Position numbers and translations under genes: made by a program
In this document: positions 1-64,000 of the stretch, piece after piece
How positions within the stretch are numbered: position 1 is the first letter of the stretch
How the letters are laid out: each line of letters begins with the position of its first letter
NCBI RefSeq assembly: GCF_000020485.1
Contig: NC_011899.1
Location: forward strand, 345,501-409,500
Direction: 5' to 3'
Source: Halothermothrix orenii H 168
GTDB lineage: Bacteria; Bacillota; Halanaerobiia; Halanaerobiales; Halothermotrichaceae
DNA: 64,000 nt
Notes under the pieces: model-generated
Told to the model about the DNA's origin: nothing
What the model saw: only the letters and a program-made list of their open reading frames with translations
Database searches by the model: none

Positions 1-228
1 GAAAATCCAGATTTTAAAGAAAGGTTAGCTAAGTTTGATGGTTATTATAAAACCTATAAAAAAATTGATGAAGCTGCAGTTCAATTTACACCTCAACCGA
101 TGTTCTTCCAGACTACAACTGAATGGGCAGCGGCTCTGCAGAAAATAGTAAATGGTGAAGATGCTGAAGAAGTATTAAATAAATTAGTAGAAGATTTAGA
201 TAAGAAAATGGAGTCAATTAGACGTTAA
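1..228 (+). CDS. C-terminal end of an extracellular solute-binding protein (partial)
   Basis: Open from the first base to TAA at 226-228, so only the last 75 residues are visible. The fragment has the helical end typical of ABC sugar-binding lipoproteins: a TEWAAALQKIVNGE-like segment followed by EEVLNKLVEDLDKKM, where binding proteins of the MalE/UgpB type list a 'repeated insertion of acidic helices' before the stop. By family knowledge it would capture a sugar outside the membrane and deliver it to permeases, but the binding domain and signal peptide lie outside the window. A strong terminator follows directly, so it ends its transcription unit. The family call is a resemblance to the C-terminus only. 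Confidence 0.55.
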   Translation, partial: ENPDFKERLAKFDGYYKTYKKIDEAAVQFTPQPMFFQTTTEWAAALQKIVNGEDAEEVLNKLVEDLDKKMESIRR

Positions 229-263
229 ATATTATTCTACAAAAATATATTTTACGAAGAGAT

Positions 264-290
264 GGGGAGATTTTATCTCCCCTTTTTTTT
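264..290 (+). terminator. Rho-independent terminator after the solute-binding protein
   Basis: GGGGAGA (264-270), five-base loop, TCTCCCC (276-282), then eight T. It closes the transcript of the upstream partial gene. The rest of the gap to the next start at 543 is very AT-rich; I see no other gene or clear promoter pair in it. Confidence 0.9.
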
Positions 291-542
291 ATTATAATTT
301 TAGAAAAATATTTGTAAATTTTTATTTATATTCAAGTTAATTTGTTGTGTTATTATGAAAGAATTGGATGTGTAATGGGATTATATTTTACTTTTTGTAA
401 ACTTTTGAATAAAAAAATAACAAATTGTAAAAAAATTTTATAATAATTTTAACAAATATAATATTTATTCTTGTTAATTATTAACAAGGAAAATACCTTT
501 GATTGTAGAATAAATACAAAAAGGGTAAAGGAGGTAAAGTTA

Positions 543-2531
543 TTGATTAATTTTAACCTAAGAATTAAATCAAGATTAATGTTAATAATGGTATTGTTGG
601 TTGTTATGGCAGTAGCCAGTATTGGCATTTATTCATATACAACAATAAAAAAATCTTTAAAGTTGGCTGCCCATCAGGATTTAATCGAAACCATTGATGT
701 TAATAGGGAAAGACTAAGTAAATGGTTAAAAGAACTGGACAGGGGTATTTATAAGTTAACAGAAGATACTATGTTAACTTCCATGACATCCAGTACCCTG
801 TCCCGGGTTAGAATTAATTATCATTTAAATTATTTAAAAGAATTTGATCATTTACTGGTACTGGATAATGAAGGCAAGGTTTTTGTAAGTAGCAATGAAG
901 GAGATAAGAACAAAAAACTCAATATTAAAGAACATAAAATTTATACCAGCATTAAAAATATAAAAGATTCCTTCAAGGGAGTTGCTGTTTCTCCCTTTAC
1001 CGGAAATAATTCATACATAATTGCCTATCCTATTATTAAAAATGATAAAATAAATGGCCTGGTGGTTGGTTTAATTGAGTATGAGCATTTTTATAATAAG
1101 TTATCTGATTTTCAGACAAGTGAGGAATACGAGTATGTTATTTTAAATGATGAAAACAGGGTTATATTTAAAAAAAATGAAAAAGTGCTATTGAAACCAT
1201 ACTTTGAAGAGGATACTAGAAACTATAGAGTTAATAAACCTTTCACCTATAACTATAATGGTAACACCTATTTTGGTCTGATGGCAAAACTTAATGATAG
1301 TAACTGGAAATTAGTAATAGCCAAAAATCATGTAAAGGTTTTTGGTCCTCCAACAGACCTCAGGAATAAGATAATTATTTTTGGTGGAGCTATAATCATT
1401 ATTGCTATTACTATTTCATTTATACTCGGTAACAGTATTGGTAAAAGAATTAAAACACTTTACAAAAATACAGATAGAATCAGCAACGGTGATTTAACGA
1501 GTACAGTAAGCCTCAATAGTAAAGATGAATTAGGTGACCTGGCTGATAAATTAAACCAGATGGTTTTTGATTTAAGGGAGATAGTTTCAGACATTGATAA
1601 GGGTTCCCGGGATGTTACTAAAGCTTCCAGAGATCTGAATACAGGCCTGGAAAGGGTTACTGATTCAGCTGAACAGGTCTCTAAAGCAATTGAACAGGTA
1701 GCTTCTGGAGCAGACGATCAGGCGGCAAATTATGAGAAGATTGTAGAAATAGTAAATGATATGGTTGATGAAATAAATATAATGGTTAAAAATAATAATA
1801 TAACCCTGGATAATGTCGAGAAATCCCTGGCATCGGTAAAAGAAGGTAATAAATGGATGACACAGTTAAAATCACAGATGGATATAATTAACGAGAAGGT
1901 CCAGGCTATGACTTCTATTATAGATAAAATGGACAAAACCTCTTCTCGAATAGGTGAGATTGTAGAAATAATTAATAATATAGCCCAACAGACCAATTTG
2001 CTGGCTTTAAATGCTGCTATAGAGTCGGCCAGGGCTGGTGAAGCTGGAAGAGGCTTTAGTGTAGTTGCTGATGAAATCAGGAGTCTGGCAGAAGAATCCA
2101 TTTCTTCTGCTGAAAAAATAACAAATCTGGTTAAAGAGACCCAGAACAATACTGAAGAAGCCCGCCGCTCGATGTTAGCTGAAAAAGAGGCGGTTAACCG
2201 TGGTGAAGAACTGGTGGAACAGACTGGCGAGATCTTTTCCACAATAAAAAATGTTATTGAGAGAACCCATCAGAATGCCAGGAAGTCCAATGAAATTTCA
2301 AAAACCCTGGCAGAGGGGGCCCAGAATGTTGAAGAAAAAATAGAATCGCTGGCCAGTATTTCCCAGGAGATTTCAGCATCAAGTCAGGAAGTGGCTGCCT
2401 CTGCTGAAGAAGAGGTAAAATTAATACAGGATATGAACCGGGCTGCAGATGGTTTACAGGAACTGGCCCGCAAAATGCAATCAATGATTAATAAATTTGA
2501 ACTGGGTCAAGAAAACCAGGAAAAAGAATAA
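543..2531 (+). CDS. Methyl-accepting chemotaxis protein
   Basis: Transmembrane chemoreceptor of 662 residues that would feed CheA/CheW signalling. In order: a TM helix at about residues 12-35, an extracellular region of about 240 residues resembling a Cache sensor, a second TM helix near 277-300, a HAMP linker, then a long helical signalling domain with the conserved hairpin tip ([20 protein letters not shown]) and flanking adaptation helices rich in Glu/Gln/Ala. The start is taken as TTG at 543 because AAAGGAGG (527-534) sits eight bases upstream; an ATG at 471 is in frame but has no ribosome site and adds 24 polar residues. No che genes are nearby, so it is an orphan receptor, ligand unknown. 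Confidence 0.93.
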
Positions 2532-2606
2532 GGGGATAATAAAATAAGATAATATGAAAGAGTTAAAATTAAGTTATGAGAAAAAGTAAGACTGGAGGTG
2601 AAGTCA

Positions 2607-2906
2607 ATGCCTATTGCAGAAGTAACAATAGTTCCCCTTGGAACAGGTGAAACCAGTCTTAGTAAATATGTAGCCGGGTGTCATAAAGTACTTGCAGATG
2701 AAGAGGGAATAAAATATCGCTTAACCCCGATGGGTACAATTATAGAGGGAGAGCTTGATAGAATTTTCTCAGTAGTGAAAAAATTACACGAGGTTCCATT
2801 TGATAAAGGGGCATCCCGGGTTTTACTTAATTTGAGGGTTGATGATAGACGGGACCGGGAGGCGAGTATGGAGCAGAAGTTAAAATCGGTCAAAGATAAG
2901 TTATAA
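2607..2906 (+). CDS. Thiamine-binding (MTH1187/YqgV, DUF77) family protein
   Basis: Protein of 99 residues matching the MTH1187/YqgV family: the start region PIAEVTIVPLGTGETSLSKYV, the central LTPMGTIIEGELD and the C-terminal SRVLLNLRVDDRRD are family hallmarks. Members form small ferredoxin-like folds that assemble into tetramers and bind thiamine or related ligands in the cytosol; the physiological role is not settled. ATG at 2607 follows GGAGG (2594-2598) by eight bases; a GTG at 2598 overlaps that ribosome site and is rejected. It stands alone after the chemoreceptor gene with about 75 bases between them. Confidence 0.85.
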   Translation: MPIAEVTIVPLGTGETSLSKYVAGCHKVLADEEGIKYRLTPMGTIIEGELDRIFSVVKKLHEVPFDKGASRVLLNLRVDDRRDREASMEQKLKSVKDKL

Positions 2907-2997
2907 TTTAAAGGCTATATATAGACTGGAAAATTAAATATAAGGTTAAGTTTTTAAAATGGAAATTGAAAACAGTTGAATAAAAAATTAAACAATA

Positions 2998-3027
2998 AAG
3001 AAGAGCCTTTTAAAAGGCTCTTCTTTG
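2998..3027. terminator. Bidirectional hairpin terminator
   Basis: Perfect inverted repeat AAAGAAGAGCC / GGCTCTTCTTT with a short TTTTAAAA centre. It has A-rich sequence on the left and T-rich on the right, so it can stop both the thiamine-binding gene from the left and the tRNA-Leu transcript from the right. Confidence 0.8.
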
Positions 3028-3133
3028 ATATCGAGGAAATCAACAGATGTTTTTTGTAGATAATTTCTGGCATCAACATATTTACATTTTTAATTATCAT
3101 GCGAAAGCTTATTGTTTTATCAGTGAAAATTAA

Positions 3134-3222
3134 TGGTGCTGAAGGTGGGAGTCGAACCCACACGGGGGGTAAGCCCCACTGGATTTTGAGTCCAGCGCGT
3201 CTGCCAGTTCCGCCACTTCAGC
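3134..3222 (-). tRNA. tRNA-Leu (anticodon CAA)
   Basis: On the minus strand the acceptor GCTGAAG pairs with CTTCAGC, followed by discriminator A and an encoded CCA. The anticodon loop CTCAAAA gives anticodon CAA, read in a five-base-pair stem CTGGA/TCCAG. A long variable arm (TGGGGCTTACCCCCC) marks a class II tRNA, as expected for leucine. The T-arm GTGGGTTCGACTCCCAC is intact. Confidence 0.96.
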
Positions 3223-3283
3223 ATAATCCTGACAAAATATATATTAACATAAAAGATGAAAAAAAACAAGGGTAAAAATGTAT

Positions 3284-3344
3284 AAAGCCGGGCAATCATC
3301 AAGGTGATAATTTGGTGAGATAATTTAGGGGGAGGCCCGGCTTT
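3284..3344 (-). terminator. Terminator after the SLH-protein gene
   Basis: AAAGCCGGGC (3284-3293) pairs perfectly with GCCCGGCTTT (3335-3344) across a 41-base loop. On the minus strand the second arm ends in CTTTATACATTTTT, a loose T-tract. It lies between the SLH gene and tRNA-Leu, both on the minus strand. Confidence 0.6.
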
Positions 3345-3425
3345 ATTTCATATAATTAAATGTTTTTGATATACTAATTAAATGTTCCTGATATACTAAA
3401 TTATATTGATTAATTTTAGATTCTT

Positions 3426-4616
3426 TTATGATATCAGGTCAGAGGTTAAGACTTCCCGAACCATTCTCTGAACGATTTCAATCTGGGCATAGGTTTTAAT
3501 TTTGTTCCAGTCACCGCTTATAATACCCTTGGTAATATCTAATGGTAGACCAGTTTCAATTGCTAAAATTTCAGCTACCCTTTGTTTACTTAAATTTTCT
3601 AGCTGATTCCATTCAGTTTCCATAATAGCATTAATTTCTTCATCAGTCAGGCCCTGTTTTACCATCTGTTGTTTTAATGTTTCCTTTAATTTAGGAACAG
3701 CCACGTCAATATCACCGGTTGCCAGGCTTTTAATATCTTCCGGGCTTAATAAACCATCAGTCATATTGCTAACCTCTGTTGCTAAATCATTTTTAGTGAT
3801 AATTCCGTAAGCTTTCATATATTTAATTTTGTTTTCATGATCATAGATCAAAAACACCTTATCTGTTTTCAGGATTTCGTTCATATCTACCAGTCTATTG
3901 TTTCTACCGACCAGTGTCTTATCATCAAAATCTAATACTTTTCTCTGTCCATTTAAGAGGTTAACTGATACTTTACGGGAAGCAGGATAAATATCACTTA
4001 TATAGGCAGTATTATTTTTAAGCTGTGATTCAATAGTTAGATACTTGGCAGCTTCAGCCCTGGTAATGTACTCATCAGGGTAAAAGTTTTCCGAAACGTC
4101 CCTCTCAATAAGACCTATTTTCTTTCCGATTTTTAAAAAGTTAGCAGCCCAGTGGTTTTCCGGAACATCTTTAAAAGAAGGTTGGTCAGAAAGGTTGATC
4201 TTTTGTTCTTCGTTCATAATCCCGAGGGATTTTAATAGAATGACGACAGCTTCAGCCCTGCTGAGGGGTTTTTCCGGTCGGAAAGTACCGTCCGGGTATC
4301 CCTTAAAAATCTTCTCTTTAACTAAAGGAGTGATCAGGGTATAACCCGGGTAACCTTCTAGATCTTTAAAACTGGTAATGCTGTCAGGTAAAAGCCCCAG
4401 TTCACGGGAAAGAGCTTTAGCAAATTCTCCTCTGGTTACGGGCTGTTCCGGCCTGAAGGTACCATCCGGGTAGATTTTCATTGTACCCCGGTTAATTACA
4501 TTTAAAATGTAATCCTGGGCCCAGTGATTGGTTATGTCATTGGGTTCATCAATAGCAGTTACGGCAAGAGGAATAACAAGGATAAGTAATAAAAGTGCAG
4601 TTAGCTTAAACCTCAT
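3426..4616 (-). CDS. S-layer homology (SLH) domain protein
   Basis: Exported protein of 396 residues. An N-terminal signal peptide (KLTALLLLILVIPLAVTA) is followed by three SLH repeats at about 27-75, 81-130 and 146-198; each has the HWA or equivalent opening and the YPDGTFRPE..TRGEFA or TRAEAAKYL signature. SLH triplets anchor proteins to pyruvylated cell-wall polymer or, in Gram-negative-envelope Firmicutes, tie the outer membrane to peptidoglycan. The C-terminal 195 residues are helical and not recognised. ATG follows GAAAGGAGA-type sequence on the minus strand. It is transcribed alone. The short size argues for an envelope-organising protein rather than an S-layer subunit. Confidence 0.88.
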   Translation of the reverse strand: MRFKLTALLLLILVIPLAVTAIDEPNDITNHWAQDYILNVINRGTMKIYPDGTFRPEQPVTRGEFAKALSRELGLLPDSITSFKDLEGYPGYTLITPLVKEKIFKGYPDGTFRPEKPLSRAEAVVILLKSLGIMNEEQKINLSDQPSFKDVPENHWAANFLKIGKKIGLIERDVSENFYPDEYITRAEAAKYLTIESQLKNNTAYISDIYPASRKVSVNLLNGQRKVLDFDDKTLVGRNNRLVDMNEILKTDKVFLIYDHENKIKYMKAYGIITKNDLATEVSNMTDGLLSPEDIKSLATGDIDVAVPKLKETLKQQMVKQGLTDEEINAIMETEWNQLENLSKQRVAEILAIETGLPLDITKGIISGDWNKIKTYAQIEIVQRMVREVLTSDLIS

Positions 4617-4860
4617 AATAATCTCCTTTCGTGTTGTAAAATTTGAATTAATAAATAATTATCAGTATAATAAATATATTGAGTGTAACAGGAAGAGCAT
4701 TACAGAAGATGACATAATACATCTCCACATACAAATAATATCATAGATTACAGAATATTACTATAGACTGACATATGTAATTTCTGGTATAAAAATAACA
4801 CCTACTTTAAATTAACCTCTTGTAATCAGATATTTTTTATGCTATAATTTATGATGATGA

Positions 4861-4936
4861 GCGGACATAGCTCAATTGGTAGAGCGTTGGCTTCCCAAGC
4901 CAAAGGTCGCGGGTTCGATCCCCGTTGTCCGCTCCA
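4861..4936 (+). tRNA. tRNA-Gly (anticodon CCC)
   Basis: Acceptor GCGGACA pairs with TGTCCGC, discriminator T and encoded CCA follow. Anticodon stem TTGGC/GCCAA encloses loop TTCCCAA, giving anticodon CCC. D-arm AGCTCAATTGGTAGAGC and T-arm GCGGGTTCGATCCCCGT are standard. Nothing is wrong with the fold. Confidence 0.96.
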
Positions 4937-4954
4937 TTTTTTATTGTACATATA

Positions 4955-5000
4955 AAAAGGGTTATGGCTATTGGTAAAAAATGGCCATAACCCTTTTATT
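4955..5000 (+). terminator. Terminator after tRNA-Gly
   Basis: AAAAGGGTTATGGC (4955-4968) pairs perfectly with GCCATAACCCTTTT (4984-4997), then ATTTT. The remainder of the gap to 5228 holds no gene I can support. Confidence 0.85.
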
Positions 5001-5228
5001 TTATAAATATAGCTATAATAGCAGGAAGAAGAAGACATAAAATAGAATATAATATTATATAGTAAAGCATAAACTGAATAATAGAACCAGTTGTTAGGTA
5101 GCAATGGGATAGAATATTTCAATAAATTTCAGACTGTTTAGTATATTATTAACAATTAGTTATGTAAAATACTTAAAACGCTTCTGATTTTCTATGGACT
5201 GGTATTAATTAAGTAGAGGAGGAAGAAA

Positions 5229-7661
5229 GTGAGAGATATAAAAAATTTAAAACCAGAGGAATTGAAAAATGAAATTGATCCTGACCTTTTTTCGTTTAAA
5301 ACTACCGAGGAAATAACCCCTTTTACCAGTGGTATAATTGGCCAGAGCCGGGCTGTTAAGGCTATGGATTTTGGGCTAAGGGTCAAACAGGAAGGGTACA
5401 ATATTTATATGGCTGGAATAACCGGAACGGGTAAAACCACCTATGCCAGAACCCTTACTAGAAGGGAGTCAAAAAAACACCCTGTTCCCCCTGATCTCTG
5501 CTATGTATTTAACTTCGAAGAACCTGAAAAACCACGGGCTTTAAAATTACCTGCCGGGACAGGTATACATCTAAAAAAAGATATGGACAATATTATTGAG
5601 GAGCTGAAGGTAGAAATACCTAAAATATTTGAGAGTGAAGAATATGAAGAACAGAAAAACAGGATAATGAATAGATACCAGCAGCTGTCAAATCAGATTA
5701 TGGAGGAATTTGAAATTGAAGTCAGGGATAAAGGCTTTATTCTGCAGCAGACTGTTCAGGGGCCGCTAACTGTACCCATTGATGAAGATGGAAACCCTAT
5801 AACCCAGGAAGATTATCAAAGTTTACCTGAAGATAAACGAAAAGAAATAAGGGAAAAAAACCAGGAAATCCAGAACAAAATGGATGCTATTATGAAGAAA
5901 ATAAGAGGATTGAAAACCGAGGCCCAGGAAGAGTTAGAAAATCTGGAAAAAAGTATGGTTTTATCTGTGGTAAAACCTATAATAAATCATCTGAAAGAAG
6001 AGTATCGTTTCTGTCAGGATATATTGGATTATCTGGATGATGTCAAGAACGATATAGCCAAGAATCTGGGGATGTTTAAAGGGGATAATAAGAATAAAGA
6101 GGCAAAAAAAGCCTCTCTTCCTTTTACAATGGAAACAGGTGATGATGACTTTTTTGTCCGTTATAAGGTTAATTTACTGGTAAACAATAGGGATACTGAA
6201 GGGGCTCCCGTCATTGTAGAAACAAATCCAACTTATTATAATTTATTCGGCAAAATTGAGGGAAGAAGCCAGTTTGGAACAGTTACCACAGATTTTACGA
6301 TGATTAAGGGAGGTGCCATTCATAAAGCTAATGGTGGGTATTTGATTCTTAAAGCAAAGGATATATTACGTAATCCCTATGCCTGGGAAACACTTAAAAG
6401 GACCCTCATAAACCAGAGAATAGTGGTTGAAAATATCGGGGAACAATACCGGACTGTTCCGGTATTAACCTTAAAACCGGAGCCCTTTGATATTAAATTG
6501 AAGGTAATAATGATAGGTAATCCTATGATATACCAGCTTTTATATAACCATGATGAAGAGTTTCAAAAACTATTTAAAATCAGGGCCCATTTTGATGTAG
6601 AGATGGAAAAAAATAATGAAAATATAGAGAAGTTTGCTTCCTTTATTGCTTCTGTAAGTAACCGTGAAGGAATCAAACACTTTACAGCCGGGGCTGTTGC
6701 TGAGGTAATCAGCTATAGCAGCCGGCTTGCTGGAAAAAAAGATAAGTTATCCACCAGGTTTAATCAGATAATAGAAATATTATATGAGGCCAGCACCTGG
6801 GCTGAACTTGACAATTCCAGTTATGTAGAGGCAAGCCATGTTATCAAGGCTGTTGAAGAGAAAGAGAGAAGGGCAAATTTAGTTGAAGAAAAGATGCAGG
6901 AAATGATTGAAAAAGAGCAAATATTGCTTGATGTGACCGGGGAGAAGGTCGGGCAAATTAATGGTTTATCGGTAATACAGACCGGCGGTTATTCCTTTGG
7001 CCGTCCTTCCCGGATAACAGCCCGGACCTTTATGGGACGGAAAGGTGTTATAAATATTGAGAGGGAAGCTAAAATGAGTGGCAAGATTCACAACAAAGGG
7101 GTTTTAATTCTTTCTGGTTTTCTTGGTGGTAAATATGCCCGGGAAAGACCCCTGACCCTGTCAGCTTCACTGGCGTTTGAGCAAAGTTACAGTGGGGTAG
7201 ATGGTGATAGTGCCACCTGTGCTGAATTGATTGCCCTACTATCGGCCCTGACCGGATTACCGGTAAAACAGAACCTGGCTATAACCGGTTCCCTTAACCA
7301 GAAGGGGATGGTGCAACCGGTGGGAGGAATTAATCAGAAAATAGAAGGTTTTTATAAGGTCTGTGAAGCAAAAGGTTTAACTGGAAAGCAGGGAGTCATT
7401 ATTCCGGAACAAAATACAGATAATTTGATGTTAAAAGAAGATGTTATTGCTACTGTAAAAAGAGGGGAATTTCATATATATTCTATTAAGGAAATAGATG
7501 AAGCTATAGAGCTGATGTTTGGTCTTTCTGCCGAAGAGGTACACACTAAAGTTGAAGAGTCCCTTGATAAAATTAATGAAAAGGCCAGAGAATTTAACAG
7601 AGAGTTTAAAGAGGGGCGCAAAAAAGAAGAATTGGCAAAAATAATTATTAAATATTATTAA
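5229..7661 (+). CDS. Lon-family AAA+ protease (LonC/LonB-like, AAA_32 type)
   Basis: ATP-dependent protease of 810 residues. Walker A GITGTGKT is at residues 63-70. A large helical insert (about 110-290) splits the ATPase region. The C-terminal S16 peptidase domain has the GDSAT motif with Ser661 and the catalytic Lys704 in PVGGINQK; the 43-residue spacing equals that of the Lon Ser-Lys dyad. By family it degrades unfolded or regulatory proteins in the cytosol. It lacks the N-terminal substrate-binding domain of LonA. GTG at 5229 follows AGGAGGAAG at about 5215-5224. It stands alone between a tRNA-Gly and a terminator. Confidence 0.9.
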   Translation: MRDIKNLKPEELKNEIDPDLFSFKTTEEITPFTSGIIGQSRAVKAMDFGLRVKQEGYNIYMAGITGTGKTTYARTLTRRESKKHPVPPDLCYVFNFEEPEKPRALKLPAGTGIHLKKDMDNIIEELKVEIPKIFESEEYEEQKNRIMNRYQQLSNQIMEEFEIEVRDKGFILQQTVQGPLTVPIDEDGNPITQEDYQSLPEDKRKEIREKNQEIQNKMDAIMKKIRGLKTEAQEELENLEKSMVLSVVKPIINHLKEEYRFCQDILDYLDDVKNDIAKNLGMFKGDNKNKEAKKASLPFTMETGDDDFFVRYKVNLLVNNRDTEGAPVIVETNPTYYNLFGKIEGRSQFGTVTTDFTMIKGGAIHKANGGYLILKAKDILRNPYAWETLKRTLINQRIVVENIGEQYRTVPVLTLKPEPFDIKLKVIMIGNPMIYQLLYNHDEEFQKLFKIRAHFDVEMEKNNENIEKFASFIASVSNREGIKHFTAGAVAEVISYSSRLAGKKDKLSTRFNQIIEILYEASTWAELDNSSYVEASHVIKAVEEKERRANLVEEKMQEMIEKEQILLDVTGEKVGQINGLSVIQTGGYSFGRPSRITARTFMGRKGVINIEREAKMSGKIHNKGVLILSGFLGGKYARERPLTLSASLAFEQSYSGVDGDSATCAELIALLSALTGLPVKQNLAITGSLNQKGMVQPVGGINQKIEGFYKVCEAKGLTGKQGVIIPEQNTDNLMLKEDVIATVKRGEFHIYSIKEIDEAIELMFGLSAEEVHTKVEESLDKINEKAREFNREFKEGRKKEELAKIIIKYY

Positions 7662-7713
7662 TTAAGAGATTCCTCAATTAATAATAAATAGAATAATTGA
7701 AGTTAAGCAATAG

Positions 7714-7736
7714 GGAGCCGGGAGGCTCCTTTTTTT
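7714..7736 (+). terminator. Terminator after the Lon-like protease
   Basis: GGGAGCC, loop GGGA, GGCTCCT, then seven T. Compact intrinsic terminator 50 bases after the stop codon. Confidence 0.9.
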
Positions 7737-7807
7737 ATAATAATTGTTCTAGATGGAATAATAAAATTAGTGTTTTGATTTATTAAAATGAAAAGAGGGG
7801 ATATGTA

Positions 7808-8407
7808 ATGACATCATTTTTAAAAGCTCTGACGAGATTATCTCTCTCAAATGTGGTAATAATATTAGTGGTTTTAATATTAATGGTCCAGTCTGTTTCC
7901 GCACAGAAGTTTTATGAGATAAATGGATGGGAATTCAGAGATACCAAGGAGTTTATACAGTGGTGGTTAAGAACAGAATCTGATTACATCTCAGAGATTT
8001 TATTGTTTGATTCCGTAAAACTGGGTGGCGAAGTAATGAATGGGTTTTATCTTTCAAGGCCAACCGGAGAGGTAAAGCTTCTCAGGGTTGTATATACCGG
8101 TTTTGATAAATCAGGTAACATTTATTTAAAAATGTATAAAAAAAAGGATAATCTGTCTCCGGTAGATGAGACAGAGCTGGAGAGTATGGTTAAAGACCTT
8201 ATTAACTCAAAACAGGCCATGGAAGATCCCATTTTTTCCAGGCAACAATTTTTTAAATCAATCACAGATTATTTTGAAGATGAGGGACTTGAACTTACGA
8301 TAGATCCCTCGAAAACAATAATTATAGATATTCTGGAAACTATACCCTTTTTAAAGTTAGAGGCAGATTCCAAAACGTCAATACTAAATACCAGGGTGAC
8401 AAAATAA
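7808..8407 (+). CDS. Exported or membrane-anchored protein of unknown function
   Basis: Protein of 199 residues that I do not recognise. It opens with a hydrophobic segment VVIILVVLILMVQSVSA ending in an AxA-like site at about residue 32, so it is probably exported by Sec. The mature part is mixed alpha/beta, with an aromatic patch (EFIQWWLRTE) and acidic helices; no cysteines. ATG follows AGAGGGGATATGTA. It lies 17 bases before ku on the same strand and may share its transcript, but an exported protein has no evident role in end joining, so the pairing may be accidental. Confidence 0.7.
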   Translation: MTSFLKALTRLSLSNVVIILVVLILMVQSVSAQKFYEINGWEFRDTKEFIQWWLRTESDYISEILLFDSVKLGGEVMNGFYLSRPTGEVKLLRVVYTGFDKSGNIYLKMYKKKDNLSPVDETELESMVKDLINSKQAMEDPIFSRQQFFKSITDYFEDEGLELTIDPSKTIIIDILETIPFLKLEADSKTSILNTRVTK

Positions 8408-8424
8408 CAGGGAAGGGTGTTAAT

Positions 8425-9246
8425 ATGAGAACTATCTGGAAGGGTGCCATTAGTTTCGGACTTGTAAATATCCCCATTAAACTGGTTACGGCTACCACCA
8501 AAAAGAATATCAGATTCCGTTTTCTCCATAAAGAATGTAAAACTCCGGTCAGCACTAAAAGGTTTTGTCCTACCTGCAAAAAAGAAGTGGAATACGGGGA
8601 TCTGGTCAAAGGCTATGAATATGAAGATAATAAATTTGTTGTTTTAAAGGATGAAGATTTTGATAATATTCCGGTAAAGTCTACCAAAACTATTGACATT
8701 GTTGATTTTGTTAAACTGGAAGATATTGATCCTGTTTACTATATAAAAACCTATTATTTGAACCCGGCCGAAGGGGGAGAAAAACCTTATTTGTTATTAA
8801 AAAAAGCCATGGATGATACCGGCAAAGTAGCCATTAGTAAAATAACTATCAGAAAAAAAGAAAGTCTGGCCGTGATCCGGGTTATGGATGACGTTCTGGC
8901 TTTGGAGACAATGTTTTTTGCTGATGAAGTCAGGCCAGCTTCAGAGCTGGGACTTAATAATATTGAAGAGAAGATAAAAATAGGCAAAAAAGAGGAAGAA
9001 CTGGCTGTTGAAATTGTTAATAACCTTACTACCGAGTTTAAGCCGGAAAAATACACCAATGAATACCGGGAAGAACTGATGAACATAATTAGACAGAAAA
9101 TTGAAGGTAAAGAGGTCGAAACACCGGATGTTGTTCCTGAAGAAAGGAAGATTGTTGACCTTATGGAAAAACTAAAGAAAAGTGTTGAGGCCACCGAAGA
9201 GGGAGAAGGAAAGAAAAAGAAGAAGACCAAGAAAAAGACCGGGTAG
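8425..9246 (+). CDS. ku: Ku DNA end-binding protein
   Basis: Bacterial Ku of 273 residues. The start MRTIWKGAISFGLVNIPIKL and the following Cys pair motif (CPTCKKEVEYGDLVKGYEY) are diagnostic of the prokaryotic Ku beta-barrel core, which dimerises, threads onto broken DNA ends and recruits LigD. The core ends near residue 230, and the last 20 residues are almost all Lys, a tail type known in Ku to help sliding and DNA binding. ATG follows GGAAGGGTG. It faces the two ligD-type genes on the other strand, and its tail-coding end overlaps the polymerase gene by 75 bases (see findings). Confidence 0.96.
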   Translation: MRTIWKGAISFGLVNIPIKLVTATTKKNIRFRFLHKECKTPVSTKRFCPTCKKEVEYGDLVKGYEYEDNKFVVLKDEDFDNIPVKSTKTIDIVDFVKLEDIDPVYYIKTYYLNPAEGGEKPYLLLKKAMDDTGKVAISKITIRKKESLAVIRVMDDVLALETMFFADEVRPASELGLNNIEEKIKIGKKEEELAVEIVNNLTTEFKPEKYTNEYREELMNIIRQKIEGKEVETPDVVPEERKIVDLMEKLKKSVEATEEGEGKKKKKTKKKTG

Positions 9247-10113
9247 TTCCTGGCGTATTTTTAAAAGGGTTTCCCAGATGTTACCCTTCTGTTTGATTCT
9301 AGTTTCAATATTTTTAATATTGTAATTATCTGGATTGAGATCCGGGGTTATTTCTGACCATTTTAGAGGGGTAGAGACGGTGGCCTTACTGGTGGGCCTT
9401 AAAGAATAAGGGGCAGGAAGGGTTTTGGATTTACCGTTCTGTCGGTAATCTATATAAACCTTACCCTGCCTCTTATTTTTTCTCCATTCTACAGTAGCCT
9501 GTTCTGGTTTTAATTTGATTACCATTTCCGCTACATTTTGCAGGAAGCTTCTTATTTCTTTATAAGTGTATCTTGTTTTAACAGGAATATAAACATGAAG
9601 TCCCCTCTTGCCAGAGGTTTTCACAAATGACCTGACATTAAATTCATCCAGGATATTTTTAATGGTCAGGGCGATATCAACTACATCTTTCATAGATGAT
9701 TTAGATCCGGGATCCAGGTCAAATACAGCAAAATCAGGTTTATCAAGGTTAGTGGTAGTTGAAAACCAGGTATGTAGTTCTATTGAGGCCCGGTTAGCAA
9801 CCCAGACAAGGTCTGATAGTTTGTTTATAGTAACCCAGTTTATTATATCCTTTCGATGGCCCGAGAAAATACCATAAGTGGATAGCCAGTGGGGGGCATA
9901 ATCGGGGCAGTCTTTCTGATAAAATGATTTACCGTTAATTCCATCCGGGTAACTTTTCATGGACAGGGGGCGGTTTAAGAGGTATTCTTTAAGATAGGGA
10001 TACATATTTATATAGTAATTAATCAAATCACCTTTAGTATAACCCAGTTCAGGCCATAGGACCTTATCAAGATTGGTTAATTGAACATCGTGTTTACCGA
10101 TGGTAAGCTTCAA
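9172..10113 (-). CDS. LigD-type NHEJ polymerase (primase-polymerase domain), stand-alone
   Basis: Protein of 313 residues matching the LigD polymerase domain, which fills gaps and adds nucleotides at Ku-bound ends before ligation. Visible signatures: LTNLDKVLWPE near the N-terminus, the catalytic FDLDPG at 131-136 (Asp132, Asp134), TSGKRGLHVYIP, and IDYRQNG with the third acidic residue. It is separate from the ligase gene rather than fused. The TTG start follows AAGGAG. The last roughly 20 residues are a run of Leu/Phe/Gly encoded opposite the Lys tail of ku and are not part of the conserved fold. It follows the ligase gene by 24 bases on the same strand. Confidence 0.93.
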   Translation of the reverse strand: MKLTIGKHDVQLTNLDKVLWPELGYTKGDLINYYINMYPYLKEYLLNRPLSMKSYPDGINGKSFYQKDCPDYAPHWLSTYGIFSGHRKDIINWVTINKLSDLVWVANRASIELHTWFSTTTNLDKPDFAVFDLDPGSKSSMKDVVDIALTIKNILDEFNVRSFVKTSGKRGLHVYIPVKTRYTYKEIRSFLQNVAEMVIKLKPEQATVEWRKNKRQGKVYIDYRQNGKSKTLPAPYSLRPTSKATVSTPLKWSEITPDLNPDNYNIKNIETRIKQKGNIWETLLKIRQELPGLFLGLLLFLSFSLFGGLNTFL

Positions 10114-10137
10114 TTGATATACTCCTTCATATTTCCT

Positions 10138-11019
10138 TTATATTTTAAGTTTAACCACAAATCCATGCCGGAAAGTATTGTTACTGGTAATTTCAGTATA
10201 CTTAACTTTACATTGAATAGCCGGTTTTACCCATGATATCCCCTGTTTATGCCTGACTTTAAACGGGGGTTTTTTTACTTTTAGAGTAGGTAAAAAACGG
10301 AATAAGGCCTTTTTTTCAGCTTCATTCAGGGCTATTTTTACCCTGCCCATAAAGGATATTTTATTATTATCTTTTAAATATTTTCCCACTAATAAAGCCT
10401 CTTTATCCCTGGTAAAGCCTACAATTACAGCCGTTGTATACTGCCAGATTTTAATTTTGTACCAGTATTTACTCCGCTTAAATTCATAGGGAGAGTTAAC
10501 CTTTTTGGCGACAATTCCCTCCAGTCCTTCTTCTTCGGCCATTTCATATAATTCTTTACCCTTTTCTTTTATATATTTGGACCTTTTTAAGCGGTTACTT
10601 TCCTGAATATAATTCTGCAGTATTTTTTTTCTTTCAAGAAGGGGTGTCCTGGTTAAATCATTATTATTTAAACCCAGGATATCCCAGGTAATATATGTCA
10701 CTGGGTATTTAATATTACTTTTTTTCTGCCAGATACGGCCCTGCAGCTTTTCAAAGACAGGTTTTCCATCCCTGTTGAGGTAGCATATTTCACCATCAAG
10801 GACTGCGTTAGTTCCTTTGAACAATGAGGTTATTGACTTTAATTCAGAAAAATATGGGGTCAGGTTTTTTTGGTTGCGGCTCTGTAAGAGGAGGTTATTA
10901 TCATTAATAAATGCCAGGGCCCGGTAGCCGTCCCATTTTAGTTCAAAAATGTAATCAGGGGAATTAAATGGTTTTTCAATTTCAAATAAGAGCATGGGCT
11001 GGAGGGGAGGTTTTAACAT
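10138..11019 (-). CDS. ATP-dependent DNA ligase (LigD ligase domain), stand-alone
   Basis: Ligase of about 293 residues that seals nicks at joined ends using ATP. Motif I FELKWDGYRA carries the adenylated lysine (near residue 28-30); motif III is LDGEICYL, motif IV EGIVAKK, motif V WYKIK. The C-terminal OB-fold follows (AVIVGFTRDKEALLVGKY). No phosphoesterase domain is fused and none is encoded nearby. ATG at 11019 sits nine bases after AGGAAGGA; an in-frame TTG at 11025 is only three bases from it. It is first in a two-gene unit with the polymerase, convergent to ku. Confidence 0.93.
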   Translation of the reverse strand: MLKPPLQPMLLFEIEKPFNSPDYIFELKWDGYRALAFINDNNLLLQSRNQKNLTPYFSELKSITSLFKGTNAVLDGEICYLNRDGKPVFEKLQGRIWQKKSNIKYPVTYITWDILGLNNNDLTRTPLLERKKILQNYIQESNRLKRSKYIKEKGKELYEMAEEEGLEGIVAKKVNSPYEFKRSKYWYKIKIWQYTTAVIVGFTRDKEALLVGKYLKDNNKISFMGRVKIALNEAEKKALFRFLPTLKVKKPPFKVRHKQGISWVKPAIQCKVKYTEITSNNTFRHGFVVKLKI

Positions 11020-11034
11020 TTTCAAAAATCCTTC

Positions 11035-11066
11035 CTGAAAAAATAAGCGGGAATAACTCCCGCTTA
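11035..11066 (-). terminator. Terminator between the DUF1540 gene and ligD-type ligase
   Basis: On the minus strand AAGCGGGA, loop GTTAT, TCCCGCTT, then ATTTTTTC. It ends the DUF1540 transcript just before the ligase ribosome site, so the ligase gene probably has its own promoter or relies on read-through. Confidence 0.85.
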
Positions 11067-11079
11067 TAGGTAAATTTAA

Positions 11080-11265
11080 TTATTTATTACCAGGTTTAAA
11101 GGTCACACATTTTGTCTGGGCGGAATCGGAGGAATCCTTGCCCATCATTCCTACTTCCATATCATTTTCTCCGAGGAAGTTTTTGGCCACCTGAATAGTA
11201 TCGGCTTCACATTCCAGATCATTGTTGTAACGACAATTATCTACTGAGCATTTTACGTCAGTCAA
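11080..11265 (-). CDS. DUF1540 family small cysteine protein
   Basis: Protein of 61 residues with the DUF1540 pattern: VKCSVDNCRYNNDLECEADTI at the start and TKCVTFKP at the end, giving four Cys likely to bind metal. Family function is unknown; members are common in spore-forming and anaerobic Firmicutes. TTG start preceded by AAAGGAGGTGATACC. Its own terminator follows. Confidence 0.85.
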   Translation of the reverse strand: MTDVKCSVDNCRYNNDLECEADTIQVAKNFLGENDMEVGMMGKDSSDSAQTKCVTFKPGNK

Positions 11266-11314
11266 GGTATCACCTCCTTTATCTTATTTTTTCTCCAGAA
11301 GTATTAAATTATTC

Positions 11315-11515
11315 TCAACCCTGCTTAAGACGGTTAACAAATATATTAATATTATCATTATTGTCTTTTCTAACTTCTGTAACTTCAAAGTCTCCTGTGT
11401 GGTATTGGCCAGTATTAATTTTAATTTTTTCACCTATTCCAGGGATATCATTGATATTTCTCATTTCTGCTATTTTGGGGTAGCCCATTTTATTGAGGTA
11501 AACATTTACGGACAT
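11315..11515 (-). CDS. Small hypothetical protein
   Basis: About 66 residues, unrecognised. The middle reads IPGIGEKIKINTGQYHTGDFEVTEVRKD, then a short beta strand INIFVNRLKQG, which suggests a small beta-barrel. ATG at 11515 follows AAGGGTGAG; an in-frame GTG three codons upstream is the alternative. It may share a transcript with the DUF1540 gene 49 bases downstream. Confidence 0.6.
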   Translation of the reverse strand: MSVNVYLNKMGYPKIAEMRNINDIPGIGEKIKINTGQYHTGDFEVTEVRKDNNDNINIFVNRLKQG

Positions 11516-11564
11516 ATAACTCACCCTTATGTTTTTTATATTTCTCCTGGCTTAAAAAAGATAA

Positions 11565-11657
11565 GCCAACAGTGTTTACCCCCTGTTATTTTTTAAGAAA
11601 GGATAACACTGTTGGCAAATTATATTATCCCCCGTTTTCGGGATAATATTAGTTTTT
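11565..11657. terminator. Two hairpins between small minus-strand genes
   Basis: First, GCCAACAGTGTT (from 11565) pairs with AACACTGTTGGC (ending about 11615) around a 30-base loop. Second, ATATTATCCC / GGGATAATAT (about 11622-11649) followed on the plus strand by AGTTTTTT. The pair separates the Gln-rich gene from the small hypothetical gene and could stop transcription in both directions. Confidence 0.55.
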
Positions 11658-11681
11658 TATTGTATTTAAAAATGTTAGTTT

Positions 11682-12095
11682 TTAGGAACGATTACTTTTT
11701 TCTTCGTTTTTGTCTTTACCGGAAGTATACTGGGCTCCATACTGGTTAACACCTGTTCGCTGCTGCATGGTCGGGCTGTTTTCACTGAGACCGGAAATAG
11801 GATTAGTACTCCCCTGTCTATCTGGCTGGCCTGCCTCATAGCTGGTACCACTCTGGTTCTGGGTACTGTTAAAACCATACTGCTGGGGCTGGGTTGTATA
11901 CTGCCCCTGGTATTGTTCACCGTAATTTTGTTGGGGTTGGTACTGATTTTGACCTGATGTTTGACCAGGTTGATTCCTTAGATTACGGATGAGTTGTTCT
12001 GAACTTGATATTTGATGGTTGATTTGATTGATCATACTATTAATGTTCTGTCTCAATTGCCTTAAATTGTTCTCAATCTGGTTTAGCTGGTTCAT
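11682..12095 (-). CDS. Gln/Asn-rich low-complexity protein
   Basis: Protein of 137 residues, not recognised. Residues 1-40 form an amphipathic helix (NQLNQIENNLRQLRQNINSM); the rest is Gln/Asn/Gly/Tyr/Ser-rich and likely disordered (QNQYQPQQNYGEQYQGQ). Such tails occur in spore-coat and surface proteins, but no family motif is seen. ATG at 12095 is seven bases after AAAGGAGG; upstream in-frame codons back to 12143 lie across that ribosome site and are excluded. Monocistronic. Confidence 0.7.
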   Translation of the reverse strand: MNQLNQIENNLRQLRQNINSMINQINHQISSSEQLIRNLRNQPGQTSGQNQYQPQQNYGEQYQGQYTTQPQQYGFNSTQNQSGTSYEAGQPDRQGSTNPISGLSENSPTMQQRTGVNQYGAQYTSGKDKNEEKSNRS

Positions 12096-12266
12096 ACACA
12101 TTCCTCCTTTGTGATTTCTTGATTTATCTTTTAGTATGTTCAAAATTATGTAATTATATTAAAAAAATATGATTAATAAATAGTCTGTCTGACCATTTGA
12201 ATTGTTTAATTATTTGCTTAGTGGGTAAGATAATTATTAAAACGAATATAGCAAGGGAGGTTGTTT

Positions 12267-13073
12267 ATGGACTTTTTTGCAATTATATGGCTAATTTTTA
12301 TTATCATGACTTTTATCCCGGTCATAAAACAAAAAAGAATTGAAAAGGTCAGGGTAAGATTAATAAGAAAAATAGAGGATAAGACTAACTCTAAACTTAT
12401 TGCTTTAATTCATCGCCAGGAGGCGTTAAGTTTTCTGGGAATACCGTTCCGGAGGTTTATAAATATAGAGGATTCTGAAGATATACTAAGGGCCATAAGA
12501 ATGACATCAGATGACAAGAAAATTGTGATAGTTATTCATACGCCGGGAGGGCTTGTTCTAGCTGCTGAGCAAATAGCCCATGCCATAAAAAAACACCCTT
12601 CGAAGGTAACCGTTATTGTGCCCCATTATGCTATGTCAGGAGGGACTTTACTGGCTTTGGCGGCCGATGAAATAGTTATGGATGAAAATGCAGTTCTGGG
12701 GCCAGTTGATCCCCAGATTGGTAATTATCCAGCTCCTTCTATTGTTAAAGTTGTTGAAGAAAAAAGTGTAGATGAGATAGATGATAAGACTTTGATTCTG
12801 GGAGATGTAGCCCAGAAGGCCATAGTTCAGATAAAGGACCTGGTCAAAAAACTACTGGAAGGGAAAATGGATGAGGAAAAAGTAAACCGGGTGGCCGATG
12901 TTTTAACAGAGGGTTACTGGACCCATGATTATCCCATTACCGTAGAGAAGTTAAAGGGGCTGGGTATAAATGTCAGAACAGATTTATTTAAAGAAATATA
13001 CCAGCTTATGGAACTGTATCCCCAGGCAGGGCATCGAAGGCCATCGGTTCAGTATATAAATTCAATTCAGTAA
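12267..13073 (+). CDS. Membrane-anchored ClpP-fold serine protease (SDH proteinase family)
   Basis: Protein of 268 residues of the SDH proteinase/'serine dehydrogenase proteinase' family (crotonase-like ClpP fold). One N-terminal TM helix (about 4-20) anchors it with the protease domain inside the cell. IVIVIHTPGGLVLAAEQIA forms the oxyanion strand, and Ser124 in HYAMSGGTLLAL is the likely nucleophile, followed by MDENAVLGPVDPQIG as in SppA-like peptidases. Proposed role by family: membrane protein quality control or signal-peptide degradation. ATG at 12267 is six bases after AGGGAGG; an in-frame TTG at 12261 touches the ribosome site. Confidence 0.85.
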   Translation: MDFFAIIWLIFIIMTFIPVIKQKRIEKVRVRLIRKIEDKTNSKLIALIHRQEALSFLGIPFRRFINIEDSEDILRAIRMTSDDKKIVIVIHTPGGLVLAAEQIAHAIKKHPSKVTVIVPHYAMSGGTLLALAADEIVMDENAVLGPVDPQIGNYPAPSIVKVVEEKSVDEIDDKTLILGDVAQKAIVQIKDLVKKLLEGKMDEEKVNRVADVLTEGYWTHDYPITVEKLKGLGINVRTDLFKEIYQLMELYPQAGHRRPSVQYINSIQ

Positions 13074-13196
13074 TATGATTATTTTTATGTAGTAACAGAA
13101 AGGTAAACAATATAATACACTGCGTATAAAGGGTTCTGGGGAGAGAGGTATATTTCAGGGGTAACCTGTCAATAATTCATTACGGAGGTGGTGAGG

Positions 13197-13316
13197 TTGG
13201 AATTGTGCTTTTTCTGTGAAAAGATTAAAGAAATCAGGGAGAAACAGGGTAAGGATTATCTGGCTGACCTGTGTGAGGATTGTAAGAAAAAACTTCTGGA
13301 AGAAATTCTGAATTAA
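13197..13316 (+). CDS. 39-residue zinc-ribbon-like protein
   Basis: Short gene: TTG at 13197, eight bases after GGAGG (13184-13188), stop TAA at 13314-13316. The product has CxxC at residues 4-7 and CxxC at 26-29 with a charged helix between, as in a treble-clef or zinc-ribbon knuckle. Function unknown. It sits just before tRNA-Thr. The strong ribosome site and two clean CxxC pairs are why I count it as real. Confidence 0.65.
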   Translation: MELCFFCEKIKEIREKQGKDYLADLCEDCKKKLLEEILN

Positions 13317-13366
13317 ATAATTTTTATTGATTTTGTTTCTTAGATTTGCTAAAATAGTGAAGGAGA

Positions 13367-13442
13367 GCCGGTGTAGCTCAACTGGTAGAGCAGCTGAATC
13401 GTAATCAGCAGGTTGCGGGTTCAAGTCCTGTCACCGGCTCCA
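13367..13442 (+). tRNA. tRNA-Thr (anticodon CGT); integration target
   Basis: Acceptor GCCGGTG pairs with CACCGGC, discriminator T and encoded CCA follow. Anticodon stem GCTGA/TCAGC encloses ATCGTAA, anticodon CGT. The 3' 46 bases are repeated at 26454-26499, so this gene was the attachment site of the element that follows, and it was kept whole by integration. Confidence 0.96.
13397..13442 (+). repeat. attL core: tRNA-Thr 3' end, direct repeat copy 1
   Basis: Bases 13397-13442 match 26454-26499 at 45 of 46 positions (A at 13410 versus G at 26467). The repeat runs from the anticodon loop to the CCA end, the usual crossover zone for tyrosine integrases that use tRNA genes. Confidence 0.93.
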
Positions 13443-13491
13443 TTGATATGACTGGGATTATAGCAGTTTTTAAAAAGCATAAAAAACGCTT

Positions 13492-13513
13492 ACTACATCT
13501 ATTTTACATCTAT
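13492..13513 (+). repeat. Left arm-type integrase sites (two direct copies)
   Basis: ACTACATCTAT at 13492-13502 and TTACATCTAT at 13504-13513, about one helical turn apart. The same word occurs twice at the right end of the element (26305-26327) in the same orientation. This is the layout expected for arm sites bound by the N-terminal domain of the integrase. Confidence 0.6.
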
Positions 13514-13521
13514 TAAAAAAA

Positions 13522-13547
13522 CCCGGGAAAACCCGGGATATTTTTTT
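13522..13547. terminator. Terminator just inside the left end of the element
   Basis: CCCGGG, loop AAAA, CCCGGG, then ATATTTTTTT on the plus strand and a seven-T run on the minus strand as well. It can end the tRNA-Thr transcript and insulate the element from it, and stop minus-strand transcription from 14057. The rest of the 13548-14056 gap is AT-rich without a supportable gene, apart from the repeats listed separately. Confidence 0.8.
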
Positions 13548-13668
13548 ATTTATTTTTCCCTGGTTGGAGAAGATCCGGCCAAGGATTTTTTTATTTTAGG
13601 AGCTATATATTAATATTTGCTAAAAACCATATTAACCATATAAAACATATTTATTATTTAATTACTAG

Positions 13669-13790
13669 TCGATTTATTCGATAAATTCGATTAAATATTC
13701 TTTAGCCCTAACTGTATAGATTTTACCAGGTATTTTTTTACATAAATAAACATTAATTTATTTTTACAAGTATAGTCGATTTATTCGATT
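13669..13790. repeat. TCGATTTATTCGAT repeat cluster, left part of the element
   Basis: A 23-bp copy at 13669-13691 and a 15-bp copy TCGATTTATTCGATT at 13776-13790; both are preceded by AG. An inverted copy (22 of 23 identical) lies at 23672-23694, and further partial copies at 17900-17963. They are confined to the element. They could be iterons, operators or partition-type sites. Confidence 0.7.
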
Positions 13791-14056
13791 TAATAGATTT
13801 AATAGTAACTGCAATACTGACTAAAATAATATATTATATATGGGTATTATATCTTTTGGAAGGGATATGGCCCTTACCAGGGATTTTTATTTTTACTTAT
13901 ATGGACTATTTATACTATAAATACTCTAAAATAATTATTTTTTTTAAATTCCAACTACCCACAAATTGAGGGTAGTAGAAGGAAACCTGGTTATATCTAA
14001 AGATAGAATTGTATTTACTGAAGATGACAATTAACGGGGGATTTTAGTATATTTTT

Positions 14057-14926
14057 TTATTTAGTATTCTTATTTTTATGATACCAGGCATTTTTACGAC
14101 AACGAGGACTGCAGTATTTCCCTTTACTATCTTTAGCCCAGAAAATATTTTTACAATAATTACATTCTTTAAGATGTTGAAATTGTGAATTTCCATTTTC
14201 ATCTGTAGATATATCATCAAGAGTCATTAAATTATAAAGTTGAAAAAGTGCAGCATTTAGCTGGTTGTTATGAGTATAAATTTGTAACTTAAAAGTTTTA
14301 TCATCTTTATCAAAAGCTGGTTTAATTTTAAAATTGTTATCAAAACTATTATCAATGTAATATGTTAATGTTTCTTCAATATTTTTCCCAGGTATTGAGT
14401 AATTGGCTTTAAATTTATTAATTATTTTTTTATCTTTAGTCTTAATAGCAAACCATAATTTATAAAAACTGTAAAGACCAGCAATTTTAGAACGAAAATC
14501 ATTGATATTAACACCAAAAGTAAGCATATTATTTATTTTTTTTCTAGTATGATTTGTTTTTGCAAAGTCTATTTTTCCTATATAAGGCAAACCATATTTA
14601 TTTATCCATTCTTTTATATTTTTTAAAGGAATGGCTTTTTTTATTTTGTCCGGGTCCCATTCATTTTTATTTTTATCTGGTAAAGATTTTTTTACTAAAT
14701 TAATCAAAGATAATAATAGTTTAAAATTATTCATTGGATTTTTACCCTCAAAAGCATTTATTAGATCTTCATCTTTTAACTGCATTCCTTTACCTATAAT
14801 GTATTCCTTATTTTTAATTTTCTTCACCTTATAATTCTTAAACTTCACAGGGAAAACAGAAATTTCCAGAGAATTACCTAATTTTTTAATGTTTAAATCA
14901 TTAATGTTAACAGGTGTATTTGTCAT
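14057..14926 (-). CDS. Unknown protein with C-terminal zinc finger (CGNR-like)
   Basis: Protein of 289 residues, very rich in Lys, Asn and Ile. The only clear motif is at the C-terminus: ECNYCKNIFWAK then KYCSPRCRKNAWYHKNK, a Cys4 knuckle with a basic tail resembling the CGNR/DUF6076-type zinc finger that probably contacts nucleic acid. The first 245 residues are helical and unrecognised. It is transcribed away from the rest of the element, at its left end, next to the divergent XRE gene. In satellites this position often holds cargo such as phage-interference genes; that is inference from place only. ATG follows AAAAGGAGATGGTTTT. Confidence 0.7.
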   Translation of the reverse strand: MTNTPVNINDLNIKKLGNSLEISVFPVKFKNYKVKKIKNKEYIIGKGMQLKDEDLINAFEGKNPMNNFKLLLSLINLVKKSLPDKNKNEWDPDKIKKAIPLKNIKEWINKYGLPYIGKIDFAKTNHTRKKINNMLTFGVNINDFRSKIAGLYSFYKLWFAIKTKDKKIINKFKANYSIPGKNIEETLTYYIDNSFDNNFKIKPAFDKDDKTFKLQIYTHNNQLNAALFQLYNLMTLDDISTDENGNSQFQHLKECNYCKNIFWAKDSKGKYCSPRCRKNAWYHKNKNTK

Positions 14927-14985
14927 AAAACCATCTCCTTTTAAAAAAATATATCTGACTGACGGATATTTAGACGCAATTTATA

Positions 14986-15014
14986 TTGTATAAGTCTAGT
15001 ATAGCAGATATAAT
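14986..15014 (+). promoter_or_regulatory. Promoter of the XRE/primase operon
   Basis: TTGTAT (14986-14991), 17-base spacer, TATAAT (15009-15014), 45 bases before the XRE start. TAGAC at 14971 and GTCTA at 14995 form an imperfect inverted repeat over the -35 region, a possible operator in this divergent gap. Confidence 0.6.
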
Positions 15015-15058
15015 TTAATTAGTCAAACGACATGAGAGCAAAAAGGGAGGTGTGTCCT

Positions 15059-15256
15059 TTGAACAGAGTTAAAGAAATTAGAAACAAAAAGGATTTAACT
15101 TTATTAGACTTAGCAAAAAAGACGGATATTGCTACAAGTGATATTTCCCAGATCGAGAATGGAAAGAAATTTCCCTATCCTGGGTGGAGGAAAAGATTAA
15201 GCGAAGCCCTGGAAGTACCAGAAAAAGAACTATTCCCGGAAATTGACAAGGAGTGA
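15059..15256 (+). CDS. XRE-family HTH regulator
   Basis: Protein of 65 residues, a bare Cro/C1-type helix-turn-helix: NRVKEIRNKKDLTLLDLAKKTDIATSDISQIENGK, then PYPGWRKRLSEALEVPEKELFP. By family it binds an operator as a dimer and controls the neighbouring promoters. TTG at 15059 is eight bases after GGGAGG (15045-15050); the in-frame ATG at 15032 lies upstream of that site and is rejected. First gene of the rightward operon, divergent from the zinc-finger gene. Confidence 0.85.
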   Translation: MNRVKEIRNKKDLTLLDLAKKTDIATSDISQIENGKKFPYPGWRKRLSEALEVPEKELFPEIDKE

Positions 15257-15262
15257 TTTTTA

Positions 15263-15619
15263 ATGAAAAAAGAAAAGGCAAGGCAATGGCAAAATGAGCC
15301 TCTTCTCTTAGACGCAAAAGATCTCCAGCGAATATTAAGGATTAACAAAAACCATATATACCGGCTATTTAAGCAGGCCTCATTCCCTTCAATACAAATA
15401 GGGAAAAGATATGTAATAGAGAAAAATAACTTCAGGGAATGGCTAAACCAGCAAAGCCGGAAAAATGAATTTATCAGCAGCTATAAAACATTAACTCCAG
15501 ATGAGCAAAAACTTTATGAGAAAGCATTCTGGGAAGCGGTTAAATTCTTGAAGGATCGGGAGGCAGAACAACATGACAGAAGAGAAAAAGTTGCAAAACT
15601 TTTTAGCGAAACTGGATAA
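15263..15619 (+). CDS. Excisionase-type HTH (MerR-like winged helix) DNA-binding protein
   Basis: Protein of 118 residues. Residues 15-62 match the HTH_17/excisionase domain: LLLDAKDLQRILRINKNHIYRLFKQASFPSIQIGKRYVI followed by FREWLNQQ. Members act as recombination directionality factors or as regulators. A helical tail of 50 residues follows. ATG 6 bases after the XRE stop; its last 47 bases overlap the primase gene in another frame, so expression is probably coupled. Whether it serves the integrase at the far end is not shown. Confidence 0.8.
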   Translation: MKKEKARQWQNEPLLLDAKDLQRILRINKNHIYRLFKQASFPSIQIGKRYVIEKNNFREWLNQQSRKNEFISSYKTLTPDEQKLYEKAFWEAVKFLKDREAEQHDRREKVAKLFSETG

Positions 15620-18020
15620 AGTAAAAAAGAAAGGACCCGATCAATGGCAGGCCAGGTGTCCAGCCCATGAAGATAAGGTGGAAAGTCTGTCAGTCTCCAG
15701 GGGAGATAATAAGATAAATTTTCATTGTCATGCAGGTTGTTCAGGAAAAGATATTTTGAGAGCAATGGGTTTAAACTGGAGCGACATTTATTTTGATGAT
15801 GAACCGGGCAAGAAGAAAAAATCAAAGGTTGTTAAGGAATACATTTACAGAGATGAGAATGGCCGGCCTCTTCATAAAACTTTAAGAACTGCAAATAAAG
15901 ACTTCCTTCAGAAAAGATACGAAAACGGCAAGTGGAAGTGGGGATTAAAAGGAGTCAGAACTGTATTATATAAGCTAGAAGAGGTTAAAGAGGCGATTAA
16001 TAATAATGATGTAGTTTACCTTGTTGAAGGCGAAAAAGACGCAGATAACTTGCATAAAATTGGATTAACCGGGACTTGTAATCCTTTAGGGGCAGGTAAA
16101 TGGAAACCGGGATATACCGAAACACTCAAAGGGGCCCGGGTTGTTATTCTTCCAGATAACGATAAGCCAGGTAAGAAACACGCAAGGAACATCGCAAAAG
16201 AACTGCACGGAAAGGCAAAATTAGTTAAAATCCTAGAGCTGCCTGGATTAGACAAAAAAGAAGATGTTTCAGATTGGTTAGATAAAGGTGGAACGAAGGA
16301 AAAGTTACTGCAATTAGTGAAAGATTGCCCGGAATGGAAGCCAGGTATTAATAATTGGCCCGATCCTCTTCCATTTAATAATTTTGATGTAAAGCCTATT
16401 CCAGTAAATATATTACCTAACTGGTTAAGCGATTTTGCAATAAATTTAGCTGAATTTACTCAAACTCCCATTGATATGAGTATAATGTTAATTATTTCAG
16501 CATTAGGAACAGCCTTAGCTAATAAAGGAGTAGTCCAGATTAGAAAAGGATATACAGAGCCGTTAAATATCTGGACATGCACGGTGCTCCCGGCAGGGAA
16601 TAGAAAAAGCCCTGTATTTAAGAAAATAATGAAACCTATTTTGGATTATGAGGAAAGAAAACGGGAAGAGATAGAGCCGGAACGCAGGCACGCATTAAAA
16701 GAAAAGTCAATACTGGAAGACCAGTTAAAACAAAAAGAAAAAATAGCTGGTAATGCTAAAGACCAGGCTAAAAGAAAACAGATAATGCAAGAAATCTTTA
16801 ATCTTGATGATGAAATACAGGAAATGGAGATCCCGACATTACCCAGGTTAGTTGCAAGTGATGTTACTACCGAAAAATTAGCAAAGTTGATGGAAGACAA
16901 TAATGGCCGGATTGCAATATTAAGTCCAGAAGGAGATATATTTAAGTTAATGGCCGGCAGGTATAGTAAAAACGGTGCAGCAAATTTTGATAATTATAAA
17001 AAGGCCTGGACAGGTGGAGAACCTATCAGAGATGACCGCATGGCCCGTAAAGGTACTTATGTTAAAAACCCTGCATTAACGCAAGGATTAACAGTCCAGC
17101 CTGTTATATTAGAAGATTTGAAGGAGAAAAAAGCCTTTAAGGGTGAAGGTATTTTGGGAAGGTTTTTATATGCTATCCCTGAAAGCCCGGTTGGTAGCAG
17201 AAAAGTAGGAAATGAAGTCCCTGAATTATCTGATATAGCCGTTATGAGATATCAAAAAGGATTATCAGCATTACTTCATACAAGGCCAGCGGGAGAAAAT
17301 AAAAACGGGGAATGGGAGCCGCATATTATTAAACTAAGCCCAGAGGCTTTAGAGGTTAGATATGAATTTGAAAGAGATATCGAAAAGGAATTAGGCCCAG
17401 AAGGGAAACTCCATAATATTGCTGATTGGGGAAGCAAACTTGTAGGAAATATAACTAGAGTGGCTGGATTGCTTCATATAGCCGGCCAGACAGACGCACA
17501 AAAAGGCCAGGCAACCAGGGATATATGGAATAAACCCATTGGCCCTGAAACTATGAAAAAGGCAGTTAAATTAGGATACTCCCTTATTGAGCATGCATTA
17601 AAAGTATATGATTTACTGGATACAGATCCAGAAATAGAATTAGCCCGATATGTATTAAAAAGAATAATGAGGGGTAAGGAAATGGAAAAGGCAGAGGAAT
17701 TACCTAAAGACAAAGATACATTAGATAAATCAATCCTTATGGAATTATGTAAAGGCAAAAAAGAAATAAAAAGGCCAGATGATTTAAAGGAACCATTAAA
17801 ATTATTAGCAGAACTTAATTATATTACAATAGTGGAAAGAGAAACAGAGGGAAGAGGCAGAAACCCTTCTCCATTAATAAAATTAAACCCTAAAGTACAT
17901 TCGATAAATTCGATAAAAAAAGATACTGAATATAATAAATCGAATAAATCGAATAAATCGAATATAACTCCAGAAATAAAAAAAGATGAAAATGGAGTTA
18001 TAATCGAAGGGATGATATAA
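15573..18020 (+). CDS. Primase/DUF3987 replication protein (CHC2 zinc finger, TOPRIM)
   Basis: Protein of 815 residues likely to start replication of the element. Residues about 27-60 hold the CHC2-type zinc finger (ARCPAHEDKVESLSVS..NFHCHAGCSG); a TOPRIM domain follows (VVYLVEGEKDADNL..VVILPDNDKPGKKHA, about 148-215); from about 280 a DUF3987-type domain replaces a standard helicase, with LPAGNRKSPVFKK in the place of Walker A. The C-terminus carries the repeated NKS triplet encoded by a 9-bp DNA repeat. ATG follows CGGGAGG. Similar proteins are found in phages and satellites of Firmicutes. Confidence 0.88.
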   Translation: MTEEKKLQNFLAKLDKVKKKGPDQWQARCPAHEDKVESLSVSRGDNKINFHCHAGCSGKDILRAMGLNWSDIYFDDEPGKKKKSKVVKEYIYRDENGRPLHKTLRTANKDFLQKRYENGKWKWGLKGVRTVLYKLEEVKEAINNNDVVYLVEGEKDADNLHKIGLTGTCNPLGAGKWKPGYTETLKGARVVILPDNDKPGKKHARNIAKELHGKAKLVKILELPGLDKKEDVSDWLDKGGTKEKLLQLVKDCPEWKPGINNWPDPLPFNNFDVKPIPVNILPNWLSDFAINLAEFTQTPIDMSIMLIISALGTALANKGVVQIRKGYTEPLNIWTCTVLPAGNRKSPVFKKIMKPILDYEERKREEIEPERRHALKEKSILEDQLKQKEKIAGNAKDQAKRKQIMQEIFNLDDEIQEMEIPTLPRLVASDVTTEKLAKLMEDNNGRIAILSPEGDIFKLMAGRYSKNGAANFDNYKKAWTGGEPIRDDRMARKGTYVKNPALTQGLTVQPVILEDLKEKKAFKGEGILGRFLYAIPESPVGSRKVGNEVPELSDIAVMRYQKGLSALLHTRPAGENKNGEWEPHIIKLSPEALEVRYEFERDIEKELGPEGKLHNIADWGSKLVGNITRVAGLLHIAGQTDAQKGQATRDIWNKPIGPETMKKAVKLGYSLIEHALKVYDLLDTDPEIELARYVLKRIMRGKEMEKAEELPKDKDTLDKSILMELCKGKKEIKRPDDLKEPLKLLAELNYITIVERETEGRGRNPSPLIKLNPKVHSINSIKKDTEYNKSNKSNKSNITPEIKKDENGVIIEGMI
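17900..17963. repeat. Repeat cluster inside the 3' end of the primase gene
   Basis: TTCGATAAATTCGAT at 17900-17914 is identical to 13677-13691. Then three tandem 9-bp units (AAATCGAAT) at about 17937-17963 repeat the same word in the opposite orientation. Iterons inside a replication gene are common in plasmids and satellites. Confidence 0.7.
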
Positions 18021-18021
18021 A

Positions 18022-18540
18022 ATGACTGGATATGAAATTATAAACGAATCAGAGAAGATTGGCTATAAATTAGAATTAAGGCCCGGTCCTAAGATTGGTT
18101 TATCATTAAAGCCGGGTTATAATCCCGATCCACAGGAAGCAGAAAGATTAATAAATAAATTGAAGGCAAACAAGGAAAATGTAATTGAATATTTACAATT
18201 AGATGATAAAGCAGCATTTAATAAATACATTGAAGAATTAAGGGAACAAAACCGATACGATCCCCGGCCAGATTTATCAGAGGACAGCGAATTATGGCAG
18301 ACGGTATTAAAGGAAGCAGAGAAACAGGATAAGCAGGTATATAGTAATTTACATGGTTGCAGGTGTGGAGGAGCAAGGTTAAAGACAGAGAAAGGCCAGC
18401 TGAAACTTATTCCAGCTATTGGCCCGGATCAGTTTTGGAAGAATAAAGAGGAATGGGACCAGGACCGGAAAGAGTTTTTATTACCTTATGCCTCAGACAT
18501 TAAAGAGATATTTATAAAAGTACAAAGGAAGTGTTGCTAA
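18022..18540 (+). CDS. Hypothetical element protein
   Basis: Protein of 172 residues, one base after the primase stop. The N-terminal 75 residues (ELRPGPKIGLSLKPG, then two charged helices ending KENVIEYLQL) resemble the small TubC-like or primase-associated N-terminal modules seen next to phage primases; the C-terminal part has CRCGG and CC motifs that could bind metal. I do not know its function. Gene order suggests a replication role. Confidence 0.65.
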   Translation: MTGYEIINESEKIGYKLELRPGPKIGLSLKPGYNPDPQEAERLINKLKANKENVIEYLQLDDKAAFNKYIEELREQNRYDPRPDLSEDSELWQTVLKEAEKQDKQVYSNLHGCRCGGARLKTEKGQLKLIPAIGPDQFWKNKEEWDQDRKEFLLPYASDIKEIFIKVQRKCC

Positions 18541-18678
18541 ATGGGTGCTAAAATATATCAATTTCCTTTAAATGAAAAAGTAAGATTGGCCCGGCAAATT
18601 GTTGCTGACTGTTTGAAATATAATCAGCGAATACCTAAATTTATACTGGAATTAGCAGGATATAGGGAAGTGGTTTAA
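18541..18678 (+). CDS. 45-residue hypothetical protein
   Basis: ATG at 18541 directly follows the previous stop and its TAA overlaps the ATG of the ERCC4 gene by one base, so it is translationally coupled on both sides. Basic, helical (KVRLARQIVADCLKYNQRIPKFILELAG). No family recognised. Tight packing is the main evidence that it is translated. Confidence 0.55.
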   Translation: MGAKIYQFPLNEKVRLARQIVADCLKYNQRIPKFILELAGYREVV

Positions 18679-19214
18679 TGCAGGCCTTACCCTATAGATA
18701 TACCAAAACAGAACTTAAAGAATTATTAAAGAGCCTTACAGTAATTATTGATACCAGGGAACAGAAAAACCAGCATATAACTGATTACCTGGACGATAAA
18801 GGGATCCCTTATAAAACCAAAAAATTAAATTTTGGTGATTATTCATTTTACCTTCCAGAGCAGCCGGAATTAGGCATACAGCGGCCGATGTACTTCAATA
18901 ATGAAATAGTGATTGAGCGTAAACGGTCCTTGAATGAACTAAGCAATAACTTTACCCATGACAGGGCCCAATTTGAAAATGAACTTATCCGGGCCAGTAA
19001 TAGTAAATTTATTTTATTAGTTGAGAATGTTAAAGGATACCAGAATATTATAAAACATAACTACCGAACAGATTATAAACCTAAATCTTATATAGCAACC
19101 CTCCATGCATATAGGGCTAGATATAACCTAGAGATAATATTTATAGACCCGGCCTATTCAGGGAACTTTATCTATTACACCTTTTATTATTGGCTTAGAG
19201 AATACTTAAAATAG
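18678..19214 (+). CDS. ERCC4-type nuclease
   Basis: Protein of 178 residues with the XPF/ERCC4 nuclease core: IDTREQ (about 24-29), FGDYSF, and the catalytic IERKRSLNEL near residue 80, followed by FILLVENVKGY. Nucleases of this fold cut branched or flap DNA; versions in Firmicutes phages sit in replication modules. No helicase or HhH domain is fused. It overlaps the preceding small gene by one base. The exact substrate is unknown. Confidence 0.85.
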   Translation: MQALPYRYTKTELKELLKSLTVIIDTREQKNQHITDYLDDKGIPYKTKKLNFGDYSFYLPEQPELGIQRPMYFNNEIVIERKRSLNELSNNFTHDRAQFENELIRASNSKFILLVENVKGYQNIIKHNYRTDYKPKSYIATLHAYRARYNLEIIFIDPAYSGNFIYYTFYYWLREYLK

Positions 19215-19309
19215 GAGTTGGCAATATGATAACGATAAGGGAAAGAGCAGGCCCAAATAATAAATAAACCATAAACTACTCAAAAATAAAATATTAAGGA
19301 GTTGAAACA

Positions 19310-20014
19310 ATGAGTAAAAATACCCTTTTTAAAGTCTTTAATGAGAGTGATAATAACGCTGCAGAGATTTATTTGCATGGCCCGATCAGAAACCCTCTTC
19401 CAGATGAAGACGAAGAAGATGTTATAACCTTGAAAGAAGTAAGGAATAAGTTAAATAAAATAACTGCCGACAAAATAATAGTACACCTAAACAGTACAGG
19501 CGGGGATTTATTTCAGTCAGTTGCTATTCATAACCTGTTTAAGGATCATAAGGCAGAAATAATAATGATAAATGATGGTATAGCAGCAAGTGGAGGAAGT
19601 ATTATCTTAATGGCCGGGGACAAGATTAAATTCTACCCAAACAGTATAATGATGATCCACGCTGCCCACACAATAACTTATGGTGATGCAAAATATCACA
19701 GAGAAGTTGCCAGGAAATTAGATAAGATAGATAAGTCTCTAAAGGAAAATTATTCTCAAAGATTTACTGGGGCTGAAAAAGAATTAGAAAAGCTTATCCA
19801 GGAAGAAACCTGGCTTACAGCTAAAGAGGCCAAAGAAAAAGGGTTTTGTGATGAAATAATAAGTGATAACACAGAAGAAAGCAGGGCAGAAAATAAGAGT
19901 AATAATCTATTTATGAATATGAAGACAAATAGCAATATTAAGGGTAAACTAATGAAGAAATATGGTAGTAGAAATAATAAATCATTACTCAATAAGCTAG
20001 GAGGCAATAAGTAA
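19310..20014 (+). CDS. ClpP-like protease (phage prohead-protease type)
   Basis: Protein of 234 residues with a ClpP fold: HLNSTGGDLFQSVAI, Ser94 in GIAASGGS, His117 in MMIHAAH, and a C-terminal LTAKEAKEKGFCDEI segment. This variant, with EETWLTA near the third catalytic position, is the one encoded in phage head modules, where it matures the prohead or portal. Here no portal or capsid gene adjoins it, which is unusual. A Lys-rich tail of about 40 residues is added. ATG follows AAGGAG. A housekeeping role as a stress protease cannot be excluded. Confidence 0.85.
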   Translation: MSKNTLFKVFNESDNNAAEIYLHGPIRNPLPDEDEEDVITLKEVRNKLNKITADKIIVHLNSTGGDLFQSVAIHNLFKDHKAEIIMINDGIAASGGSIILMAGDKIKFYPNSIMMIHAAHTITYGDAKYHREVARKLDKIDKSLKENYSQRFTGAEKELEKLIQEETWLTAKEAKEKGFCDEIISDNTEESRAENKSNNLFMNMKTNSNIKGKLMKKYGSRNNKSLLNKLGGNK

Positions 20015-20082
20015 TGTTTAACAAACTTAATAAAGTTATTAAGAAAAAAAGAGAAACCAGAAGGGGGTTAGTAACAAAATGA
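20014..20082 (+). CDS. Tiny basic peptide (22 residues), doubtful
   Basis: ATG at 20014 overlaps the ClpP-like stop and its TGA overlaps the next ATG by four bases; GGAGG lies nine bases upstream. The peptide is mostly Lys and Arg. It may only be a coupling leader for the coiled-coil gene. Confidence 0.35.
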   Translation: MFNKLNKVIKKKRETRRGLVTK

Positions 20083-20741
20083 CTGAACTTAAACTGCTGG
20101 AAAACCGAAAAGAAAAATTACAGTCAGAAGTTGATGGCTGGAAGGAATACGAGGATAAGGTTAAAGTATTATTGCCCTTTGAAGAAATTCAAAAGCTAGA
20201 AAAAGAAATTGAGTTGCTTAAATTAAAAGAACGCATAGTTAACAAAGAAATTGAAAAAGAGCGGGCTATAAGAGGGCAAAGTAAAGAACTAGATAGTATT
20301 TTTATCAGATTGCAAAAAGAAATAGAAGTAAAGAAAGAAAAGATTAGAGATACCCGGGAAATTGGTAAATCTATCAGAATAACTTATCATAACAAAAGTA
20401 TCGAAGAAGATCCACGCAAAGATATTAAAAAGGAACTTGCAAGACAAAGCAAATATCAAAAGATTGTGGAATTATTGGGACAGCATATTGAACTAATACA
20501 GAAGCTTAATGTTAATGTTAGTAATATTATTAATAACGTTACTGATTACAACAAAGGATATGTAATTGATCGCTTAGTTAGTCCTTCTAGGGATAAGAAA
20601 GAAAGATTAAGAGAACTCAAAAAATCTTATGAGCAGAAGATAGCCCGGGGGCGAGGTCTTAAGAATGAGCTGCAAAGGGTTGAAAAAGAGCTGGAAGAAA
20701 CCAGGGCAGAATTGATTGCAAGAAAAGAATTAGCAGTTTAA
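20079..20741 (+). CDS. Coiled-coil protein of unknown function
   Basis: Protein of 220 residues, almost wholly charged heptads: residues 1-90 and 168-218 are long Glu/Lys/Leu coiled coils, joined by a less charged middle (IVELLGQHIELIQKLNVNVSNIINNVTDYNKG). It lacks motifs. Position between the ClpP-like protease and the small terminase would suit a scaffold-like or packaging-interference protein, but this is inference. GGGGG ribosome site lies nine bases before ATG. Confidence 0.6.
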   Translation: MTELKLLENRKEKLQSEVDGWKEYEDKVKVLLPFEEIQKLEKEIELLKLKERIVNKEIEKERAIRGQSKELDSIFIRLQKEIEVKKEKIRDTREIGKSIRITYHNKSIEEDPRKDIKKELARQSKYQKIVELLGQHIELIQKLNVNVSNIINNVTDYNKGYVIDRLVSPSRDKKERLRELKKSYEQKIARGRGLKNELQRVEKELEETRAELIARKELAV

Positions 20742-20791
20742 AGGAAAAGAAATTATGATTACAACCTTCCTGATAGAACAGAGATAATACA

Positions 20792-20845
20792 CCCTCCCCG
20801 GTCAAAAAAATCACTTTTTCTATAGACTTTTGGGATCGGGGAGGG
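20792..20845 (+). promoter_or_regulatory. GC-rich hairpin before the small terminase gene; candidate packaging site
   Basis: CCCTCCCCG (20792-20800) pairs with CGGGGAGGG (20837-20845), extended by three more pairs, around a 30-base loop. No T-run follows, so it is a poor terminator. GC-rich blocks just before terS are where many Firmicutes cos phages have their cohesive-end site. The word GGACACGACAAAGC next to it (20846-20859) recurs with one change at 23421-23434. Confidence 0.45.
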
Positions 20846-20923
20846 GGACACGACAAAGCAAAAAAATTGGTAAAATGTTTTAAACAGTGTCTAATTGTAA
20901 CAATTAATAAAAGGAGGTAAAAT

Positions 20924-21241
20924 ATGACAGCTAATAAACGGGAACAAATTAAACGTGATTTACTGGATCAGCTAGATGAAGAAACAGCACAAAAGCGACA
21001 TTTCCGGGATTTAGTCGATGACTACCTGCAATTATGGGATATCAAGAATATGTTAATTAAGGACATCAAAGAACGAGGCGTTGTGGTTGAATACAATCAC
21101 GGCGGCGGCCAGTCTGGTTTTAAGAAAAACGATAGTATTAACGAGCTTAAGAAAGTCCATTACCAGATGATTAAGATATTAAAAACCCTCTCTATTGAAA
21201 GTAGCCCGAAGGAAAAAGAAGTTGAAATACCAGAAATGTAA
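20924..21241 (+). CDS. Phage terminase small subunit, P27 family
   Basis: Protein of 105 residues with the P27-family layout: FRDLVDDYLQLWDIKNMLIKDIKERG, then VEYNHGGGQSGFKKNDSINEL and a final helix HYQMIKILKTLSI. The GGGQSGxKKNDS box is the strongest family mark I can see. TerS recognises the packaging site and hands DNA to the large terminase. No TerL gene follows here or anywhere in the window, so it would need a partner from another phage. ATG follows AAAAGGAGG. It opens the second half of the element's operon. Confidence 0.85.
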   Translation: MTANKREQIKRDLLDQLDEETAQKRHFRDLVDDYLQLWDIKNMLIKDIKERGVVVEYNHGGGQSGFKKNDSINELKKVHYQMIKILKTLSIESSPKEKEVEIPEM

Positions 21242-21254
21242 GGGGGCTGAAAAA

Positions 21255-21476
21255 ATGAAAAGAAGGATAACAAAAGAAACGATTAAACCTGAAGAGGTGG
21301 GCAAATTTAAAAATGCTTTATATGAAGTTAAGACTATTACACCATTAGTTGAAAATCCCATAAAGAGAACTTATATATTAACCCAGGCAGAGTTAACACA
21401 AATGTTAAAGGAATATGAAACCTATGGGGAGTTTTTAATCAGCATTAAAGTTATAGGAGGTAATGGTATTGCCTGA
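21255..21476 (+). CDS. Hypothetical element protein
   Basis: About 73 residues, unrecognised: a basic start (KRRITKETIKPEEVGKF), then LYEVKTITPLVENPIKRTYILTQAELTQML. ATG at 21255 lies nine bases after AAGGGGG; a TTG at 21195 in frame is inside the terminase gene without a ribosome site. Its end overlaps the next gene by a few bases. Confidence 0.6.
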   Translation: MKRRITKETIKPEEVGKFKNALYEVKTITPLVENPIKRTYILTQAELTQMLKEYETYGEFLISIKVIGGNGIA

Positions 21477-21750
21477 AACAGCCGAAAACCTACCATACTG
21501 GAAAAGTGAAGAGCCGGAAGTATTGATAAATAAGGCCTTACAGATTAAATATTATGGAGAGGCTGGAGCCTTGCAGCTAACGATGAGAGGAAAAGACAAT
21601 CAAGGAAACAGTTATAATAAAAAAGGCGTTAATTTAAGGAAGCATATTCTGCAAAAACATCCCGAATTATTAAGAACCTTAGCTGAAATATTTACTGATT
21701 GGTATGATGAACTGCCAGAGGACAAGAAGGCAAAGGCCCTGGAAGGATAA
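21469..21750 (+). CDS. Hypothetical element protein
   Basis: About 93 residues, unrecognised. Begins PETAENLPYWKSEEPEVLINKALQ and ends in an acidic helix (IFTDWYDELPEDKKAKALEG). TTG at 21469 is eight bases after ATAGGAGG; an in-frame ATG at 21463 is only two bases from it and so less likely. Overlaps the preceding gene by eight bases. Confidence 0.6.
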   Translation: MPETAENLPYWKSEEPEVLINKALQIKYYGEAGALQLTMRGKDNQGNSYNKKGVNLRKHILQKHPELLRTLAEIFTDWYDELPEDKKAKALEG

Positions 21751-21758
21751 AAAATAGT

Positions 21759-21785
21759 GCAGGGTAGTTTAAACAGCTGCCCTGC
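21759..21785 (+). terminator. Weak hairpin between element genes
   Basis: GCAGGG (21759-21764) pairs with CCCTGC (21780-21785), then TTTAAAA. Inner bases AGCTG may extend the stem. The T-tract is short, so it may only attenuate. Confidence 0.4.
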
Positions 21786-21808
21786 TTTAAAAGCAGAAGG
21801 TGCTAATA

Positions 21809-22156
21809 ATGGTTGATGATTTTTTTAATTATGTTAAAGACGAATTACATTATTATTACAGACCGACAGAACTAGCAGCTATCAAAAAGAGAATTCATAT
21901 TCTTATTGATGAAGTATATTTCAACGACCCGGATAATGACATTATATTTGATTTTACAAAAAGCAAAGATGAACTTTACCAGCTAAACCGAGAAAAAGCA
22001 GAAGAATTAGCCCGATTATTTGACAGATCCCCGGCCAGATTAATTCTTAAAGGCAAGGACCGGGAAATTATTAGGGAAAACTTGAAGAGAGAATGTTTAC
22101 TTGATGGTATTGTTATTATTCAGAGCTTAAAAGAGATAATCAGGGGTGAAGATTAA
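21809..22156 (+). CDS. Hypothetical element protein
   Basis: 115 residues, helical and charged, not recognised. Motifs of note: YYYRPTELAAIKKRIHILIDEVYF near the start and a basic helix RIILKGKDREIIRENLKRE-like region near the end. ATG at 21809 follows AGAAGGTG by six bases; GTG at 21800 overlaps that site. Two bases separate its stop from the next ATG. Confidence 0.6.
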   Translation: MVDDFFNYVKDELHYYYRPTELAAIKKRIHILIDEVYFNDPDNDIIFDFTKSKDELYQLNREKAEELARLFDRSPARLILKGKDREIIRENLKRECLLDGIVIIQSLKEIIRGED

Positions 22157-22158
22157 AA

Positions 22159-22884
22159 ATGATAGATAAAAACATTAAAGATATTACTTTACAGGATATT
22201 GTTAATCTTAATATTTATGATGATGTTAATTTTGATGAATATATAAATGTAATCAGGAAAGAGAAGCCAGGGGCAAAAGATGAATTACTTAAATTGCTAG
22301 ACCGGGGTAACCAGGTTATAAAAAAATCTTTTATTGAAGAAGAACTCCAAAAACTAAAAAAGGAGCATAATCAAATCAATCCTGATTTTAATTTAGTAAC
22401 TACAGACTATTTTAAAGGGCAAATTGAAAGCTTGATGGTATTAGCAAGCCGAACTGTTGAACCCGGGCCAGAAGAAGTCCAGAGCAAGAAAAATGGCTGG
22501 TATTTTAGGGGATATATTACTTTAGGGGAGTTAAAAGAATTACCCAGCATATACCCTTATTTTAAAAAGGCTTATAGTGAATATAACAGAGATGAGTGGG
22601 AATTAGAGCTTAATGTAGTTGGAGGCATTATCCAGGGTTACCCGGCGGTAGATGAAGAGACAATTAATTCCTGGAGAGATGAAGGGGTGTTAATGGAGCT
22701 ATGGGGATTTGATAAAGGCAATAAAATGACGTCATTAACAGATATAATGGTTAATAGTTTATTGAAGTTAAAGAAACAGGCCCAGAAAATAAGAGAAAAA
22801 GGCAAGCCGGATAACTTGCATGAGGCCAGGATACTAAAGCTAGATAATGAAGGAAAGAAATTATTTAGTCATATATTTTATTAA
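22159..22884 (+). CDS. Hypothetical element protein
   Basis: Protein of 241 residues, not recognised. The first 130 residues are helical; a compact part follows (NGWYFRGYITLGELKELPSIYPYF, then WELELNVVGGIIQGYPAVDEETINSW) that looks like a small globular domain, and the end is a basic helix. Packed between two element genes. No signal peptide or cysteines. In satellites, capsid-size or packaging-redirection proteins sit near terS, but no similarity is visible to me. Confidence 0.6.
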   Translation: MIDKNIKDITLQDIVNLNIYDDVNFDEYINVIRKEKPGAKDELLKLLDRGNQVIKKSFIEEELQKLKKEHNQINPDFNLVTTDYFKGQIESLMVLASRTVEPGPEEVQSKKNGWYFRGYITLGELKELPSIYPYFKKAYSEYNRDEWELELNVVGGIIQGYPAVDEETINSWRDEGVLMELWGFDKGNKMTSLTDIMVNSLLKLKKQAQKIREKGKPDNLHEARILKLDNEGKKLFSHIFY

Positions 22885-22906
22885 TACTGCCGGGGGTGTT
22901 TGACCC

Positions 22907-23344
22907 TTGAAGACAGATGTAACAACAGAGTTATTAAAATTATATTTTACCGGAGAGTTATCAAATATTATTAAAAGGTTGAAAGCAAAGAATAAAAGGC
23001 AATTATCCGACGATATTTACTGCACTCTTTATGGCATTGATTACAGTATAATTAAACCTGGTAAAGTAAATACTCATTCAGACCCGACAGGAAATAGGGC
23101 TGCTAAGATAGCTGACTTATATTATGAGAGACTAGTGGAAATTGAAAGATATCAGGAAATAATGAAGGAGGTTGAGGATTTTTTAAAAGAACTTAATAGA
23201 AGTGACAGGATTATAATACAATCATTAGTATTAGATCAGCCCTTAACTAATGTAGCAAAAGAAACGGGAATATATTATGAGAAGGCCAGAAGAAGAGCTC
23301 ATCAATTAATAAATATAGCAAGAAATAAATTAACCCCCCCGTGA
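22907..23344 (+). CDS. ArpU/RinA-like late transcription regulator
   Basis: Protein of 145 residues. The C-terminal 65 residues look like a sigma-70 region 4 HTH: LNRSDRIIIQSLVLDQPLTNVAKETGIYYEKARRRAHQLINIARNKL. Proteins with this end (ArpU, RinA, YqaS-like) activate late operons of Firmicutes phages. The N-terminal half is unrecognised. TTG at 22907 is nine bases after GGGGGTG. Last gene of the rightward operon, as such activators often are. Confidence 0.7.
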   Translation: MKTDVTTELLKLYFTGELSNIIKRLKAKNKRQLSDDIYCTLYGIDYSIIKPGKVNTHSDPTGNRAAKIADLYYERLVEIERYQEIMKEVEDFLKELNRSDRIIIQSLVLDQPLTNVAKETGIYYEKARRRAHQLINIARNKLTPP

Positions 23345-23714
23345 TTAGGTAATAGGTACTTTATAAAAGAGCCAGTTATGGGGTTATGTAGTAGTACCAG
23401 TATTTTTATTCACTTAGTAAGGACACGACGAAGCGTCGACCCCTTGTAAATGTAGTCCAGCAGTATTATATCCACCCGCCCGAAGAAATTAATTAAAAAA
23501 ATAAAGAGAACCCCTCACCAGCCCAGGTAAGGTATTAAATAAATTAACCTGGGGCAGGCAAGGGGCAAAGTATAAAGAAATCACTAAACGCAATTTTGCG
23601 TTATGACTTACATAACAAATCCAATTTTGGACTGGTTGTAATATAATTAATTTAGAAAGGCTATGTAATAAATCGAATTTATCGAATAAATCTATTCATA
23701 TTTAAAATAATAAT
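23345..23714. other. 370-base non-coding region rich in hairpins
   Basis: No gene seen. CGACG/CGTCG hairpin at 23427-23439 inside the GGACACGACGAAGC word. A two-stage stem CCCCT..CCAGGT/ACCTGG..AGGGG at 23511-23565. Two small palindromes AACGCAA-TT-TTGCGTT (23587-23602) and TCCAA-TT-TTGGA near 23621. Last, the 23-bp repeat at 23672-23694. The density of structure suggests a replication, packaging or regulatory region. Confidence 0.55.
23672..23694 (-). repeat. Inverted copy of the left-end 23-bp repeat
   Basis: Reverse complement of 13669-13691 with 22 of 23 identities. It lies about 20 bases beyond the 3' end of the second XRE-type gene and closes the 10-kb core of the element. Confidence 0.75.
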
Positions 23715-23924
23715 TTACTGCTTTTTAATCCATTCAATTTTATAACCTATAATATCAGCAATATCCTTAACTTCCTGATATTTTATTGTTCCCCTTCTTA
23801 ATTTATTACTTAAATTTTCTGGGGAATAACTAGAATTATATCTTTTTTCTAATTCTGCAGCAACATCTTTAATAGTCCAACCCTTTGATATTATTTTTGC
23901 TTTTATTTCATCTTTAATAGTCAT
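23715..23924 (-). CDS. Small XRE-like HTH regulator
   Basis: Protein of 69 residues resembling short phage-type HTH proteins: MTIKDEIKAKIISKGWTIKDVAAELEKRY, then SPENLSNKLRRGTIKYQEVKDIADIIGYKIEW, with the second helix pair as DNA reader. It is transcribed leftwards, divergent from the small genes leading to the integrase, and separated from them by a gap with two identical palindromes and a perfect promoter. Likely a repressor of that promoter. ATG follows GGGGGC. Confidence 0.75.
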   Translation of the reverse strand: MTIKDEIKAKIISKGWTIKDVAAELEKRYNSSYSPENLSNKLRRGTIKYQEVKDIADIIGYKIEWIKKQ

Positions 23925-23991
23925 AAATAAGCCCCCATATGTTATTATTGCACTCTATTTATATTATACTAAATATGCAGTAAATAATCAA

Positions 23992-24051
23992 ACTATATAG
24001 TTTATAAAATTACTATATAGTATTGACAAGATGATACAAAAGTATTATAAT
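23992..24051 (+). promoter_or_regulatory. Strong promoter with two ACTATATAGT operators
   Basis: TTGACA (24023-24028), 17-base spacer, TATAAT (24046-24051): a consensus promoter for the rightward genes ending in the integrase. The palindrome ACTATATAGT occurs at 23992-24001 and 24012-24021, exactly 20 bases apart and just upstream of the -35 box. Two same-face sites like these suit cooperative binding of the divergent XRE-like regulator. Confidence 0.75.
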
Positions 24052-24119
24052 ATAGTTAGTTAAATAACATTATAGTTATTTATATTACAATATAATTATT
24101 ATTTTAAGGAGGGAACAAA

Positions 24120-24299
24120 ATGATTATTAAAGTTAAACAGGAAGAGGTTAAGTCAGTCGACCCGGATTATAAGGGGCAACAGTTTTATCACGAAGGGGAA
24201 AAGATTAAGTTGCTTGATGGCAGAGAAGGCATTTTTAAAGGTGTTGAAAGGCGTAATTATCCAGATGATGATTTGATAATTGTTAAACTGGAGGATTAG
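24120..24299 (+). CDS. 59-residue hypothetical protein
   Basis: ATG at 24120 after AAGGAGGGAAC. The product MIIKVKQEEVKSVDPDYKG.. has alternating strands and a GEKIKLLDGREGIFKGVE turn, which looks like a small SH3-like barrel. Function unknown. First gene downstream of the consensus promoter at 24023. Confidence 0.6.
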   Translation: MIIKVKQEEVKSVDPDYKGQQFYHEGEKIKLLDGREGIFKGVERRNYPDDDLIIVKLED

Positions 24300-24331
24300 A
24301 GGCAAGCAGTTAAAAAAAGGGGGGGTTAAAG

Positions 24332-24502
24332 ATGGATGTAAAAGAGAGTACTAAAAAACAGATTGAACAATATTTATTTGATATTGCAAAAACAGCAATT
24401 ATGATGGAACGTACTGATAAGCCAGAAATAAGGGCTTTCCAGCGAGAAAGTATTGAATTTAGAGTAGATAAGATAATGGAAAGGCTAAAATTATTAACTT
24501 AG
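24332..24502 (+). CDS. 56-residue hypothetical protein
   Basis: ATG at 24332 preceded by AAGGGGGGGTTAAAG. A helical protein (KKQIEQYLFDIAKTAIMMERTDK, then FQRESIEFRVDKIMERLKLL). No family recognised. In line with the neighbouring small genes, same strand. Confidence 0.55.
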   Translation: MDVKESTKKQIEQYLFDIAKTAIMMERTDKPEIRAFQRESIEFRVDKIMERLKLLT

Positions 24503-24561
24503 CTGGTAGTGGACTAAACAAAGCCTATATAGCTTAAAAGTTATTCAAGGAGGAAAAAGAA

Positions 24562-24882
24562 ATGTTAAACAGCACAAAGCAGCATATTGTTGATGTTTTA
24601 GTTAATGATGAAGAATATCAGAGGGTAACAAGCCAGATTGAAGAAGTGTTGCCGCATAAATTAGCAGCAGATGGAGTCGATGATGAGAACATGAATTTAT
24701 TGATTAAACTGGAAAATCTAATAATGGAAGTTGCCTATTTGAAGGGATATGCAGATGGCTTAGAGGAAAGTACAATTAAGAAAGTGAAAGAGGAGCCAGG
24801 GAAATATTTAAGCATAAACGAGGTTTATAACCTGACAGATGAAATGGGCATTACTGGACAAATAGAAAAGCCAGCCCGATAA
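24562..24882 (+). CDS. Hypothetical element protein
   Basis: 106 residues, acidic and helical: NSTKQHIVDVLVNDEEYQ, then LIKLENLIMEVAYLKGYADGLEES. ATG follows AAGGAGG by seven bases. Similar short helical proteins are frequent in phage early regions; the function is unknown. A hairpin follows before the Com-like gene. Confidence 0.6.
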   Translation: MLNSTKQHIVDVLVNDEEYQRVTSQIEEVLPHKLAADGVDDENMNLLIKLENLIMEVAYLKGYADGLEESTIKKVKEEPGKYLSINEVYNLTDEMGITGQIEKPAR

Positions 24883-24920
24883 AGGACTGACTTCACACCA
24901 ATTGTATTATAACATAAATG

Positions 24921-24944
24921 GCCCGGGTGTTACAGCCCGGGTTT
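24921..24944 (+). terminator. CCCGGG-CCCGGG hairpin
   Basis: CCCGGG, loop TGTTACAG, CCCGGG, then TTTAGATTT. A short T-tract makes it a weak terminator or attenuator before the Com-like and integrase genes. Confidence 0.5.
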
Positions 24945-24997
24945 AGATTTAAAACTATTTTATTTAATAGTATTCTACCAAAAGGAGGTATTTAAAA

Positions 24998-25123
24998 GTG
25001 AAACAGTACAGGTGCAAGAATTGTAACCGCAGATTATTTGATGAAGAATTAATAAAAGGCAAAATCAAAATAAAGTGTCCGAGATGTGGGCAAATAAATA
25101 TATTAAAAAGAGGGACTGATTAA
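24998..25123 (+). CDS. Com-like zinc-finger protein (41 residues)
   Basis: GTG at 24998 after AAAGGAGG. The product has CKNCNRRLFDEE at the start and IKCPRCGQINI further on: two CxxC pairs spaced as in the Mu Com family, whose founder is an RNA-binding translational activator. Such genes are widespread in Firmicutes phages. Two bases separate its stop from the integrase start, so translation is probably coupled. Confidence 0.75.
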   Translation: MKQYRCKNCNRRLFDEELIKGKIKIKCPRCGQINILKRGTD

Positions 25124-25124
25124 T

Positions 25125-26300
25125 ATGGCCCGAGGAGCTGGGGAAGGAACTATTGTTAAACGTAAAGATGGCCTATGGCAGGGAGCCGTTACAATTGGGA
25201 CAGATCCGCAGACCGGGAAACAGAAGCGTAAATATTTTTATGGCAAGACTAAAAAAGAAGTTGCAAAGAAAATGACAGAATTAAAGATGAAACTGTTTAA
25301 CGGTACATATTCAGAACCTAGCGAAATGAAGTTAATAGATTGGCTTCACAGGTGGATTGAAGGCCGGAAGTCCACATTAGCATATAGCACATACAGAAAC
25401 TATAAAGTTATGATTAACAACCATTTGGCCGATGATATAGGGGAAACAAAACTAAAAGATTTGAAGGCCCGGCAGGTGCAGGAATTACTTAATGATAAAT
25501 TGGAGAAGGGTAAAGTTTATGGGGAAGGTGGTTTATCCCCCAGAACCGTTAAATATATCTATTCTACATTACACACAGCGCTTGAGCAGGCAGTCAAGGA
25601 GAATATGATACCACGTAACATTTGTAAAGCCGTTGAGGTCCCTAAAAAGCAGGAAGAAAAGAAGCTGCATACCTGGAATAAGAAACAGGTTAACATATTC
25701 CTGAAGGCAGCCAGAGACTACAAATATTTTATTCTTCATTACCTTGCATTAAATACCGGCATGAGAAGAGGGGAATTATTAGGCCTGCAATGGAAGGATA
25801 TTGACATGGAGAAAAAGCGAATTGAGGTAAAACGACAGTTGGCCCGGACAGATGAAGGACTGATTTTCAAAAAAGTAAAGACAAAATCAGGTAATAGGAC
25901 CATACCAATAACTGATAATGTAGTAAGGGAATTAAAACGACATCAAATAAAGCAGGGTGAAAAACGGTTAGCATTGGGAGAAGCATACAATAAAAAAGCA
26001 GATTTAGTTGCAAGTAATGGAATAGGTAACCCGATAGATCCCCGGAATTTAGTAAGAGATTTTAAGGATATAATAGAGGAAACTGGATTACCTGAAATAA
26101 GGTATCATGATTTAAGGCATACCTTTGCTACTCTATTCCTGGAAGCGAAAGGGCCAATTAAAACCCTGCAGCAGATATTAGGACACTCTTCCATTACAGT
26201 AACAATTGACACTTATTCACACGTAACAGAGGAAATGCTAATTGAAGCAGAACGGAAAATGGAAACTATGTTTAAGGTTATTGGTAATGATAAAGAGTAA
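25125..26300 (+). CDS. int: Tyrosine-type site-specific integrase
   Basis: Recombinase of 391 residues that would insert and excise this element at tRNA-Thr. The N-terminus GEGTIVKRKDGLWQGAVTIG is the AP2-like arm-binding domain of Tn916-type integrases; a SAM-like core-binding domain spans about 65-165; the catalytic domain shows Arg in NTGMRRGELLGLQW, HDLRHTFATLF with the HxxR pair, and LGHSSITVTIDTYSH with the final His and nucleophilic Tyr. All key residues are present, so it should be active. It ends about 150 bases from attR and is flanked there by arm-type repeats. Confidence 0.96.
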   Translation: MARGAGEGTIVKRKDGLWQGAVTIGTDPQTGKQKRKYFYGKTKKEVAKKMTELKMKLFNGTYSEPSEMKLIDWLHRWIEGRKSTLAYSTYRNYKVMINNHLADDIGETKLKDLKARQVQELLNDKLEKGKVYGEGGLSPRTVKYIYSTLHTALEQAVKENMIPRNICKAVEVPKKQEEKKLHTWNKKQVNIFLKAARDYKYFILHYLALNTGMRRGELLGLQWKDIDMEKKRIEVKRQLARTDEGLIFKKVKTKSGNRTIPITDNVVRELKRHQIKQGEKRLALGEAYNKKADLVASNGIGNPIDPRNLVRDFKDIIEETGLPEIRYHDLRHTFATLFLEAKGPIKTLQQILGHSSITVTIDTYSHVTEEMLIEAERKMETMFKVIGNDKE

Positions 26301-26304
26301 AATC

Positions 26305-26327
26305 ACTACATCTATCACTACATCTAT
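26305..26327 (+). repeat. Right arm-type integrase sites (two direct copies)
   Basis: ACTACATCTAT at 26305-26315 and 26317-26327, 12 bases apart, just after the integrase stop. They match the pair at 13492-13513. Confidence 0.65.
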
Positions 26328-26453
26328 TTGGGCTGAAAATAGGGTTATTAGCCTGAAAATGTTGGAAATAACTTACATTACTAATCCTTTATAATCCCCG
26401 ACATAACAGTAATCTTTGATTTTATATAAACTAGACTGGAAGGGAAAAGTCTT

Positions 26454-26499
26454 AATCGTAATCAGCGGGTTGCGGGTTCAAGTCCTGTCACCGGCTCCA
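26454..26499 (+). repeat. attR core: tRNA-Thr 3' end, direct repeat copy 2
   Basis: 45 of 46 bases match the 3' end of tRNA-Thr (13397-13442). No 5' half of a tRNA precedes it, so it is a junction and not a second gene. Confidence 0.93.
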
Positions 26500-26515
26500 G
26501 TCATATCAAGGCTTC

Positions 26516-26543
26516 ATGGCTCTTTTGAAAAGAGCCATTTTTT
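26516..26543 (+). terminator. Displaced tRNA-Thr terminator
   Basis: ATGGCTCTTT / AAAGAGCCAT hairpin with six T, 17 bases beyond attR. Before integration it would have directly followed tRNA-Thr, and it now marks where the old chromosome resumes. Confidence 0.85.
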
Positions 26544-26768
26544 AGTTTGACAATAATTTGACAACAATGTGGATTAAACTAGATTAAAAAAGAATGGACT
26601 CAGGAAACTATAGTTGGTCATGATTGGGTTATAATCTTGAATCCTGATTATTTGAGAAGATCTCTACCCAGACATTGTTACCGAAAGAATCTTTGAGACT
26701 AAATTTATTTTGGATGAAATTAAAGAATAATATAAAAAAATGGGGGTGGGCACCCCCTGAGTTGCAGG

Positions 26769-27691
26769 CTATGGTTTGATGGGTTCATAAAGGTCAAGCT
26801 GAACGGTATTAATATCTAAATTATAACCGGTGAGAGTAATATGTTCTTCAAGACAAATTCCTTCCCGATAACTGAATTCACTTTCTTTAACCCACTTATA
26901 TAATTGTTTCCACCTTTCACCAACATCAAATTCTCTGAAGTTTGTGTTGGTAACAGCGTATAGACCTCCGGAAAATTTTCTGATTTTCATCTCTTCAGGA
27001 ATGTTAAAATTTTTGTGCGGGATAGTAACCCAGAATTCATAACCATAAACTGCTTTGTCGGGCGTGGGGGAAGGATTATCGAATCCAAAAAAACGGGTAC
27101 CTGGAAGCTGGAGTAAATTATACTTCTTTGCCCACTTGAATATTACTTCCCAGGCCCTGGGTTCAGGTGATTCAGCTTCAGCACGATAAGAAGCAACCCA
27201 CACCGGTTTTAACTCAACAATTCTAACTTCAGAATCAGTCAATCTTTTCAATTCACCCTCACCTTCCCTGGATTTTTTTTCAACCTGTTTCATCCCATTT
27301 TTTATAGCTGTGTATTTTCTCTGAAGGATTTCCAGGGCTTTGCAGAGATTTCTGTGATTATTATTTTCTAGTGTAAAGATAAATTGTTCAATTATTTCCT
27401 TTTTGTTTTTAAGTTCCTGGAGGTCCTGGTTCATTTCTTTTACTTTTGCAATAAGTATTTCCACAATTGTTTTCAGATTAGTAGAAGACAGGATTTTTTT
27501 TATTTCTTCGATGGATAATCCGATTTGTCTTAGAAGCAGGATGTGCTTTAAGGTTTTATGGTTTTTTGGTCATAGTATCTATATCTGGATTGACCTATTC
27601 TTCTGCTTTGTAGCAGGTTTACTTCTTCATAATATCTCAGAGTTCTACCGGATATGTTAAACATTTCAGCCAGTTTGCCAATCCTTATCAA
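26769..27691 (-). pseudogene. Frameshifted MerR-family regulator with GyrI-like effector domain
   Basis: Read from a TTG near 27691, the minus strand encodes a MerR HTH (IRIGKLAEMFNISGRTLRYY, then EEVNLLQSRRIGQSRYRYYDQ) and then hits TAA after IKP. Adding one base at the short A-run near 27554-27557 restores the frame as TLKHILLLRQIGLSIEEIKKIL and runs into the intact remainder (26769-27464): a coiled coil and a GyrI/BmrR-type ligand-binding domain (VWVASYRAEAESPE, LYAVTNTNF). Whole-length homologues would be single-component multidrug or redox sensors. As sequenced it is broken by a one-base deletion; a sequence error remains possible. Confidence 0.75.
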
Positions 27692-27784
27692 TTCATCCTT
27701 AATTTTAAACCCCCCTTTTTATTTGATATTTCTACTGTATAACTATTATATAGCTTTACGCAAGGTAAAGGTCAATCCCTTTAG

Positions 27785-27925
27785 CCAAAATTAACCTTAA
27801 ATGTCGTGGCTTCCCGTTTAAAGGAAGGGATATTTGACACAGACTTTCCTGAAGAAGCAGCTGAATTATATATACACTTAAGTAATATTTTTAAGAAAAT
27901 GGATTCTGAGGTGAGACGACTGTAA
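27785..27925 (+). pseudogene. Remnant of a TetR-family regulator C-terminus
   Basis: A short in-frame stretch ending at TAA 27923-27925 reads SRLKEGIFDTDFPEEAAELYIHL, which resembles the C-terminal EGxFxTDxPEExAEL region of TetR-type regulators. No start codon with ribosome site and no HTH part is present upstream. Most likely a leftover from an earlier deletion beside the integration site. Confidence 0.4.
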
Positions 27926-27940
27926 TTTAGATGTGGAGGG

Positions 27941-27980
27941 ATTATGGATTTTATTGAGAGATTATGGATTTTATTGAGAG
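27941..27980 (+). repeat. Perfect tandem duplication, 2 x 20 bp
   Basis: The unit ATTATGGATTTTATTGAGAG occurs at 27941-27960 and again at 27961-27980 without change. A recent duplication in decayed sequence. Confidence 0.9.
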
Positions 27981-28476
27981 GGGCAGGTAAAATAACCAAT
28001 TTTAAATTTATCAAAAATCTGGATCAAATTGATTAAAATGATTTTTCGCTGGCAGGCGGATAGGGCAGTAATCTTGGAGAGATGGTTAAGGCTGGACTTC
28101 CTGATCCAGGAGGATTTGTGATTGGTTTTGGAGTTTGATTAATTAAAATCAAGGAGAAACAGGTGGTTAAGAGTTAAGGAAAATGATGATAACATAGAGA
28201 AATATTAATTTACAAGGAGATCTTTTATTTTTAGATAAATATTATAGTATGCAACTTTATTTACTTTCTAAGATAATTGTTCCGGGATAAGGAATACTGT
28301 GACAAATGATATTGGTCGTATTGATTATGAAGATGTAGATTTGAAGACTATTCTTGATTTGTATCACAATAATTAATAAATTCATCTTACAGACAATATA
28401 AGATATATTTACTAATGAATGTTACTATTAAAAATCTGTTTTTTTAAGCTAATTAATGTTTTATAAGGAGGTAAAA
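27981..28476. other. Decayed intergenic region
   Basis: No intact gene. A 25-codon open stretch at 28301-28378 (GTG to TAA) without ribosome site reads like a gene end but matches nothing I know. A ribosome site for the next gene lies at 28464-28471. With the MerR and TetR fragments this makes a 1.7-kb scar zone. Confidence 0.5.
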
Positions 28477-29319
28477 ATGTTATTAAAAGAAATACTGGAT
28501 ATAAGAGGGCTTACTAATTATAAAATTAAACTGGTTAGACATAATGTTAATAGAGAATATATTAAAAAAATAATGAACAATGGAAACTTTAATTTATATC
28601 AATCTGTACATAAAACAAATATATTTAAAGGTTATGATTATATTATAACTTTTACCAACTTGGAGAGAACAAAAGCATCACTTTATGGGGTATATAAAGT
28701 AAAAGGAGTCGAGAAAATTCAGGAATTACCTGAAGAAATTTGTTTTATTAAAGAACCTGAATCCTGGGATAAAGGTCCTTTTTATAAATATAGAATAGAA
28801 GAAGTTAATTTATTATCTGACCTGAAAAAAAGGCTAGTAATTGACTGGGGGGCGGCTACTCGTTCCTGGCACCAGAAAAAATTAAATAAAGAAGTAATAG
28901 AAATATTTCCTGTAGGTTTTGTTAAAACTTTTCCTGGATACCAAAATGTTATTTTATCTTTTAAAGAACTATCTAGAATAGTAAATAATCCTGATTCAAA
29001 TAGGGAATGGAAATCAGCTTTATCTAGTGTTTACGGAGTATATCTTATTTTAGATATTACTGATGGAAAGCAGTATGTAGGTTCTGCCTATGGAGAAGAA
29101 GGTATTTGGGGTAGGTGGAAATGTTATGTTAAAACAAAACATGGTAATAATAAATTATTAATAGATTTACTTAAATCAGATCCAGATAGATACAAACATT
29201 TTCAGTTCAGCATTTTAGATATTCTTCCTATTACTTCAATGAAAGAAGAGGTTATTAACCTTGAATCAATAACTAAGGAAAAACTGGGCTCAAATGTCTT
29301 TGGGCTGAATGCAAATTAG
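28477..29319 (+). CDS. GIY-YIG nuclease-domain protein
   Basis: Protein of 280 residues. The C-terminal 95 residues hold a GIY-YIG domain: VYGVYLILDITDGKQYVGSAYG followed by GIWGRWKCYV, with the catalytic Arg in GRW and a Glu further on (NLESITKEKLG). The N-terminal 180 residues are unrecognised; they contain a beta-rich part (YDYIITFTNLERTKASLYGVYKV) that may bind DNA. Whether it is a repair, restriction or defence enzyme is unclear. ATG at 28477 follows ATAAGGAGG; an upstream ATG at 28456 is on the other side of that site. It stands alone, right of the mobile-element scar zone. Confidence 0.8.
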   Translation: MLLKEILDIRGLTNYKIKLVRHNVNREYIKKIMNNGNFNLYQSVHKTNIFKGYDYIITFTNLERTKASLYGVYKVKGVEKIQELPEEICFIKEPESWDKGPFYKYRIEEVNLLSDLKKRLVIDWGAATRSWHQKKLNKEVIEIFPVGFVKTFPGYQNVILSFKELSRIVNNPDSNREWKSALSSVYGVYLILDITDGKQYVGSAYGEEGIWGRWKCYVKTKHGNNKLLIDLLKSDPDRYKHFQFSILDILPITSMKEEVINLESITKEKLGSNVFGLNAN

Positions 29320-29358
29320 GAACAAAAAGAATTAAAAAGAAGATATAAGGCACTTTTT

Positions 29359-29389
29359 AAGTTAGGGAAATGTCAATCCCTAACTTTTG
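29359..29389 (+). terminator. Terminator after the GIY-YIG gene
   Basis: AAGTTAGGGA (29359-29368) pairs with TCCCTAACTT (29377-29386), then TTGA. The sequence from here to 29615 has no gene I can support. Confidence 0.75.
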
Positions 29390-29615
29390 ATAGGTGTTTT
29401 ATTATTATTCTTTGTGTATTATATATTTAAAACAAAAAAAGATTAATGAGGAGAGGGGCAATGTAATATTATAAAATTATTTTAAAAGGACATCTTAGTA
29501 AAAAAGGTTTTTGGTGGTTCTGGAGTAAATAAAACTCTAAAATATAAGTTTTAAAAATTTACATTAACTATAAGGGTTATAGTATAATAGTAGATAATTA
29601 AAGGGGAATGATAAA

Positions 29616-29921
29616 TTGAAAAAAATTAAAATTTATTTTATAAGCTTTGGTTCATATATAAAACTATTTATATTTTTATCTGCAGCTTTAGGTGTTTTTA
29701 TAGGTATTATTTCTTTTTTAGGAAGTTTAGTTGGGGCACCAGTAGAAACACATTTTTTATCCATGGTTTATCAAGGTTTACCAGCGGGTATTTTATCTAT
29801 AGTCTTAGCACCTTTCGCATTGGGGTTAACTGGAATTTTGGGGGGAATTGTCAGTTATCTGCCTTTCAAATTTTTATTAAGGTTTATAAATGGTTTATCA
29901 ATAAAGGGTGATTTTAGATGA
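29616..29921 (+). CDS. Small membrane protein of unknown function
   Basis: 101 residues with two or three TM segments (about 13-38, 53-75 and 76-92) rich in Gly, Leu and Ile, and short charged ends. No family motif. TTG at 29616 follows AAAGGGGAATGA. Similar short membrane proteins are often lone genes in Firmicutes. Confidence 0.65.
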   Translation: MKKIKIYFISFGSYIKLFIFLSAALGVFIGIISFLGSLVGAPVETHFLSMVYQGLPAGILSIVLAPFALGLTGILGGIVSYLPFKFLLRFINGLSIKGDFR

Positions 29922-30070
29922 TACAGTGCAAAAACTAACTTAAGCCAAATTAATAATACCTATTAAAACATAGTAGCCATGATTATTGCAATTATTATTT
30001 TTCCAGGGGTAGATATAATCAACAACTTAATTATTTTTGCAAAATAGATAGATTAAAATATCGAAAAATG

Positions 30071-30099
30071 TTGACTTTTATCAGAAATACTGTTATTAT
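30071..30099 (+). promoter_or_regulatory. Promoter upstream of the NCS2 permease/GH31 operon
   Basis: TTGACT (30071-30076), 17-base spacer, TATTAT (30094-30099). It leaves a leader of about 150 bases before the permease start. I see no purine-riboswitch signature in that leader. The wider gap 29922-30259 has no gene. Confidence 0.6.
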
Positions 30100-30170
30100 A
30101 TAAGTAAATAAATAAAATATTCATACATTTTTGGAACAATCAAATTAAAAATTTTATTTTTTTAATTTGA

Positions 30171-30234
30171 TGTTCGCGCGAACTTATATAAGTTTATAAG
30201 CAATTTTTTTATAAGAAATGTGTGCGCGAGAACA
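30171..30234. promoter_or_regulatory. Two LacI-like palindromic operators
   Basis: TGTTCGCGCGAACT at 30171-30184 (core GTTCGCGCGAAC is a perfect palindrome) and TGTGCGCGAGAACA at 30221-30234, 50 bases centre to centre. Central CGCG in AT-rich surroundings is typical of LacI-family sugar-regulator sites. No LacI gene is in the window. Confidence 0.6.
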
Positions 30235-30259
30235 TAGATTACATTAAGGGGGTTAAAAA

Positions 30260-31753
30260 ATGAATCCATTTCAGTTGAAAAAAGGAGACACAGATGCGTT
30301 TTTTGGTGTTTTGTTTGATGGTATGCCCAAGATTATTACCGGGGTAGTTGTTTTAACACCTCTGTTAGGGGCAGATACTGTATTTAAACAACTTCTACCT
30401 TCTATTGGTTTAGCTATTGTTCTGGCAGGACTCTTTTTCTGGTGGCTTGGAGAACAAACAAAGAAAAGAACCGGGAACAAAGATATTGTAGCTCTTCCCG
30501 GGGGAATTAATGCAGGACGGTTTTTTGTCTGGTTGTTTGCTATTATGATTCCTGTTTATAAAGCAACAAATGATGCAAAATTAGCCCTGTTTGTTGGAAT
30601 TGGAGCTAATATTATAAGTTCTATTCTTTCTATTATCATGGCTTTTGTTGGTAAAAAAATTGCTAACATTATTCCTGCTGAAGCATTATTTGGTGGATTA
30701 ACCGGTGGGGCTTTAGCCTGGTTGACACTATCTACTTTTAATGACATGTTTAAAACACCTGAGATGTCCATTATCTCCATGGTATCTATTTTTATTATCC
30801 TGAGTGTTTATTTAGGAAAAGTAAAGCTTAAAATATCCCCGGCTTTATTATCTGTCGGAGTTGGTGTTGTATTAGGTCTTGTTCTTAATGTTGTAACTGC
30901 AGGGGCTTTGAAAGATTCATTAAGTAATTTTGGAATCTATTTACCAGGTGGTGTGATTTTTTCTGGTGGGTATTTTTCTTACCTGATGAAAGGATTAATT
31001 GAAGCCGTTAAATACTTACCAATCATTATTGTGTTTAGTTTCGGGGAGACAATCTCCAATATTCAGGGTCTGGAGCAGGCCAGAGGATTAGGGGATGACT
31101 ATGATATTCGCCAGTCTTTAATCGGGGTTAATATTGTTTCTCTAATTTCAGGTTTCTTTGGTAACCCCTTCTGTATTGGTATCTGGTGGGGATATCCTTC
31201 CTGGAAAGAAGTAAAGGCAGGAACAGGTTATCAGATATTGCATGGCCTGGCGTATTTACTTCTTTCAGTTACAGGTATTGTTGCTATTGTAACCAGTCTT
31301 ATTCCTGTGGGAGCTGTACTACCTATCTTAATCTTCATCGGACTTGCTTCTACTCAGTCTGCCTTTGCCAATTATGATGCCAGGTATTATGGTATTATGG
31401 CCCTGGCTATGGCTATTCCGATTGCCGAGCTTACCAAAGCACCAGATTTTATTGCTAAAGGAGCGATGTTAATTTCTCTGGTCTGGGGTTCTGTTTTGGT
31501 TTACATTGCTAAAAACGAATGGAAAAAAGTTTCCTTTAGTTTTCTAGTAGGAGCCCTCTTATCATTACTGGGATTAATGCATACACCCAACTTTATTATT
31601 AATTTTAAACTAACTGAATCCGGTGCTTTCAATGGAATTAATTTCACCATGGATGCCTGGAAGCCGGCCATTGCTTACCTGATTATTGCGGCAATAACTT
31701 ACTTCTTCGCTAAAAAAGGCAACATAAGTTATGAAGAGGAAGTTCAATCATAA
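30260..31753 (+). CDS. NCS2-type permease (AzgA-like purine/uracil permease family)
   Basis: Membrane protein of 497 residues with about 12-14 TM helices and the NCS2 layout: GDTDAFFGVLFDGMPKIITGVVVLTPLLG at the start (the AzgA-like opening), GGLTGGALAWLTLS, and a second signature around VFSFGETISNIQGLEQARGLGDDY. Known members import purines, uracil or related bases by proton symport. The gene leads an operon with a GH31 glycosidase and a second permease of the same family, which raises doubt about a nucleobase substrate. ATG follows AAGGGGGTTAAAA. Two operators lie upstream. Confidence 0.85.
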   Translation: MNPFQLKKGDTDAFFGVLFDGMPKIITGVVVLTPLLGADTVFKQLLPSIGLAIVLAGLFFWWLGEQTKKRTGNKDIVALPGGINAGRFFVWLFAIMIPVYKATNDAKLALFVGIGANIISSILSIIMAFVGKKIANIIPAEALFGGLTGGALAWLTLSTFNDMFKTPEMSIISMVSIFIILSVYLGKVKLKISPALLSVGVGVVLGLVLNVVTAGALKDSLSNFGIYLPGGVIFSGGYFSYLMKGLIEAVKYLPIIIVFSFGETISNIQGLEQARGLGDDYDIRQSLIGVNIVSLISGFFGNPFCIGIWWGYPSWKEVKAGTGYQILHGLAYLLLSVTGIVAIVTSLIPVGAVLPILIFIGLASTQSAFANYDARYYGIMALAMAIPIAELTKAPDFIAKGAMLISLVWGSVLVYIAKNEWKKVSFSFLVGALLSLLGLMHTPNFIINFKLTESGAFNGINFTMDAWKPAIAYLIIAAITYFFAKKGNISYEEEVQS

Positions 31754-31775
31754 TTGATATAAGGTATAATTTAGC

Positions 31776-31810
31776 GGGGAGTATAGGTTTCCGGGCCTGT
31801 ACTCCCCTTT
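31776..31810 (+). terminator. Terminator after the first NCS2 permease
   Basis: GGGGAGTA (31776-31783) pairs with TACTCCCC (31800-31807), then TTTAACTTT. Imperfect T-tract, so partial read-through into the glycosidase gene is possible. Confidence 0.75.
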
Positions 31811-31923
31811 AACTTTCTAGAACAATCAGCTATAATACTATACCCTGCTCATATTTTATTTTAAGGTTATTAAAGACAATGATAAAAGACATACGATAAT
31901 AAACGGAAGAGAGGGGATAATAA

Positions 31924-34900
31924 ATGCACCTGGACAACTATAATGTTGTTTTCAATATTCTTGAAGGTGAAGTGTTGCATATTCAAATTCAGGATAAAAA
32001 TAATAAATCACCCTTTTTAAGGGTAACAGGGGGAGAGAAAGTTCTTAAATCAATCGATTATCATCAGGTTGATAGTCGGGAGATAATCCCTGTTTCAGAA
32101 AGGTATAATCTTGAAATAAATAAAGACAGAGAAAGTTTTAAAATATTTGATAAAACCCGTCAGAAGATTGTATTAGAGAGTTATGACAGCTTTTTCCGCA
32201 AGGTAGATGAGAAGCAAAAAGGCCTTTCTCTGTCCATTAAAGAAAATGAGCTTTTTACAGGGCTGGGGCAGGATGTAGAGGGCAAGTTATATATAGAGGA
32301 TATTGAAAGAAGATGCTGGAATGAGTGGAATGGGTACGATTATCTTGGATCCAACTCGGTACCTTTTTATTTATCCAATCAGGGTTATGGCCTTTATTTA
32401 GATACAACCTATCCTTCCCGTTTTGTTTTCGGAAAAGGAGAGATCCAGCCAAAACCAATTGCCCATGAAGTAATGGCTGAAACTCCTTTTGACTGGGAAG
32501 AGAAGGCCTGTGTAAATGCTGAAGATCAATTAACTATTCTGGGCTGGGAAGAGGAACAGTTGGATTTTTATATCTTATTGGGAGATATGGCTGAAATTGA
32601 ACAAAAGTATTACCAGCTGACAGGTAAACCCAGTCTTTTGCCCAAATGGTCATTGGGATATATCCAGTGTAAAAATAGATATAAGAGTGAAGAAGAAATT
32701 TTACACATTGCCAGAAAAATGAGGGAAAAGGGAATACCCTGTGATGTTATTGTTATTGACTGGCTCTGGTTTAAAGAATTTGGAGATTTATACTGGGATG
32801 GGGAAAACTACTCAGAAAAGATGGCTGAAACCATCAAAAAACTTAAGGATATGGGTATTAAAATTTTACTGGCTGTCCATCCTTTTGTCGATTATTCCAG
32901 TAAAAATTATAAAGAATTGAGTGAAAAAGGTTGCCTGTCAAAGGTACCCGAGGGGGGGCGGCCTTATTTCGACCATACTAATCCTGCTACCAAGGAGGCC
33001 ATGTGGAAGTTTTATCAAAAGCTATATGATGAAGGTGTAGCTGGATGGTGGACAGATATGGGTGAACCAGAATCAGACTTACCTGGTACACAAGGATATG
33101 CCGGTAAAAGAGAGGTCTACCATAATGTCTATACCCTGCTATGGAGTAAAAATATCATGGAAGCCCAGCGGGAAAATACCGGAAGCCGAAATTTCTGTCT
33201 GGCCCGTACCAATGCCCTGGGGATACAGAATTACAATACCGCATACTGGACAGGGGATATCTTTGCTACCTGGGAAATTTATCGTCGTAACATTAAGGCC
33301 CTTCAGACTGTCTCTGTGTCCGGACAACCATATGTTTGTACTGATATAGGTGGTTTCCATACCGATGAACGCTTTACTCCGGAATTATATGTTCGCTGGT
33401 TGCAGTGGGGTGTATTTGCCGGGTTATTCAGGGTCCATGGTGTTAAACCCGAAAATGAACCCTGGTCTCTGGGAGAATCTAATGAAAAGATCATTAAGAA
33501 GATAATCGAATTTAGATACAGGTTTATTCCCTATATTTATGAAAAGATGTATCAAATGCAGCAAAACGGCGAAGCATTTATTAGACCCCTGATTTATGAT
33601 TACCCACAGGATGAAAAAGCTATAGAAAGGGAGTATCAGTATCTCTTTGGGGATATACTGGTCTGCCCTGTAGTTGAACCTGATGTCAGGGAGATCGATG
33701 TATATCTGCCGGCTGGAAAATGGTATGATTTCTATAAAGGGACAATGTATTATGGAGGAGAAACCTATAAGGCATATGCACCTATTGACAGGATACCTCT
33801 TTATGTAAAAGACGGCAGTATTATTCTTACTACAGAACCGGAAGAAGATGTAAAAGATATTTATGATAAATATCAGTTGTTAATCTATGGAGAGGGTTCA
33901 ACAACAGAATACATTTATGAAGATGACGGAACAAGTTATGGTTATGAAGATGGTAGTTATAATCTCATAAAACTGGAGAAAAAAGATAACCAGTTAACAG
34001 TAAGCACCCTGCAGCATAAATATAAAGAAGAAAATACAAACAGGGAATTAGAAATTGTATATTATAAAAACAATAAAAAATATACCAGGACAGTTGACTA
34101 TACCATTGGTGAGACTATTAACATATCTTTACAGGAAGGAAAAGAAAGTAATATACAAGTGGTTAATGTAGAAATGGATGTTGATGTCACCCATTCAGAG
34201 TATAATGGTGACTTTTATGCCAACTTATCTATTAAAAACAATTTAAATGAACCACAGAATTTAAGAATTAGAATTGAAAAACCAGACCATTATTATGTAA
34301 AAGCACAAATCGATCTACCTGAATCCCTTGATTTCTCCAGTAATGTTAAAGTGGAAGAGTCTGCAGAATATCTATATCGTAAAATTCAGGTTGAAGATAC
34401 TTATACTTCAGTTTTCCCCTTTAAACCTTTTAAAGATAAAATGCCTCAGCAAGAGAAGATTGAGGTAGCTATAGAAGATCAGAGGACAGGTAAGGTTCTG
34501 GATAAAAAGATAATAACCCTGGGAAATGGTTATTTGAAAAACTGGCGCTATGCTGTTTCCAAATATGAGGAGATTGATAAGGATGACTTAAATTTTGCAC
34601 CGGCCTTAGATTCAAACCCCTGGGGTTATATTTACCTGTATAAATACCTGAATATGCAGGAAAACGGTATAAACCCTGTTGATTTTATAGAAATTATCCA
34701 GAAAATTGGTTATGGTTATGCCCGGGTAAATATTCTGTCACCGGAAAATAAAAAAGCTTACTTACGTATCAGAGCAGATGAAGGGTCTACTTTCTATCTC
34801 AATGGAGAAAAAATACATGAAAATTCCCGATATACTATCGAAGAAGATATTTTAATTGAACTTGAAAAAGGTGTAAATTTACTGGAAGCTAATGTTCAGT

Positions 34901-34998
34901 GGAAATCTCCCCGTCCTTTTACTGGAAGGGAATTTGGTCTGTCAGCCCAGGTTCTTACCCTGGACAAAGAGATAGATGAGACTGTCAAGAGTTTCTAA
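31924..34998 (+). CDS. GH31 alpha-glycosidase with long C-terminal extension
   Basis: Protein of 1024 residues without signal peptide, so cytosolic. GH31 catalytic barrel about 230-600: IVIDWLWFKEFGDLYWD, nucleophile Asp378 in WWTDMGEPE, acid/base Asp445 in YWTGDIFATW (67 residues apart, as in YicI-type enzymes), and TDIGGFHTDERFTPELYVRWLQWGVF. A DUF5110-like beta domain follows to about 740. The last 280 residues add an Ig-like stretch and a domain with YLRIRADEGSTFYLNGEKI, similar to sugar-binding or PA14-like modules. It hydrolyses an alpha-glucoside or alpha-xyloside; the linkage cannot be read from sequence. It sits between two NCS2 permease genes. Confidence 0.93.
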   Translation: MHLDNYNVVFNILEGEVLHIQIQDKNNKSPFLRVTGGEKVLKSIDYHQVDSREIIPVSERYNLEINKDRESFKIFDKTRQKIVLESYDSFFRKVDEKQKGLSLSIKENELFTGLGQDVEGKLYIEDIERRCWNEWNGYDYLGSNSVPFYLSNQGYGLYLDTTYPSRFVFGKGEIQPKPIAHEVMAETPFDWEEKACVNAEDQLTILGWEEEQLDFYILLGDMAEIEQKYYQLTGKPSLLPKWSLGYIQCKNRYKSEEEILHIARKMREKGIPCDVIVIDWLWFKEFGDLYWDGENYSEKMAETIKKLKDMGIKILLAVHPFVDYSSKNYKELSEKGCLSKVPEGGRPYFDHTNPATKEAMWKFYQKLYDEGVAGWWTDMGEPESDLPGTQGYAGKREVYHNVYTLLWSKNIMEAQRENTGSRNFCLARTNALGIQNYNTAYWTGDIFATWEIYRRNIKALQTVSVSGQPYVCTDIGGFHTDERFTPELYVRWLQWGVFAGLFRVHGVKPENEPWSLGESNEKIIKKIIEFRYRFIPYIYEKMYQMQQNGEAFIRPLIYDYPQDEKAIEREYQYLFGDILVCPVVEPDVREIDVYLPAGKWYDFYKGTMYYGGETYKAYAPIDRIPLYVKDGSIILTTEPEEDVKDIYDKYQLLIYGEGSTTEYIYEDDGTSYGYEDGSYNLIKLEKKDNQLTVSTLQHKYKEENTNRELEIVYYKNNKKYTRTVDYTIGETINISLQEGKESNIQVVNVEMDVDVTHSEYNGDFYANLSIKNNLNEPQNLRIRIEKPDHYYVKAQIDLPESLDFSSNVKVEESAEYLYRKIQVEDTYTSVFPFKPFKDKMPQQEKIEVAIEDQRTGKVLDKKIITLGNGYLKNWRYAVSKYEEIDKDDLNFAPALDSNPWGYIYLYKYLNMQENGINPVDFIEIIQKIGYGYARVNILSPENKKAYLRIRADEGSTFYLNGEKIHENSRYTIEEDILIELEKGVNLLEANVQWKSPRPFTGREFGLSAQVLTLDKEIDETVKSF

Positions 34999-35052
34999 AC
35001 AAGATGAGGGATTTTTCCTTATACTTCTCCTCACAAATAAGGAGGTGTAGGC

Positions 35053-36618
35053 TTGAAGTTAACTCTGGCCAAGTTTAGAGGATACCACTGGGTAACCAGA
35101 GGCGATATAGATGCCTTTTTTGGGTTGTTATTTGATGGAATGTCAAAAGTACTTTCCATGACCGGGATAATGATTTTTGCTTTTGGTATGCCCACAGAGA
35201 TTGTCGTTGGACGTATTTTACCGGGACTGGCGATGGCCACCCTTTTCGGAAATCTATGGTATGCCTATGAAGCCTATCGTCTGGCAAAAAAAGAAGGGAG
35301 GCAGGATACTACTGCTCAGCCCTACGGGGTTGGGGCTGGGCAGGTATTTGGTTGGTGATTTATGATCATTGGTCCAGTTTACTGGCAAACCAATGACCCT
35401 GTCCTGGCCTGGCAGGTAGGCCTGGCAGCCTGTCTTATCGGGGGGTTAATTGAAATACTGGGTGCTTTTATTGGTAAAAAACTTATTAAGATTATACCCA
35501 GAGCCGCCCTGCTAGGAAACTTGGCAGCCGGAGCAATGATCTGGTTATCCCTGGTCGGTTTATTAAATATATTTGATAAACCATGGATGGCTATTGTTCC
35601 ACTGTTTATTACATTAATAGCCTATTTCGGGAAATGGAAGACACCATATAATTTATCACCCGGGCTTTTAGCTATTATTGCAGGTACCATTCTGGCCTGG
35701 AGTATGGGGAGTATGGATGGTCAGGCTGTTGTTGATGCTCTAAAGGATCTGAAAATAAATACACCGGTATTTTCTGGTAGGGATGTATTCCTTGGTTTAA
35801 AAAATATTGTTGATTATTTACCTATTGTCATCCCCCTTCAACTAGCCAATTTCCTGACAACTCTTCAGGGGCTGGAAAGTGCGGCGGTAGCCGGGGATAA
35901 ATACCCTGTAAAGACTTCTATGACCATGGATGGAGTGGGAACAATTATTGGTTCATTTTTCGGTAACCCATTTCCAACAACGGTTTATTACGGTCATCCC
36001 AGCTGGAAGGAGCTGGGGGCCCGGGCAGGATATAGTGTATTTAATGGAATTACCTATTTATTGGTTGGCCTGACAGGAACTGTCGGTGTTCTGTCTGCCC
36101 TGATACCTTTCCAGGTGGTTATGCCTATCCTTGTATTTGTAGGTTTTTCCATGTCAGTTCAGACCTTTTCGGAATCCCCCAGAAAACATATTGGGGGCAT
36201 TATGCTAGCATTTATACCCCTGATTGCCCAATACCTTGAAACCGGCGTTAATGCAGCCCTTACAGCAGTTGATACCGATCTAGCTACAGTAGGTTTAGAA
36301 GCTTTTGGGAAAGCATCATTTCCCATAAAAGGGGTACTGGCCCTGTCACAGGGGGCTTTTCTAAGTAGCTTATTGCTGGCTGCTTTACTGGTCAGTATTA
36401 CAGATAAAAAATTTGTACATGCTGCGGGTTATTCCCTTGCTCTTTCTTTCTCTTCAGCTGTTGGTCTTATTCATTCACCACAGGTAACCTGGCTTGCTCC
36501 GGAATCACTTCCTTTTGTAGTAATGTATCTTGTTATGGGGGTTATAAGTATTACCTATTATTTAAAGAGTATCAAGGGTGTACAGACAGGTGATGCAAAT
36601 CAGTTCAGTGAAGTGTAA
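35053..36618 (+). pseudogene. Second NCS2-type permease, interrupted by an in-frame TGA
   Basis: From TTG at 35053 (eight bases after AAGGAGGTG) the frame encodes KFRGYHWVTRGDIDAFFGLLFDG and runs to TGA at 35356-35358, then continues in the same frame from 35359 to 36618 as FMIIGPVYWQTNDPVLAWQVG and the rest of a permease. The paralogue at 30260 has WLFAIMIPVYKATNDAKLAL in the same place, so the TGA stands where Leu is expected (TTA to TGA would be one change). All other family features are kept (LANFLTTLQGLESAAVAGDKYP, FFGNPFPTTVYYGHP). Either a recent nonsense mutation, a sequence error or read-through. Confidence 0.85.
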
Positions 36619-36665
36619 GCTGGCAGTGCTTTTACCTGATTGAACAGGTTTTTAATTCTGACCGG

Positions 36666-36696
36666 AAGGTGCCTCTATTGAGGCACCTTTTTTTTT
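36666..36696 (+). terminator. Terminator closing the permease/GH31 operon
   Basis: AAGGTGCCTC, loop TATT, GAGGCACCTT, then nine T. The rest of 36697-36935 is AT-rich and I see nothing else in it. Confidence 0.93.
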
Positions 36697-36935
36697 GTGT
36701 TTTAGGAGTTTTTAATTATATTGGAGTGAAGGTTTTATAGTATATAATCAGTGTTTGTTTTATAGTGTAGGGTTTATTTATTTTGTAAATTGGTTAACGG
36801 TAAAGATAATTTTAGTTATTAAAATATAGTGTATGTATGGATCTCATACAAGTATTTTTAGACAGTTTAATGATAATGGTTTTCATTTAGCAATATATTA
36901 AAATAAGTATTCATTAGGATAGGAGGATAAAAAGT

Positions 36936-37883
36936 ATGATTAAAAAAGTTACAAATTTTATTAAGGATAATTTACCATATTTAATTTTATTGATGATGGT
37001 ATCAGGGTTATATTATGGTTATTTTAATGATGTCCAGTATCTTAAGAGTTTTATTACCCCGGTTCTTATCTTAATGATTTATCCCATGATGATTAATATA
37101 AATGTAGGTGAGGTCTTTACCAACTTATCAAATCCAAAACCTATAATATTAAGCCTGCTTATTAATTTTATATTTTCTCCATTTGTTGCATATTTACTGG
37201 GAAAAATATTTCTGGGATCATTTCATCAATTATTAACCGGTTTGATTATTATTTCATTAATACCAACCAGTGGTATGACAGCACCATGGACCGGATTAGC
37301 TAAAGGGAACATAAAATCTTCTTTAACCATGATATCCGTAAACTTATTGATTTCAATTTTAATTATACCTGTTTATGTAAAAGTATTTATTGGTGAGATG
37401 ATAGCAATTAACATGATGTTTATAATAAAAAGTTTGCTAAAAGTAGTAGTAGTTCCCTTATTATTAGGTGATTTAACCAGAAGGTTTATAATTGAGAAAT
37501 ATGGAATGGAAAAGTATAAAGAGGTAAAACCTGAACTTGGTGGAGTAAGTGCCCTTGGTGTTATTATAATAGTCTTTGTTGCTATGGCTTTAAAAAGCAA
37601 AACTATACTTGGAGATTTAAAATTGGTGATTGTTTCTATAATTCCCCTGTTGATATTTTATACCCTGATTTTAATTATCAGTAATAAAATTGGACAAAAA
37701 TTACCCAATAATGGTAATAAAATCGCTTTTGTTTATAGTACCGTTATGAGAAACCTAACTCTAGCCCTGGGTTTAACTATAAATACTTTTGGAGGTTTAG
37801 CGGTATTTATTATTGCTCTTGCTTATGTAGTTCAGGTACCGATCGGGGCATTTTATATGAATTATTTAAAGACCGTTAAATAA
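36936..37883 (+). CDS. Bile acid:sodium symporter (BASS/ACR3-like) family transporter
   Basis: Membrane protein of 315 residues with about ten TM helices. SLIPTSGMTAPWTGLAKGNIKSSLTM matches the conserved 4th-helix region of the BASS/ACR3 superfamily, and VYSTVMRNLTLALGLTINTFGG the 9th-helix crossover. The conserved cysteine that ACR3 arsenite exporters carry in the first region is missing (Ser/Met/Thr instead), which favours an organic-anion or unknown sodium symporter over arsenite export. ATG follows ATAGGAGGATAAAA. It is a single gene with no arsenic genes beside it. Confidence 0.8.
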   Translation: MIKKVTNFIKDNLPYLILLMMVSGLYYGYFNDVQYLKSFITPVLILMIYPMMININVGEVFTNLSNPKPIILSLLINFIFSPFVAYLLGKIFLGSFHQLLTGLIIISLIPTSGMTAPWTGLAKGNIKSSLTMISVNLLISILIIPVYVKVFIGEMIAINMMFIIKSLLKVVVVPLLLGDLTRRFIIEKYGMEKYKEVKPELGGVSALGVIIIVFVAMALKSKTILGDLKLVIVSIIPLLIFYTLILIISNKIGQKLPNNGNKIAFVYSTVMRNLTLALGLTINTFGGLAVFIIALAYVVQVPIGAFYMNYLKTVK

Positions 37884-37934
37884 ATTTTGTTTTAGGAGAC
37901 CTTAACTATGAGTTTGTTATAACAATTAAATTAA

Positions 37935-37958
37935 CCGCCCGGATATTATTGTGGGCGG
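37935..37958. terminator. Hairpin between convergent genes
   Basis: CCGCCC (37935-37940) pairs with GGGCGG (37953-37958) across a 12-base loop; flanked by AT-rich sequence. It lies between the BASS gene and the convergent ABC-2 operon and could serve both. Confidence 0.55.
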
Positions 37959-38018
37959 CTAATTTAGGATATGCTACTTTTAATGTTAATTTTAATATCA
38001 TGGTGTAAATATTGTGGT

Positions 38019-39020
38019 TTATTTTAGATTTAACCTTTTTTTGAGCATCGGGCTTAAAGCCAATAATAGTATTAAACCAAAGGCCAGAGTAATCCAGGCT
38101 GAAGAACTGAAGCTGACCCACTGTTTACCACCATTCAAGATATTGCGGTAGACCTGAAAGGCCCAGTAGTTGGGAAAGGGGTATAAAATCCATCTAAAGT
38201 TAGCCGGGACAAAGATAGAGCCGATGGGTATACCTATTAAAAACAGCATAGTGCCTTTGATAACCGCTATCCCGGACATTAGATTATCAGCAATACCACC
38301 TATTAAAAAGCCCCAGGCAATACCTATACCCATGGTACAGATAGTACCCAAGATAACCTGAATATAATTAATGGATGTCCCGACCAGGATTAATAATGAT
38401 AAAACTGAAATTATTATCCCGCTAATAAGGGCTACTGTGGTATGGGAAATAATAAAATCACGTAGTTTTAGTGGTGATACGGTCAGGGCGTTGATTACAC
38501 CTGTTTCTTTTTCATCAATTATATTCATGCCTATAACCAGGCCCGATACCAGGATAGCGGTTAACATAAGGATGCTTCCCATTACTTCCTGCATCATAGA
38601 AGTTTCCTTGTTCAGGCTTTTATATTTAAAATCGGCAGGCTGTTCATCAGATAAAACCATGTTCATGACAGCCCTGGCCATATCAACCGTTTCTTCTGGT
38701 TCATTGCCTTCAATTAAAACCACATACTCATCTTCATCTTTAATAATGCCAGAGATGTCATCAAGCCTTTTCACCCTTTCTTTTACCGCCTCAGGTGAAT
38801 CATATAGTTCTACCTTTCCATAATCTTCTAAGCGGTTGATAACCCACTGGTCAACACCGGAGTCAACGGCAATGGTAACCTCTACTTCGGTGACACTGGG
38901 AATGAAAAAACTCATCCCCAGGGCCAGCACCAGAGGAAATAATAACATATAAATAACCATGTTATTTCTGAGGCCATTTATTAAATCTTTTTTAATCAGG
39001 TTTATTATTTTCTTAAACAT
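38019..39020 (-). CDS. ABC-2 type transporter permease
   Basis: Membrane protein of 333 residues. One TM helix near residues 22-42, a large extracytoplasmic region (about 45-155), then five TM helices (MLTAILVSGLVIGMNIIDEKETGVINALTVSPL marks the ABC-2 core with its cytosolic coupling helix). This is the layout of DrrB/YhfF/LinH-type exporters. With the second permease and the ATPase upstream it should form one heterodimeric exporter. Last gene of the minus-strand unit, two bases after its partner. Confidence 0.85.
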   Translation of the reverse strand: MFKKIINLIKKDLINGLRNNMVIYMLLFPLVLALGMSFFIPSVTEVEVTIAVDSGVDQWVINRLEDYGKVELYDSPEAVKERVKRLDDISGIIKDEDEYVVLIEGNEPEETVDMARAVMNMVLSDEQPADFKYKSLNKETSMMQEVMGSILMLTAILVSGLVIGMNIIDEKETGVINALTVSPLKLRDFIISHTTVALISGIIISVLSLLILVGTSINYIQVILGTICTMGIGIAWGFLIGGIADNLMSGIAVIKGTMLFLIGIPIGSIFVPANFRWILYPFPNYWAFQVYRNILNGGKQWVSFSSSAWITLAFGLILLLALSPMLKKRLNLK

Positions 39021-39022
39021 AT

Positions 39023-40069
39023 CTATTTATCCTCCCTCATAAGTTTTCGGTGGACAGCCAGGTAACTTATTGCTAAAACTATCAGGTTTTCTACTACCAG
39101 CATCCAGTTCAGGGAGGATATAAAACCTGCCCTGCCGGTGGGGAATAATATTTCCCTGAGTCCGAAAAGAACCGGGTAAGAGGGTATCCAGGTTATAAAT
39201 GGTGGTGCAAAAGAAGGTGTTAAATAGGAAACCATCGGTAGGGCAAATATTGATAAAAATAAGATACCGACGAATATAAATTCTTCAAGGTTTTTGAAAA
39301 AGACACTAATGGTTAAACCAATCAGAGTCATGAAGATATTGGCCAGAATAATTGTAATCAGGAGGCTGATAAAATTAACCTCTAGCCCCAGGGTAAGGAC
39401 AATCAGTATTACTGCAAATAATAATGCTAATAACAGGTTGGTACCTACTTTACTCAAAATGTATTCAAGGGTTCCTCCCGGACTTACCCTATAAGCCCTG
39501 ACACCACCTTCTTTTTTTTCCTGAAAGACCATAACTGCAACCAGGAGAAAACCCAGCATGATTACTTCAGTGAAAATAAATATAGGTATCATCTGTTTAT
39601 TGAAGGGGACTTTTTTACTCTGTGGATGTAATCGCTCCACCCTGTGATTGGTTCTGTCCACAGTACCCTTCATATGATCAAGGATAGAAGCCAGAGCTGC
39701 CTTGAGCAAATTTACGCTCTCCCGGGATTCATGTCCCTGGCCGATTACAGTGAAGGTAGCATTGTCAACCGTGCCCTCCAGGATAACCCCCAGGGTGTTA
39801 CTGTCAGCTTCAATCCTTTTAAATAATTCTTCACGATTATTTACAAAACGATTTTTATCCAGTCCTTCTGACATCAGGTATTTCTGGACCTGCTTACCGG
39901 GTGTATTGTCAAGAAAAATTTCACCTGGGGTCAGTTTAACTTCAGCTGGAATAATGAAATTAACTACAACAACCATTAGCAATGCCAAAATTATGATAAC
40001 AAGATGAAAGTAATTCCTCACTGCCACTTTTAAATCCTGTTGAAATAAGTTTGTAAGGCGCTTAATCAT
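39023..40069 (-). CDS. ABC-2 type transporter permease
   Basis: Membrane protein of 348 residues with the same layout as its downstream partner: TM helix near 20-40, an external loop of about 120 residues, then five TM helices with FQEKKEGGVRAYRVSPGGTLEYI as the coupling segment. Its start ATG overlaps the end of the ATPase gene by one base. The two permeases differ enough to suggest a heterodimer. Substrate unknown. Confidence 0.85.
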   Translation of the reverse strand: MIKRLTNLFQQDLKVAVRNYFHLVIIILALLMVVVVNFIIPAEVKLTPGEIFLDNTPGKQVQKYLMSEGLDKNRFVNNREELFKRIEADSNTLGVILEGTVDNATFTVIGQGHESRESVNLLKAALASILDHMKGTVDRTNHRVERLHPQSKKVPFNKQMIPIFIFTEVIMLGFLLVAVMVFQEKKEGGVRAYRVSPGGTLEYILSKVGTNLLLALLFAVILIVLTLGLEVNFISLLITIILANIFMTLIGLTISVFFKNLEEFIFVGILFLSIFALPMVSYLTPSFAPPFITWIPSYPVLFGLREILFPTGRAGFISSLNWMLVVENLIVLAISYLAVHRKLMREDK

Positions 40070-40923
40070 TATGAAAGCCCCCTGCCTGTTAGTTTGATAA
40101 AAATCTGTTCCAGGGTTGCTTCCTGGGAATGAATTGTTTCTATTTTTTTGGTATTAATCAATTTGTTTAACCGGTCTTTATCTTTATCATTTTCGATAAA
40201 CAATACTTCAGAATTCACTTTGCCATTTTCCCTGTATTCTACTTTTACCGATTTTTCTCCATATTTTAATTTCAGATTTCTGGGAGAGTCACTGGCTACA
40301 ATTTTACCCTCATTTATGAAAGCAACGGTATCACATAGTTCTTCGGCTACAAACATATTGTGAGTGGTGAGAAAGATGATGGTTCTTCTTTTTTTCATAT
40401 CAATAATAATATCTTTAATGATACTGGCTGTACTGGGCTCCAGTCCGGAAAGGGGTTCATCCAGGAAGAGTATCTTCGGGTTATTTAAAAGGGACCGGGC
40501 AAAGACCAGTCTTTGCTTCATACCCTTTGAATAATCAGCGGCTTTTTTGGATGCAGAATCACCAAGGCCCACCATATTCAGTAGTTTCATGGGGTCTTCG
40601 GTTGGTACCGAGAAAAGACCAGCATAATACTTTAAGTTTTCATATCCGGTAAGTTTTGTATACAGGTTTGGGTGTTCAAAGGAGACACCAATTTTATTAA
40701 AAAATTCATTTTTGATTTTGTTAATGGATTTACCGTTATAATTAATTTTACCCTGCTGGAGTCTGAGAAGACCGGTCATTATATTTTGAACTGTACTCTT
40801 GCCCGCACCACTGGGTCCGAGAAAACCAAATATTTCACCCTTCTCCATGGTAAAGGATACATTATAAACTGCATATTCCCCTCTACCGGTATAATCATGG
40901 TACAAATTCTTGACTTCAATCAT
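40069..40923 (-). CDS. ABC exporter ATP-binding subunit
   Basis: ATPase of 284 residues. Walker A is GPSGAGKST, Q-loop FEH..GYENLKYYAG, signature DYSKGMKQRLVFARSL, Walker B ILFLDEPLSGLEP and His switch LTTHNM. The C-terminal 60 residues follow the pattern of drug- and lipid-exporting ABC-2 ATPases (EATLEQIFIKLTGRGLS). ATG at 40923 follows GAGGAGG by nine bases; the longer in-frame start overlaps the ribosome site. Its first bases overlap the end of the TetR gene. Confidence 0.9.
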   Translation of the reverse strand: MIEVKNLYHDYTGRGEYAVYNVSFTMEKGEIFGFLGPSGAGKSTVQNIMTGLLRLQQGKINYNGKSINKIKNEFFNKIGVSFEHPNLYTKLTGYENLKYYAGLFSVPTEDPMKLLNMVGLGDSASKKAADYSKGMKQRLVFARSLLNNPKILFLDEPLSGLEPSTASIIKDIIIDMKKRRTIIFLTTHNMFVAEELCDTVAFINEGKIVASDSPRNLKLKYGEKSVKVEYRENGKVNSEVLFIENDKDKDRLNKLINTKKIETIHSQEATLEQIFIKLTGRGLS

Positions 40924-41563
40924 TTTTACATACCTCCTCATGTTCTTGTGGTAAGAGACCCTCTTTGAGGACCTTTAAAAAATCCCTAACATTATGTTTT
41001 ATTTCCTTTTCAGAACTCCGGGGTATTTTCTGGCCCAGATATTCACCGAAGTACTTACAGAGGGTAAAGACCACAAATGTTGCCAGTTCCAGATTTATAT
41101 CATCTCTGACCTGCCCATTTTCCCTGGCTTCTGTAAGTAGTTTTAGATAAAACGATAAACCTTCGGTTTTTATTTTAAAATCAAGACTGTTAATAATTTC
41201 CCGGGGTGCTCCCTTTATTGCCCGGGTATAAATTTGATAGAGAGAAGGGTATTCCCGGGCGTATTTAATTGAATCTTCAAAAGCCTTTTCCAGTAATTCA
41301 TATATAGTTAGTTTCCTGTATCTGGAAATAATATTTTTAACACCATTAATTTTCTTATCTATGGCTATATCAAATATGTAGAGGAATAGCTCTTTCTTGT
41401 TAGTGAAGTACTGGTACATACTCCCTTTAGAGATCCCGGCCCTGTCAGCTATAGACTGAATAGAACCCTTTTGATAGCCGTTACTGGCAAATTCGGCAAT
41501 AGCTGCTTTAATTATTCGTTTTTGTTTTTCTTCAGGAAGGTTATAATATGTCTTTAAGGGCAT
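40916..41563 (-). CDS. TetR-family regulator of the ABC exporter operon
   Basis: Protein of 215 residues. TetR HTH at about 8-55: LPEEKQKRIIKAAIAEFASNGYQKGSIQSIADRAGISKGSMYQYFTNKKELFLYIF. The ligand-binding half ends at 200. It is first in the operon with the ABC exporter and opposite a close paralogue at 41804 (both begin MPxxTxxNLxEEKxxRII). The gap between them holds four matching operators, so it most likely represses its own operon and the paralogue until a ligand binds. ATG follows AGGAGGTGAAAA. Confidence 0.88.
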   Translation of the reverse strand: MPLKTYYNLPEEKQKRIIKAAIAEFASNGYQKGSIQSIADRAGISKGSMYQYFTNKKELFLYIFDIAIDKKINGVKNIISRYRKLTIYELLEKAFEDSIKYAREYPSLYQIYTRAIKGAPREIINSLDFKIKTEGLSFYLKLLTEARENGQVRDDINLELATFVVFTLCKYFGEYLGQKIPRSSEKEIKHNVRDFLKVLKEGLLPQEHEEVCKND

Positions 41564-41664
41564 TTTTCACCTCCTGACCAATTAAATTAATAGTAACCTT
41601 AAAAGGTAAGTTAAAAAGATAACTTAAAGCATGTGACTATAAAGTCATATGACTGCATAGTCAC

Positions 41665-41693
41665 ATGCTATCATATTCCAGAATCACTGTCAA
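41665..41693 (-). promoter_or_regulatory. Promoter for the TetR/ABC exporter operon
   Basis: On the minus strand TTGACA (41693-41688), 17-base spacer, TAGCAT (41670-41665). The -10 box touches the second operator, so a bound TetR would block it. Confidence 0.6.
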
Positions 41694-41736
41694 TGGTTTT
41701 TAGTAAAAAAAGTGACTCAATAGTCACATTAATTGT

Positions 41737-41766
41737 TTGACAGTTATAGGACTAACCACTTATAAT
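41737..41766 (+). promoter_or_regulatory. Promoter for the second TetR gene
   Basis: TTGACA (41737-41742), 18-base spacer, TATAAT (41761-41766). It is bracketed by operators three and four, the last starting two bases after the -10 box. Confidence 0.75.
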
Positions 41767-41803
41767 ATGACTATACAGTCAATTGTGGTAGGGAGTGAGA
41801 GGA

Positions 41804-42469
41804 ATGCCCCGGGAAACTTTTTTTAATTTATCGGAGGAAAAAAGAAATAGAATAATTAATATAGCAGTTGAAGAGTTTGCCAGGTATGATTACAATTCTG
41901 CATCACTCAGTAGAGTTGTAGAAAAAGCCGGTATTGCCAAAGGAAGTATGTATCAATATTTTAAAAATAAGAAAGAACTTTACTTATATCTAGTGGAGTT
42001 GGCCAGTGAAAAGAAATTTAATTATATTTCAGATAATATAGATTTTGATACCGGAAAAAAAGACTTTTTTCAGCTGTTGAAAGAGATGCATCTGGTTGGA
42101 CTCAAGTTTGATCTGACCCATCTCCACTACAGCAATCTAATTCTTAATGCCATGCGGGAAACAAGTAAAAAAATAGGAAACCTGGCAGACAGGTTAATAA
42201 GGAGTTCTGATAATTACATGAAAGATTTTATAAAAAAGGCCCGGGAGAAGGGGCAGATAAGGGATGATGTTGATCTTGATCTGATAAGTTTTATAGTTAA
42301 TCGGGTGTCCATATATCTTTCAGAATATCTGGGAATGAAATATGATTTTTCATATGAAGAGGTAATAAAAGAAGGGAAGATCAGAATTCCGGTAAGTGAG
42401 GAAGAACTGGAAAAGATCCTGGATGAAATGGTTAAGGTGCTTCAGACCGGGTTGGAGGGCAGAAAATAG
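41804..42469 (+). CDS. TetR-family regulator (paralogue)
   Basis: Protein of 221 residues with a TetR HTH at about 8-55 (LSEEKRNRIINIAVEEFARYDYNSASLSRVVEKAGIAKGSMYQYFKNKKELYLYLV). Its HTH recognition helix is close to that of the divergent TetR, and all four operators share one motif, so both may bind the same sites. The ligand domains differ, suggesting two inducers for one switch. ATG at 41804 is chosen by alignment with the paralogue; a GTG three codons upstream is the alternative. Nothing follows it in its transcript. Confidence 0.87.
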   Translation: MPRETFFNLSEEKRNRIINIAVEEFARYDYNSASLSRVVEKAGIAKGSMYQYFKNKKELYLYLVELASEKKFNYISDNIDFDTGKKDFFQLLKEMHLVGLKFDLTHLHYSNLILNAMRETSKKIGNLADRLIRSSDNYMKDFIKKAREKGQIRDDVDLDLISFIVNRVSIYLSEYLGMKYDFSYEEVIKEGKIRIPVSEEELEKILDEMVKVLQTGLEGRK

Positions 42470-42496
42470 GTGCTGGGAACAGCACCTATTTTTTTT
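42468..42496 (+). terminator. Terminator after the second TetR gene
   Basis: AGGTGCT, loop GGGAAC, AGCACCT, then ATTTTTTTT. The stem begins in the stop codon. Confidence 0.92.
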
Positions 42497-42746
42497 AAAA
42501 ACTTTTTTCATGAATATTTTATGTCAGTAAACAATGGATATTTTTCCATGTTCTGGTTAATATTATTATTATTTAAATTTATATTTTTAATAAAATAGAG
42601 AAAATTGAAGGATTATTAAAATATAATATAGAAAATATATAATAGTTATGTAAAAAAGTACAAAACTTTGTGAAATAAGGTACGGTTAAAATCAATTGTT
42701 CAGTAATACAGGTTTTATAACAATTAATTGACTGGGGAAGGATAAT

Positions 42747-43133
42747 ATGAAAACTAAAACAAAAGTTATTATTCTCACATTAATAATTGTTTTAGTGGTT
42801 TCATACACAACATATATAAGTTTTAACAATTCAGCAACATATTATTATACCATATCTGAGGCCAGAGGATTAGAAGGTATCAGACAGCATCTCAGAATTA
42901 AAGGTAATCTTATTAAAGACAGTGTTAAATGGTCCCCGGATCTCTCAGAACTTAAATTTACTTTGACAGATGGTCAGCATAATTTAAAAATGATCTATTC
43001 CGGAGTAGTTCCGGATAATTTTAAACACTCCCGGGAAGTGATTGTAGAGGGTAAATTTATTGAAAATGATGTATTCAGGGTCACAAAACTTATGCTACAG
43101 TGCCCATCTAAATATGAAAAGGGAGAAGAATAA
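42747..43133 (+). CDS. ccmE: Heme chaperone CcmE, Cys (CxxxY) variant
   Basis: Protein of 128 residues with one N-terminal TM helix (about 7-27) and a small OB-fold outside the membrane (IKGNLIKDSVKWSPD, VIVEGKFIENDVFRVTKLML). In standard CcmE a His in the HDENY box takes heme covalently; here the same place reads LQCPSKYE, i.e. the CxxxY form known from some sulfate reducers and archaea, where Cys holds the heme. It hands heme to CcmF for cytochrome c assembly. First gene of the ccm operon; ATG follows GGGGAAGGATAAT and its stop overlaps the ccmF start. Confidence 0.85.
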   Translation: MKTKTKVIILTLIIVLVVSYTTYISFNNSATYYYTISEARGLEGIRQHLRIKGNLIKDSVKWSPDLSELKFTLTDGQHNLKMIYSGVVPDNFKHSREVIVEGKFIENDVFRVTKLMLQCPSKYEKGEE

Positions 43134-45112
43134 TGATTTCAACTGGTGACTTATCTATACTACTGGCCTCTATTTTTACTGTTATATCAATAATAACAGC
43201 CGTTATATGTTTCTGGAAGGAAGAGAAGGCCGGTCTTTTCATAAGGGTTTCCCGGCTGTCTAATTTTTTATCAATCATTATGGTAACAGTTGCAGTAGTT
43301 ATATTATTGAAAGCCCTTATCAGGAGTAATTTTAATTATGAATATGTTGTTAGATACACCAGTCGAGATCTACCTTTAATTTATAAAATAAGTGCCCTGT
43401 GGGCCGGACAGTCTGGTTCATTACTATTGTGGCTATTTTTCATGTCGTTAACTGGACTTATAGTTCAACTTAATAAGCATTTTGGTAAAGAAAATTATGA
43501 CATTGCGGTTACAGGTATTATTAATGTCATCAGGTTGTTTTTTATGGCAGTACTTACTGGTCCGGCATCCCCCTTTAAAATTTCTGCTCCAGCTCCATAT
43601 TTTGGCCAGGGATTAAATCCGATGCTTCAAAATATTTATATGGCAATTCATCCCCTGTTTTTGTTTGCAGCTTACAGTGGTTTTATCGTACCTTTTTCGT
43701 TGGCCACTGTCGGGGTATGGCAGAGGGATAAAAAATATTTATGGCTTGAACGGTCTCGCCTCTGGGTATTATTTTCCTGGGGTCTGTTAACTGCAGGTAT
43801 TATTACGGGAGGGAAATGGGCCTATACAGAGCTTGGCTGGGGGGGATACTGGGCATGGGACCCGGTAGAAAATGCCTCCCTGTTTCCCTGGTTAATAGCA
43901 ACAGCCCTGTTACATAACCTTATTTTGCGTAAAAGGGCTGGTGGGGTTAAACTCTTGAATTTTATTTTAATATCACTATCTTTTGTTTTAACTATCTTCG
44001 GTACTTTTCTAACCAGAAGTGGTCTTCTGGATTCTGTTCATGCCTTCAGTAATGGTAAAATTGGTTATTATTTCTTGTTTATATTAATAGTTCTGGTCTT
44101 ACTAGTAATCTATCTTATAATTACCAGATACAATTATTTTAAAAAAACCAACCTTAATATAAAATTATTTTCAGTAGAGGGAGTTCTGATTTTAACCGGC
44201 ATTTTCCTTATGTTTATCTTTGGAGGAGTTTTACTTGGTACACTATTCCCGGTCATAACAGAGGTTTTCGTAGAAAGGAGAATAATCCTTAACAAGGTTT
44301 TTTATAACCAGTTTACAGTTCCTTTCTGGTTACTCATTGTTTTTTTAATGGGATTATGCCCTCTTATAAAAGGGGGGAAGTGGAAGGCAAAGGAGTTTGT
44401 CCTGCCTTTACTGGCCGGTGTGGTAATGTTTATAGGAATAATAATTAAGTACAATCACGGTCTGGCGGCCTTTTCTTTCGCCATTTGTATTTTTGCTTCC
44501 GGGTCAATTATTCAGAATTTTATAATAGATATTTTAAAATTGAGATACAAAAACGATAAAAGCCTCCTGGCCAGTATCATTAAATTATTTATATTACATA
44601 AGCGAAAACCTGGGTCATATATAATACATATCGGTATAATTTTAATTGTTATAGGGATTACAGGTTCCTCCCTTCTGGGGAACGGAAAGTTACAGGTGTT
44701 AAGGCCAGGGGAGGAAATGGTTTTAAAGAATTACCGCTTTGAATATCAAGGGCTTACCAGAAAGGTTTTTTATACAAAAACCAGGGTTATTGCAAAGTTA
44801 CAGGTTTATAGGGGAAAAAGGCGGCTGGGTGATATTACTTCAGAGAAAATTTTTTACCCTGGTCATGACCAGCCGGATACTGAAATAGGTCTAATGAGTA
44901 AAATAAATGAGGATATTTATTTTAACTTAGCCGGTTGGGATGGAGACCAGGCCCGGATAGAGGTAAATATATACCCTCTGGTATCATTAATATGGACAGG
45001 AGCCCTGGTTATCTGTATCGGGGTTGTGGTCCTTGTTTTACCAGTAAGACAGGAGATAGATTATCAGCAAGGAACAAAGTCAGGCAGGGGTTGCCCGGGA
45101 TGGAAGTATTGA
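43133..45112 (+). CDS. ccmF: Cytochrome c-type biogenesis protein CcmF
   Basis: Membrane protein of 659 residues with about 15 TM helices. The WAGQSGSLLLWLF opening and the heme-handling WWD-type motif WGGYWAWDPVENASLFPWL are diagnostic; TFLTRSGLLDSVHAF follows. CcmF attaches heme from CcmE to CxxCH apo-cytochromes outside the membrane. Near the C-terminus a soluble domain (about 520-620) lies between the last helices. With no CcmH in the locus it must act without that usual partner. It overlaps ccmE by one base and ccmA by 13. Confidence 0.93.
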   Translation: MISTGDLSILLASIFTVISIITAVICFWKEEKAGLFIRVSRLSNFLSIIMVTVAVVILLKALIRSNFNYEYVVRYTSRDLPLIYKISALWAGQSGSLLLWLFFMSLTGLIVQLNKHFGKENYDIAVTGIINVIRLFFMAVLTGPASPFKISAPAPYFGQGLNPMLQNIYMAIHPLFLFAAYSGFIVPFSLATVGVWQRDKKYLWLERSRLWVLFSWGLLTAGIITGGKWAYTELGWGGYWAWDPVENASLFPWLIATALLHNLILRKRAGGVKLLNFILISLSFVLTIFGTFLTRSGLLDSVHAFSNGKIGYYFLFILIVLVLLVIYLIITRYNYFKKTNLNIKLFSVEGVLILTGIFLMFIFGGVLLGTLFPVITEVFVERRIILNKVFYNQFTVPFWLLIVFLMGLCPLIKGGKWKAKEFVLPLLAGVVMFIGIIIKYNHGLAAFSFAICIFASGSIIQNFIIDILKLRYKNDKSLLASIIKLFILHKRKPGSYIIHIGIILIVIGITGSSLLGNGKLQVLRPGEEMVLKNYRFEYQGLTRKVFYTKTRVIAKLQVYRGKRRLGDITSEKIFYPGHDQPDTEIGLMSKINEDIYFNLAGWDGDQARIEVNIYPLVSLIWTGALVICIGVVVLVLPVRQEIDYQQGTKSGRGCPGWKY

Positions 45113-45738
45113 GAGTAAAGCAACTTACAAAAAAGATTGGTTACAGAACTATACTTTCTAATATTAACCTGGAGGTATCCTCGGGGGAACTTGTTGTCTT
45201 AATCGGTCCAAATGGAGCTGGTAAAACAACATTTTTAAGAATTTTGGCCGGTCTAACAAACAAAACTTCTGGGGAAATTTTGATTGACAACAAACCCTGT
45301 AAAATCGGGGATTCGCGTATAGGGTATCTCGGGCATCAAACAATGCTTTATAATTTGATGACAGTCTATGAAAACCTGGAGACATTTGGCAGGTTATATG
45401 GTTGTTTTAATGATGAAAAAGTTGAAGGACTCCTGAAAAAAGTGAATCTTTACTTTAATAAATATGAGAGGGTTGCTAACCTGTCCCGGGGGATGAAACA
45501 GCGCCTTGCCCTGGCCAGGTTACTTTTACCACAACCTGATTTAATCCTCTATGATGAACCATTTACCGGACTCGATAGGGAGGGGCAAAAATTACTGATA
45601 GATATACTTAAAAAACAACAGAATGATGGGAAATTACAGGTCCTTGTCACCCATAAATCTGCTTTTCTGACCGGAATTAACTATAGAAAGTATAGACTTG
45701 AAAGGGGAGAACTGGTTGAAGGTGGGGACAACATATGA
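45100..45738 (+). CDS. ccmA: Heme exporter ATP-binding protein CcmA
   Basis: ABC ATPase of 212 residues: Walker A GPNGAGKTT, signature NLSRGMKQRLALARL, Walker B LILYDEPFTGLD, and VLVTHKS as the switch region. With CcmB and CcmC it releases heme-loaded CcmE. ATG at 45100 follows AGGGG inside the end of ccmF; longer in-frame reading upstream lies wholly inside ccmF and is rejected. Its TGA overlaps the ATG of ccmB. Confidence 0.9.
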   Translation: MEVLRVKQLTKKIGYRTILSNINLEVSSGELVVLIGPNGAGKTTFLRILAGLTNKTSGEILIDNKPCKIGDSRIGYLGHQTMLYNLMTVYENLETFGRLYGCFNDEKVEGLLKKVNLYFNKYERVANLSRGMKQRLALARLLLPQPDLILYDEPFTGLDREGQKLLIDILKKQQNDGKLQVLVTHKSAFLTGINYRKYRLERGELVEGGDNI

Positions 45739-46409
45739 ACTCCTACTTTAAAAATCTCTGGATTTTGTATCTTAAGGACTTAAAATGTGAATTTAGAAGC
45801 ATAGATAACATGGCTTCGACAATTGTGTTTGGATTAATGGTTACCTTTATCATCAGTCTTTCCCTGCAAAACCTCGATATGGAGTCTATTAATATCTTTC
45901 CTTCACTACTTTGGGTCGTTGTTCTGTTTACGGTAACCCTGGGTGTAAACCGGTCATTTGATTTTGAAAAGGAGAATAAAGCCCATGAAGCATTAATAAT
46001 GGCTGTAGGTGACTGGAGCTGTATATTCTTTGCCAAGGTTATAAGTAACTTAACCCTGTTATTTGTTGTAGAAGCAATTATAATACCGCTGTACATAATA
46101 TTTAACGATATCAGGTTTGACTTCAATTACGGATTCTTTTTATTAACATTAATTCTCGGGAGCTGTGGCTTGTCTCTGATAGGAACCCTGTTAAATTCAA
46201 TTATTTTACAGATTAGAGGCTCCAAGCTTTTATTACCTGTGTTGCTTTTTCCACTATCCATTCCCCTTTTTATTGCTGTAACTGAATGTACCAAAGCCTC
46301 ACTTATAGCAGGTTATATTCCAGTACGGTGGGTTAATTTTCTGATTCTCTTTGATTTAATACATTTTTTGATACCATTATTTATCTTTGATTATATCATG
46401 GAAAACTAA
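45735..46409 (+). CDS. ccmB: Heme exporter membrane protein CcmB
   Basis: Membrane protein of 224 residues with six TM helices and the CcmB pattern: an N-terminal LWILYLKDLKCEFRS coupling helix, then LLWVVVLFTVTLGVNRSFDFEKENKAHEALI. It is the permease partner of CcmA. ATG overlaps the ccmA stop by four bases. Confidence 0.88.
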   Translation: MNSYFKNLWILYLKDLKCEFRSIDNMASTIVFGLMVTFIISLSLQNLDMESINIFPSLLWVVVLFTVTLGVNRSFDFEKENKAHEALIMAVGDWSCIFFAKVISNLTLLFVVEAIIIPLYIIFNDIRFDFNYGFFLLTLILGSCGLSLIGTLLNSIILQIRGSKLLLPVLLFPLSIPLFIAVTECTKASLIAGYIPVRWVNFLILFDLIHFLIPLFIFDYIMEN

Positions 46410-46423
46410 ATGGGGGTAAAGCC

Positions 46424-47101
46424 ATGAAGGATAAGGTTAATTCTATACTTCTGATTATACTTATTTTCACAATGTTAACCAACCTGTATCTTATATTTTA
46501 CTATGCCCCCCTGGAAAAGGTGATGGGGGTGGTTCAGAAGATATTTTATTTTCATGTTGCGTCTGCCTGGATTGGTTTTCTGGCTCTGGCAGTTGTTTTT
46601 GCATCTAATATTCTCTACCTCAGATGTGGCCGGAAAAAGTGGAGTCAGTTGTCACTGGCTTCTGCCGAGATAGGGGTTGTTTTTATAAGTATAGTCCTGA
46701 TTACCGGTCCTTTATGGGCAAAGCCTGTCTGGAATACCTGGTGGACCTGGGATCCCAGGTTAACGACAACTCTTATTCTATGGTTTATGTATGTAGCCTA
46801 TCTTATCTTACATGGTGGCCGGGAAAAGAATGAAAAGAGAGAACGACTGGCAGCTGTTTACGGGATTATAGCCTTTATCAATGTCCCCCTGGTTTTTTTC
46901 TCTATAAGATGGTGGCGGACTATCCACCCGGTAGTTATTTCAACATCAGGTATAAGTATAACCGGAGAAATGTTATTTACCCTTCTTTTCAGTCTTGCTA
47001 CCTTTACGTTATTATATGTTTATTTGCTCAAAACAAGGTGCAGGGGAATTAAGCTGGCTTATAAAATTGATTTATTAAAAGAAAGAATAGGAGGGTATTA
47101 A
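46424..47101 (+). CDS. ccmC: Heme-handling protein CcmC
   Basis: Membrane protein of 225 residues with six TM helices. Heme ligands are in FHVASAWIGF and the WWD motif WNTWWTWDPRLTTTLILW; a second conserved His lies in TIHPVV. CcmC loads heme onto CcmE. The start ATG follows GGGGGTAAAGCC. It continues the ccm operon directly after ccmB. Confidence 0.92.
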   Translation: MKDKVNSILLIILIFTMLTNLYLIFYYAPLEKVMGVVQKIFYFHVASAWIGFLALAVVFASNILYLRCGRKKWSQLSLASAEIGVVFISIVLITGPLWAKPVWNTWWTWDPRLTTTLILWFMYVAYLILHGGREKNEKRERLAAVYGIIAFINVPLVFFSIRWWRTIHPVVISTSGISITGEMLFTLLFSLATFTLLYVYLLKTRCRGIKLAYKIDLLKERIGGY

Positions 47102-47102
47102 C

Positions 47103-47252
47103 TTGTCTTACTTAGTAATTGCCTATGGATTTATCTGGCTATTGATTCTGGGTTACATATTCTTTATAAACAGACAGCAGATTCGACTGGAACGGGAGTT
47201 AGAAATAATGGAAGAAAGACTCAAAAAGGTTAAGGGCAGTAACAGCCTCTAA
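47103..47252 (+). CDS. CcmD-like small membrane protein
   Basis: TTG at 47103 follows AGGAGGGTATTAAC; TAA at 47250-47252. The 49 residues give one TM helix (LVIAYGFIWLLILGYIFFI) and a charged coiled tail (RLERELEIMEERLKKVKG). Size, topology and place after ccmC match CcmD, which holds CcmABC and CcmE together; the sequence itself is too short for a firm call. Confidence 0.7.
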   Translation: MSYLVIAYGFIWLLILGYIFFINRQQIRLERELEIMEERLKKVKGSNSL

Positions 47253-47269
47253 GACGGGGGGTTATTTAT

Positions 47270-47962
47270 ATGGCCGAGGTCGAAATGTCCTTTGTAGAAC
47301 ACCTGGAAGAGCTCCGAAAAAGAATCCTTATATCTATATCACTGGTATTAATATTTTCCATAGCTTCATATTTTTTTGTTCCTGATATTATTAAATTTTT
47401 AACAAAACCGGTCGGAACCAGATTAGTATACCTGGCCCCCACAGAAGCCTTTTTTACCCAACTAAAAGTTGCTTTCTTCAGTGGTCTTTTACTGGCCTTT
47501 CCTTTTATTATCTATCAGATATGGAGGTTTATCAGCCCTGCCTTTACGGAAAACAGACAAAAGTTTATTTCATGGCTTGTTCCACTATCATGTTTATTTT
47601 TTGCCGGTGGGCTTATTTTTGGTTACTTTGTAGTAGTCAGGTTTGGGCTTAAATTCTTAATGAGGTTTGCCACAGATAGCCTCAATCCCATGTTTTCGCT
47701 GGGTAAGTTTATTTCATTTGTTACCGGGGTTATGATCCCTTTTGGTCTTATTTTTCAGATGCCTATAATAATAATACCCCTGGTAAAGTTGAATTTAATC
47801 GATCATAAATTTTTAAAAAAACAGAGGAAGTATGTCCTGCTAATCATTTTTATTCTGGCGGCTATCCTTACCCCTCCTGATGTTATTTCCCAGGTAATGA
47901 TGGCCTTACCATTAATCCTGTTATATGAAGTCAGTATTATATGGGCAAGGATTATAGAATAG
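47270..47962 (+). CDS. tatC: Sec-independent protein translocase TatC
   Basis: Membrane protein of 230 residues with six TM helices and the TatC N-terminus MSFVEHLEELRKRILISI. The conserved F..SPAFTENRQKF region and MIPFGLIFQMPIIII follow. TatC recognises twin-arginine signal peptides and works with TatA pores. It lies directly after the ccm genes and before the cytochrome gene, which carries a Tat-like signal. ATG follows GGGGGTTATTTAT. Confidence 0.93.
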   Translation: MAEVEMSFVEHLEELRKRILISISLVLIFSIASYFFVPDIIKFLTKPVGTRLVYLAPTEAFFTQLKVAFFSGLLLAFPFIIYQIWRFISPAFTENRQKFISWLVPLSCLFFAGGLIFGYFVVVRFGLKFLMRFATDSLNPMFSLGKFISFVTGVMIPFGLIFQMPIIIIPLVKLNLIDHKFLKKQRKYVLLIIFILAAILTPPDVISQVMMALPLILLYEVSIIWARIIE

Positions 47963-48239
47963 ATAGCATTTTCCCCAAAAATTATATATGAGGGGGTTTT
48001 CACTAATTGTTCCCCTGAAAGATACATTACTGCATTTGTGTTAACAGCCGTGTATAGAAGGGGTTAATTAATTGTTATCCTGTAAATATATTAAAAATAA
48101 ATGTATAAAAGGAGGTGGGGTTATAAACAGAGTCATAAAATGAAATATATAACCGGTCAGCGGGAGAAATATTTAATCAGTATATGGGAGAAAAACTGTC
48201 TGTGAAGAAAGAGGAATAAAAAACTGGAGGTGTAGAGTA

Positions 48240-48989
48240 GTGGAAGAAAAGAATAATAAAATTTCCAGGAAACAGTTTTTAACAACTGTCGGCGGTCTGG
48301 CGGCCGGAGCTGTTCTGGCAGGTTCGGGTTTGAGTCTCCTTGATTCTGAGGTAAAGGCTGAAAAATTACCTGAATACCCATGGACAAAATACTTTGCTAA
48401 AAAATTAAATGTTGAAACTGTCAGGAAAAAGGCTACCCAGTACTATCATGAAGGTAATCATTGTGCCGAAGCTTCCTTCAGGGCCCTGGTTGAAGAGCTG
48501 GGGGCACCCTTTAGTAATGTGCCTTCCCAGGTTTTATGGTTCGGAGCAGGCGGGGGAGCCGGCTGGGCTACCCTGTGTGGGGCAGTAAACGGAGGCTCTG
48601 CAGCAATATCCCTTGTTTATGGCAGAAGCAAAATCACCATGGCGTTAGTAAATGAACTATTTGGCTGGTATAGTGAAACCCCCTTACCCCTTAATAGTGA
48701 GGTAAATAGTGTAGCTGGTACCCCATTATGCCATTCTTCTGTGAGTAACTGGTGTGAGGCATCAGGATTAAAGGCAGATTCTAAAAAGAGATCAAAAAGA
48801 TGTGGCCTGTTAACTGGCGATACAACAGCGAAGGCAGCAGAACTGCTCAATGCCCAGCTGGCAGGTAAATTTGTTGCTACATATACAATCCCTAAAGAAG
48901 CCCAGGAATGTATGAACTGTCATGTTGCCGGTGATTTAAAAGATACCAGGGGTAAGATGGACTGCCTGGATTGCCATGAGGGACACTAA
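48240..48989 (+). CDS. Split-Soret-type cytochrome c with Tat-like signal
   Basis: Protein of 249 residues. The N-terminus KISRKQFLTTVGGLAAGAVLAG is Tat-like but has Arg-Lys in place of Arg-Arg. The body matches the split-Soret cytochrome/C_GCAxxG_C_C family (NHCAEASFRAL, WATLCGAVNGG, HSSVSNWC), and the end has two heme motifs, CMNCH and CLDCH. Members are dimeric periplasmic cytochromes, described in Desulfovibrio. It is the only c-type cytochrome in the window and lies between tatC and tatA after the ccm operon, so those genes probably serve it. GTG follows GGAGGTGTAGAGTA. The 277-base gap upstream has no supportable gene. Confidence 0.87.
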   Translation: MEEKNNKISRKQFLTTVGGLAAGAVLAGSGLSLLDSEVKAEKLPEYPWTKYFAKKLNVETVRKKATQYYHEGNHCAEASFRALVEELGAPFSNVPSQVLWFGAGGGAGWATLCGAVNGGSAAISLVYGRSKITMALVNELFGWYSETPLPLNSEVNSVAGTPLCHSSVSNWCEASGLKADSKKRSKRCGLLTGDTTAKAAELLNAQLAGKFVATYTIPKEAQECMNCHVAGDLKDTRGKMDCLDCHEGH

Positions 48990-49007
48990 TAGAGGGGGAA
49001 TATAAAA

Positions 49008-49190
49008 ATGTTTGGAATGGGACCAGTAGAATTAATTCTTGTTTTATTTATTGCCCTGATAATATTTGGCCCGGGAAAGATTCCAGAAATCGGGGAAGCG
49101 ATCGGTAAAGGTATAAGTAAATTTAAATCTGCTGCCAAAGAAGCAGAAGAAACAGTAAATATCAAAAGTGATGATAAGGAAGAAAAATAG
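49008..49190 (+). CDS. tatA: Twin-arginine translocase TatA
   Basis: 60 residues: N-terminal TM helix (GPVELILVLFIALIIFGPGKIPEIG) with the FGPGKIPE hinge, amphipathic helix IGKGISKFKSAAKEA, and an acidic tail. This is the standard TatA/E pattern; no TatB gene is present, as usual in Firmicutes. ATG follows AGAGGGGGAATATAAAA. It completes the tatC-cytochrome-tatA set. Confidence 0.93.
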   Translation: MFGMGPVELILVLFIALIIFGPGKIPEIGEAIGKGISKFKSAAKEAEETVNIKSDDKEEK

Positions 49191-49200
49191 AGATATATAA

Positions 49201-49230
49201 AACGGAAAGGTGTTAGCCTTTCCGTTTTTG
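49201..49230 (+). terminator. Terminator closing the ccm/tat operon
   Basis: AACGGAAAGG, loop TGTTAG, CCTTTCCGTT, then TTTG. The following 230 bases to 49462 are AT-rich without visible features. Confidence 0.9.
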
Positions 49231-49462
49231 TTTACGACATGGATTTTTATATTTTAAAAGAAGATGTTAGCCATAATGATGGGTAGAGTCATGTTAACAA
49301 GATTATGTAAGCAAAAATAAAAATATCAATCATTAAAATAAATTATATCGATATCTACAAAACTAAAATAGTAAAGGATGATTTTTACCTGTGAATTAAA
49401 TTATATTTTTATCTAATAATAATTAATAATATCAAATAACACAAATAAAAAGGAAGATATAC

Positions 49463-50169
49463 ATGGAATATTTCAGGGTATTTTGGCAGGGTTCAGTTGG
49501 TTTTTTCGCAATTCTATTTCTGGCAAGAATAAGTGGAAAACAACAGATTGCCCAGTTGACCTTCCTTGATTATATCGTAGCCATTACAGCTGGGTCAATT
49601 GCCAGTTCTTTAACAATTATCGCTGTTAATGATTTTGGACCAACTTTAGTGGGCCTGTTAACCTGGTTTTTCTGGAGCCTGGTTATTGGCTTTATATCCA
49701 TGAAATCAAGACTGCTCAATAAAATATTTCATGGAACCCCAACTGTTGTCATCCAGAATGGAAAAATTTTAGAAAAAACATAAGTAAGTTGCCTAATTAT
49801 CAGATAGAAGATTTGAGAGCTCAGCTGCGGGACAAGGGTATATTCAGGATGGCTGATGTGGAATTTGCTATTTTAGAAACAAGTGGCCAACTGAGTGTTC
49901 TTAAAAAATCACAACAACAACCTGTAACCAGGAATGATCTTAATTTACAGACAAATTATGAGGGTCTATCCAGAAAGATTATTTTTGAAGGTAAAATTAT
50001 GAAGGATAAGTTAAGGGAACTCAATTTAACAGAGAAATGGTTGAAGGATGAACTAAAAAAACAGGGTATTACCGATATAAAGGATGTTATGTATGCCGCC
50101 CTTGATACCCAGGGTAATTTATTTGTAGACAAATATCATGATGAAACCGATAATATAAAAGACTTTTAA
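49463..50169 (+). pseudogene. DUF421 membrane protein split by a one-base frameshift
   Basis: 49463-49783 encodes three TM helices and the YetF/DUF421 core (LARISGKQQIAQLTFLDYIVAITAGSIAS, TPTVVIQNGKILEK) and stops; 49789-50169 goes on with PNYQIEDLRAQLRDKG, ADVEFAILETSGQLSV, the normal continuation. Adding one A to the six-A run at 49773-49778 joins them seamlessly (EKNISKLPNYQIEDL). Family members are membrane proteins of unknown role linked to spore and envelope stress. Either a real frameshift, slippage expression or a sequence error. Confidence 0.85.
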
Positions 50170-50190
50170 TGTGTAAAAGTTTTATGATAA

Positions 50191-50661
50191 TCAAATATGT
50201 GGAGATAATTTTTCTTCGATGATTTTTTTTACTTTCATTACAGCCTTTTGTACTGATTTTGAAAGTTTAGTACCTAAAGTTATTCTTTCTGGCTCAATTC
50301 CATAGATAGTAATTTTATGCGGATAGCCTGTCATTGATTGACCCATTTTTATAACATCAAAAAGGGAAAACCCATGGAGATCAGGGTTGGTGGATTTTTT
50401 TAAGTCATCCAGACAGAGTCTATAGATTGTGCCTGGACTTTTACCTCCATATATAGCATCTATAGCTATTACCTCTTTGGAAAGGCTTATTTCTTTCAGA
50501 TAGTTTATAGGTGCAGTACCGGCATCAATTAAGGATACATCTGGTGGTATTTTTTTTGACTCCAATTCCTTAATTAAATGAATTCCGACCCCATCATCCC
50601 CCATAATATAATTACCCACCCCAACAATAATAATTTGATATTTACACTTATTTCCTCCCAT
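50191..50661 (-). CDS. Hydrogenase maturation endopeptidase (HyaD/HybD/HycI family)
   Basis: Protein of about 156 residues with the M52 pattern: IIVGVGNYIMGDDGVGIHLIKEL, SLIDAGTAPINYL, VIAIDAIYGGKSPGTIYRL and DLHGFSLFDVIKM, which together supply the nickel-sensing acidic residues and His. It cuts the C-terminal peptide after the CxxCxxH motif of the large subunit once nickel is inserted. It is divergent from the hydrogenase genes. ATG at 50661 has no clear ribosome site; an in-frame TTG at 50679 is the alternative. Confidence 0.88.
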   Translation of the reverse strand: MGGNKCKYQIIIVGVGNYIMGDDGVGIHLIKELESKKIPPDVSLIDAGTAPINYLKEISLSKEVIAIDAIYGGKSPGTIYRLCLDDLKKSTNPDLHGFSLFDVIKMGQSMTGYPHKITIYGIEPERITLGTKLSKSVQKAVMKVKKIIEEKLSPHI

Positions 50662-50712
50662 ATTATCATTAGTATGCAAGTTAAAGCATAATATAACTTA
50701 CAAAGGAATTAA

Positions 50713-51732
50713 ATGAGGTGTATTATTGTGAAGAAAAAAGACTATGTTAATCTCTGTCGTTCTTTAAAGACTGAGGGGAGTCATCAATTATCAAGAGAAA
50801 TTTTAAGAGTGGTCAGGGACTTTCGGAGTAACAATGGCAAAAAATTACCTGTTATCTGGATTGAAACCAACGATAGTGGTGATAATAATATTTCTTTTAT
50901 GAACACAACCTATCCCTATCTTGATCAGGTTTTTGAAGATATTATAGATCTTTATTATAGTAATACCTTTATGGCAGCCCAGGGAGAGGATGCCTATCAA
51001 ATATTAAAAAAAGTGGCTTTACGCGAAAAAAGAGAGTTTACCCTTGTTGTTGAGGGGGCTATTCCTCTGAAAGCAAACGGTCGGTATAATATTACCTTTA
51101 TTACTGATGAAGGTCCGGTAACAGCAGTTGAGTTAGTAAGATGGCTTGGAGAGCTGGCAAAATATGCAGTGGCGGTAGGAACCTGTGCCAGTTTTGGTGG
51201 AGCATCAGCAGCCTCTCCAAATATTACCGGTAGTGTAGCTCTTGGAGATGTATTAGACCGGCAAATAATAAATGTAAGTGGTTGCCCCATAAACCCTGAT
51301 TGGTTTGTTGGTACACTGGCTCATCTACAGATGTACGGTCTACCGGATCTGGATAGACTGGGGAGGCCTGAACTTTTTTATCAGTTTACTGTTCACCGTC
51401 ATTGCCAACGGCGTTCCTATTTTGATGATGGAAATTTCGCTGAAGAGCTGGGAGACATTGAATGTATGTTCAGTCAGGGTTGTGTGGGCCCCAGAACAGG
51501 TGCTGACTGTCCTTACCGTTTATGGGATAATCATGTTAGTTATCCTATCAAAGTTAATACACCCTGTATAGGTTGTACTAATGAAGATTTCCCCGATGGG
51601 TCTTCACCGTTTTTTGTCCCCTTACCCTTGAAAAGGCAAGAAGATGAAGAAGTAACCCCTGGAAGGGATGGGGATAAGATAAATGGGTTTAAAGATAGTA
51701 AAGATACCTGTGGGGATGATACTGATGGTTAA
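50713..51732 (+). CDS. [NiFe] hydrogenase small subunit, proximal-cluster variant
   Basis: Iron-sulfur subunit of about 339 residues resembling group 1 small subunits: LVVEGAIPLKANG, VAVGTCASFGGASAASPN, SGCPINPDWFVGTLAHL; distal-cluster HRHCQRR, CMFSQGC; medial-cluster DCPYRLW and TPCIGCT. Odd points: the first proximal motif, normally DCTGC, reads NDSGDN (Ser55 and Asn58 where Cys is expected), and the N-terminus has no twin-arginine signal or TM helix. The C-terminal 30 residues are charged and low-complexity. Start could also be GTG at 50728 after GAGGTG. The stop overlaps the large-subunit start by eight bases. Confidence 0.88.
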   Translation: MRCIIVKKKDYVNLCRSLKTEGSHQLSREILRVVRDFRSNNGKKLPVIWIETNDSGDNNISFMNTTYPYLDQVFEDIIDLYYSNTFMAAQGEDAYQILKKVALREKREFTLVVEGAIPLKANGRYNITFITDEGPVTAVELVRWLGELAKYAVAVGTCASFGGASAASPNITGSVALGDVLDRQIINVSGCPINPDWFVGTLAHLQMYGLPDLDRLGRPELFYQFTVHRHCQRRSYFDDGNFAEELGDIECMFSQGCVGPRTGADCPYRLWDNHVSYPIKVNTPCIGCTNEDFPDGSSPFFVPLPLKRQEDEEVTPGRDGDKINGFKDSKDTCGDDTDG

Positions 51733-53137
51733 AAAAATTACATTTAGTCCGGTAACAAGGTTAAGTGGACTTTTGTCAGTTGAAATTGTTGTTGATAGAG
51801 GGAAAATAGTGAATGCCCGTACAAGAGGAACCATGTTCAGAGGTTATGAGTGGATTATGCGAGGAAGAAAGGTAACAGATGCTGTTTATATGACCCAGAG
51901 GATCTGTGGTATTTGTTCCCTGGCCCATGGGGCTGTTGGAAGTTATTTGCTTGATGAACTTTATGGGAATATCATATCTGAAAATGCTCAGTATCTAAGA
52001 AATATTATGTTTGCGGCAGATTTTTTACAAAACCATATCAGGCATTTTTATTTTTTTGGCCTTCCCGATTTTGTTAAAATGCCTGAAAAACCACCTTTTC
52101 TGGGGCAGGACCTTAATGACCTTCGTTTAAATAGGGAAGACAATCGACGACTGGTTGATAATTATTACAAGGCTGTTAAAGCAGCTCAGGAAAGTCATCA
52201 GTTACTGGCCCTGTTTGGTGGCAAGATACCGAACCAGCATAGTTTTGTCCACGGAGGGGTAACGGTAGCCCCGACCGCTGACAAGATTAACCAGGCAAAA
52301 GCTCTAATTGAAAGTATTCAACAATTTGTTCAGGGGTGTATGATACCGGATACTGAATTAATTTCCCGGGCTTACAGGGATTATTTTCAGATCGGTGTTA
52401 CCCCTCTTCGACTAATATCTTTTGGTCTTTTTCCTTTTGGTCCACAAAATGACGATTATTTATGGCCCCCCGGTGTCATTATCAATAATGAATTTGAGCT
52501 ACCTCAGGTAGAATTTATTGAAGAACAGGTACCTTACTCCTATTATGAGGCGAATGATGAAGGCGAAAATGTATTCAATCAATACCCGGAACCTGCTCCC
52601 TTTAAACCAGAAGCCTATAGTTATATAAAAACTGTTCTGTATAAAGGCCAACACTTTGAAACAGGGCCATATGCCAGGGGAGTTATCCGTGGAGATTATA
52701 GGGGAAGGGCTTCGACCATGGATAGAATTGTGGCCCGTTCCCTGGAGGCATTGAAGCTGGCTGGTTTTATCAGGGAATGGTTGACCAGACTGGAACCTGG
52801 ACCTCCACCTTTAAATCAAAATGAAGAACCGGTTAAAGATAGGGCTGTGGCTACTACTGGAGCTATGCGGGGAGCCCTTCTACACAGTGCTATAATCGAA
52901 GGTGAAGAAGTAAAAAGTTATAATGTCATCACCCCAACCACCTGGAATTTCTCACCGAGGGATAAAAATGGGAATCCTGGTCCGGTAGAAAGGGCCTTAA
53001 TTGGTACTGAAATTCCCGGGGGAGCAATGTTGGAGACCATTGTTGGCAGGATAATTCGGTCCTTTGATCCCTGTATATCCTGTGGTACCCATGTCTATAG
53101 TATTGACGGTAAATTGCAGAAGAAAATAGAATTTTGA
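51725..53137 (+). CDS. [NiFe] hydrogenase large subunit
   Basis: Catalytic subunit of 470 residues. The nickel ligands are in L1 RICGICSLAHG (near residue 60) and L2 DPCISCGTH; 14 residues remain after that His (VYSIDGKLQKKIEF) and would be cut by the M52 protease encoded at 50191. FSPVTRLSGLLSVEI and THSFVHGG-like NQHSFVHGGVTVAPT fit group 1 enzymes. It oxidises or makes H2 with the small subunit. ATG at 51725 is eight bases after GGGGATG; longer reading starts inside the small-subunit gene. No membrane cytochrome b gene follows. Confidence 0.95.
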   Translation: MVKKITFSPVTRLSGLLSVEIVVDRGKIVNARTRGTMFRGYEWIMRGRKVTDAVYMTQRICGICSLAHGAVGSYLLDELYGNIISENAQYLRNIMFAADFLQNHIRHFYFFGLPDFVKMPEKPPFLGQDLNDLRLNREDNRRLVDNYYKAVKAAQESHQLLALFGGKIPNQHSFVHGGVTVAPTADKINQAKALIESIQQFVQGCMIPDTELISRAYRDYFQIGVTPLRLISFGLFPFGPQNDDYLWPPGVIINNEFELPQVEFIEEQVPYSYYEANDEGENVFNQYPEPAPFKPEAYSYIKTVLYKGQHFETGPYARGVIRGDYRGRASTMDRIVARSLEALKLAGFIREWLTRLEPGPPPLNQNEEPVKDRAVATTGAMRGALLHSAIIEGEEVKSYNVITPTTWNFSPRDKNGNPGPVERALIGTEIPGGAMLETIVGRIIRSFDPCISCGTHVYSIDGKLQKKIEF

Positions 53138-53151
53138 AAGTAGTGGTTAAA

Positions 53152-53508
53152 TTGCATGAAATGTCTGTCATGGGGGAGATTTTTTCAATAATAAACAGTA
53201 ATGTAGCTAAATACAGACTTAAAAGAGTAACAAAAGTAGTGGTCAGAGTTGGGGAAATGACCTGCCTTAATGATGAAGCACTGGATTTTGCTTTTCAGGT
53301 ATTTGCTGAGGATACCGTAGCTGAAGGAGCCGAACTTATTATTAATAAAGAAAAAGCCAGGGCAAGATGCCATCACTGTGGTCATATTTTTGAAATAACC
53401 TATACTGATAAGTTATGCCCCCATTGTCAAAGTTACAGTGATAATATTGTAAATGGGTATGAATTATATCTTGATAAAGTGGAGGGGGAGATAGATGAAA
53501 ACGATTAA
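53152..53508 (+). CDS. hypA: Hydrogenase nickel chaperone HypA
   Basis: Protein of 118 residues. It begins with (M)HEMSVM when read from TTG at 53152, which places the essential nickel-binding His at position 2; a longer start at 53134 would bury it. The zinc site CHHCGHIFE..CPHC is in the C-terminal half. HypA passes nickel to the large subunit together with HypB. No clear ribosome site precedes this start; coupling to the large-subunit stop 15 bases upstream is likely. Overlaps hypB by 14 bases. Confidence 0.9.
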   Translation: MHEMSVMGEIFSIINSNVAKYRLKRVTKVVVRVGEMTCLNDEALDFAFQVFAEDTVAEGAELIINKEKARARCHHCGHIFEITYTDKLCPHCQSYSDNIVNGYELYLDKVEGEIDEND

Positions 53509-54142
53509 AATAAATAAAAAAATCCTGAGCAAAAATGAAGAAAAGGCTACAGAAATCAGGGCATATCTTAATGAGAAAAAGGTCAGGATGTTAAATCTGG
53601 TGGGGTCACCGGGGGCCGGAAAAACAACTATTTTAGAAAAAATAATTGAAAAGTTTGATAACACAAGGAAGATTGTTGTTATTGAAGGAGATTTATATAC
53701 TACCAGAGATGCTGAAAGATTAAAAAAATATGAAATACAGGTTGTTCAAATTAATACAATGGGTGCCTGTCACCTGGAAGCTGGTATGGTCTGGCAGGCC
53801 TTAAAAGAAGTAAATCTGGAAGAAATTGATTTTCTAATTATAGAAAATGTCGGTAATCTAGTTTGTACCGCTTCCTATGATCTAGGAGAGAATATCAGAG
53901 CTACTGTGCTTAGTGTACCGGAGGGGAATGATAAACTTCTTAAATATCCTGTTATCTTTCAAAGAGCAGATTTAATAATAATAAATAAAATAGATTTATT
54001 ACCCTATACTGATTTTTCCTTAGAAGAAATTGAAAAAGACTTAAAGCAAATTAACAAAAATGCCCCGGTTTTTAAATTGTCAGGGAAGACAGGAGCAGGT
54101 CTGGATAAGCTATGTTTTTTTCTGGAGGAAAATCTTACATGA
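53495..54142 (+). CDS. hypB: Hydrogenase nickel-incorporation GTPase HypB
   Basis: GTPase of 215 residues: P-loop GSPGAGKTT at about 40-48, VVIEGDLYTTRDAERL as switch, metal-binding MGACHLEAGMV, IIENVGNLVCTASYDLGE, and NKIDLLPY for guanine recognition. No His-rich nickel-storage stretch and no N-terminal CxxC(GC) site, so it is a minimal HypB. It delivers nickel with HypA. ATG after GGAGGGGGAGATAG. Confidence 0.94.
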   Translation: MKTIKINKKILSKNEEKATEIRAYLNEKKVRMLNLVGSPGAGKTTILEKIIEKFDNTRKIVVIEGDLYTTRDAERLKKYEIQVVQINTMGACHLEAGMVWQALKEVNLEEIDFLIIENVGNLVCTASYDLGENIRATVLSVPEGNDKLLKYPVIFQRADLIIINKIDLLPYTDFSLEEIEKDLKQINKNAPVFKLSGKTGAGLDKLCFFLEENLT

Positions 54143-56394
54143 AAAAGAGGCGGTTACAATTAGAAATAGAAGGTATTGTTCAGGGGGTGGGTTTCAGGCC
54201 TTTTATCTATCGTCTTGCCAGGGAAAATAATCTTAATGGGTGGGTTCTGAACACCAGTGGGGGTGTTTTAGTTGAAGTTGAAGGTAATCAAAAGACCCTT
54301 GAGATGTTTATCAGACAAATTGATGAGGAGTCACCCCCACTGGCCCAGATTACTACTATCAAATCTAGAGAAGTCTCTGTTAGAGAAGACAGTAGTTTTG
54401 TCATTAAGGATAGCAGGAAAACATATTATACGCAAGTACAGCTTCCTCCTGATATTGCCATTTGTAATGATTGTCTCCATGATATAATGGACCCTACCAA
54501 CAGGCGCTATCGTTATCCCTTTACAAGTTGTGTTAACTGTGGTCCCCGTTTTAAGATTATCAAATCCCTCCCCTATGACCGCCCCCGGACTACAATGAAG
54601 AAATTTAAAATGTGTCCTGAATGTAATACTGAATACAATAATCCTCTGGATAGAAGGTTTCATGCCCAACCCAACGCTTGCCCACTATGTGGGCCCCAGC
54701 TCTGGCTAAAAAAAATGAGTGGGGAAAAGTGCCTTACCCGGGACCCCATAGGTCTTACCATTGACCTGCTTAAAAAGGGAAACATAATAGCCATTAAGGG
54801 CATTGGTGGATTTCACCTTATGTGTGATGCTACCGAAAGTGATGTGATAGCAAATCTCAGGACGAGGAAGAGGAGACCAGATAAACCCCTGGCGTTGATG
54901 ATGAATAAACTGACTACTGTTAGAAAATATTGCAATGTTGGTAGTATGGAAGAGGAAATATTAACAGGGATAAGGCGTCCCATTGTCTTACTTGATAAAA
55001 AAGGGGAGAAGTTACCCCGTAATATTGCTCCTGGAATTAGATACTATGGTGTTATGTTGCCATATACCCCCCTGCATTATTTGTTGTTCGATAAAGGTAT
55101 AGAGGTTTTAATTGCTACCAGTGGAAACGTCAGTGGTAACCCCCTGGAATACCAAAATGGAGGTGTTTTTGAAAACTTAAAAGGTATTGCTGATTATGTT
55201 CTTGGGCATAACAGGGAGATATATGTTCCTGTAGATGATTCAGTCGTAAGGGTTGTTGGTGGTAAAAAGAGAGTGATAAGACGGGCCAGGGGTTACGTTC
55301 CCCAACCTCTCATGGTCGGGGGCCTTGACAATGGTCTGGCGTTGGGGGGTGACCAGAAAAATACCTTCTGTTTTGCCAGAAATAAGTATGCCTTTATAAG
55401 CCAGTATCTAGGGGATTTAGGGAATATCGATAACTATAATAATTTTAAATTAATGATAGATCATTTTAAGGAGTTATATAAAATAAAACCAGATTTTGTT
55501 GTCCATGACCTCCATCCGGATTATCAAACGACCTATTATGCTAGTTTTTACGGGGATAAGATAGGTGTCCAGCACCATCATGCCCATATAGCCAGTTGTA
55601 TGGCTGAAAATAACATAGACGAAAAAGTAATTGGTCTTGCTTTTGATGGAACAGGTCTGGGAAATGATGGTAATATATGGGGTGGTGAATTCTTAATTTG
55701 TGATTTTAAAGATTTTAAAAGGGGTGGCCATTTAAATTATATGAAAATGCCCGGGGGTGATATGGCAATAAAGGAACCCTGGCGTCTGGCGGTTAGCTAT
55801 CTTAATCGCTTAAGGTATGATAAAGCTGATATTATAAACCTGTTGAGGATAGATGAAGTGGAGGCAGACATAATTCTGAAAATGCTCAATAAGGGTTTCA
55901 ATTGTCCGGAAACATCAAGTATGGGTCGACTCTTTGATACTGTTGCCGCTTTAATAGGCTTGCGAAAAAGGATAACCTATCAGGCTCAGGCAGCCCTTGA
56001 ACTGGAATCAATTGCAGATAATAATACAGAAGAGATATATCATGTTAGTATCGAGGAAAAGGGTCAAAAATATGTTGTTAATACCGACCCGATGATGGGG
56101 GGTATTATCAGTGACCATAAAAAGGGTGTTAAAAGATCGATTATTTCATCTAAATTTCATAATACAGTTATTGCATTTACCCTGGAAATGTGCAGGCTAA
56201 TCAGGCATAAATACGGTATTAACAGTGTTGCTTTGAGTGGTGGAGTCTTTCAAAATAAATTATTATTAGAGATGTTATGTGCTGGATTGAAGGAACAAAA
56301 TTTTAAAGTATATTCACAGGCAAAAATACCCTGCAATGATAGCGGGTTATCCCTGGGACAATTGGCTATAGCCAGTAACCGGAGAAAGGATTAG
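54139..56394 (+). CDS. hypF: Carbamoyltransferase HypF
   Basis: Protein of 751 residues that makes the CN ligands of the active-site iron from carbamoyl phosphate. Domains in order: acylphosphatase (QGVGFRPFIYRLA, about 12-85), two zinc fingers (CNDCLHD..CVNCGPR and CPECNTEYN..CPLCGP), a YrdC-like domain (IAIKGIGGFHLMCDATE), and a Kae1-like carbamoyltransferase domain (VVHDLHPDYQTTYYA, HHHAHIASCMAEN). ATG at 54139 is nine bases after GGAGG and overlaps the hypB stop. Confidence 0.95.
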   Translation: MKKRRLQLEIEGIVQGVGFRPFIYRLARENNLNGWVLNTSGGVLVEVEGNQKTLEMFIRQIDEESPPLAQITTIKSREVSVREDSSFVIKDSRKTYYTQVQLPPDIAICNDCLHDIMDPTNRRYRYPFTSCVNCGPRFKIIKSLPYDRPRTTMKKFKMCPECNTEYNNPLDRRFHAQPNACPLCGPQLWLKKMSGEKCLTRDPIGLTIDLLKKGNIIAIKGIGGFHLMCDATESDVIANLRTRKRRPDKPLALMMNKLTTVRKYCNVGSMEEEILTGIRRPIVLLDKKGEKLPRNIAPGIRYYGVMLPYTPLHYLLFDKGIEVLIATSGNVSGNPLEYQNGGVFENLKGIADYVLGHNREIYVPVDDSVVRVVGGKKRVIRRARGYVPQPLMVGGLDNGLALGGDQKNTFCFARNKYAFISQYLGDLGNIDNYNNFKLMIDHFKELYKIKPDFVVHDLHPDYQTTYYASFYGDKIGVQHHHAHIASCMAENNIDEKVIGLAFDGTGLGNDGNIWGGEFLICDFKDFKRGGHLNYMKMPGGDMAIKEPWRLAVSYLNRLRYDKADIINLLRIDEVEADIILKMLNKGFNCPETSSMGRLFDTVAALIGLRKRITYQAQAALELESIADNNTEEIYHVSIEEKGQKYVVNTDPMMGGIISDHKKGVKRSIISSKFHNTVIAFTLEMCRLIRHKYGINSVALSGGVFQNKLLLEMLCAGLKEQNFKVYSQAKIPCNDSGLSLGQLAIASNRRKD

Positions 56395-56400
56395 TGACCA

Positions 56401-56616
56401 ATGTGTATTGGTGTACCTGTAAAGATTATCAAAAAAAGAGAGTCACTGGCCCTGGCTGAACTGAATGGTGTAAAGAAAGAGATAAATATTGACCTTGTGC
56501 CTGAAGTTAAACCAGGTGATTATGTTTTATTACATGCCGGGTGTGCTATTCAGGTAGTGAATAAAAAAGAGGCAATAAGAACTTTAAAATTATTGAAAGA
56601 ACTAAGCCAGGGGTAA
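56401..56616 (+). CDS. hypC: Hydrogenase assembly chaperone HypC
   Basis: 71 residues beginning MCIGVPVKI, with the essential Cys2, and PGDYVLLHAGCAIQVV later, as in HypC/HybG. It holds the Fe(CN)2CO unit with HypD. Six bases after the hypF stop. Confidence 0.94.
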   Translation: MCIGVPVKIIKKRESLALAELNGVKKEINIDLVPEVKPGDYVLLHAGCAIQVVNKKEAIRTLKLLKELSQG

Positions 56617-56638
56617 TTACAGGGGAAGGTTGATTTCA

Positions 56639-57736
56639 ATGAAATGTGTTGATGAGTTGTCAGATAGGAAAATAATCAGCGGAATAGTCAGTAAAATTAA
56701 GGCAATTAAACTATCGGGAAAAGTAAAAATTATGGAAGTATGTGGGACTCATACTATGTCAATTTTTAAAAACGGGATTAAAAGTTTATTACCAGACAGT
56801 ATTGAATTAATATCAGGTCCTGGTTGCCCTGTATGTGTAACCCCTGATATATATATTGACAAGGCCCTGGCCCTGGCAAAAAAAGAGAATGTAATTATTA
56901 CTACTTTTGCTGATCTTTTAAGGGTTCCAGGGTCTTCTGGAACACTGCAGGAAATGAGAGTTAACAGAAAAAATATAACTACAGTTTATTCTCCCCTTGA
57001 AGCTGTAAAGATTGCATATAATAACCCCGGGCAGGAGGTTATTTTTCTGGCTATTGGTTTTGAAACTACCATACCTGCTATTGCACTAAGTATTATAAAA
57101 GCCAACCAACTGGGACTCAATAATTTTTCTATCTTACAATCACTTAAAATAATGCCTCCAGTATTACAGGAACTGGTTTTAGATAAAGATTTAGATGTAG
57201 ATGGTTTTATTTTACCTGGGCATGTAAGTACAATTTCTGGTTTGCAGCCCTTTGAGTTTTTAGCCAGGGATTACCATGTTCCCGGGGTAGTGGCAGGTTT
57301 TGAGCCAGGTGATATTATTTTGTCAATATATACTCTGTGTAAAATGTTAAAAGATAATGATATCAGGGTAAAAAATCTGTATCCCAGGCTGGTAAGGCTT
57401 GAGGGAAACAAAAAAGCACAGGAGCTTATTAAAGAAATTTTTACACCAGTGGATAGTTACTGGCGTGGTCTGGGTACCATTACAGGCTCTGGATTGAAAC
57501 TCAGGAAAGTTTATCATAGATATTCTGCCGAAAAAAAGTTTCAGTTTGGGGATACTCAATATAGGCCTGGAAAAGGGTGTATCTGTGGAGAAATATTAAA
57601 AGGCAAACAGAAACCAACTGACTGCAGATTGTTCGGCATCAAATGTACCCCGATGAAACCAGAAGGGCCGTGTATGGTTTCCCGGGAAGGGACCTGTGCT
57701 GCATATTATCGATATCGGGGGAAGGTGAATTTATAA
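56639..57736 (+). CDS. hypD: Hydrogenase assembly protein HypD
   Basis: Protein of 365 residues. The active-site motifs are all visible: EVCGTHTMSIFK, SGPGCPVCVTP, FLAIGFETTIPA, and the C-terminal [4Fe-4S] cysteines in GCICGEILKG..DCRLFGIKCTP..GPCMVSREGTCAAY. It builds the iron-cyanide-CO unit on HypC. ATG at 56639 is nine bases after GGGGAAGG; an in-frame TTG at 56630 abuts that site. Between hypC and hypE in one operon. Confidence 0.94.
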   Translation: MKCVDELSDRKIISGIVSKIKAIKLSGKVKIMEVCGTHTMSIFKNGIKSLLPDSIELISGPGCPVCVTPDIYIDKALALAKKENVIITTFADLLRVPGSSGTLQEMRVNRKNITTVYSPLEAVKIAYNNPGQEVIFLAIGFETTIPAIALSIIKANQLGLNNFSILQSLKIMPPVLQELVLDKDLDVDGFILPGHVSTISGLQPFEFLARDYHVPGVVAGFEPGDIILSIYTLCKMLKDNDIRVKNLYPRLVRLEGNKKAQELIKEIFTPVDSYWRGLGTITGSGLKLRKVYHRYSAEKKFQFGDTQYRPGKGCICGEILKGKQKPTDCRLFGIKCTPMKPEGPCMVSREGTCAAYYRYRGKVNL

Positions 57737-57740
57737 AAAA

Positions 57741-58745
57741 ATGAATACTATATCCCTGGCCCATGGTAATGGCGGTAAAATGATGGAAGATTTGATAGAT
57801 AATCTTTTTTTGAAATATTTAAATAATGATATTATTAATAAAAAGGATGATGCTTCTCCTGTACCTGAAATCAAAGGAGTACCAGTAATTTCAACAGATA
57901 CCTTTGTAGTTGATCCCATTTTCTTTCCAGGTGGTAATATAGGAAAATTATCTATATGTGGTACAGTAAATGATCTGGCTGTCACGGGTGCTATTCCCCT
58001 TTATTTGACAGTGGGGTTTATCCTGGAAGAGGGACTTCCCATAAAACACCTGGAAAAAATAATAATTTCTATGGCTGAAGTTAGCAGGGAAGCAAATGTT
58101 AAAATTGTGGCTGGCGATACTAAAGTAGTTGAACGGGGAAAAGGTGATAAAATTTTTATTAATACAACCGGAGTCGGAATGATAGGCGATAAACTAAAGC
58201 TTTCTGATGAAAATATTAAATTAGGGGATAAAGTTATCATTAATGGTTCCATAGCTGAACATGGTCTGGCAATTTTAATGGAACGGAACCAGATGGACTT
58301 CAGTACATCTATAAAAAGTGATTGTTGTACTCTGTCAGACCTCATTGTAACATTATTATCTGAAACTAATGGGATTAAATTTATGCGAGATCCTACCCGT
58401 GGAGGGATGGCTACAGTCCTGAATGAAATTGCAACCAGGTATAATGTTGGCATTGAAATTGAGGAAGAAAAAGTTCCGTTGGGGGATGAAATAAAGAGTC
58501 TTTGTAAGATACTGGGTCTGGATCCATTATATCTGGCCAATGAAGGAAAGGTATTAATTATTGCTGACAGAGAAAAAAGTGAAAAGATTGTAGATATAAT
58601 GAGAAGGCACCCTTATGGTCGAAATTCATCTATAATCGGGACTATTGTAGATAATAATGATCAGCAAGTGTACCTCAAAACAAGAATCGGGGGAAAAAGA
58701 ATAATTACAAAATTAATGCATGATATGCTACCTAGAATATGCTAG
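57741..58745 (+). CDS. hypE: Hydrogenase cyanide-forming protein HypE
   Basis: Protein of 334 residues, AIR-synthase-like: SLAHGNGGKMMEDLI, STDTFVVDPIFFPGGNIGKLSICGTVNDLAVTGA (ATP loop), and a flexible end closing in LPRIC, whose Cys is carbamoylated by HypF and dehydrated to thiocyanate. The SelD-like fold is expected; no Sec/Cys loop of SelD is present. Four bases after the hypD stop; last gene of the operon. No terminator is obvious after it. Confidence 0.94.
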   Translation: MNTISLAHGNGGKMMEDLIDNLFLKYLNNDIINKKDDASPVPEIKGVPVISTDTFVVDPIFFPGGNIGKLSICGTVNDLAVTGAIPLYLTVGFILEEGLPIKHLEKIIISMAEVSREANVKIVAGDTKVVERGKGDKIFINTTGVGMIGDKLKLSDENIKLGDKVIINGSIAEHGLAILMERNQMDFSTSIKSDCCTLSDLIVTLLSETNGIKFMRDPTRGGMATVLNEIATRYNVGIEIEEEKVPLGDEIKSLCKILGLDPLYLANEGKVLIIADREKSEKIVDIMRRHPYGRNSSIIGTIVDNNDQQVYLKTRIGGKRIITKLMHDMLPRIC

Positions 58746-58959
58746 CTTATTATAGTTAGTATACCATGATTATAACTGGTTTTTCTGTATTCGAATAGAG
58801 TGCTAACTCCTTTGTCACTGTTCATTATAGTTGTAGAGAAAGGTTGGGCCAGTAATTAGTCAATGTAATTTAATATTTGTGTTTATTTGGATATATATAT
58901 TTATTATAGTATAATGAAAGTAGATAAGAATTAATTTAACAAGATAGGAGTTGAATACT

Positions 58960-59433
58960 ATGTTTACTTCAAGGCTGAAGGGGATAGAGGCACTGGAAAT
59001 GGCCAAAAATATTGAAAAAGATGGATTTGAATTTTATCAGGAACAGGCAGACAGGGTTGATGATGATTTAAAGAAACTGTTTTTAAAATTAGCAAATGAT
59101 GAAAAAGACCATTACAAGAGGTTTGAAGAATTGAAACATGATCATAAGAAAAAGACCGGGGAAGAAGATGACTATGTATACGAACCTGAAGTCAGCGCGT
59201 ACTTAAGGGTGTTAGTCGAATCAACTATCTTTCCTGAAAAAGCAATAAAATCTTTTAATAACCTTGATAGTATTTTAAATTTCGCCATCCAGGCGGAAAA
59301 AGATTCTATTTTATTTTACCAGGAGTTATTAAAGTACAATAAGGGAAGAACGGCGGAAGTTTTAACCCGGTTAATTAAAGAAGAAAAGACCCATCTGTTG
59401 GACCTGACAAAATATAAAGCTGATTTAAAATAA
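58960..59433 (+). CDS. Ferritin-like/rubrerythrin-family protein
   Basis: Protein of 157 residues, two repeats of a four-helix diiron half: [20 protein letters not shown] and [14 protein letters not shown], then [15 protein letters not shown] and [13 protein letters not shown]. The paired ExxH motifs would bind two metals. It lacks the rubredoxin domain of full rubrerythrin. Probable role: peroxide handling or iron storage in an anaerobe. ATG at 58960 lies nine bases after ATAGGAG; a TTG at 58951 is in frame but too close. Confidence 0.82.
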
Positions 59434-59434
59434 A

Positions 59435-59695
59435 ATGCACTATGTGTATATAGTTGAATGTAGTGACGGCAGTTTTTATACAGGGTATACCACTGATGTT
59501 GAAAGGCGGGTTAAGGAGCATAATCGGGGAATAGGGGCTAAATATACCAGGGGTAGAAGGCCGGTTAAATTAAGATACCAGGAGTGTTATTCTACGAAAA
59601 GTGAGGCAATGAGAAGGGAGTATGAGTTAAAACAGCTAACCCGTTTCCGTAAAGAAGAACTAATTAATAAAAAAGTTACAAGAACTGATAAATAA
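59435..59695 (+). CDS. GIY-YIG domain protein (UPF0213/YhbQ family)
   Basis: 86 residues, the whole of a GIY-YIG domain: [29 protein letters not shown] with catalytic Tyr pair and Arg, [13 protein letters not shown], and the conserved Glu in [10 protein letters not shown]. This is the short UPF0213 family, implicated in DNA damage tolerance in E. coli. It starts one base after the ferritin-like stop, so translation is coupled. Confidence 0.9.
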
Positions 59696-59777
59696 AAAGT
59701 TAAAAAATGAACTTAAATATAAATTTAAAAAGCCCGGGCATGATTCAGATAAGGGCTGTTTTAAAAAGGGGGAAGTT

Positions 59778-60716
59778 ATGTTGAAGAAGAGGAAACTGGG
59801 AACAACTGGCCTTGAAGTTTCTGAAATTGGTTTTGGATGCTGGCAGCTGGGAAACACGAAAGACTGGCGTGGTGCTACCGGTGAAGATGCAATCCGGTTG
59901 GTCCATAAGGCTATTGAAATGGGGTGTAATTTTTTTGATACAGCTCCCAATTATGCCGGGGGAAAGAGTGAGGAATTACTGGGTAAAGCCCTTAAAGGTA
60001 AAAGGGATAAAGTTATTATTAGTTCAAAATTTGGGCATACCCCTGATGGTCAGACCAGTTTTGACCCGTCTTTATTGAAAAAATCTGTAGAAGAAAGTTT
60101 GGGAAGGCTAGAGACAGATTATTTAGATATATTGTTACTCCATAGTCCTCCCGTGGAAGTAATAAAGGGGAGTCAGGGACATTATCAAATTATGGAGGAG
60201 CTTAAAAAGGAAGGAAAAATACGTTTCTATGGGGCTTCAGTTGACACCGGTCAGCAAATGCTGGATGTTATAAATAACAGCAACTCTAGCGTTATTGAAA
60301 TTCTTTTTAATCTTTTCCACCAGGAGCCCAGGAGGGTTTTCCCGAGGGCTGGAGAAGAAGGTGTGGGGTTAATTGTTAAAGTTCCACTGGATTCGGGATG
60401 GCTCACCGGTAAGTATAATGCCGACAGTACTTTTACAGGAATCAGGGAACGGTGGAGTAGAGAAGTTATTAAACGGAGGGCCTCACTGGTGGAAATGGTT
60501 AAGGACATAAAGGATGATAATACCAGTATGGTTCATGAGGCTTTAAAATATATTCTGGCTTATCCACAGGTATCAACAGTCATTCCAGGTGTTAGAACTG
60601 AAGAGCACTTAATTGAAAACTTTAAGGCAAGTGAAAGAAAACTATCTGATGATAGATTAAGGAAATATGAAGATTTATACAATAAATATATTGAGGGTAA
60701 TGAGCTGCCCTGGTAA
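59778..60716 (+). CDS. Aldo/keto reductase
   Basis: NAD(P)-dependent reductase of 312 residues. It has the family start LKKRKLGTTGLEVSEIGFGCWQLG, the catalytic Asp and Tyr in FFDTAPNYAGGKSEELLGKAL, Lys in VIISSKFGH, His in DILLLHSPP, and the cofactor-binding end VSTVIPGVRTEEHLIEN. Closest in pattern to YajO/Tas-like members; substrate unknown. ATG follows AAAGGGGGAAGTT. Single gene ended by a hairpin. Confidence 0.92.
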   Translation: MLKKRKLGTTGLEVSEIGFGCWQLGNTKDWRGATGEDAIRLVHKAIEMGCNFFDTAPNYAGGKSEELLGKALKGKRDKVIISSKFGHTPDGQTSFDPSLLKKSVEESLGRLETDYLDILLLHSPPVEVIKGSQGHYQIMEELKKEGKIRFYGASVDTGQQMLDVINNSNSSVIEILFNLFHQEPRRVFPRAGEEGVGLIVKVPLDSGWLTGKYNADSTFTGIRERWSREVIKRRASLVEMVKDIKDDNTSMVHEALKYILAYPQVSTVIPGVRTEEHLIENFKASERKLSDDRLRKYEDLYNKYIEGNELPW

Positions 60717-60770
60717 AGTCCCCTACAAAAAAATATATTTATAAATATCGGGTTTTATACAGCTATAAAA

Positions 60771-60806
60771 AACCTCCAGATTCTTCTGGAGGTTATAATT
60801 TTTTTC
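60771..60806. terminator. Bidirectional terminator between aldo/keto reductase and Mn-catalase
   Basis: AACCTCCAGA, loop TTCT, TCTGGAGGTT, then ATAATTTTTTTC on the plus strand and A-rich sequence before the stem giving TTTTTTATAG on the minus strand. It serves both convergent genes. Confidence 0.88.
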
Positions 60807-60832
60807 TTGTTATTTTTTAATATATATATATA

Positions 60833-61516
60833 TTAAACGGGTTGCCCCTGGGGCTCTTTTTTCTGACTTGGTTCCTGAAAAGAAGGGGGAGTAGGAAAAG
60901 GATTGTCAAAATATTTACCCGGTGTAGATAAATCAAAATAAAGTCTCGAGTCTTCTGTTACTCCAAAGTCGTCATTAGAAGACCTTTTATTTTTTTGGAC
61001 CTTGTTCAAAGCCTGTCTGAAAAGGGCATTATGTGCTTCTTCACGGTTTAATAAAAAGTCAATTGTTTCTCTGACCCCCTGGTCATCTATCTGCCTGTAA
61101 AGGTACTCGTAAACTACTTTTGCCCTTTGCTCAGCAGCAATGTCTGATAGAATATCAGCTGTAATGTCGCCGGTTACATTTACATAATTACCGGTAAACG
61201 GAGTACCGGAACCATTGGCCAGCATTGGTGCCAGGCCACTTAAAACCTGTGATTCTATTTGACCTATATTATCATTGGTGTTTGATACTTCATGTCCATT
61301 TAACATATTAATAGTTTGAGCTACCATTTCAGCATGACTAAATTCTTCAGCAGCAATGTCCAGGAACAGGTCTTTTATTTCAGGGTCCTGGATTCTAAAA
61401 CTCTGGGAGAAATATTGTAGTCCTGCCTTGAGTTCACCATTTGCACCTCCGAGTTGTTCTTGAAGCATAGCAGCATAAGCGGGATTGGGTTTATCAACTT
61501 TTACTTCATGGAGCAA
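60833..61516 (-). CDS. Manganese catalase (frameshifted near its start)
   Basis: Protein of 227 residues with the dimanganese site of Mn-catalases: Glu in GELKAGLQYF, EEFSHAEMV, AEQRAKVVYEYL and NREEAHNALF. It removes hydrogen peroxide. The C-terminal 60 residues are polar. The usable frame begins at TTG 61516 without a ribosome site. Upstream, GGAGGTGG (61548-61541) and ATG at 61536 give MFNHKK, the normal family start, but in another frame: an eight-A run (61524-61517) is one base short of joining them as MFNHKKKLLHEVKVD. Hence either a sequence error, a real lesion, or slippage-controlled expression. Confidence 0.85.
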   Translation of the reverse strand: MLHEVKVDKPNPAYAAMLQEQLGGANGELKAGLQYFSQSFRIQDPEIKDLFLDIAAEEFSHAEMVAQTINMLNGHEVSNTNDNIGQIESQVLSGLAPMLANGSGTPFTGNYVNVTGDITADILSDIAAEQRAKVVYEYLYRQIDDQGVRETIDFLLNREEAHNALFRQALNKVQKNKRSSNDDFGVTEDSRLYFDLSTPGKYFDNPFPTPPSFQEPSQKKEPQGQPV

Positions 61517-61725
61517 TTTTTTTTATGATTAAACATATTGCCACCTCCAAAAATAGTATTTACAATAAAATTAATTGTATTATTAATTTTAGTTGATTTC
61601 AGAAAAAATAAATCAGGAGGACTAATTAGATACCTGGATGTAAGGAGATTAATAAAAAAATTAAGTTGGACATGGAACATTATATTTACTGATACGTCTA
61701 AATAAATAGAAAGGGGTGAAGGAGA

Positions 61726-62313
61726 TTGGATGGAACATCTGATGAGAAGATAATCAATATGATTTTAGCTGGAGAAAAAGAACTGTTTGCCAGGCTGGTG
61801 GAAAAATATCAGAGAAAAGTCTATAATACCACCTACCGGATGTTAGGCAACAGTGAAGATGCCAGTGACCTGACCCAGGAGGCCTTTATAAAAACCTTCA
61901 GGAATCTGAAACGGTTTAGAGGGAAGGCCAGTTTTTCAACCTGGCTTTTTACCATAACAACAAATTTGTGCCGGGACGAGCTGCGGAAACGTCAGCGTCG
62001 TAGTGCTAGTCCCCATTTCCCTGATGGGCAACATTTTATGAGTGAGGATATTGAAAACATCAAAGATAATTCAAAAGTTCCCGAAGACCTCTACATGGGT
62101 AGGGAAACCATGGCTTCAATCCAGAGGGCTATTAATAAATTACCAGCTGATCAAAAAGAAGTAATAGTGTTAAGAGATATACAGGGGTTTAGCTATAAAG
62201 AGATTTCAGAAATTATAGGAGTTCCGATGGGAACTGTTAAATCGCGTTTGAGCAGGGCCAGGAAGTCTTTACAGAAACACCTCAAAAATATAGAAGGGAG
62301 GGGTTTAAAATGA
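61726..62313 (+). CDS. ECF-type RNA polymerase sigma factor
   Basis: Protein of 195 residues. Region 2: FARLVEKYQRKVYNTTYRMLGNSEDASDLTQEAFIKTF, with FSTWLFTITTNLCRDELRKRQRR; region 4: LPADQKEVIVLRDIQGFSYKEISEIIGVPMGTVKSRLSRARK. This is the SigW-like ECF arrangement. It directs stress-response promoters and is held by the zinc-finger anti-sigma factor encoded four bases into its own stop. TTG start with AAAGGGGTG eight to nine bases upstream. Confidence 0.92.
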   Translation: MDGTSDEKIINMILAGEKELFARLVEKYQRKVYNTTYRMLGNSEDASDLTQEAFIKTFRNLKRFRGKASFSTWLFTITTNLCRDELRKRQRRSASPHFPDGQHFMSEDIENIKDNSKVPEDLYMGRETMASIQRAINKLPADQKEVIVLRDIQGFSYKEISEIIGVPMGTVKSRLSRARKSLQKHLKNIEGRGLK

Positions 62314-63482
62314 ATCATCAGAAACTTAAAGACCTTTTACCCCTGTATGTGGATAACGGGTTGAATGATGAGGAGAAAAACCTGGTGGAAAAACATTTAA
62401 AAGAATGTGAGGAGTGCCGCAATGAATTGAAACATTACCGGCAAAATTTTAATATACTTTCCTCAACTGAGGGGGTTGAGCCCCCACAGGATATAGTTGA
62501 GTCTGTCATGGAGGGACTTAATAACCTGGATTATAATATAGATAAAGAACAGGAGCAGAATACCTGGTCTGATAAACTCCTTAATCTCTTTAGACTAAAG
62601 GTAAGGATACCAGTTGGGGCAGTTGCTGTGGTAGTAGCAATTATCCTGAGTATAGCTTTATTTTCACCCGGCATATATAATTCCTATCAGAATTACAGTC
62701 TCTCCCGGGAAGAAATGGAGATGGGACAGGAAGCAGCCCCGGAACAGGATCTTAAGATGGCCCGTGACCGAACCATGAACAGGACAAACCTCAATCAATC
62801 TTCACCCAATACTAATCAGGAAGCAGGACTGGATCGGAAGATTATTCAAAATGCCAGTCTGGAGATTGAGACCGATGATTTTGCAGAGGTCAGCAAGGTG
62901 GTTACCGGACTGGTTACCAGCTATGAGGGCTATATTGCTAGTTCTACAAACTGGGTTACTGCTTCTGGACAGAAAAAGGTCAGTTTTACTTTAAGAATTC
63001 CAGAAAATCATTTCCACATGGTACTGGAACAGATTAAGAATATGGGGAGAGTTAAGTATAGTAGCCTGGGGAGCCGGGATGTCACCGAGGAGTTTATCGA
63101 TGTTGAAGCCAGGCTTGACAACCTGAAAGAACAGGAGATAAGATACCGTAAACTCCTTGACAGAGCCGATAAAGTAGAGGATATTCTTAAAATTGAACGG
63201 GAACTGGAAAGGGTCCGCAGTACTATAGAGAGTCTGGAAGGGCGAATTGAGTATCTACAAAACCGGGTTTCATTTTCAACCATAAATGTTGTCTTCATGG
63301 AACCGGAATCAATTATGAATAGTAACCGGGGGATAATTGGTGCATTACGCCAGGCCCTGAGGGCGATGGTTGAAAGTTTTTACAACCTGATTATCAAATT
63401 AGGTGCCTGGTTACCATATATGCTTCCCCTGGTGGCAGGATATTTTATATACCGGAGACATAAATTAAAGAATAAAGAGTAG
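62310..63482 (+). CDS. Anti-sigma factor with zinc finger and DUF4349 domain
   Basis: Membrane protein of 390 residues. The N-terminal zf-HC2 domain (LPLYVDNGLNDEEKNLVEKHLKECEECRNEL) binds the sigma factor; a TM helix spans about 95-118; outside lies a DUF4349 domain (IIQNASLEIETDDFAEV, ENHFHMVLEQIKNMG, EEFIDVEARLDNLKEQE) with a coiled coil, then a second TM helix near 370-385. It would release sigma when the outer domain senses envelope stress. ATG overlaps the sigma stop by four bases, so the pair is made together. Confidence 0.88.
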   Translation: MNHQKLKDLLPLYVDNGLNDEEKNLVEKHLKECEECRNELKHYRQNFNILSSTEGVEPPQDIVESVMEGLNNLDYNIDKEQEQNTWSDKLLNLFRLKVRIPVGAVAVVVAIILSIALFSPGIYNSYQNYSLSREEMEMGQEAAPEQDLKMARDRTMNRTNLNQSSPNTNQEAGLDRKIIQNASLEIETDDFAEVSKVVTGLVTSYEGYIASSTNWVTASGQKKVSFTLRIPENHFHMVLEQIKNMGRVKYSSLGSRDVTEEFIDVEARLDNLKEQEIRYRKLLDRADKVEDILKIERELERVRSTIESLEGRIEYLQNRVSFSTINVVFMEPESIMNSNRGIIGALRQALRAMVESFYNLIIKLGAWLPYMLPLVAGYFIYRRHKLKNKE

Positions 63483-63582
63483 CTAATAAAGGAAAAAGAT
63501 TATAATTACAGGAGAAGAGTAAATACTTCAGGATATTAAAAGCTTTTTTAATAATTAACAATATAGCGGTTAATGTATCGGT

Positions 63583-63607
63583 AAAAGCCCCTGGAACAGG
63601 GGCTTTT
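63583..63607 (+). terminator. Terminator after the sigma/anti-sigma pair
   Basis: AAAAGCCCCTG, loop GAA, CAGGGGCTTTT, then ATTTAT. A strong 11-bp stem 100 bases after the stop. Confidence 0.92.
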
Positions 63608-63744
63608 ATTTATATCAAAGTTTTTTAGCATTTAATAAATGGTATCATATTCTTTTCATTAATAACTGGTAAGTTGGTTTAATAAGTTATATAATTAATA
63701 CAGTTAATATTCTAATGTTGAGTCTGTAAAGGGGGGAAATTTAT

Positions 63745-64000
63745 TTGAAGAAGCTCATACTTTATGCCAGCAAACATGGCACAACCGAAAAAGCATCAGC
63801 CTTACTGGCTGAAAAGCTTACTGGAGAAGTAGAAAGGGTTAATGTCCAGAAGAAATTTCCCGATTTAAGGGGATATGATTATATAATTATCGGAGGTTCA
63901 ATCCATGCTGGACAAATTCAAAAGGAGATTAAAAAGCTCTGTGAAGATAACCTGAATATATTACTTGATAAGAAGATTGGTTTGTTTCTCTGCTGTGGCC
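63745..64000 (+). CDS. Flavodoxin-domain protein (partial; HemG-like)
   Basis: Starts at TTG 63745 after AAAGGGGGGAAA and runs off the window. The 85 visible residues open with KKLILYASKHGTTEKAS, the FMN-phosphate loop of a flavodoxin, then YDYIIIGGSIHAGQI and IGLFLCCG. This is the Flavodoxin_5 layout of HemG-type protoporphyrinogen oxidases and related flavodoxins. Specific function cannot be settled from the first half. Confidence 0.8.
   Translation, partial: MKKLILYASKHGTTEKASALLAEKLTGEVERVNVQKKFPDLRGYDYIIIGGSIHAGQIQKEIKKLCEDNLNILLDKKIGLFLCCG

Follow-up and report, generated by a model that had tools for sequence, protein, structure and literature searches.

Described satellites and the Halothermothrix orenii island

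To our knowledge, satellites with described head redirection resize the helper head either through a scaffold-like protein (CpmB, Sid, Rcm or the PLE protein TcaP) or through the capsid homologue Ccm. According to published reports, cos PICIs (the cos-type SaPI SaPIbov5 and EcCICFT073, for instance) are att-bounded, carry their own replication gene and a helper-type cos, and lack a structural set; SaPIbov5 is about 14 kb and its helper has an HK97-type head (PMC8569155, PMC5052747, PMC6092414). In SaPIbov5, heads are redirected by Ccm, a capsid-protein homologue, and its authors reportedly identified no protease in it (PMC8569155); EcCICFT073 is reported to encode no TerS (PMC6092414). The island of H. 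orenii H 168 analysed here resembles these elements in the features common to them, but its TerS lies beside its own cos, it has no recognised capsid homologue, and it encodes both a ClpP protease and a helical partner protein. Capsid-forming PICIs likewise bear a head maturation protease (PMC10690885). They differ in that they additionally encode major capsid protein, portal and further head proteins, whereas the island has no recognised gene of this kind. An E. coli PICI genotype in a paper on helper-embedded PICIs also contains a phage CLP_protease gene, which serves as the insertion target of another satellite, and the accessible part of that paper describes no cos-TerS-helical block with it (PMC10111431). 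PICMIs are reported to be defined by integration in fis and a Fis regulator gene (PMC10803314); the island, in contrast, lies at tRNA-Thr, and no Fis match was found among its proteins. The same TerS and ClpP families and the same cos type occur in Listeria phage PSA and Acetoanaerobium phage ANDSL2_ph1, which differ from the island in being complete phages with the order TerS-TerL-portal-ClpP-capsid, in ANDSL2_ph1 across the record ends.

We consider it likely, judging from gene content and comparison, that the island is a PICI-like, cos-type phage satellite whose ClpP and helical protein most likely act on the helper head. Its host belongs to the Halanaerobiales, which are anaerobic and mostly halophilic, and searches of an open-licence literature library turned up no paper on a phage satellite of this order. 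If true, this reading would extend cos-type satellites to the Halanaerobiales, and head redirection by a protease and its helical partner, in a satellite lacking any recognised capsid gene, would represent another, convergent route.

Boundaries, integration and replication

The island occupies positions 13443-26499 of the window (the whole 64-kb stretch analysed) as one unit of 13,057 bp beside a tRNA-Thr gene. Its ends, control region, replication gene and integrase are as follows.

13367-13442, forward: tRNA-Thr (cgt), by ARAGORN; its 3' end, 13394-13442, is attL
13669-13785: two reverse-strand copies of AATAAATCGA near attL, candidate iterons
14057-14926, reverse: candidate repressor of 289 aa, zinc-finger-like at its C-terminus; its gene diverges from the XRE gene
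15032-15256, forward: XRE-family regulator (Pfam HTH_19 above cut-off)
15263-15619, forward: HTH_17 excisionase/AlpA-like protein (Pfam HTH_17 above cut-off; phrog_66)
15573-18020, forward: DUF3987 primase-helicase (Pfam E 2e-106; phrog_2373, phrog_6088)
17934-17961, forward: candidate replication origin, made up of three AATAAATCGA repeats spaced 9 bp apart inside the primase gene at its 3' end
25125-26300, forward: tyrosine integrase, matching Phage_integrase
26451-26499, forward: attR, repeat of the 3' part of tRNA-Thr, by repeat search

The att repeats and intact integrase noticed in a sequence-only reading of this DNA were both confirmed: the 49-nt repeats agree at 47 of 49 positions, the final 32 nt being perfect, and the integrase frame is open. 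The excisionase-like gene claimed there passes the HTH_17 cut-off, with the AlpA model below its own, so that the element, like PICIs, is att-bounded with an integrase and an excisionase/AlpA-type gene. The claimed replication genes are represented by the primase (DUF3987 above cut-off; CHC2/Toprim matches below), which provides an own replication module with a putative origin at the repeats. When this primase was used as bait, no relatives appeared among the genome contigs searched. A sixth copy of AATAAATCGA lies at 23667, and all six exact copies in the window fall inside the island.

Absent phage genes and the search for a helper

The sequence-only reading had reported no TerL, portal, capsid, tail or lysis gene. 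In searches of 20 island proteins (a set that leaves out the 41-aa frame at 24998) against Pfam and PHROGs with E up to 1, TerL, portal, capsid and tail gave no match, and lysis- or scaffold-named matches, at E 0.05 to 0.3, yielded no recognised gene. The capsid, portal and packaging set of capsid-forming PICIs is thus not found here. The P4 gene set comprises sid, psu and delta; judged by match names, none of these occurred among the matches of the 20 proteins. Pfam, PHROGs and PADLOC recognised no known head-redirection or interference gene among the island proteins, which counts against the satellite reading, and PADLOC found no defence gene among 10 island proteins. Every frame is open, and neither broken genes nor remnants of phage gene order were found, in keeping with the uninterrupted genes noted earlier.

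A helper was sought in the host genome (G000), which gave no match to TerL PF03354, portal PF04860 or a PSA-type TerL alignment; the two genomes with related islands described below (G011 and G017) also gave no match to this alignment. PSA-type TerL matches were present in two of 38 genomes of the order (E 2e-46 and 4e-38, one with an internal stop), in neither of which the island backbone was found; that no helper emerged counts against the satellite reading.

The packaging signal and TerS

The central part of the island contains the following features, of which the ERCC4 nuclease and the cos site are additions to the gene list of the earlier reading.

18678-19214, forward: ERCC4-type nuclease (Pfam ERCC4; phrog_3490 E 8e-59)
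19310-20014, forward: ClpP-type phage head maturation protease (phrog_94 E 2e-61; NCBIfam Clp_rel_HeadMat above cut-off)
20079-20741, forward: all-helical coiled-coil protein beside ClpP, family present in three islands; scaffold candidate
20784-20875, forward: cos site, directly upstream of terS, found with phage-only profiles
20837-20846, within cos: predicted 10-nt cohesive end, by alignment with Listeria phage PSA
20924-21241, forward: terminase small subunit TerS (phrog_5110 E 4e-34; Pfam Terminase_4 above cut-off)

The cos site matches the annotated cohesive-end junction of PSA and scored 39.0 bits with a first profile (best shuffle of the window, 10.4) and 44.4 bits with a second, extended one (best shuffle of the G017 contig with that profile, 9.7), although the cos scores of the islands are not wholly independent because the seven loci of the cos profile were picked by a motif-modelled pattern. 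Both profiles were built from phage loci only, and the targets of the first left out the island-repeat loci L001, L003, L011, L012, L014, L104, L105 and L100 as well as L002 and L004; among 80 collection loci outside this profile, 24 matched beside terS at E <= 1e-3. The G017 island, which has no TerS, keeps a cos that reached 12.6 bits with the first profile (best shuffle 11.3) and is firm only with the extended one. As in PICIs, a packaging signal and TerS therefore occur without a structural or lysis set.

The gene previously called a P27-type TerS stands as a TerS, with the P27 model TIGR01558 below its cut-off (21.5 against 45.6). A single origin of the two island TerS proteins is unsupported, as they fail to pair in a tree of few columns whose bootstrap had not settled, and TerS swapping is no more than suggested by the weakly supported positions of the two beside different phages.

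These elements also bear on whether the locus could be an integrative, plasmid-like element with borrowed phage genes and no use of particles. The viral contig L124, a backbone relative of 9,915 bp with no integrase match of the island's type, has a 123-bp terminal direct repeat and is thus probably a 9.8-kb circle, as such an element might be. However, the combination of cos, TerS and ClpP is what packaging would call for, and cos is kept even in the terS-less island, making this explanation very improbable.

A family of islands with a gene order unlike that of full prophages

A search of related genomes, proposed in the sequence-only reading, recovered the same gene block in two further islands (G011 and G017), in other families of the same order. 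Common to all three are an ArpU-like gene and the series ERCC4-ClpP-helical protein-cos, none of them has a TerL in this stretch, and the block thereby spans three families with different primases or replication genes. The island's ERCC4 is 63% identical to that of G011 and 72% to that of G017; the G011 island additionally has TerS and HNH, and one of the two further islands is bounded by 31-nt att repeats that are perfect. In the ClpP tree the three island proteins group in a single clade (support 100/99) that is present in all 200 bootstrap trees and reflects common ancestry. The ClpP rows numbered 78, five of them repeats of the islands, and the distinct phage rows were 65; the ClpP and TerS trees exclude 17 loci (repeats of the islands, second stretches, and loci identical or nearly identical to others) as well as matches that fell short of fixed length and score limits. 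Rough dN/dS values between G011 and G017 (0.17 for ClpP, 0.18 for the helical protein and 0.11 for ERCC4) indicate a purifying-looking divergence.

Two scans of the collections yielded 86 loci bearing this TerS, the best 80 of 91 being taken from the viral one. TerL follows terS directly in 84, and portal, ClpP and capsid genes come in order after TerS-TerL in 67 of those 84; in one of the two exceptions the contig ends at terS, and the other is the second island. The island order is therefore not ordinary phage order, and these 86 loci (viral best 80 of 91) contain no full prophage with the island order, the case named beforehand as telling against a satellite. As is typical of PICIs, the order is distinct from that of full prophages and related islands exist elsewhere, even though the viral contig L127 has ERCC4 and a similar primase.

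In L127, ERCC4 adjoins the primase match, and downstream lie a weakly matching TerS, TerL and portal, from which a phage origin of the backbone follows; this counts against the satellite reading. Complete Bacillus phages, phi105 among them, also carry ERCC4, and the nearest phage relatives of TerS and ClpP are complete phages, PSA-type included. Such affinities would suit a stripped prophage, PSA/phi105-like, that had its TerL, portal, capsid and tail genes deleted and is now decaying. A simple deletion, however, would leave TerS before ClpP, whereas the island has ClpP first and a non-phage gene between them; the spread of the block over three families, the ClpP clade with its purifying-looking divergence, the absence of broken genes and the retention of att and cos also speak against decay, and we regard a stripped prophage as improbable. 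The satellite reading, already preferred earlier, is favoured because of the cos site, the two further islands, the single ClpP clade and the purifying-looking divergence.

ClpP and its helical partner

The phage-type ClpP of the sequence-only reading was borne out by both models listed above. The island ClpPs retain the catalytic Ser and His, and those of G011 and G017 have Thr at the catalytic Asp position; a reading of this Thr as decay was rejected because 28 of the 65 distinct phage ClpPs carry the same residue.

The helical protein is predicted to form five long helices (pLDDT 72.6, pTM 0.47, moderate). It matched neither phage scaffolds nor capsid proteins; as a capsid delta-domain relative it was rejected, with an hhalign probability of 0.3% against 64 phage capsid proteins, and its model found no PDB match at E <= 0.001 with Foldseek (best 0.13). 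Its reading as a scaffold accordingly draws on position and shape. Used as bait in viral contigs it gave no match, and the G017 homologue matched no phage record. Among 398 phylum genomes, its profile reported G000, G011 and a marginal match in a 789-aa frame of G044, but not G017, which came to light later by way of ERCC4 and possibly lies outside that sample.

The dissimilarity to any scaffold, together with the Thr in two ClpPs, leaves some room for a working cos satellite in which the pair does not act on heads, for example interfering by cutting a host or phage protein, or being passengers. This is rather doubtful, as ClpP exceeds the cut-off of a head-maturation model, its Ser and His are kept, the Thr is common among phage ClpPs, and the pair adjoins cos in each of the three islands, including the one that has lost TerS. 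A head-acting pair thus remains the preferred reading, in which the packaging cassette of the satellite family is exchanged while the protease and helical partner are kept, probably to redirect the HK97-type head of a helper.

Proposed cycle and implications

The satellite may lie quiescent in tRNA-Thr under its own regulators until the growth of a helper phage whose head is of the PSA/HK97 type. Excision by Int and the HTH_17 protein would be followed by replication with the satellite's own primase, and the ArpU-like protein would switch on the late block. Its own TerS and cos could then recruit the helper TerL (and HNH nuclease) to satellite DNA, and cutting at 20837-20846 would produce 13-kb units with 10-nt cohesive ends, so that the cos-satellite reading predicts exact, checkable DNA ends. 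ClpP and its partner would most likely enter or disturb the helper prohead, where a substitute protease-scaffold pair might favour small heads or spoil large ones. If true, this would be a case of packaging and head cassettes evolving separately.

A broader proposal, somewhat less likely than not to hold in full, is an undescribed Halanaerobiales satellite family that captures heads through a substitute protease and all-helical partner rather than a capsid homologue or single scaffold, the pair being long kept while cos and TerS were swapped with helpers. It would belong to a wider set of elements whose ERCC4-to-ArpU-like slot is filled by one phage component that varies between elements and is a tail tape-measure protein in some of them.

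Other backbone genes and regulators

The remaining genes of the island are the following.

18022-18540, forward: 172-aa backbone protein g5; homologous proteins occur in the elements of G017 and G029
21195-21476, forward: 93-aa protein g11, recurring in the G017 island
21463-21750, forward: 95-aa protein g12, common to G011 and G003
21800-22156, forward: 118-aa protein g13, also present in G011
22159-22884, forward: 241-aa protein g14, common to G003 and G017
22907-23344, forward: weakly ArpU/RinA/sigma-like regulator, with homologues in G011, G003 and G017; candidate late activator
23715-23924, reverse: small regulator of the Cro/C1 type; its counterpart in the G011 island shows 89% identity over 66 aa
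24120-24882, forward: three small proteins of 59, 56 and 106 aa

The ArpU-like activator of the earlier reading retains its similarity (phrog_36 E 3e-4), but the call is weak, with sigma-70 and RinA models below cut-off. As bait in viral contigs, g12 gave no match. The protein at 14057 matches an HNH family weakly (E 3e-4), and a divergent gene was read at the same place in the G011 island (L009:9699-10862). The 56-aa protein (24332) recurs in G003 and G029.

Island boundaries and gene content

The host genome is a single contig of 2,578,146 bp, in which the island occupies a unit of 13,057 bp between att repeats at a tRNA-Thr gene.

Main features of the island (window coordinates)
13367-13442, tRNA-Thr; the island starts at the tRNA end
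13394-13442 and 26451-26499, att repeat copies; 47/49 identical, final 32 nt perfect
18678-19214, ERCC4 nuclease
19310-20014, ClpP head protease
20079-20741, all-helical coiled-coil (helical) protein
20784-20862, cos profile match
20924-21241, TerS
22907-23344, ArpU-like gene

Profile scans of island proteins (Pfam and PHROG on 20, NCBIfam on 10) support the integrase, an HTH_17 protein, XRE regulators and a DUF3987 primase, together with the ERCC4 nuclease, ClpP and TerS. Because these scans support its genes and yield no structural match, the gene list of the sequence-only reading is right in substance: integrase, excisionase-like HTH_17, primase, TerS and ClpP stand, the ArpU-like call is only weakly matched, and the ERCC4 nuclease and cos site were missing from it. 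TerL, portal, capsid and tail families gave no match among the 20 proteins (Pfam and PHROG) or the 10 (NCBIfam), which bears out their reported absence, and lysis or scaffold names appeared only at E 0.05 or worse. All six exact copies of AATAAATCGA within the window fall inside the island.

The cos site

A common element lies upstream of terS in the window island, in an island of another family of the order (genome G011) and in two prophages of genome G053. A profile was built without the islands, from seven phage loci that show the element and were chosen by means of a motif-derived pattern. It matched immediately 5' of terS in both islands, in the window at 20784-20862 (39.0 bits, E 5.9e-10) and in G011 with 33.2 bits (E 3.6e-8). 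The best score in 50 shuffled windows (3.2 Mb) was 10.4 bits. Of 80 collection loci outside the profile's build set, 24 were matched as well at E <= 1e-3, always next to the terS frame or at its start; a missing match in a collection locus says little, since many contigs begin at terS. An island contig from a third family (G017) scored weakly (12.6 bits versus a best shuffle of 11.3), but an extended version of the profile, drawn from those seven loci, gave 34.0 bits there, with 44.4 for the window, 28.8 for G011, 23.6 for the joined ends of Listeria phage PSA and at most 9.7 in 300 shuffled G017 contigs. In the PSA record, the left end is annotated with a 10-base 3' cohesive end, and alignment with it predicts that the island cohesive end would be at 20837-20846. 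With zero mismatches, the right-half pattern of cos has a single site in the host genome, inside the island; the level of up to two mismatches is not informative, as it gives 2 sites versus 5 for a reversed control pattern.

Related islands in the order

The G011 island is flanked by perfect 31-nt repeats and measures 15,490 bp.

Gene content of the G011 island
Regulators: divergent zinc-finger-like gene (by reading), XRE, HTH_17
Replication and nuclease: replication initiation protein, DnaB-like helicase, ERCC4
Head and packaging part: ClpP, two helical-family copies, HNH, cos, TerS
Remainder: the unnamed island proteins g13 and g12, ArpU-like gene, small regulator, integrase

Its small regulator is 89% identical to that of the window. 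At the DNA level, window 23721-24098 (this regulator and its upstream region) is 79% identical to G011, other inter-island matches reaching 64-70%, which hints that a control switch may have been exchanged between the two islands. The 10.6-kb G017 contig carries an 898-aa primase, g5, ERCC4, ClpP, the helical protein, cos, g11, g14 and an ArpU-like gene; no terS was found in it, and it ends before any integrase. In a fourth family (G003), a 5-kb contig holds g12, g14 and an ArpU-like gene, along with an integrase whose coding sequence is broken across two frames (L164:264-1473) through damage or assembly error. Among 38 genomes of the order, ERCC4 occurs in 4, g12 in 3 and a PSA-type TerL in 2 others. 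A small element in genome G029 (L170:9837-17987) has an integrase, ERCC4, g5, a DUF3987-type primase and what may be a TerS, bearing a CKLHGGA motif and weakly matching phrog_9231 (E 1e-3).

Comparison with phages and prophages

The main alternative to a satellite in the sequence-only reading, a stripped prophage, seems unlikely. The TerS comparison comprised 86 loci, the best 80 of 91 from viral contigs and 6 from genome contigs. TerL directly follows terS in 84 of these 86, so that the gene order of the island is distinct from that of full prophages; in 67 of the 84, portal, ClpP and capsid come next, in this order, and the remaining 17 each have less than 3.6 kb of sequence beyond terS. The two loci without TerL are a contig that stops at terS (L090) and the G011 island (L100). 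Satellites may be under-counted here, because the viral contigs were already judged viral. Across 398 genomes of the phylum, TerS matched in 12: two islands, six loci with TerL adjoining and four weak matches within frames of 270 to 647 aa. Both G053 prophages, pieced together from pairs of stretches, read TerS-TerL-portal-ClpP-capsid, and the one on contig C6 has head and tail-type genes.

The ERCC4 search brought 42 viral contigs, 28 of which re-match the ERCC4 model at E <= 1e-3. ERCC4 adjoins a primase match in two large ones, L127 (39.5 kb; the one contig among the 28 with TerL and portal as well, its TerS match being weak) and L128 (43.2 kb; also a ClpP match). Their gene contents indicate that parts of the island backbone occur in phages, and both are possible phage kin of it.

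Descent of ClpP and TerS

In a tree of 70 rows, the ClpPs of all three islands fall into a single clade (support 100/99, recovered in all 200 bootstrap trees). A rough tree of few columns does not bring the two island TerS together. By NG86, most comparisons involving the window are saturated; G011 versus G017 gave dN 0.29 and dS 1.74 for ClpP, 0.22 and 1.23 for the helical protein, and 0.26 and 2.33 for ERCC4. Among 65 distinct phage ClpPs, Ser is conserved in all, His in 64, and at the Asp position 34 carry D and 28 carry T. Ser, His and Asp are retained in the window ClpP, and Ser and His, with Thr at the Asp position, in those of G011 and G017. Together, the clade, the non-grouping TerS, the dN and dS values and the kept residues fit a ClpP-helical pair that would be old and maintained, with a cos-TerS cassette evolving separately.

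Proposed mechanism and relation to known satellites

The anatomy, the cos site, the lack of recognised head genes and the recurrence of the island make the earlier satellite reading well supported, which does not in itself imply PICI membership in the strict sense. Such an element would be controlled by its own regulators, excise from the host chromosome, start replication at the AATAAATCGA repeats, have its DNA packaged and redirect helper heads, with ClpP and its helical partner acting on the helper prohead. An action of ClpP elsewhere than on a head is a less likely alternative.

The overall plan is ordinary; the head-protease cassette, the host group and the suggested swapping pattern are new. 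PMC10111431 includes a PICI genotype that bears a CLP_protease gene; the other papers considered on satellites and PICIs are PMC10690885, PMC8569155, PMC5052747, PMC6092414, PMC10803314 and PMC12409344. Searches of open-licence papers found none on phage satellites naming Halanaerobium and none treating satellites together with Clp protease, and none of the 15 papers listed out of 766 in a broader search named Halanaerobium; these absences are weak evidence because only such papers were covered. Within the same literature, a head maturation protease with terS led to one paper, on Streptomyces satellites, and the five papers listed for Halothermothrix orenii and prophages were, judged by their titles, on other subjects.

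Other elements sharing the ERCC4 backbone

Three viral contigs (L119, L120 and L122) show an island-type backbone of replication genes, ERCC4, a slot, an ArpU-like gene and an HTH_17-like gene.

Slot proteins (839-889 aa)
L119:3958-6627
L120:4283-6808
L122:2283-4802

For the L119 protein, a profile match points to tail tape-measure families (phrog_1535, E 1e-23); the other two are assigned to them by reading only. Searches of these stretches for PSA types of TerL, portal, capsid and TerS gave no match; a satellite carrying a tape-measure as its sole such gene would be odd. Viral contig L124 (1-9915; 9,915 bp) has the ERCC4 backbone, no match to an island-type integrase and a 123-bp terminal direct repeat, the last suggesting that it is probably a complete 9.8-kb circle. 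Seemingly, L123:271-11665 holds two differing units of this kind in tandem, with two ArpU-like and two HTH genes that are similar, not identical.

Follow-up and report, generated by a model that had tools for sequence, protein, structure and literature searches.

Can a [NiFe] hydrogenase work when its small subunit has lost two of the four cysteines that hold the proximal cluster, and what then occupies the site? The question is raised by Hore_03850/03860 of Halothermothrix orenii H 168, located in a 64,000-nucleotide stretch of contig NC_011899.1 (positions 345,501 to 409,500), referred to as the window. The proximal cluster governs electron supply and oxygen behaviour of [NiFe] hydrogenases. 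Genome annotation labels such genes as fully functional hydrogenases; for H. orenii, PMC2626281 presents the two genes and the following hypA-F as a nickel-iron hydrogenase cluster "suggesting a fully functional hydrogenase", a label to be read as putative. The features considered below are as follows (window coordinates).

50191-50679, minus strand: hydrogenase maturation endopeptidase of the HycI/HupD type, divergent and upstream of HydA (family models)
50713-51732, plus strand: [NiFe] hydrogenase small subunit HydA (Hore_03850), 339 aa (open reading frame, family models, structure relatives)
50869-50886, plus strand: NDSGDN motif in place of CxxC, the source of two proximal-cluster ligands (Asp54 at 50872-50874, Asp57 at 50881-50883)
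51184-51186, plus strand: Cys158, retained proximal ligand (GTC), invariant
51283-51285, plus strand: Cys191, retained proximal ligand (SGC), invariant
51394-51576, plus strand: distal His228/Cys231/Cys251/Cys257 and medial Cys266/Cys285/Cys288 ligands, all retained (alignment)
51725-53137, plus strand: [NiFe] hydrogenase large subunit HydB (Hore_03860), RICGIC and DPCISC intact, C-terminal extension after DPCISCGTH
53149-53508, plus strand: HypA (family model)
53495-54142, plus strand: HypB (sequence, shared cluster, published hypA-F annotation)
54112-56394, plus strand: HypF (sequence, shared cluster, published annotation)
56401-56616, plus strand: HypC (published annotation and sequence analysis)
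56630-57736, plus strand: HypD (sequence, published annotation)
57741-58745, plus strand: HypE (sequence, published annotation)

HydA carries WIETNDSGDNNISFMN at the site where group 1 [NiFe] hydrogenases have CxxC. The motif residues, N53-D54-S55-G56-D57-N58, are encoded by aac gat agt ggt gat aat, and the reading frame runs through without interruption, as a first-pass annotation of the sequence had stated. The central observation of that annotation is borne out by open reading frame, alignment and family alike: the two proximal CxxC cysteines are confirmed to be gone from the H. orenii small subunit. Cys158 and Cys191 alone remain of the four-Cys proximal set of group 1, while the distal His/Cys3 and medial Cys3 sets are complete. 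The protein scores 213.5 bits against the HydA model TIGR00391 (cut-off 179.5) and lies over the cut-offs of Pfam PF14720 and PF01058.

A scan of GTDB species genomes provided 22 relatives, and further ones came from searches of 710 genomes. The 61 close homologues (about 60-71% identity) stem from diverse Bacillota, some being one genome held in two collections; L034 (59% identity) falls outside the clade named here after its DSGD motif. Not one of the 61 has both cysteines. Position 54 is Asp in 57 of them, Gly in two (L015 and its duplicate L125) and Cys in two (L027, L056), position 57 is Asp in 61 of 61, and DSGD was found in three additional homologues. As the pattern DSGD[N/D]N is retained across the family, the motif is not a product of chance. 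Cys158, Cys191 and the seven distal/medial ligands are invariant in 30 aligned family members, and the two proximal cysteines occur without exception in 51-52 aligned sequences. Family alignments of the small and large subunits revealed no conserved replacement cysteine. The small-subunit dN/dS of 0.07-0.19 (close pairs), combined with the invariance of Cys158 and Cys191, indicates that the altered proximal site is maintained. The double loss is a lineage trait and not peculiar to H. orenii. A sequencing error or pseudogene in H. orenii, in whose favour there is nothing beyond the oddity of the motif itself, can be dismissed with near certainty: the frame is open, the family is under purifying selection and the homologues with Asp54 come from many independent assemblies. 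The first-pass annotation had named two findings that would refute it, homologues with Cys at both positions and an alternative alignment relocating the missing cysteines, and neither was found. Selenocysteine at the motif was rejected, the in-frame stops of some small-subunit matches lying in the tail or being isolated breaks.

The named hosts of the family (Desulfotomaculum, Pelotomaculum, Sporomusa malonica, Syntrophaceticus schinkii, Thermacetogenium and Desulfotruncus) are all anaerobes, which lends little weight to the oxygen-related role that had been proposed for the altered site. About 26 of 113 genomes of the class of genome G383 hold a family member. Conversely, none of 37 relatives from H. 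orenii's own order gave a match at E 0.001, which suggests that H. orenii acquired HydA laterally. A literature search conducted largely outside subscription journals returned no published account of the DSGD clade or of the double Cys loss.

The wider relationships of the family show how the motif may have arisen. In a broad range of group 1 small subunits from Bacillota, the first Cys is retained and the second is replaced by Asp or Asn (ACSGDS, TCTGD, TCTGN, GCSGN). In a tree computed without the motif columns, with a group 1h pair chosen as outgroup, the DSGD family forms a single clade (88/94) nested in the ACSGDS group (100/98), which in turn lies in the CxGD/N group (100/99). The group 1h pair is set apart from the DSGD family by a long branch (100/100). 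The change looks stepwise, with the second Cys replaced by Asp/Asn in a broad Bacillota clade and the first Cys lost afterwards in the DSGD family; the double loss is the second stage of a trend that spans Bacillota more widely. At least four changes are required at position 54. With the other 45 family rows constrained to one clade, the AU test gave p 0.145 and did not separate a retained (ancestral) from a regained Cys54 in L027/L056.

The large subunit satisfies PF00374, and its gene overlaps slightly with that of HydA (51725 versus 51732). Wherever complete in the family, the large subunits retain the four NiFe cysteines (RxCGxC, DPCxxC), RGxE and the C-terminal extension; beyond the four NiFe ligands, no conserved Cys was found in the family. 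The large-subunit segment GGKIPNQHSF (residues 165-178) has Asn at the position of the His that lies beside the proximal cluster in other enzymes; the same residue is Asn in L001-L003, L111 and L133, Glu in L025 and His in most of the family. Among other group 1-like large subunits, those of L098 and L102 lack both the first Ni-ligand pair (QRTSGLDFVSH, QRTSGADFVSH) and a terminal DPCxxC; they adjoin a Tat-type CNGC small subunit and are a probable non-hydrogenase paralogue. In one genome (L060, L062 and L063; G441 C7:265889-268833), group 1 small-subunit genes form a tandem array of three, each with a CSGC motif and a Tat-like N-terminus.

Downstream of HydB, the maturation genes follow in the order hypA, B, F, C, D, E. 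Across the family, no conserved neighbour or redox-partner gene was found besides the protease and hyp genes. In the Syntrophaceticus/Thermacetogenium group, an FdhD-like gene lies just upstream of the hydrogenase in L016, L017, L019, L020 and L021, and an FmdE-like gene likewise in the same loci except L021; these labels were assigned by sequence reading, and a link to formate metabolism is possible. Elsewhere in the window, a YetF/DUF421 gene is spread over two frames (49463-49783 YetF_N, 49789-50169 DUF421) by an apparent frameshift, being a single open reading frame in the L001 relative. A split-Soret cytochrome c-like protein with a Tat-like N-terminus is encoded at 48240-48989 (NF047622, 157 bits, below the cut-off of 400), near apparent cytochrome c biogenesis and tatC genes; H. 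orenii is described as a fermenter.

The N-termini of the family keep the FxxLC of a Tat signal. By eye, the hydrophobic stretch is gone in all members and the RR in H. orenii and most others. Judged from these remnants, a former Tat signal has eroded at the N-terminus, and HydAB is probably a cytoplasmic dimer, the missing signal pointing to that location. The H. orenii genome contains one [NiFe] hydrogenase only, along with eight matches to the [FeFe]-hydrogenase catalytic domain. These matches rule out the [NiFe] enzyme as sole hydrogenase, and H2 turnover of the host consequently does not depend on HydAB. Among about 47 distinct family loci, 8 have a broken large-subunit frame, versus 0 of about 55 outgroup loci (Fisher p 0.0014), as counted by eye after removal of duplicates and with draft-sequence errors as a possible contribution. 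The breaks (L006, L009, L010, L016, L017, L021, L028, L056) are stops or frameshifts at differing places, and the accompanying small subunits are nearly all intact. In L016 (S. schinkii) the gene is broken by a single additional base and apart from that shares 90% DNA identity with the intact gene of its near relative L019. Broken large subunits hint that some hosts can do without HydAB. The cytoplasmic hydrogenase SSCH_370002-6 of S. schinkii (PMC5113046) was not matched to L016, and its expression data were set aside.

Which residues replace the cysteines depends on the register of the loop. The first-pass annotation had placed NDSGDN on the two ligand positions and named Asp54, Asp57 or Asn58 as possible unusual ligands. 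No Cys occurs at the two positions in either register, but in the ungapped alignment Asp54 and Asp57 fall one residue before the Cys columns, which are occupied by Ser55 and Asn58. If this register is the true one, the site could hold a [3Fe-4S] or Ser-ligated cluster, and Asp54 and Asp57 would help to form the site without binding iron. MAFFT indeed places no gap; the second position is D or N in outgroups, and Asp at 58 in L015 fits that alternation. The following helix begins at Trp+8 in AF2 models of both the H. orenii protein and a CTGC relative, which favours the same register, though both models were made from ungapped alignments. Conversely, SGD as in the ACSGD outgroup is found one residue leftward in all family members but one, and L027 (NCSGDNN) and L056 (NCSCDNN) have Cys at 54 and never at 55, although Ser to Cys is a single base change. 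On these two grounds we lean towards a loop shifted by one residue, in which Asp54 and Asp57 occupy the Cys positions. The invariance of Asp57 also speaks against the ungapped register, and a Ser55/Asn58 site is considered unlikely.

Somewhat more probable, though still improbable overall, is that the proximal cluster is absent altogether, so that the NiFe site has no electrical connection to the medial and distal clusters. The protein would then be no normal redox hydrogenase; it might sense H2 or catalyse H/D exchange poorly, or its gene might be decaying. Absence of the cluster would agree with the family-wide loss of two of four ligands, with the substitution of the conserved His beside the proximal site in H. 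orenii and several relatives, with the excess of broken large subunits and with the eight [FeFe] domain matches of the host. However, some of the breaks may be draft-sequence errors, and Cys158 and Cys191, which would drift without a bound cofactor, are as invariant as the medial and distal ligands, at low dN/dS. Moreover, group 2b sensor enzymes are generally said to lack a cleaved C-terminal peptide, whereas H. orenii has both the extension and the protease. Hence, of the earlier proposal that the cluster is altered or absent, alteration is a sound inference and complete absence the less likely part. Far more remote is a four-Cys cluster completed by a cysteine from elsewhere, be it N-terminal Cys15, a residue of HydB or one of a different protein. 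Most members conserve Cys15, but as a remnant of the Tat signal, and it is missing in L005, L017 and L020, all of which have Asp54; the large subunit conserves its four NiFe cysteines only, and there is no conserved partner gene.

The reading we prefer, with a probability of about 0.5, is that HydAB works as a hydrogenase and binds its proximal cluster through two cysteines plus oxygen ligands supplied by the NDSGDN loop, an arrangement that arose stepwise. The distance from the NiFe site to the medial cluster is too long for fast electron transfer without a relay, so that the enzyme is redox-silent unless a cofactor occupies the proximal position. The sequence data themselves establish the motif with its conservation, the retained cluster and NiFe ligands, the nested placement and purifying selection. 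What we infer for the preferred reading (a bound cluster with its type and potential, the catalytic direction, the partner and the location) can be outlined as follows. HydAB would be an active [NiFe] hydrogenase of the group 1 type, probably made up of two subunits and located in the cytoplasm, with a proximal cluster bound by Cys158, Cys191 and loop oxygen ligands, most probably Asp57 and next Asp54. Of the residues named in the first-pass annotation, Asp57 is the best candidate, being invariant and having precedent in the single Asp at the second position of AHO/Huc-type enzymes and Frh; Asn58 belongs to the ungapped rival. At the altered site, the first electron acceptor may differ in nuclearity or in potential, which by analogy would be raised, and H2 oxidation would then be favoured, with electrons passing to a soluble partner not encoded nearby.

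More tentatively, and with clearly less than even confidence, the family may represent a natural Cys2Asp2 proximal cluster (or a non-cubane cofactor), reached from Cys4 through Cys3Asp and with recurrent Gly/Cys at the same position. We know of no wild-type [4Fe-4S] electron-relay cluster with a two-Cys/two-Asp ligand set. A natural series of Cys4, Cys3Asp, Cys2Asp2 and sporadic Gly/Cys, with otherwise intact active sites, would offer a means of probing the minimum number of cysteines in a relay cluster and how ligands tune the potential.

Among known systems, the best solved relative is the small subunit of NiFeSe hydrogenase (1cc1_S; phmmer E 7e-56), on which the AF2 model superimposes with Z 27.7 and rmsd 3.2 across 257 aligned residues at 38% identity. 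HydAB shares its fold, NiFe ligands and distal/medial pattern with the group 1 NiFeSe/NiFe uptake hydrogenases (Desulfomicrobium baculatum 1cc1, D. vulgaris), but has DSGD for their CTGC and, by eye, lacks a recognisable Tat signal of the kind that marks membrane/periplasmic group 1 types. Unlike in NiFeSe hydrogenases, the first residue of the C-terminal CxxC is Cys (DPCISC) and not Sec, and Pro278 takes the position of their extra, fourth medial Cys, so that the medial site of HydA should be of the usual [3Fe-4S] type. It also differs from regulatory hydrogenases (group 2b), as C-terminal extension and protease are present and no conserved sensor partner gene was found.

The closest parallels to the altered site are enzymes with a single exchanged Cys. 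Group 1h (AHO HofK and Huc, CDGD) has Asp at the second CxxC position, and the two aligned 1h references are without a Tat-like N-terminus. For AHO, an Asp-ligated [4Fe-4S] proximal cluster is reported as cited in PMC7174314, and Huc has three [3Fe-4S] clusters, the proximal one included, a type lying ~250 mV above [4Fe-4S] (PMC10017518). Still, group 1h retains the first Cys that is lost in H. orenii HydA, which thereby departs from CxGD, and it is distant (HofK 33.6% identity), placed on a separate branch of the tree and used by aerobes. In FrhG, of the F420-reducing hydrogenase (group 3a), Asp60 similarly substitutes one proximal Cys (PMC3591093), but this is a single replacement in a protein with a different medial/distal domain and an F420 partner subunit. 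The direct outgroup, the Bacillota TCTGD/TCTGN/ACSGDS small subunits, shares with HydA an oxygen or nitrogen residue at the second Cys position; unlike HydA, it retains the first Cys, and many of its members retain the Tat signal.
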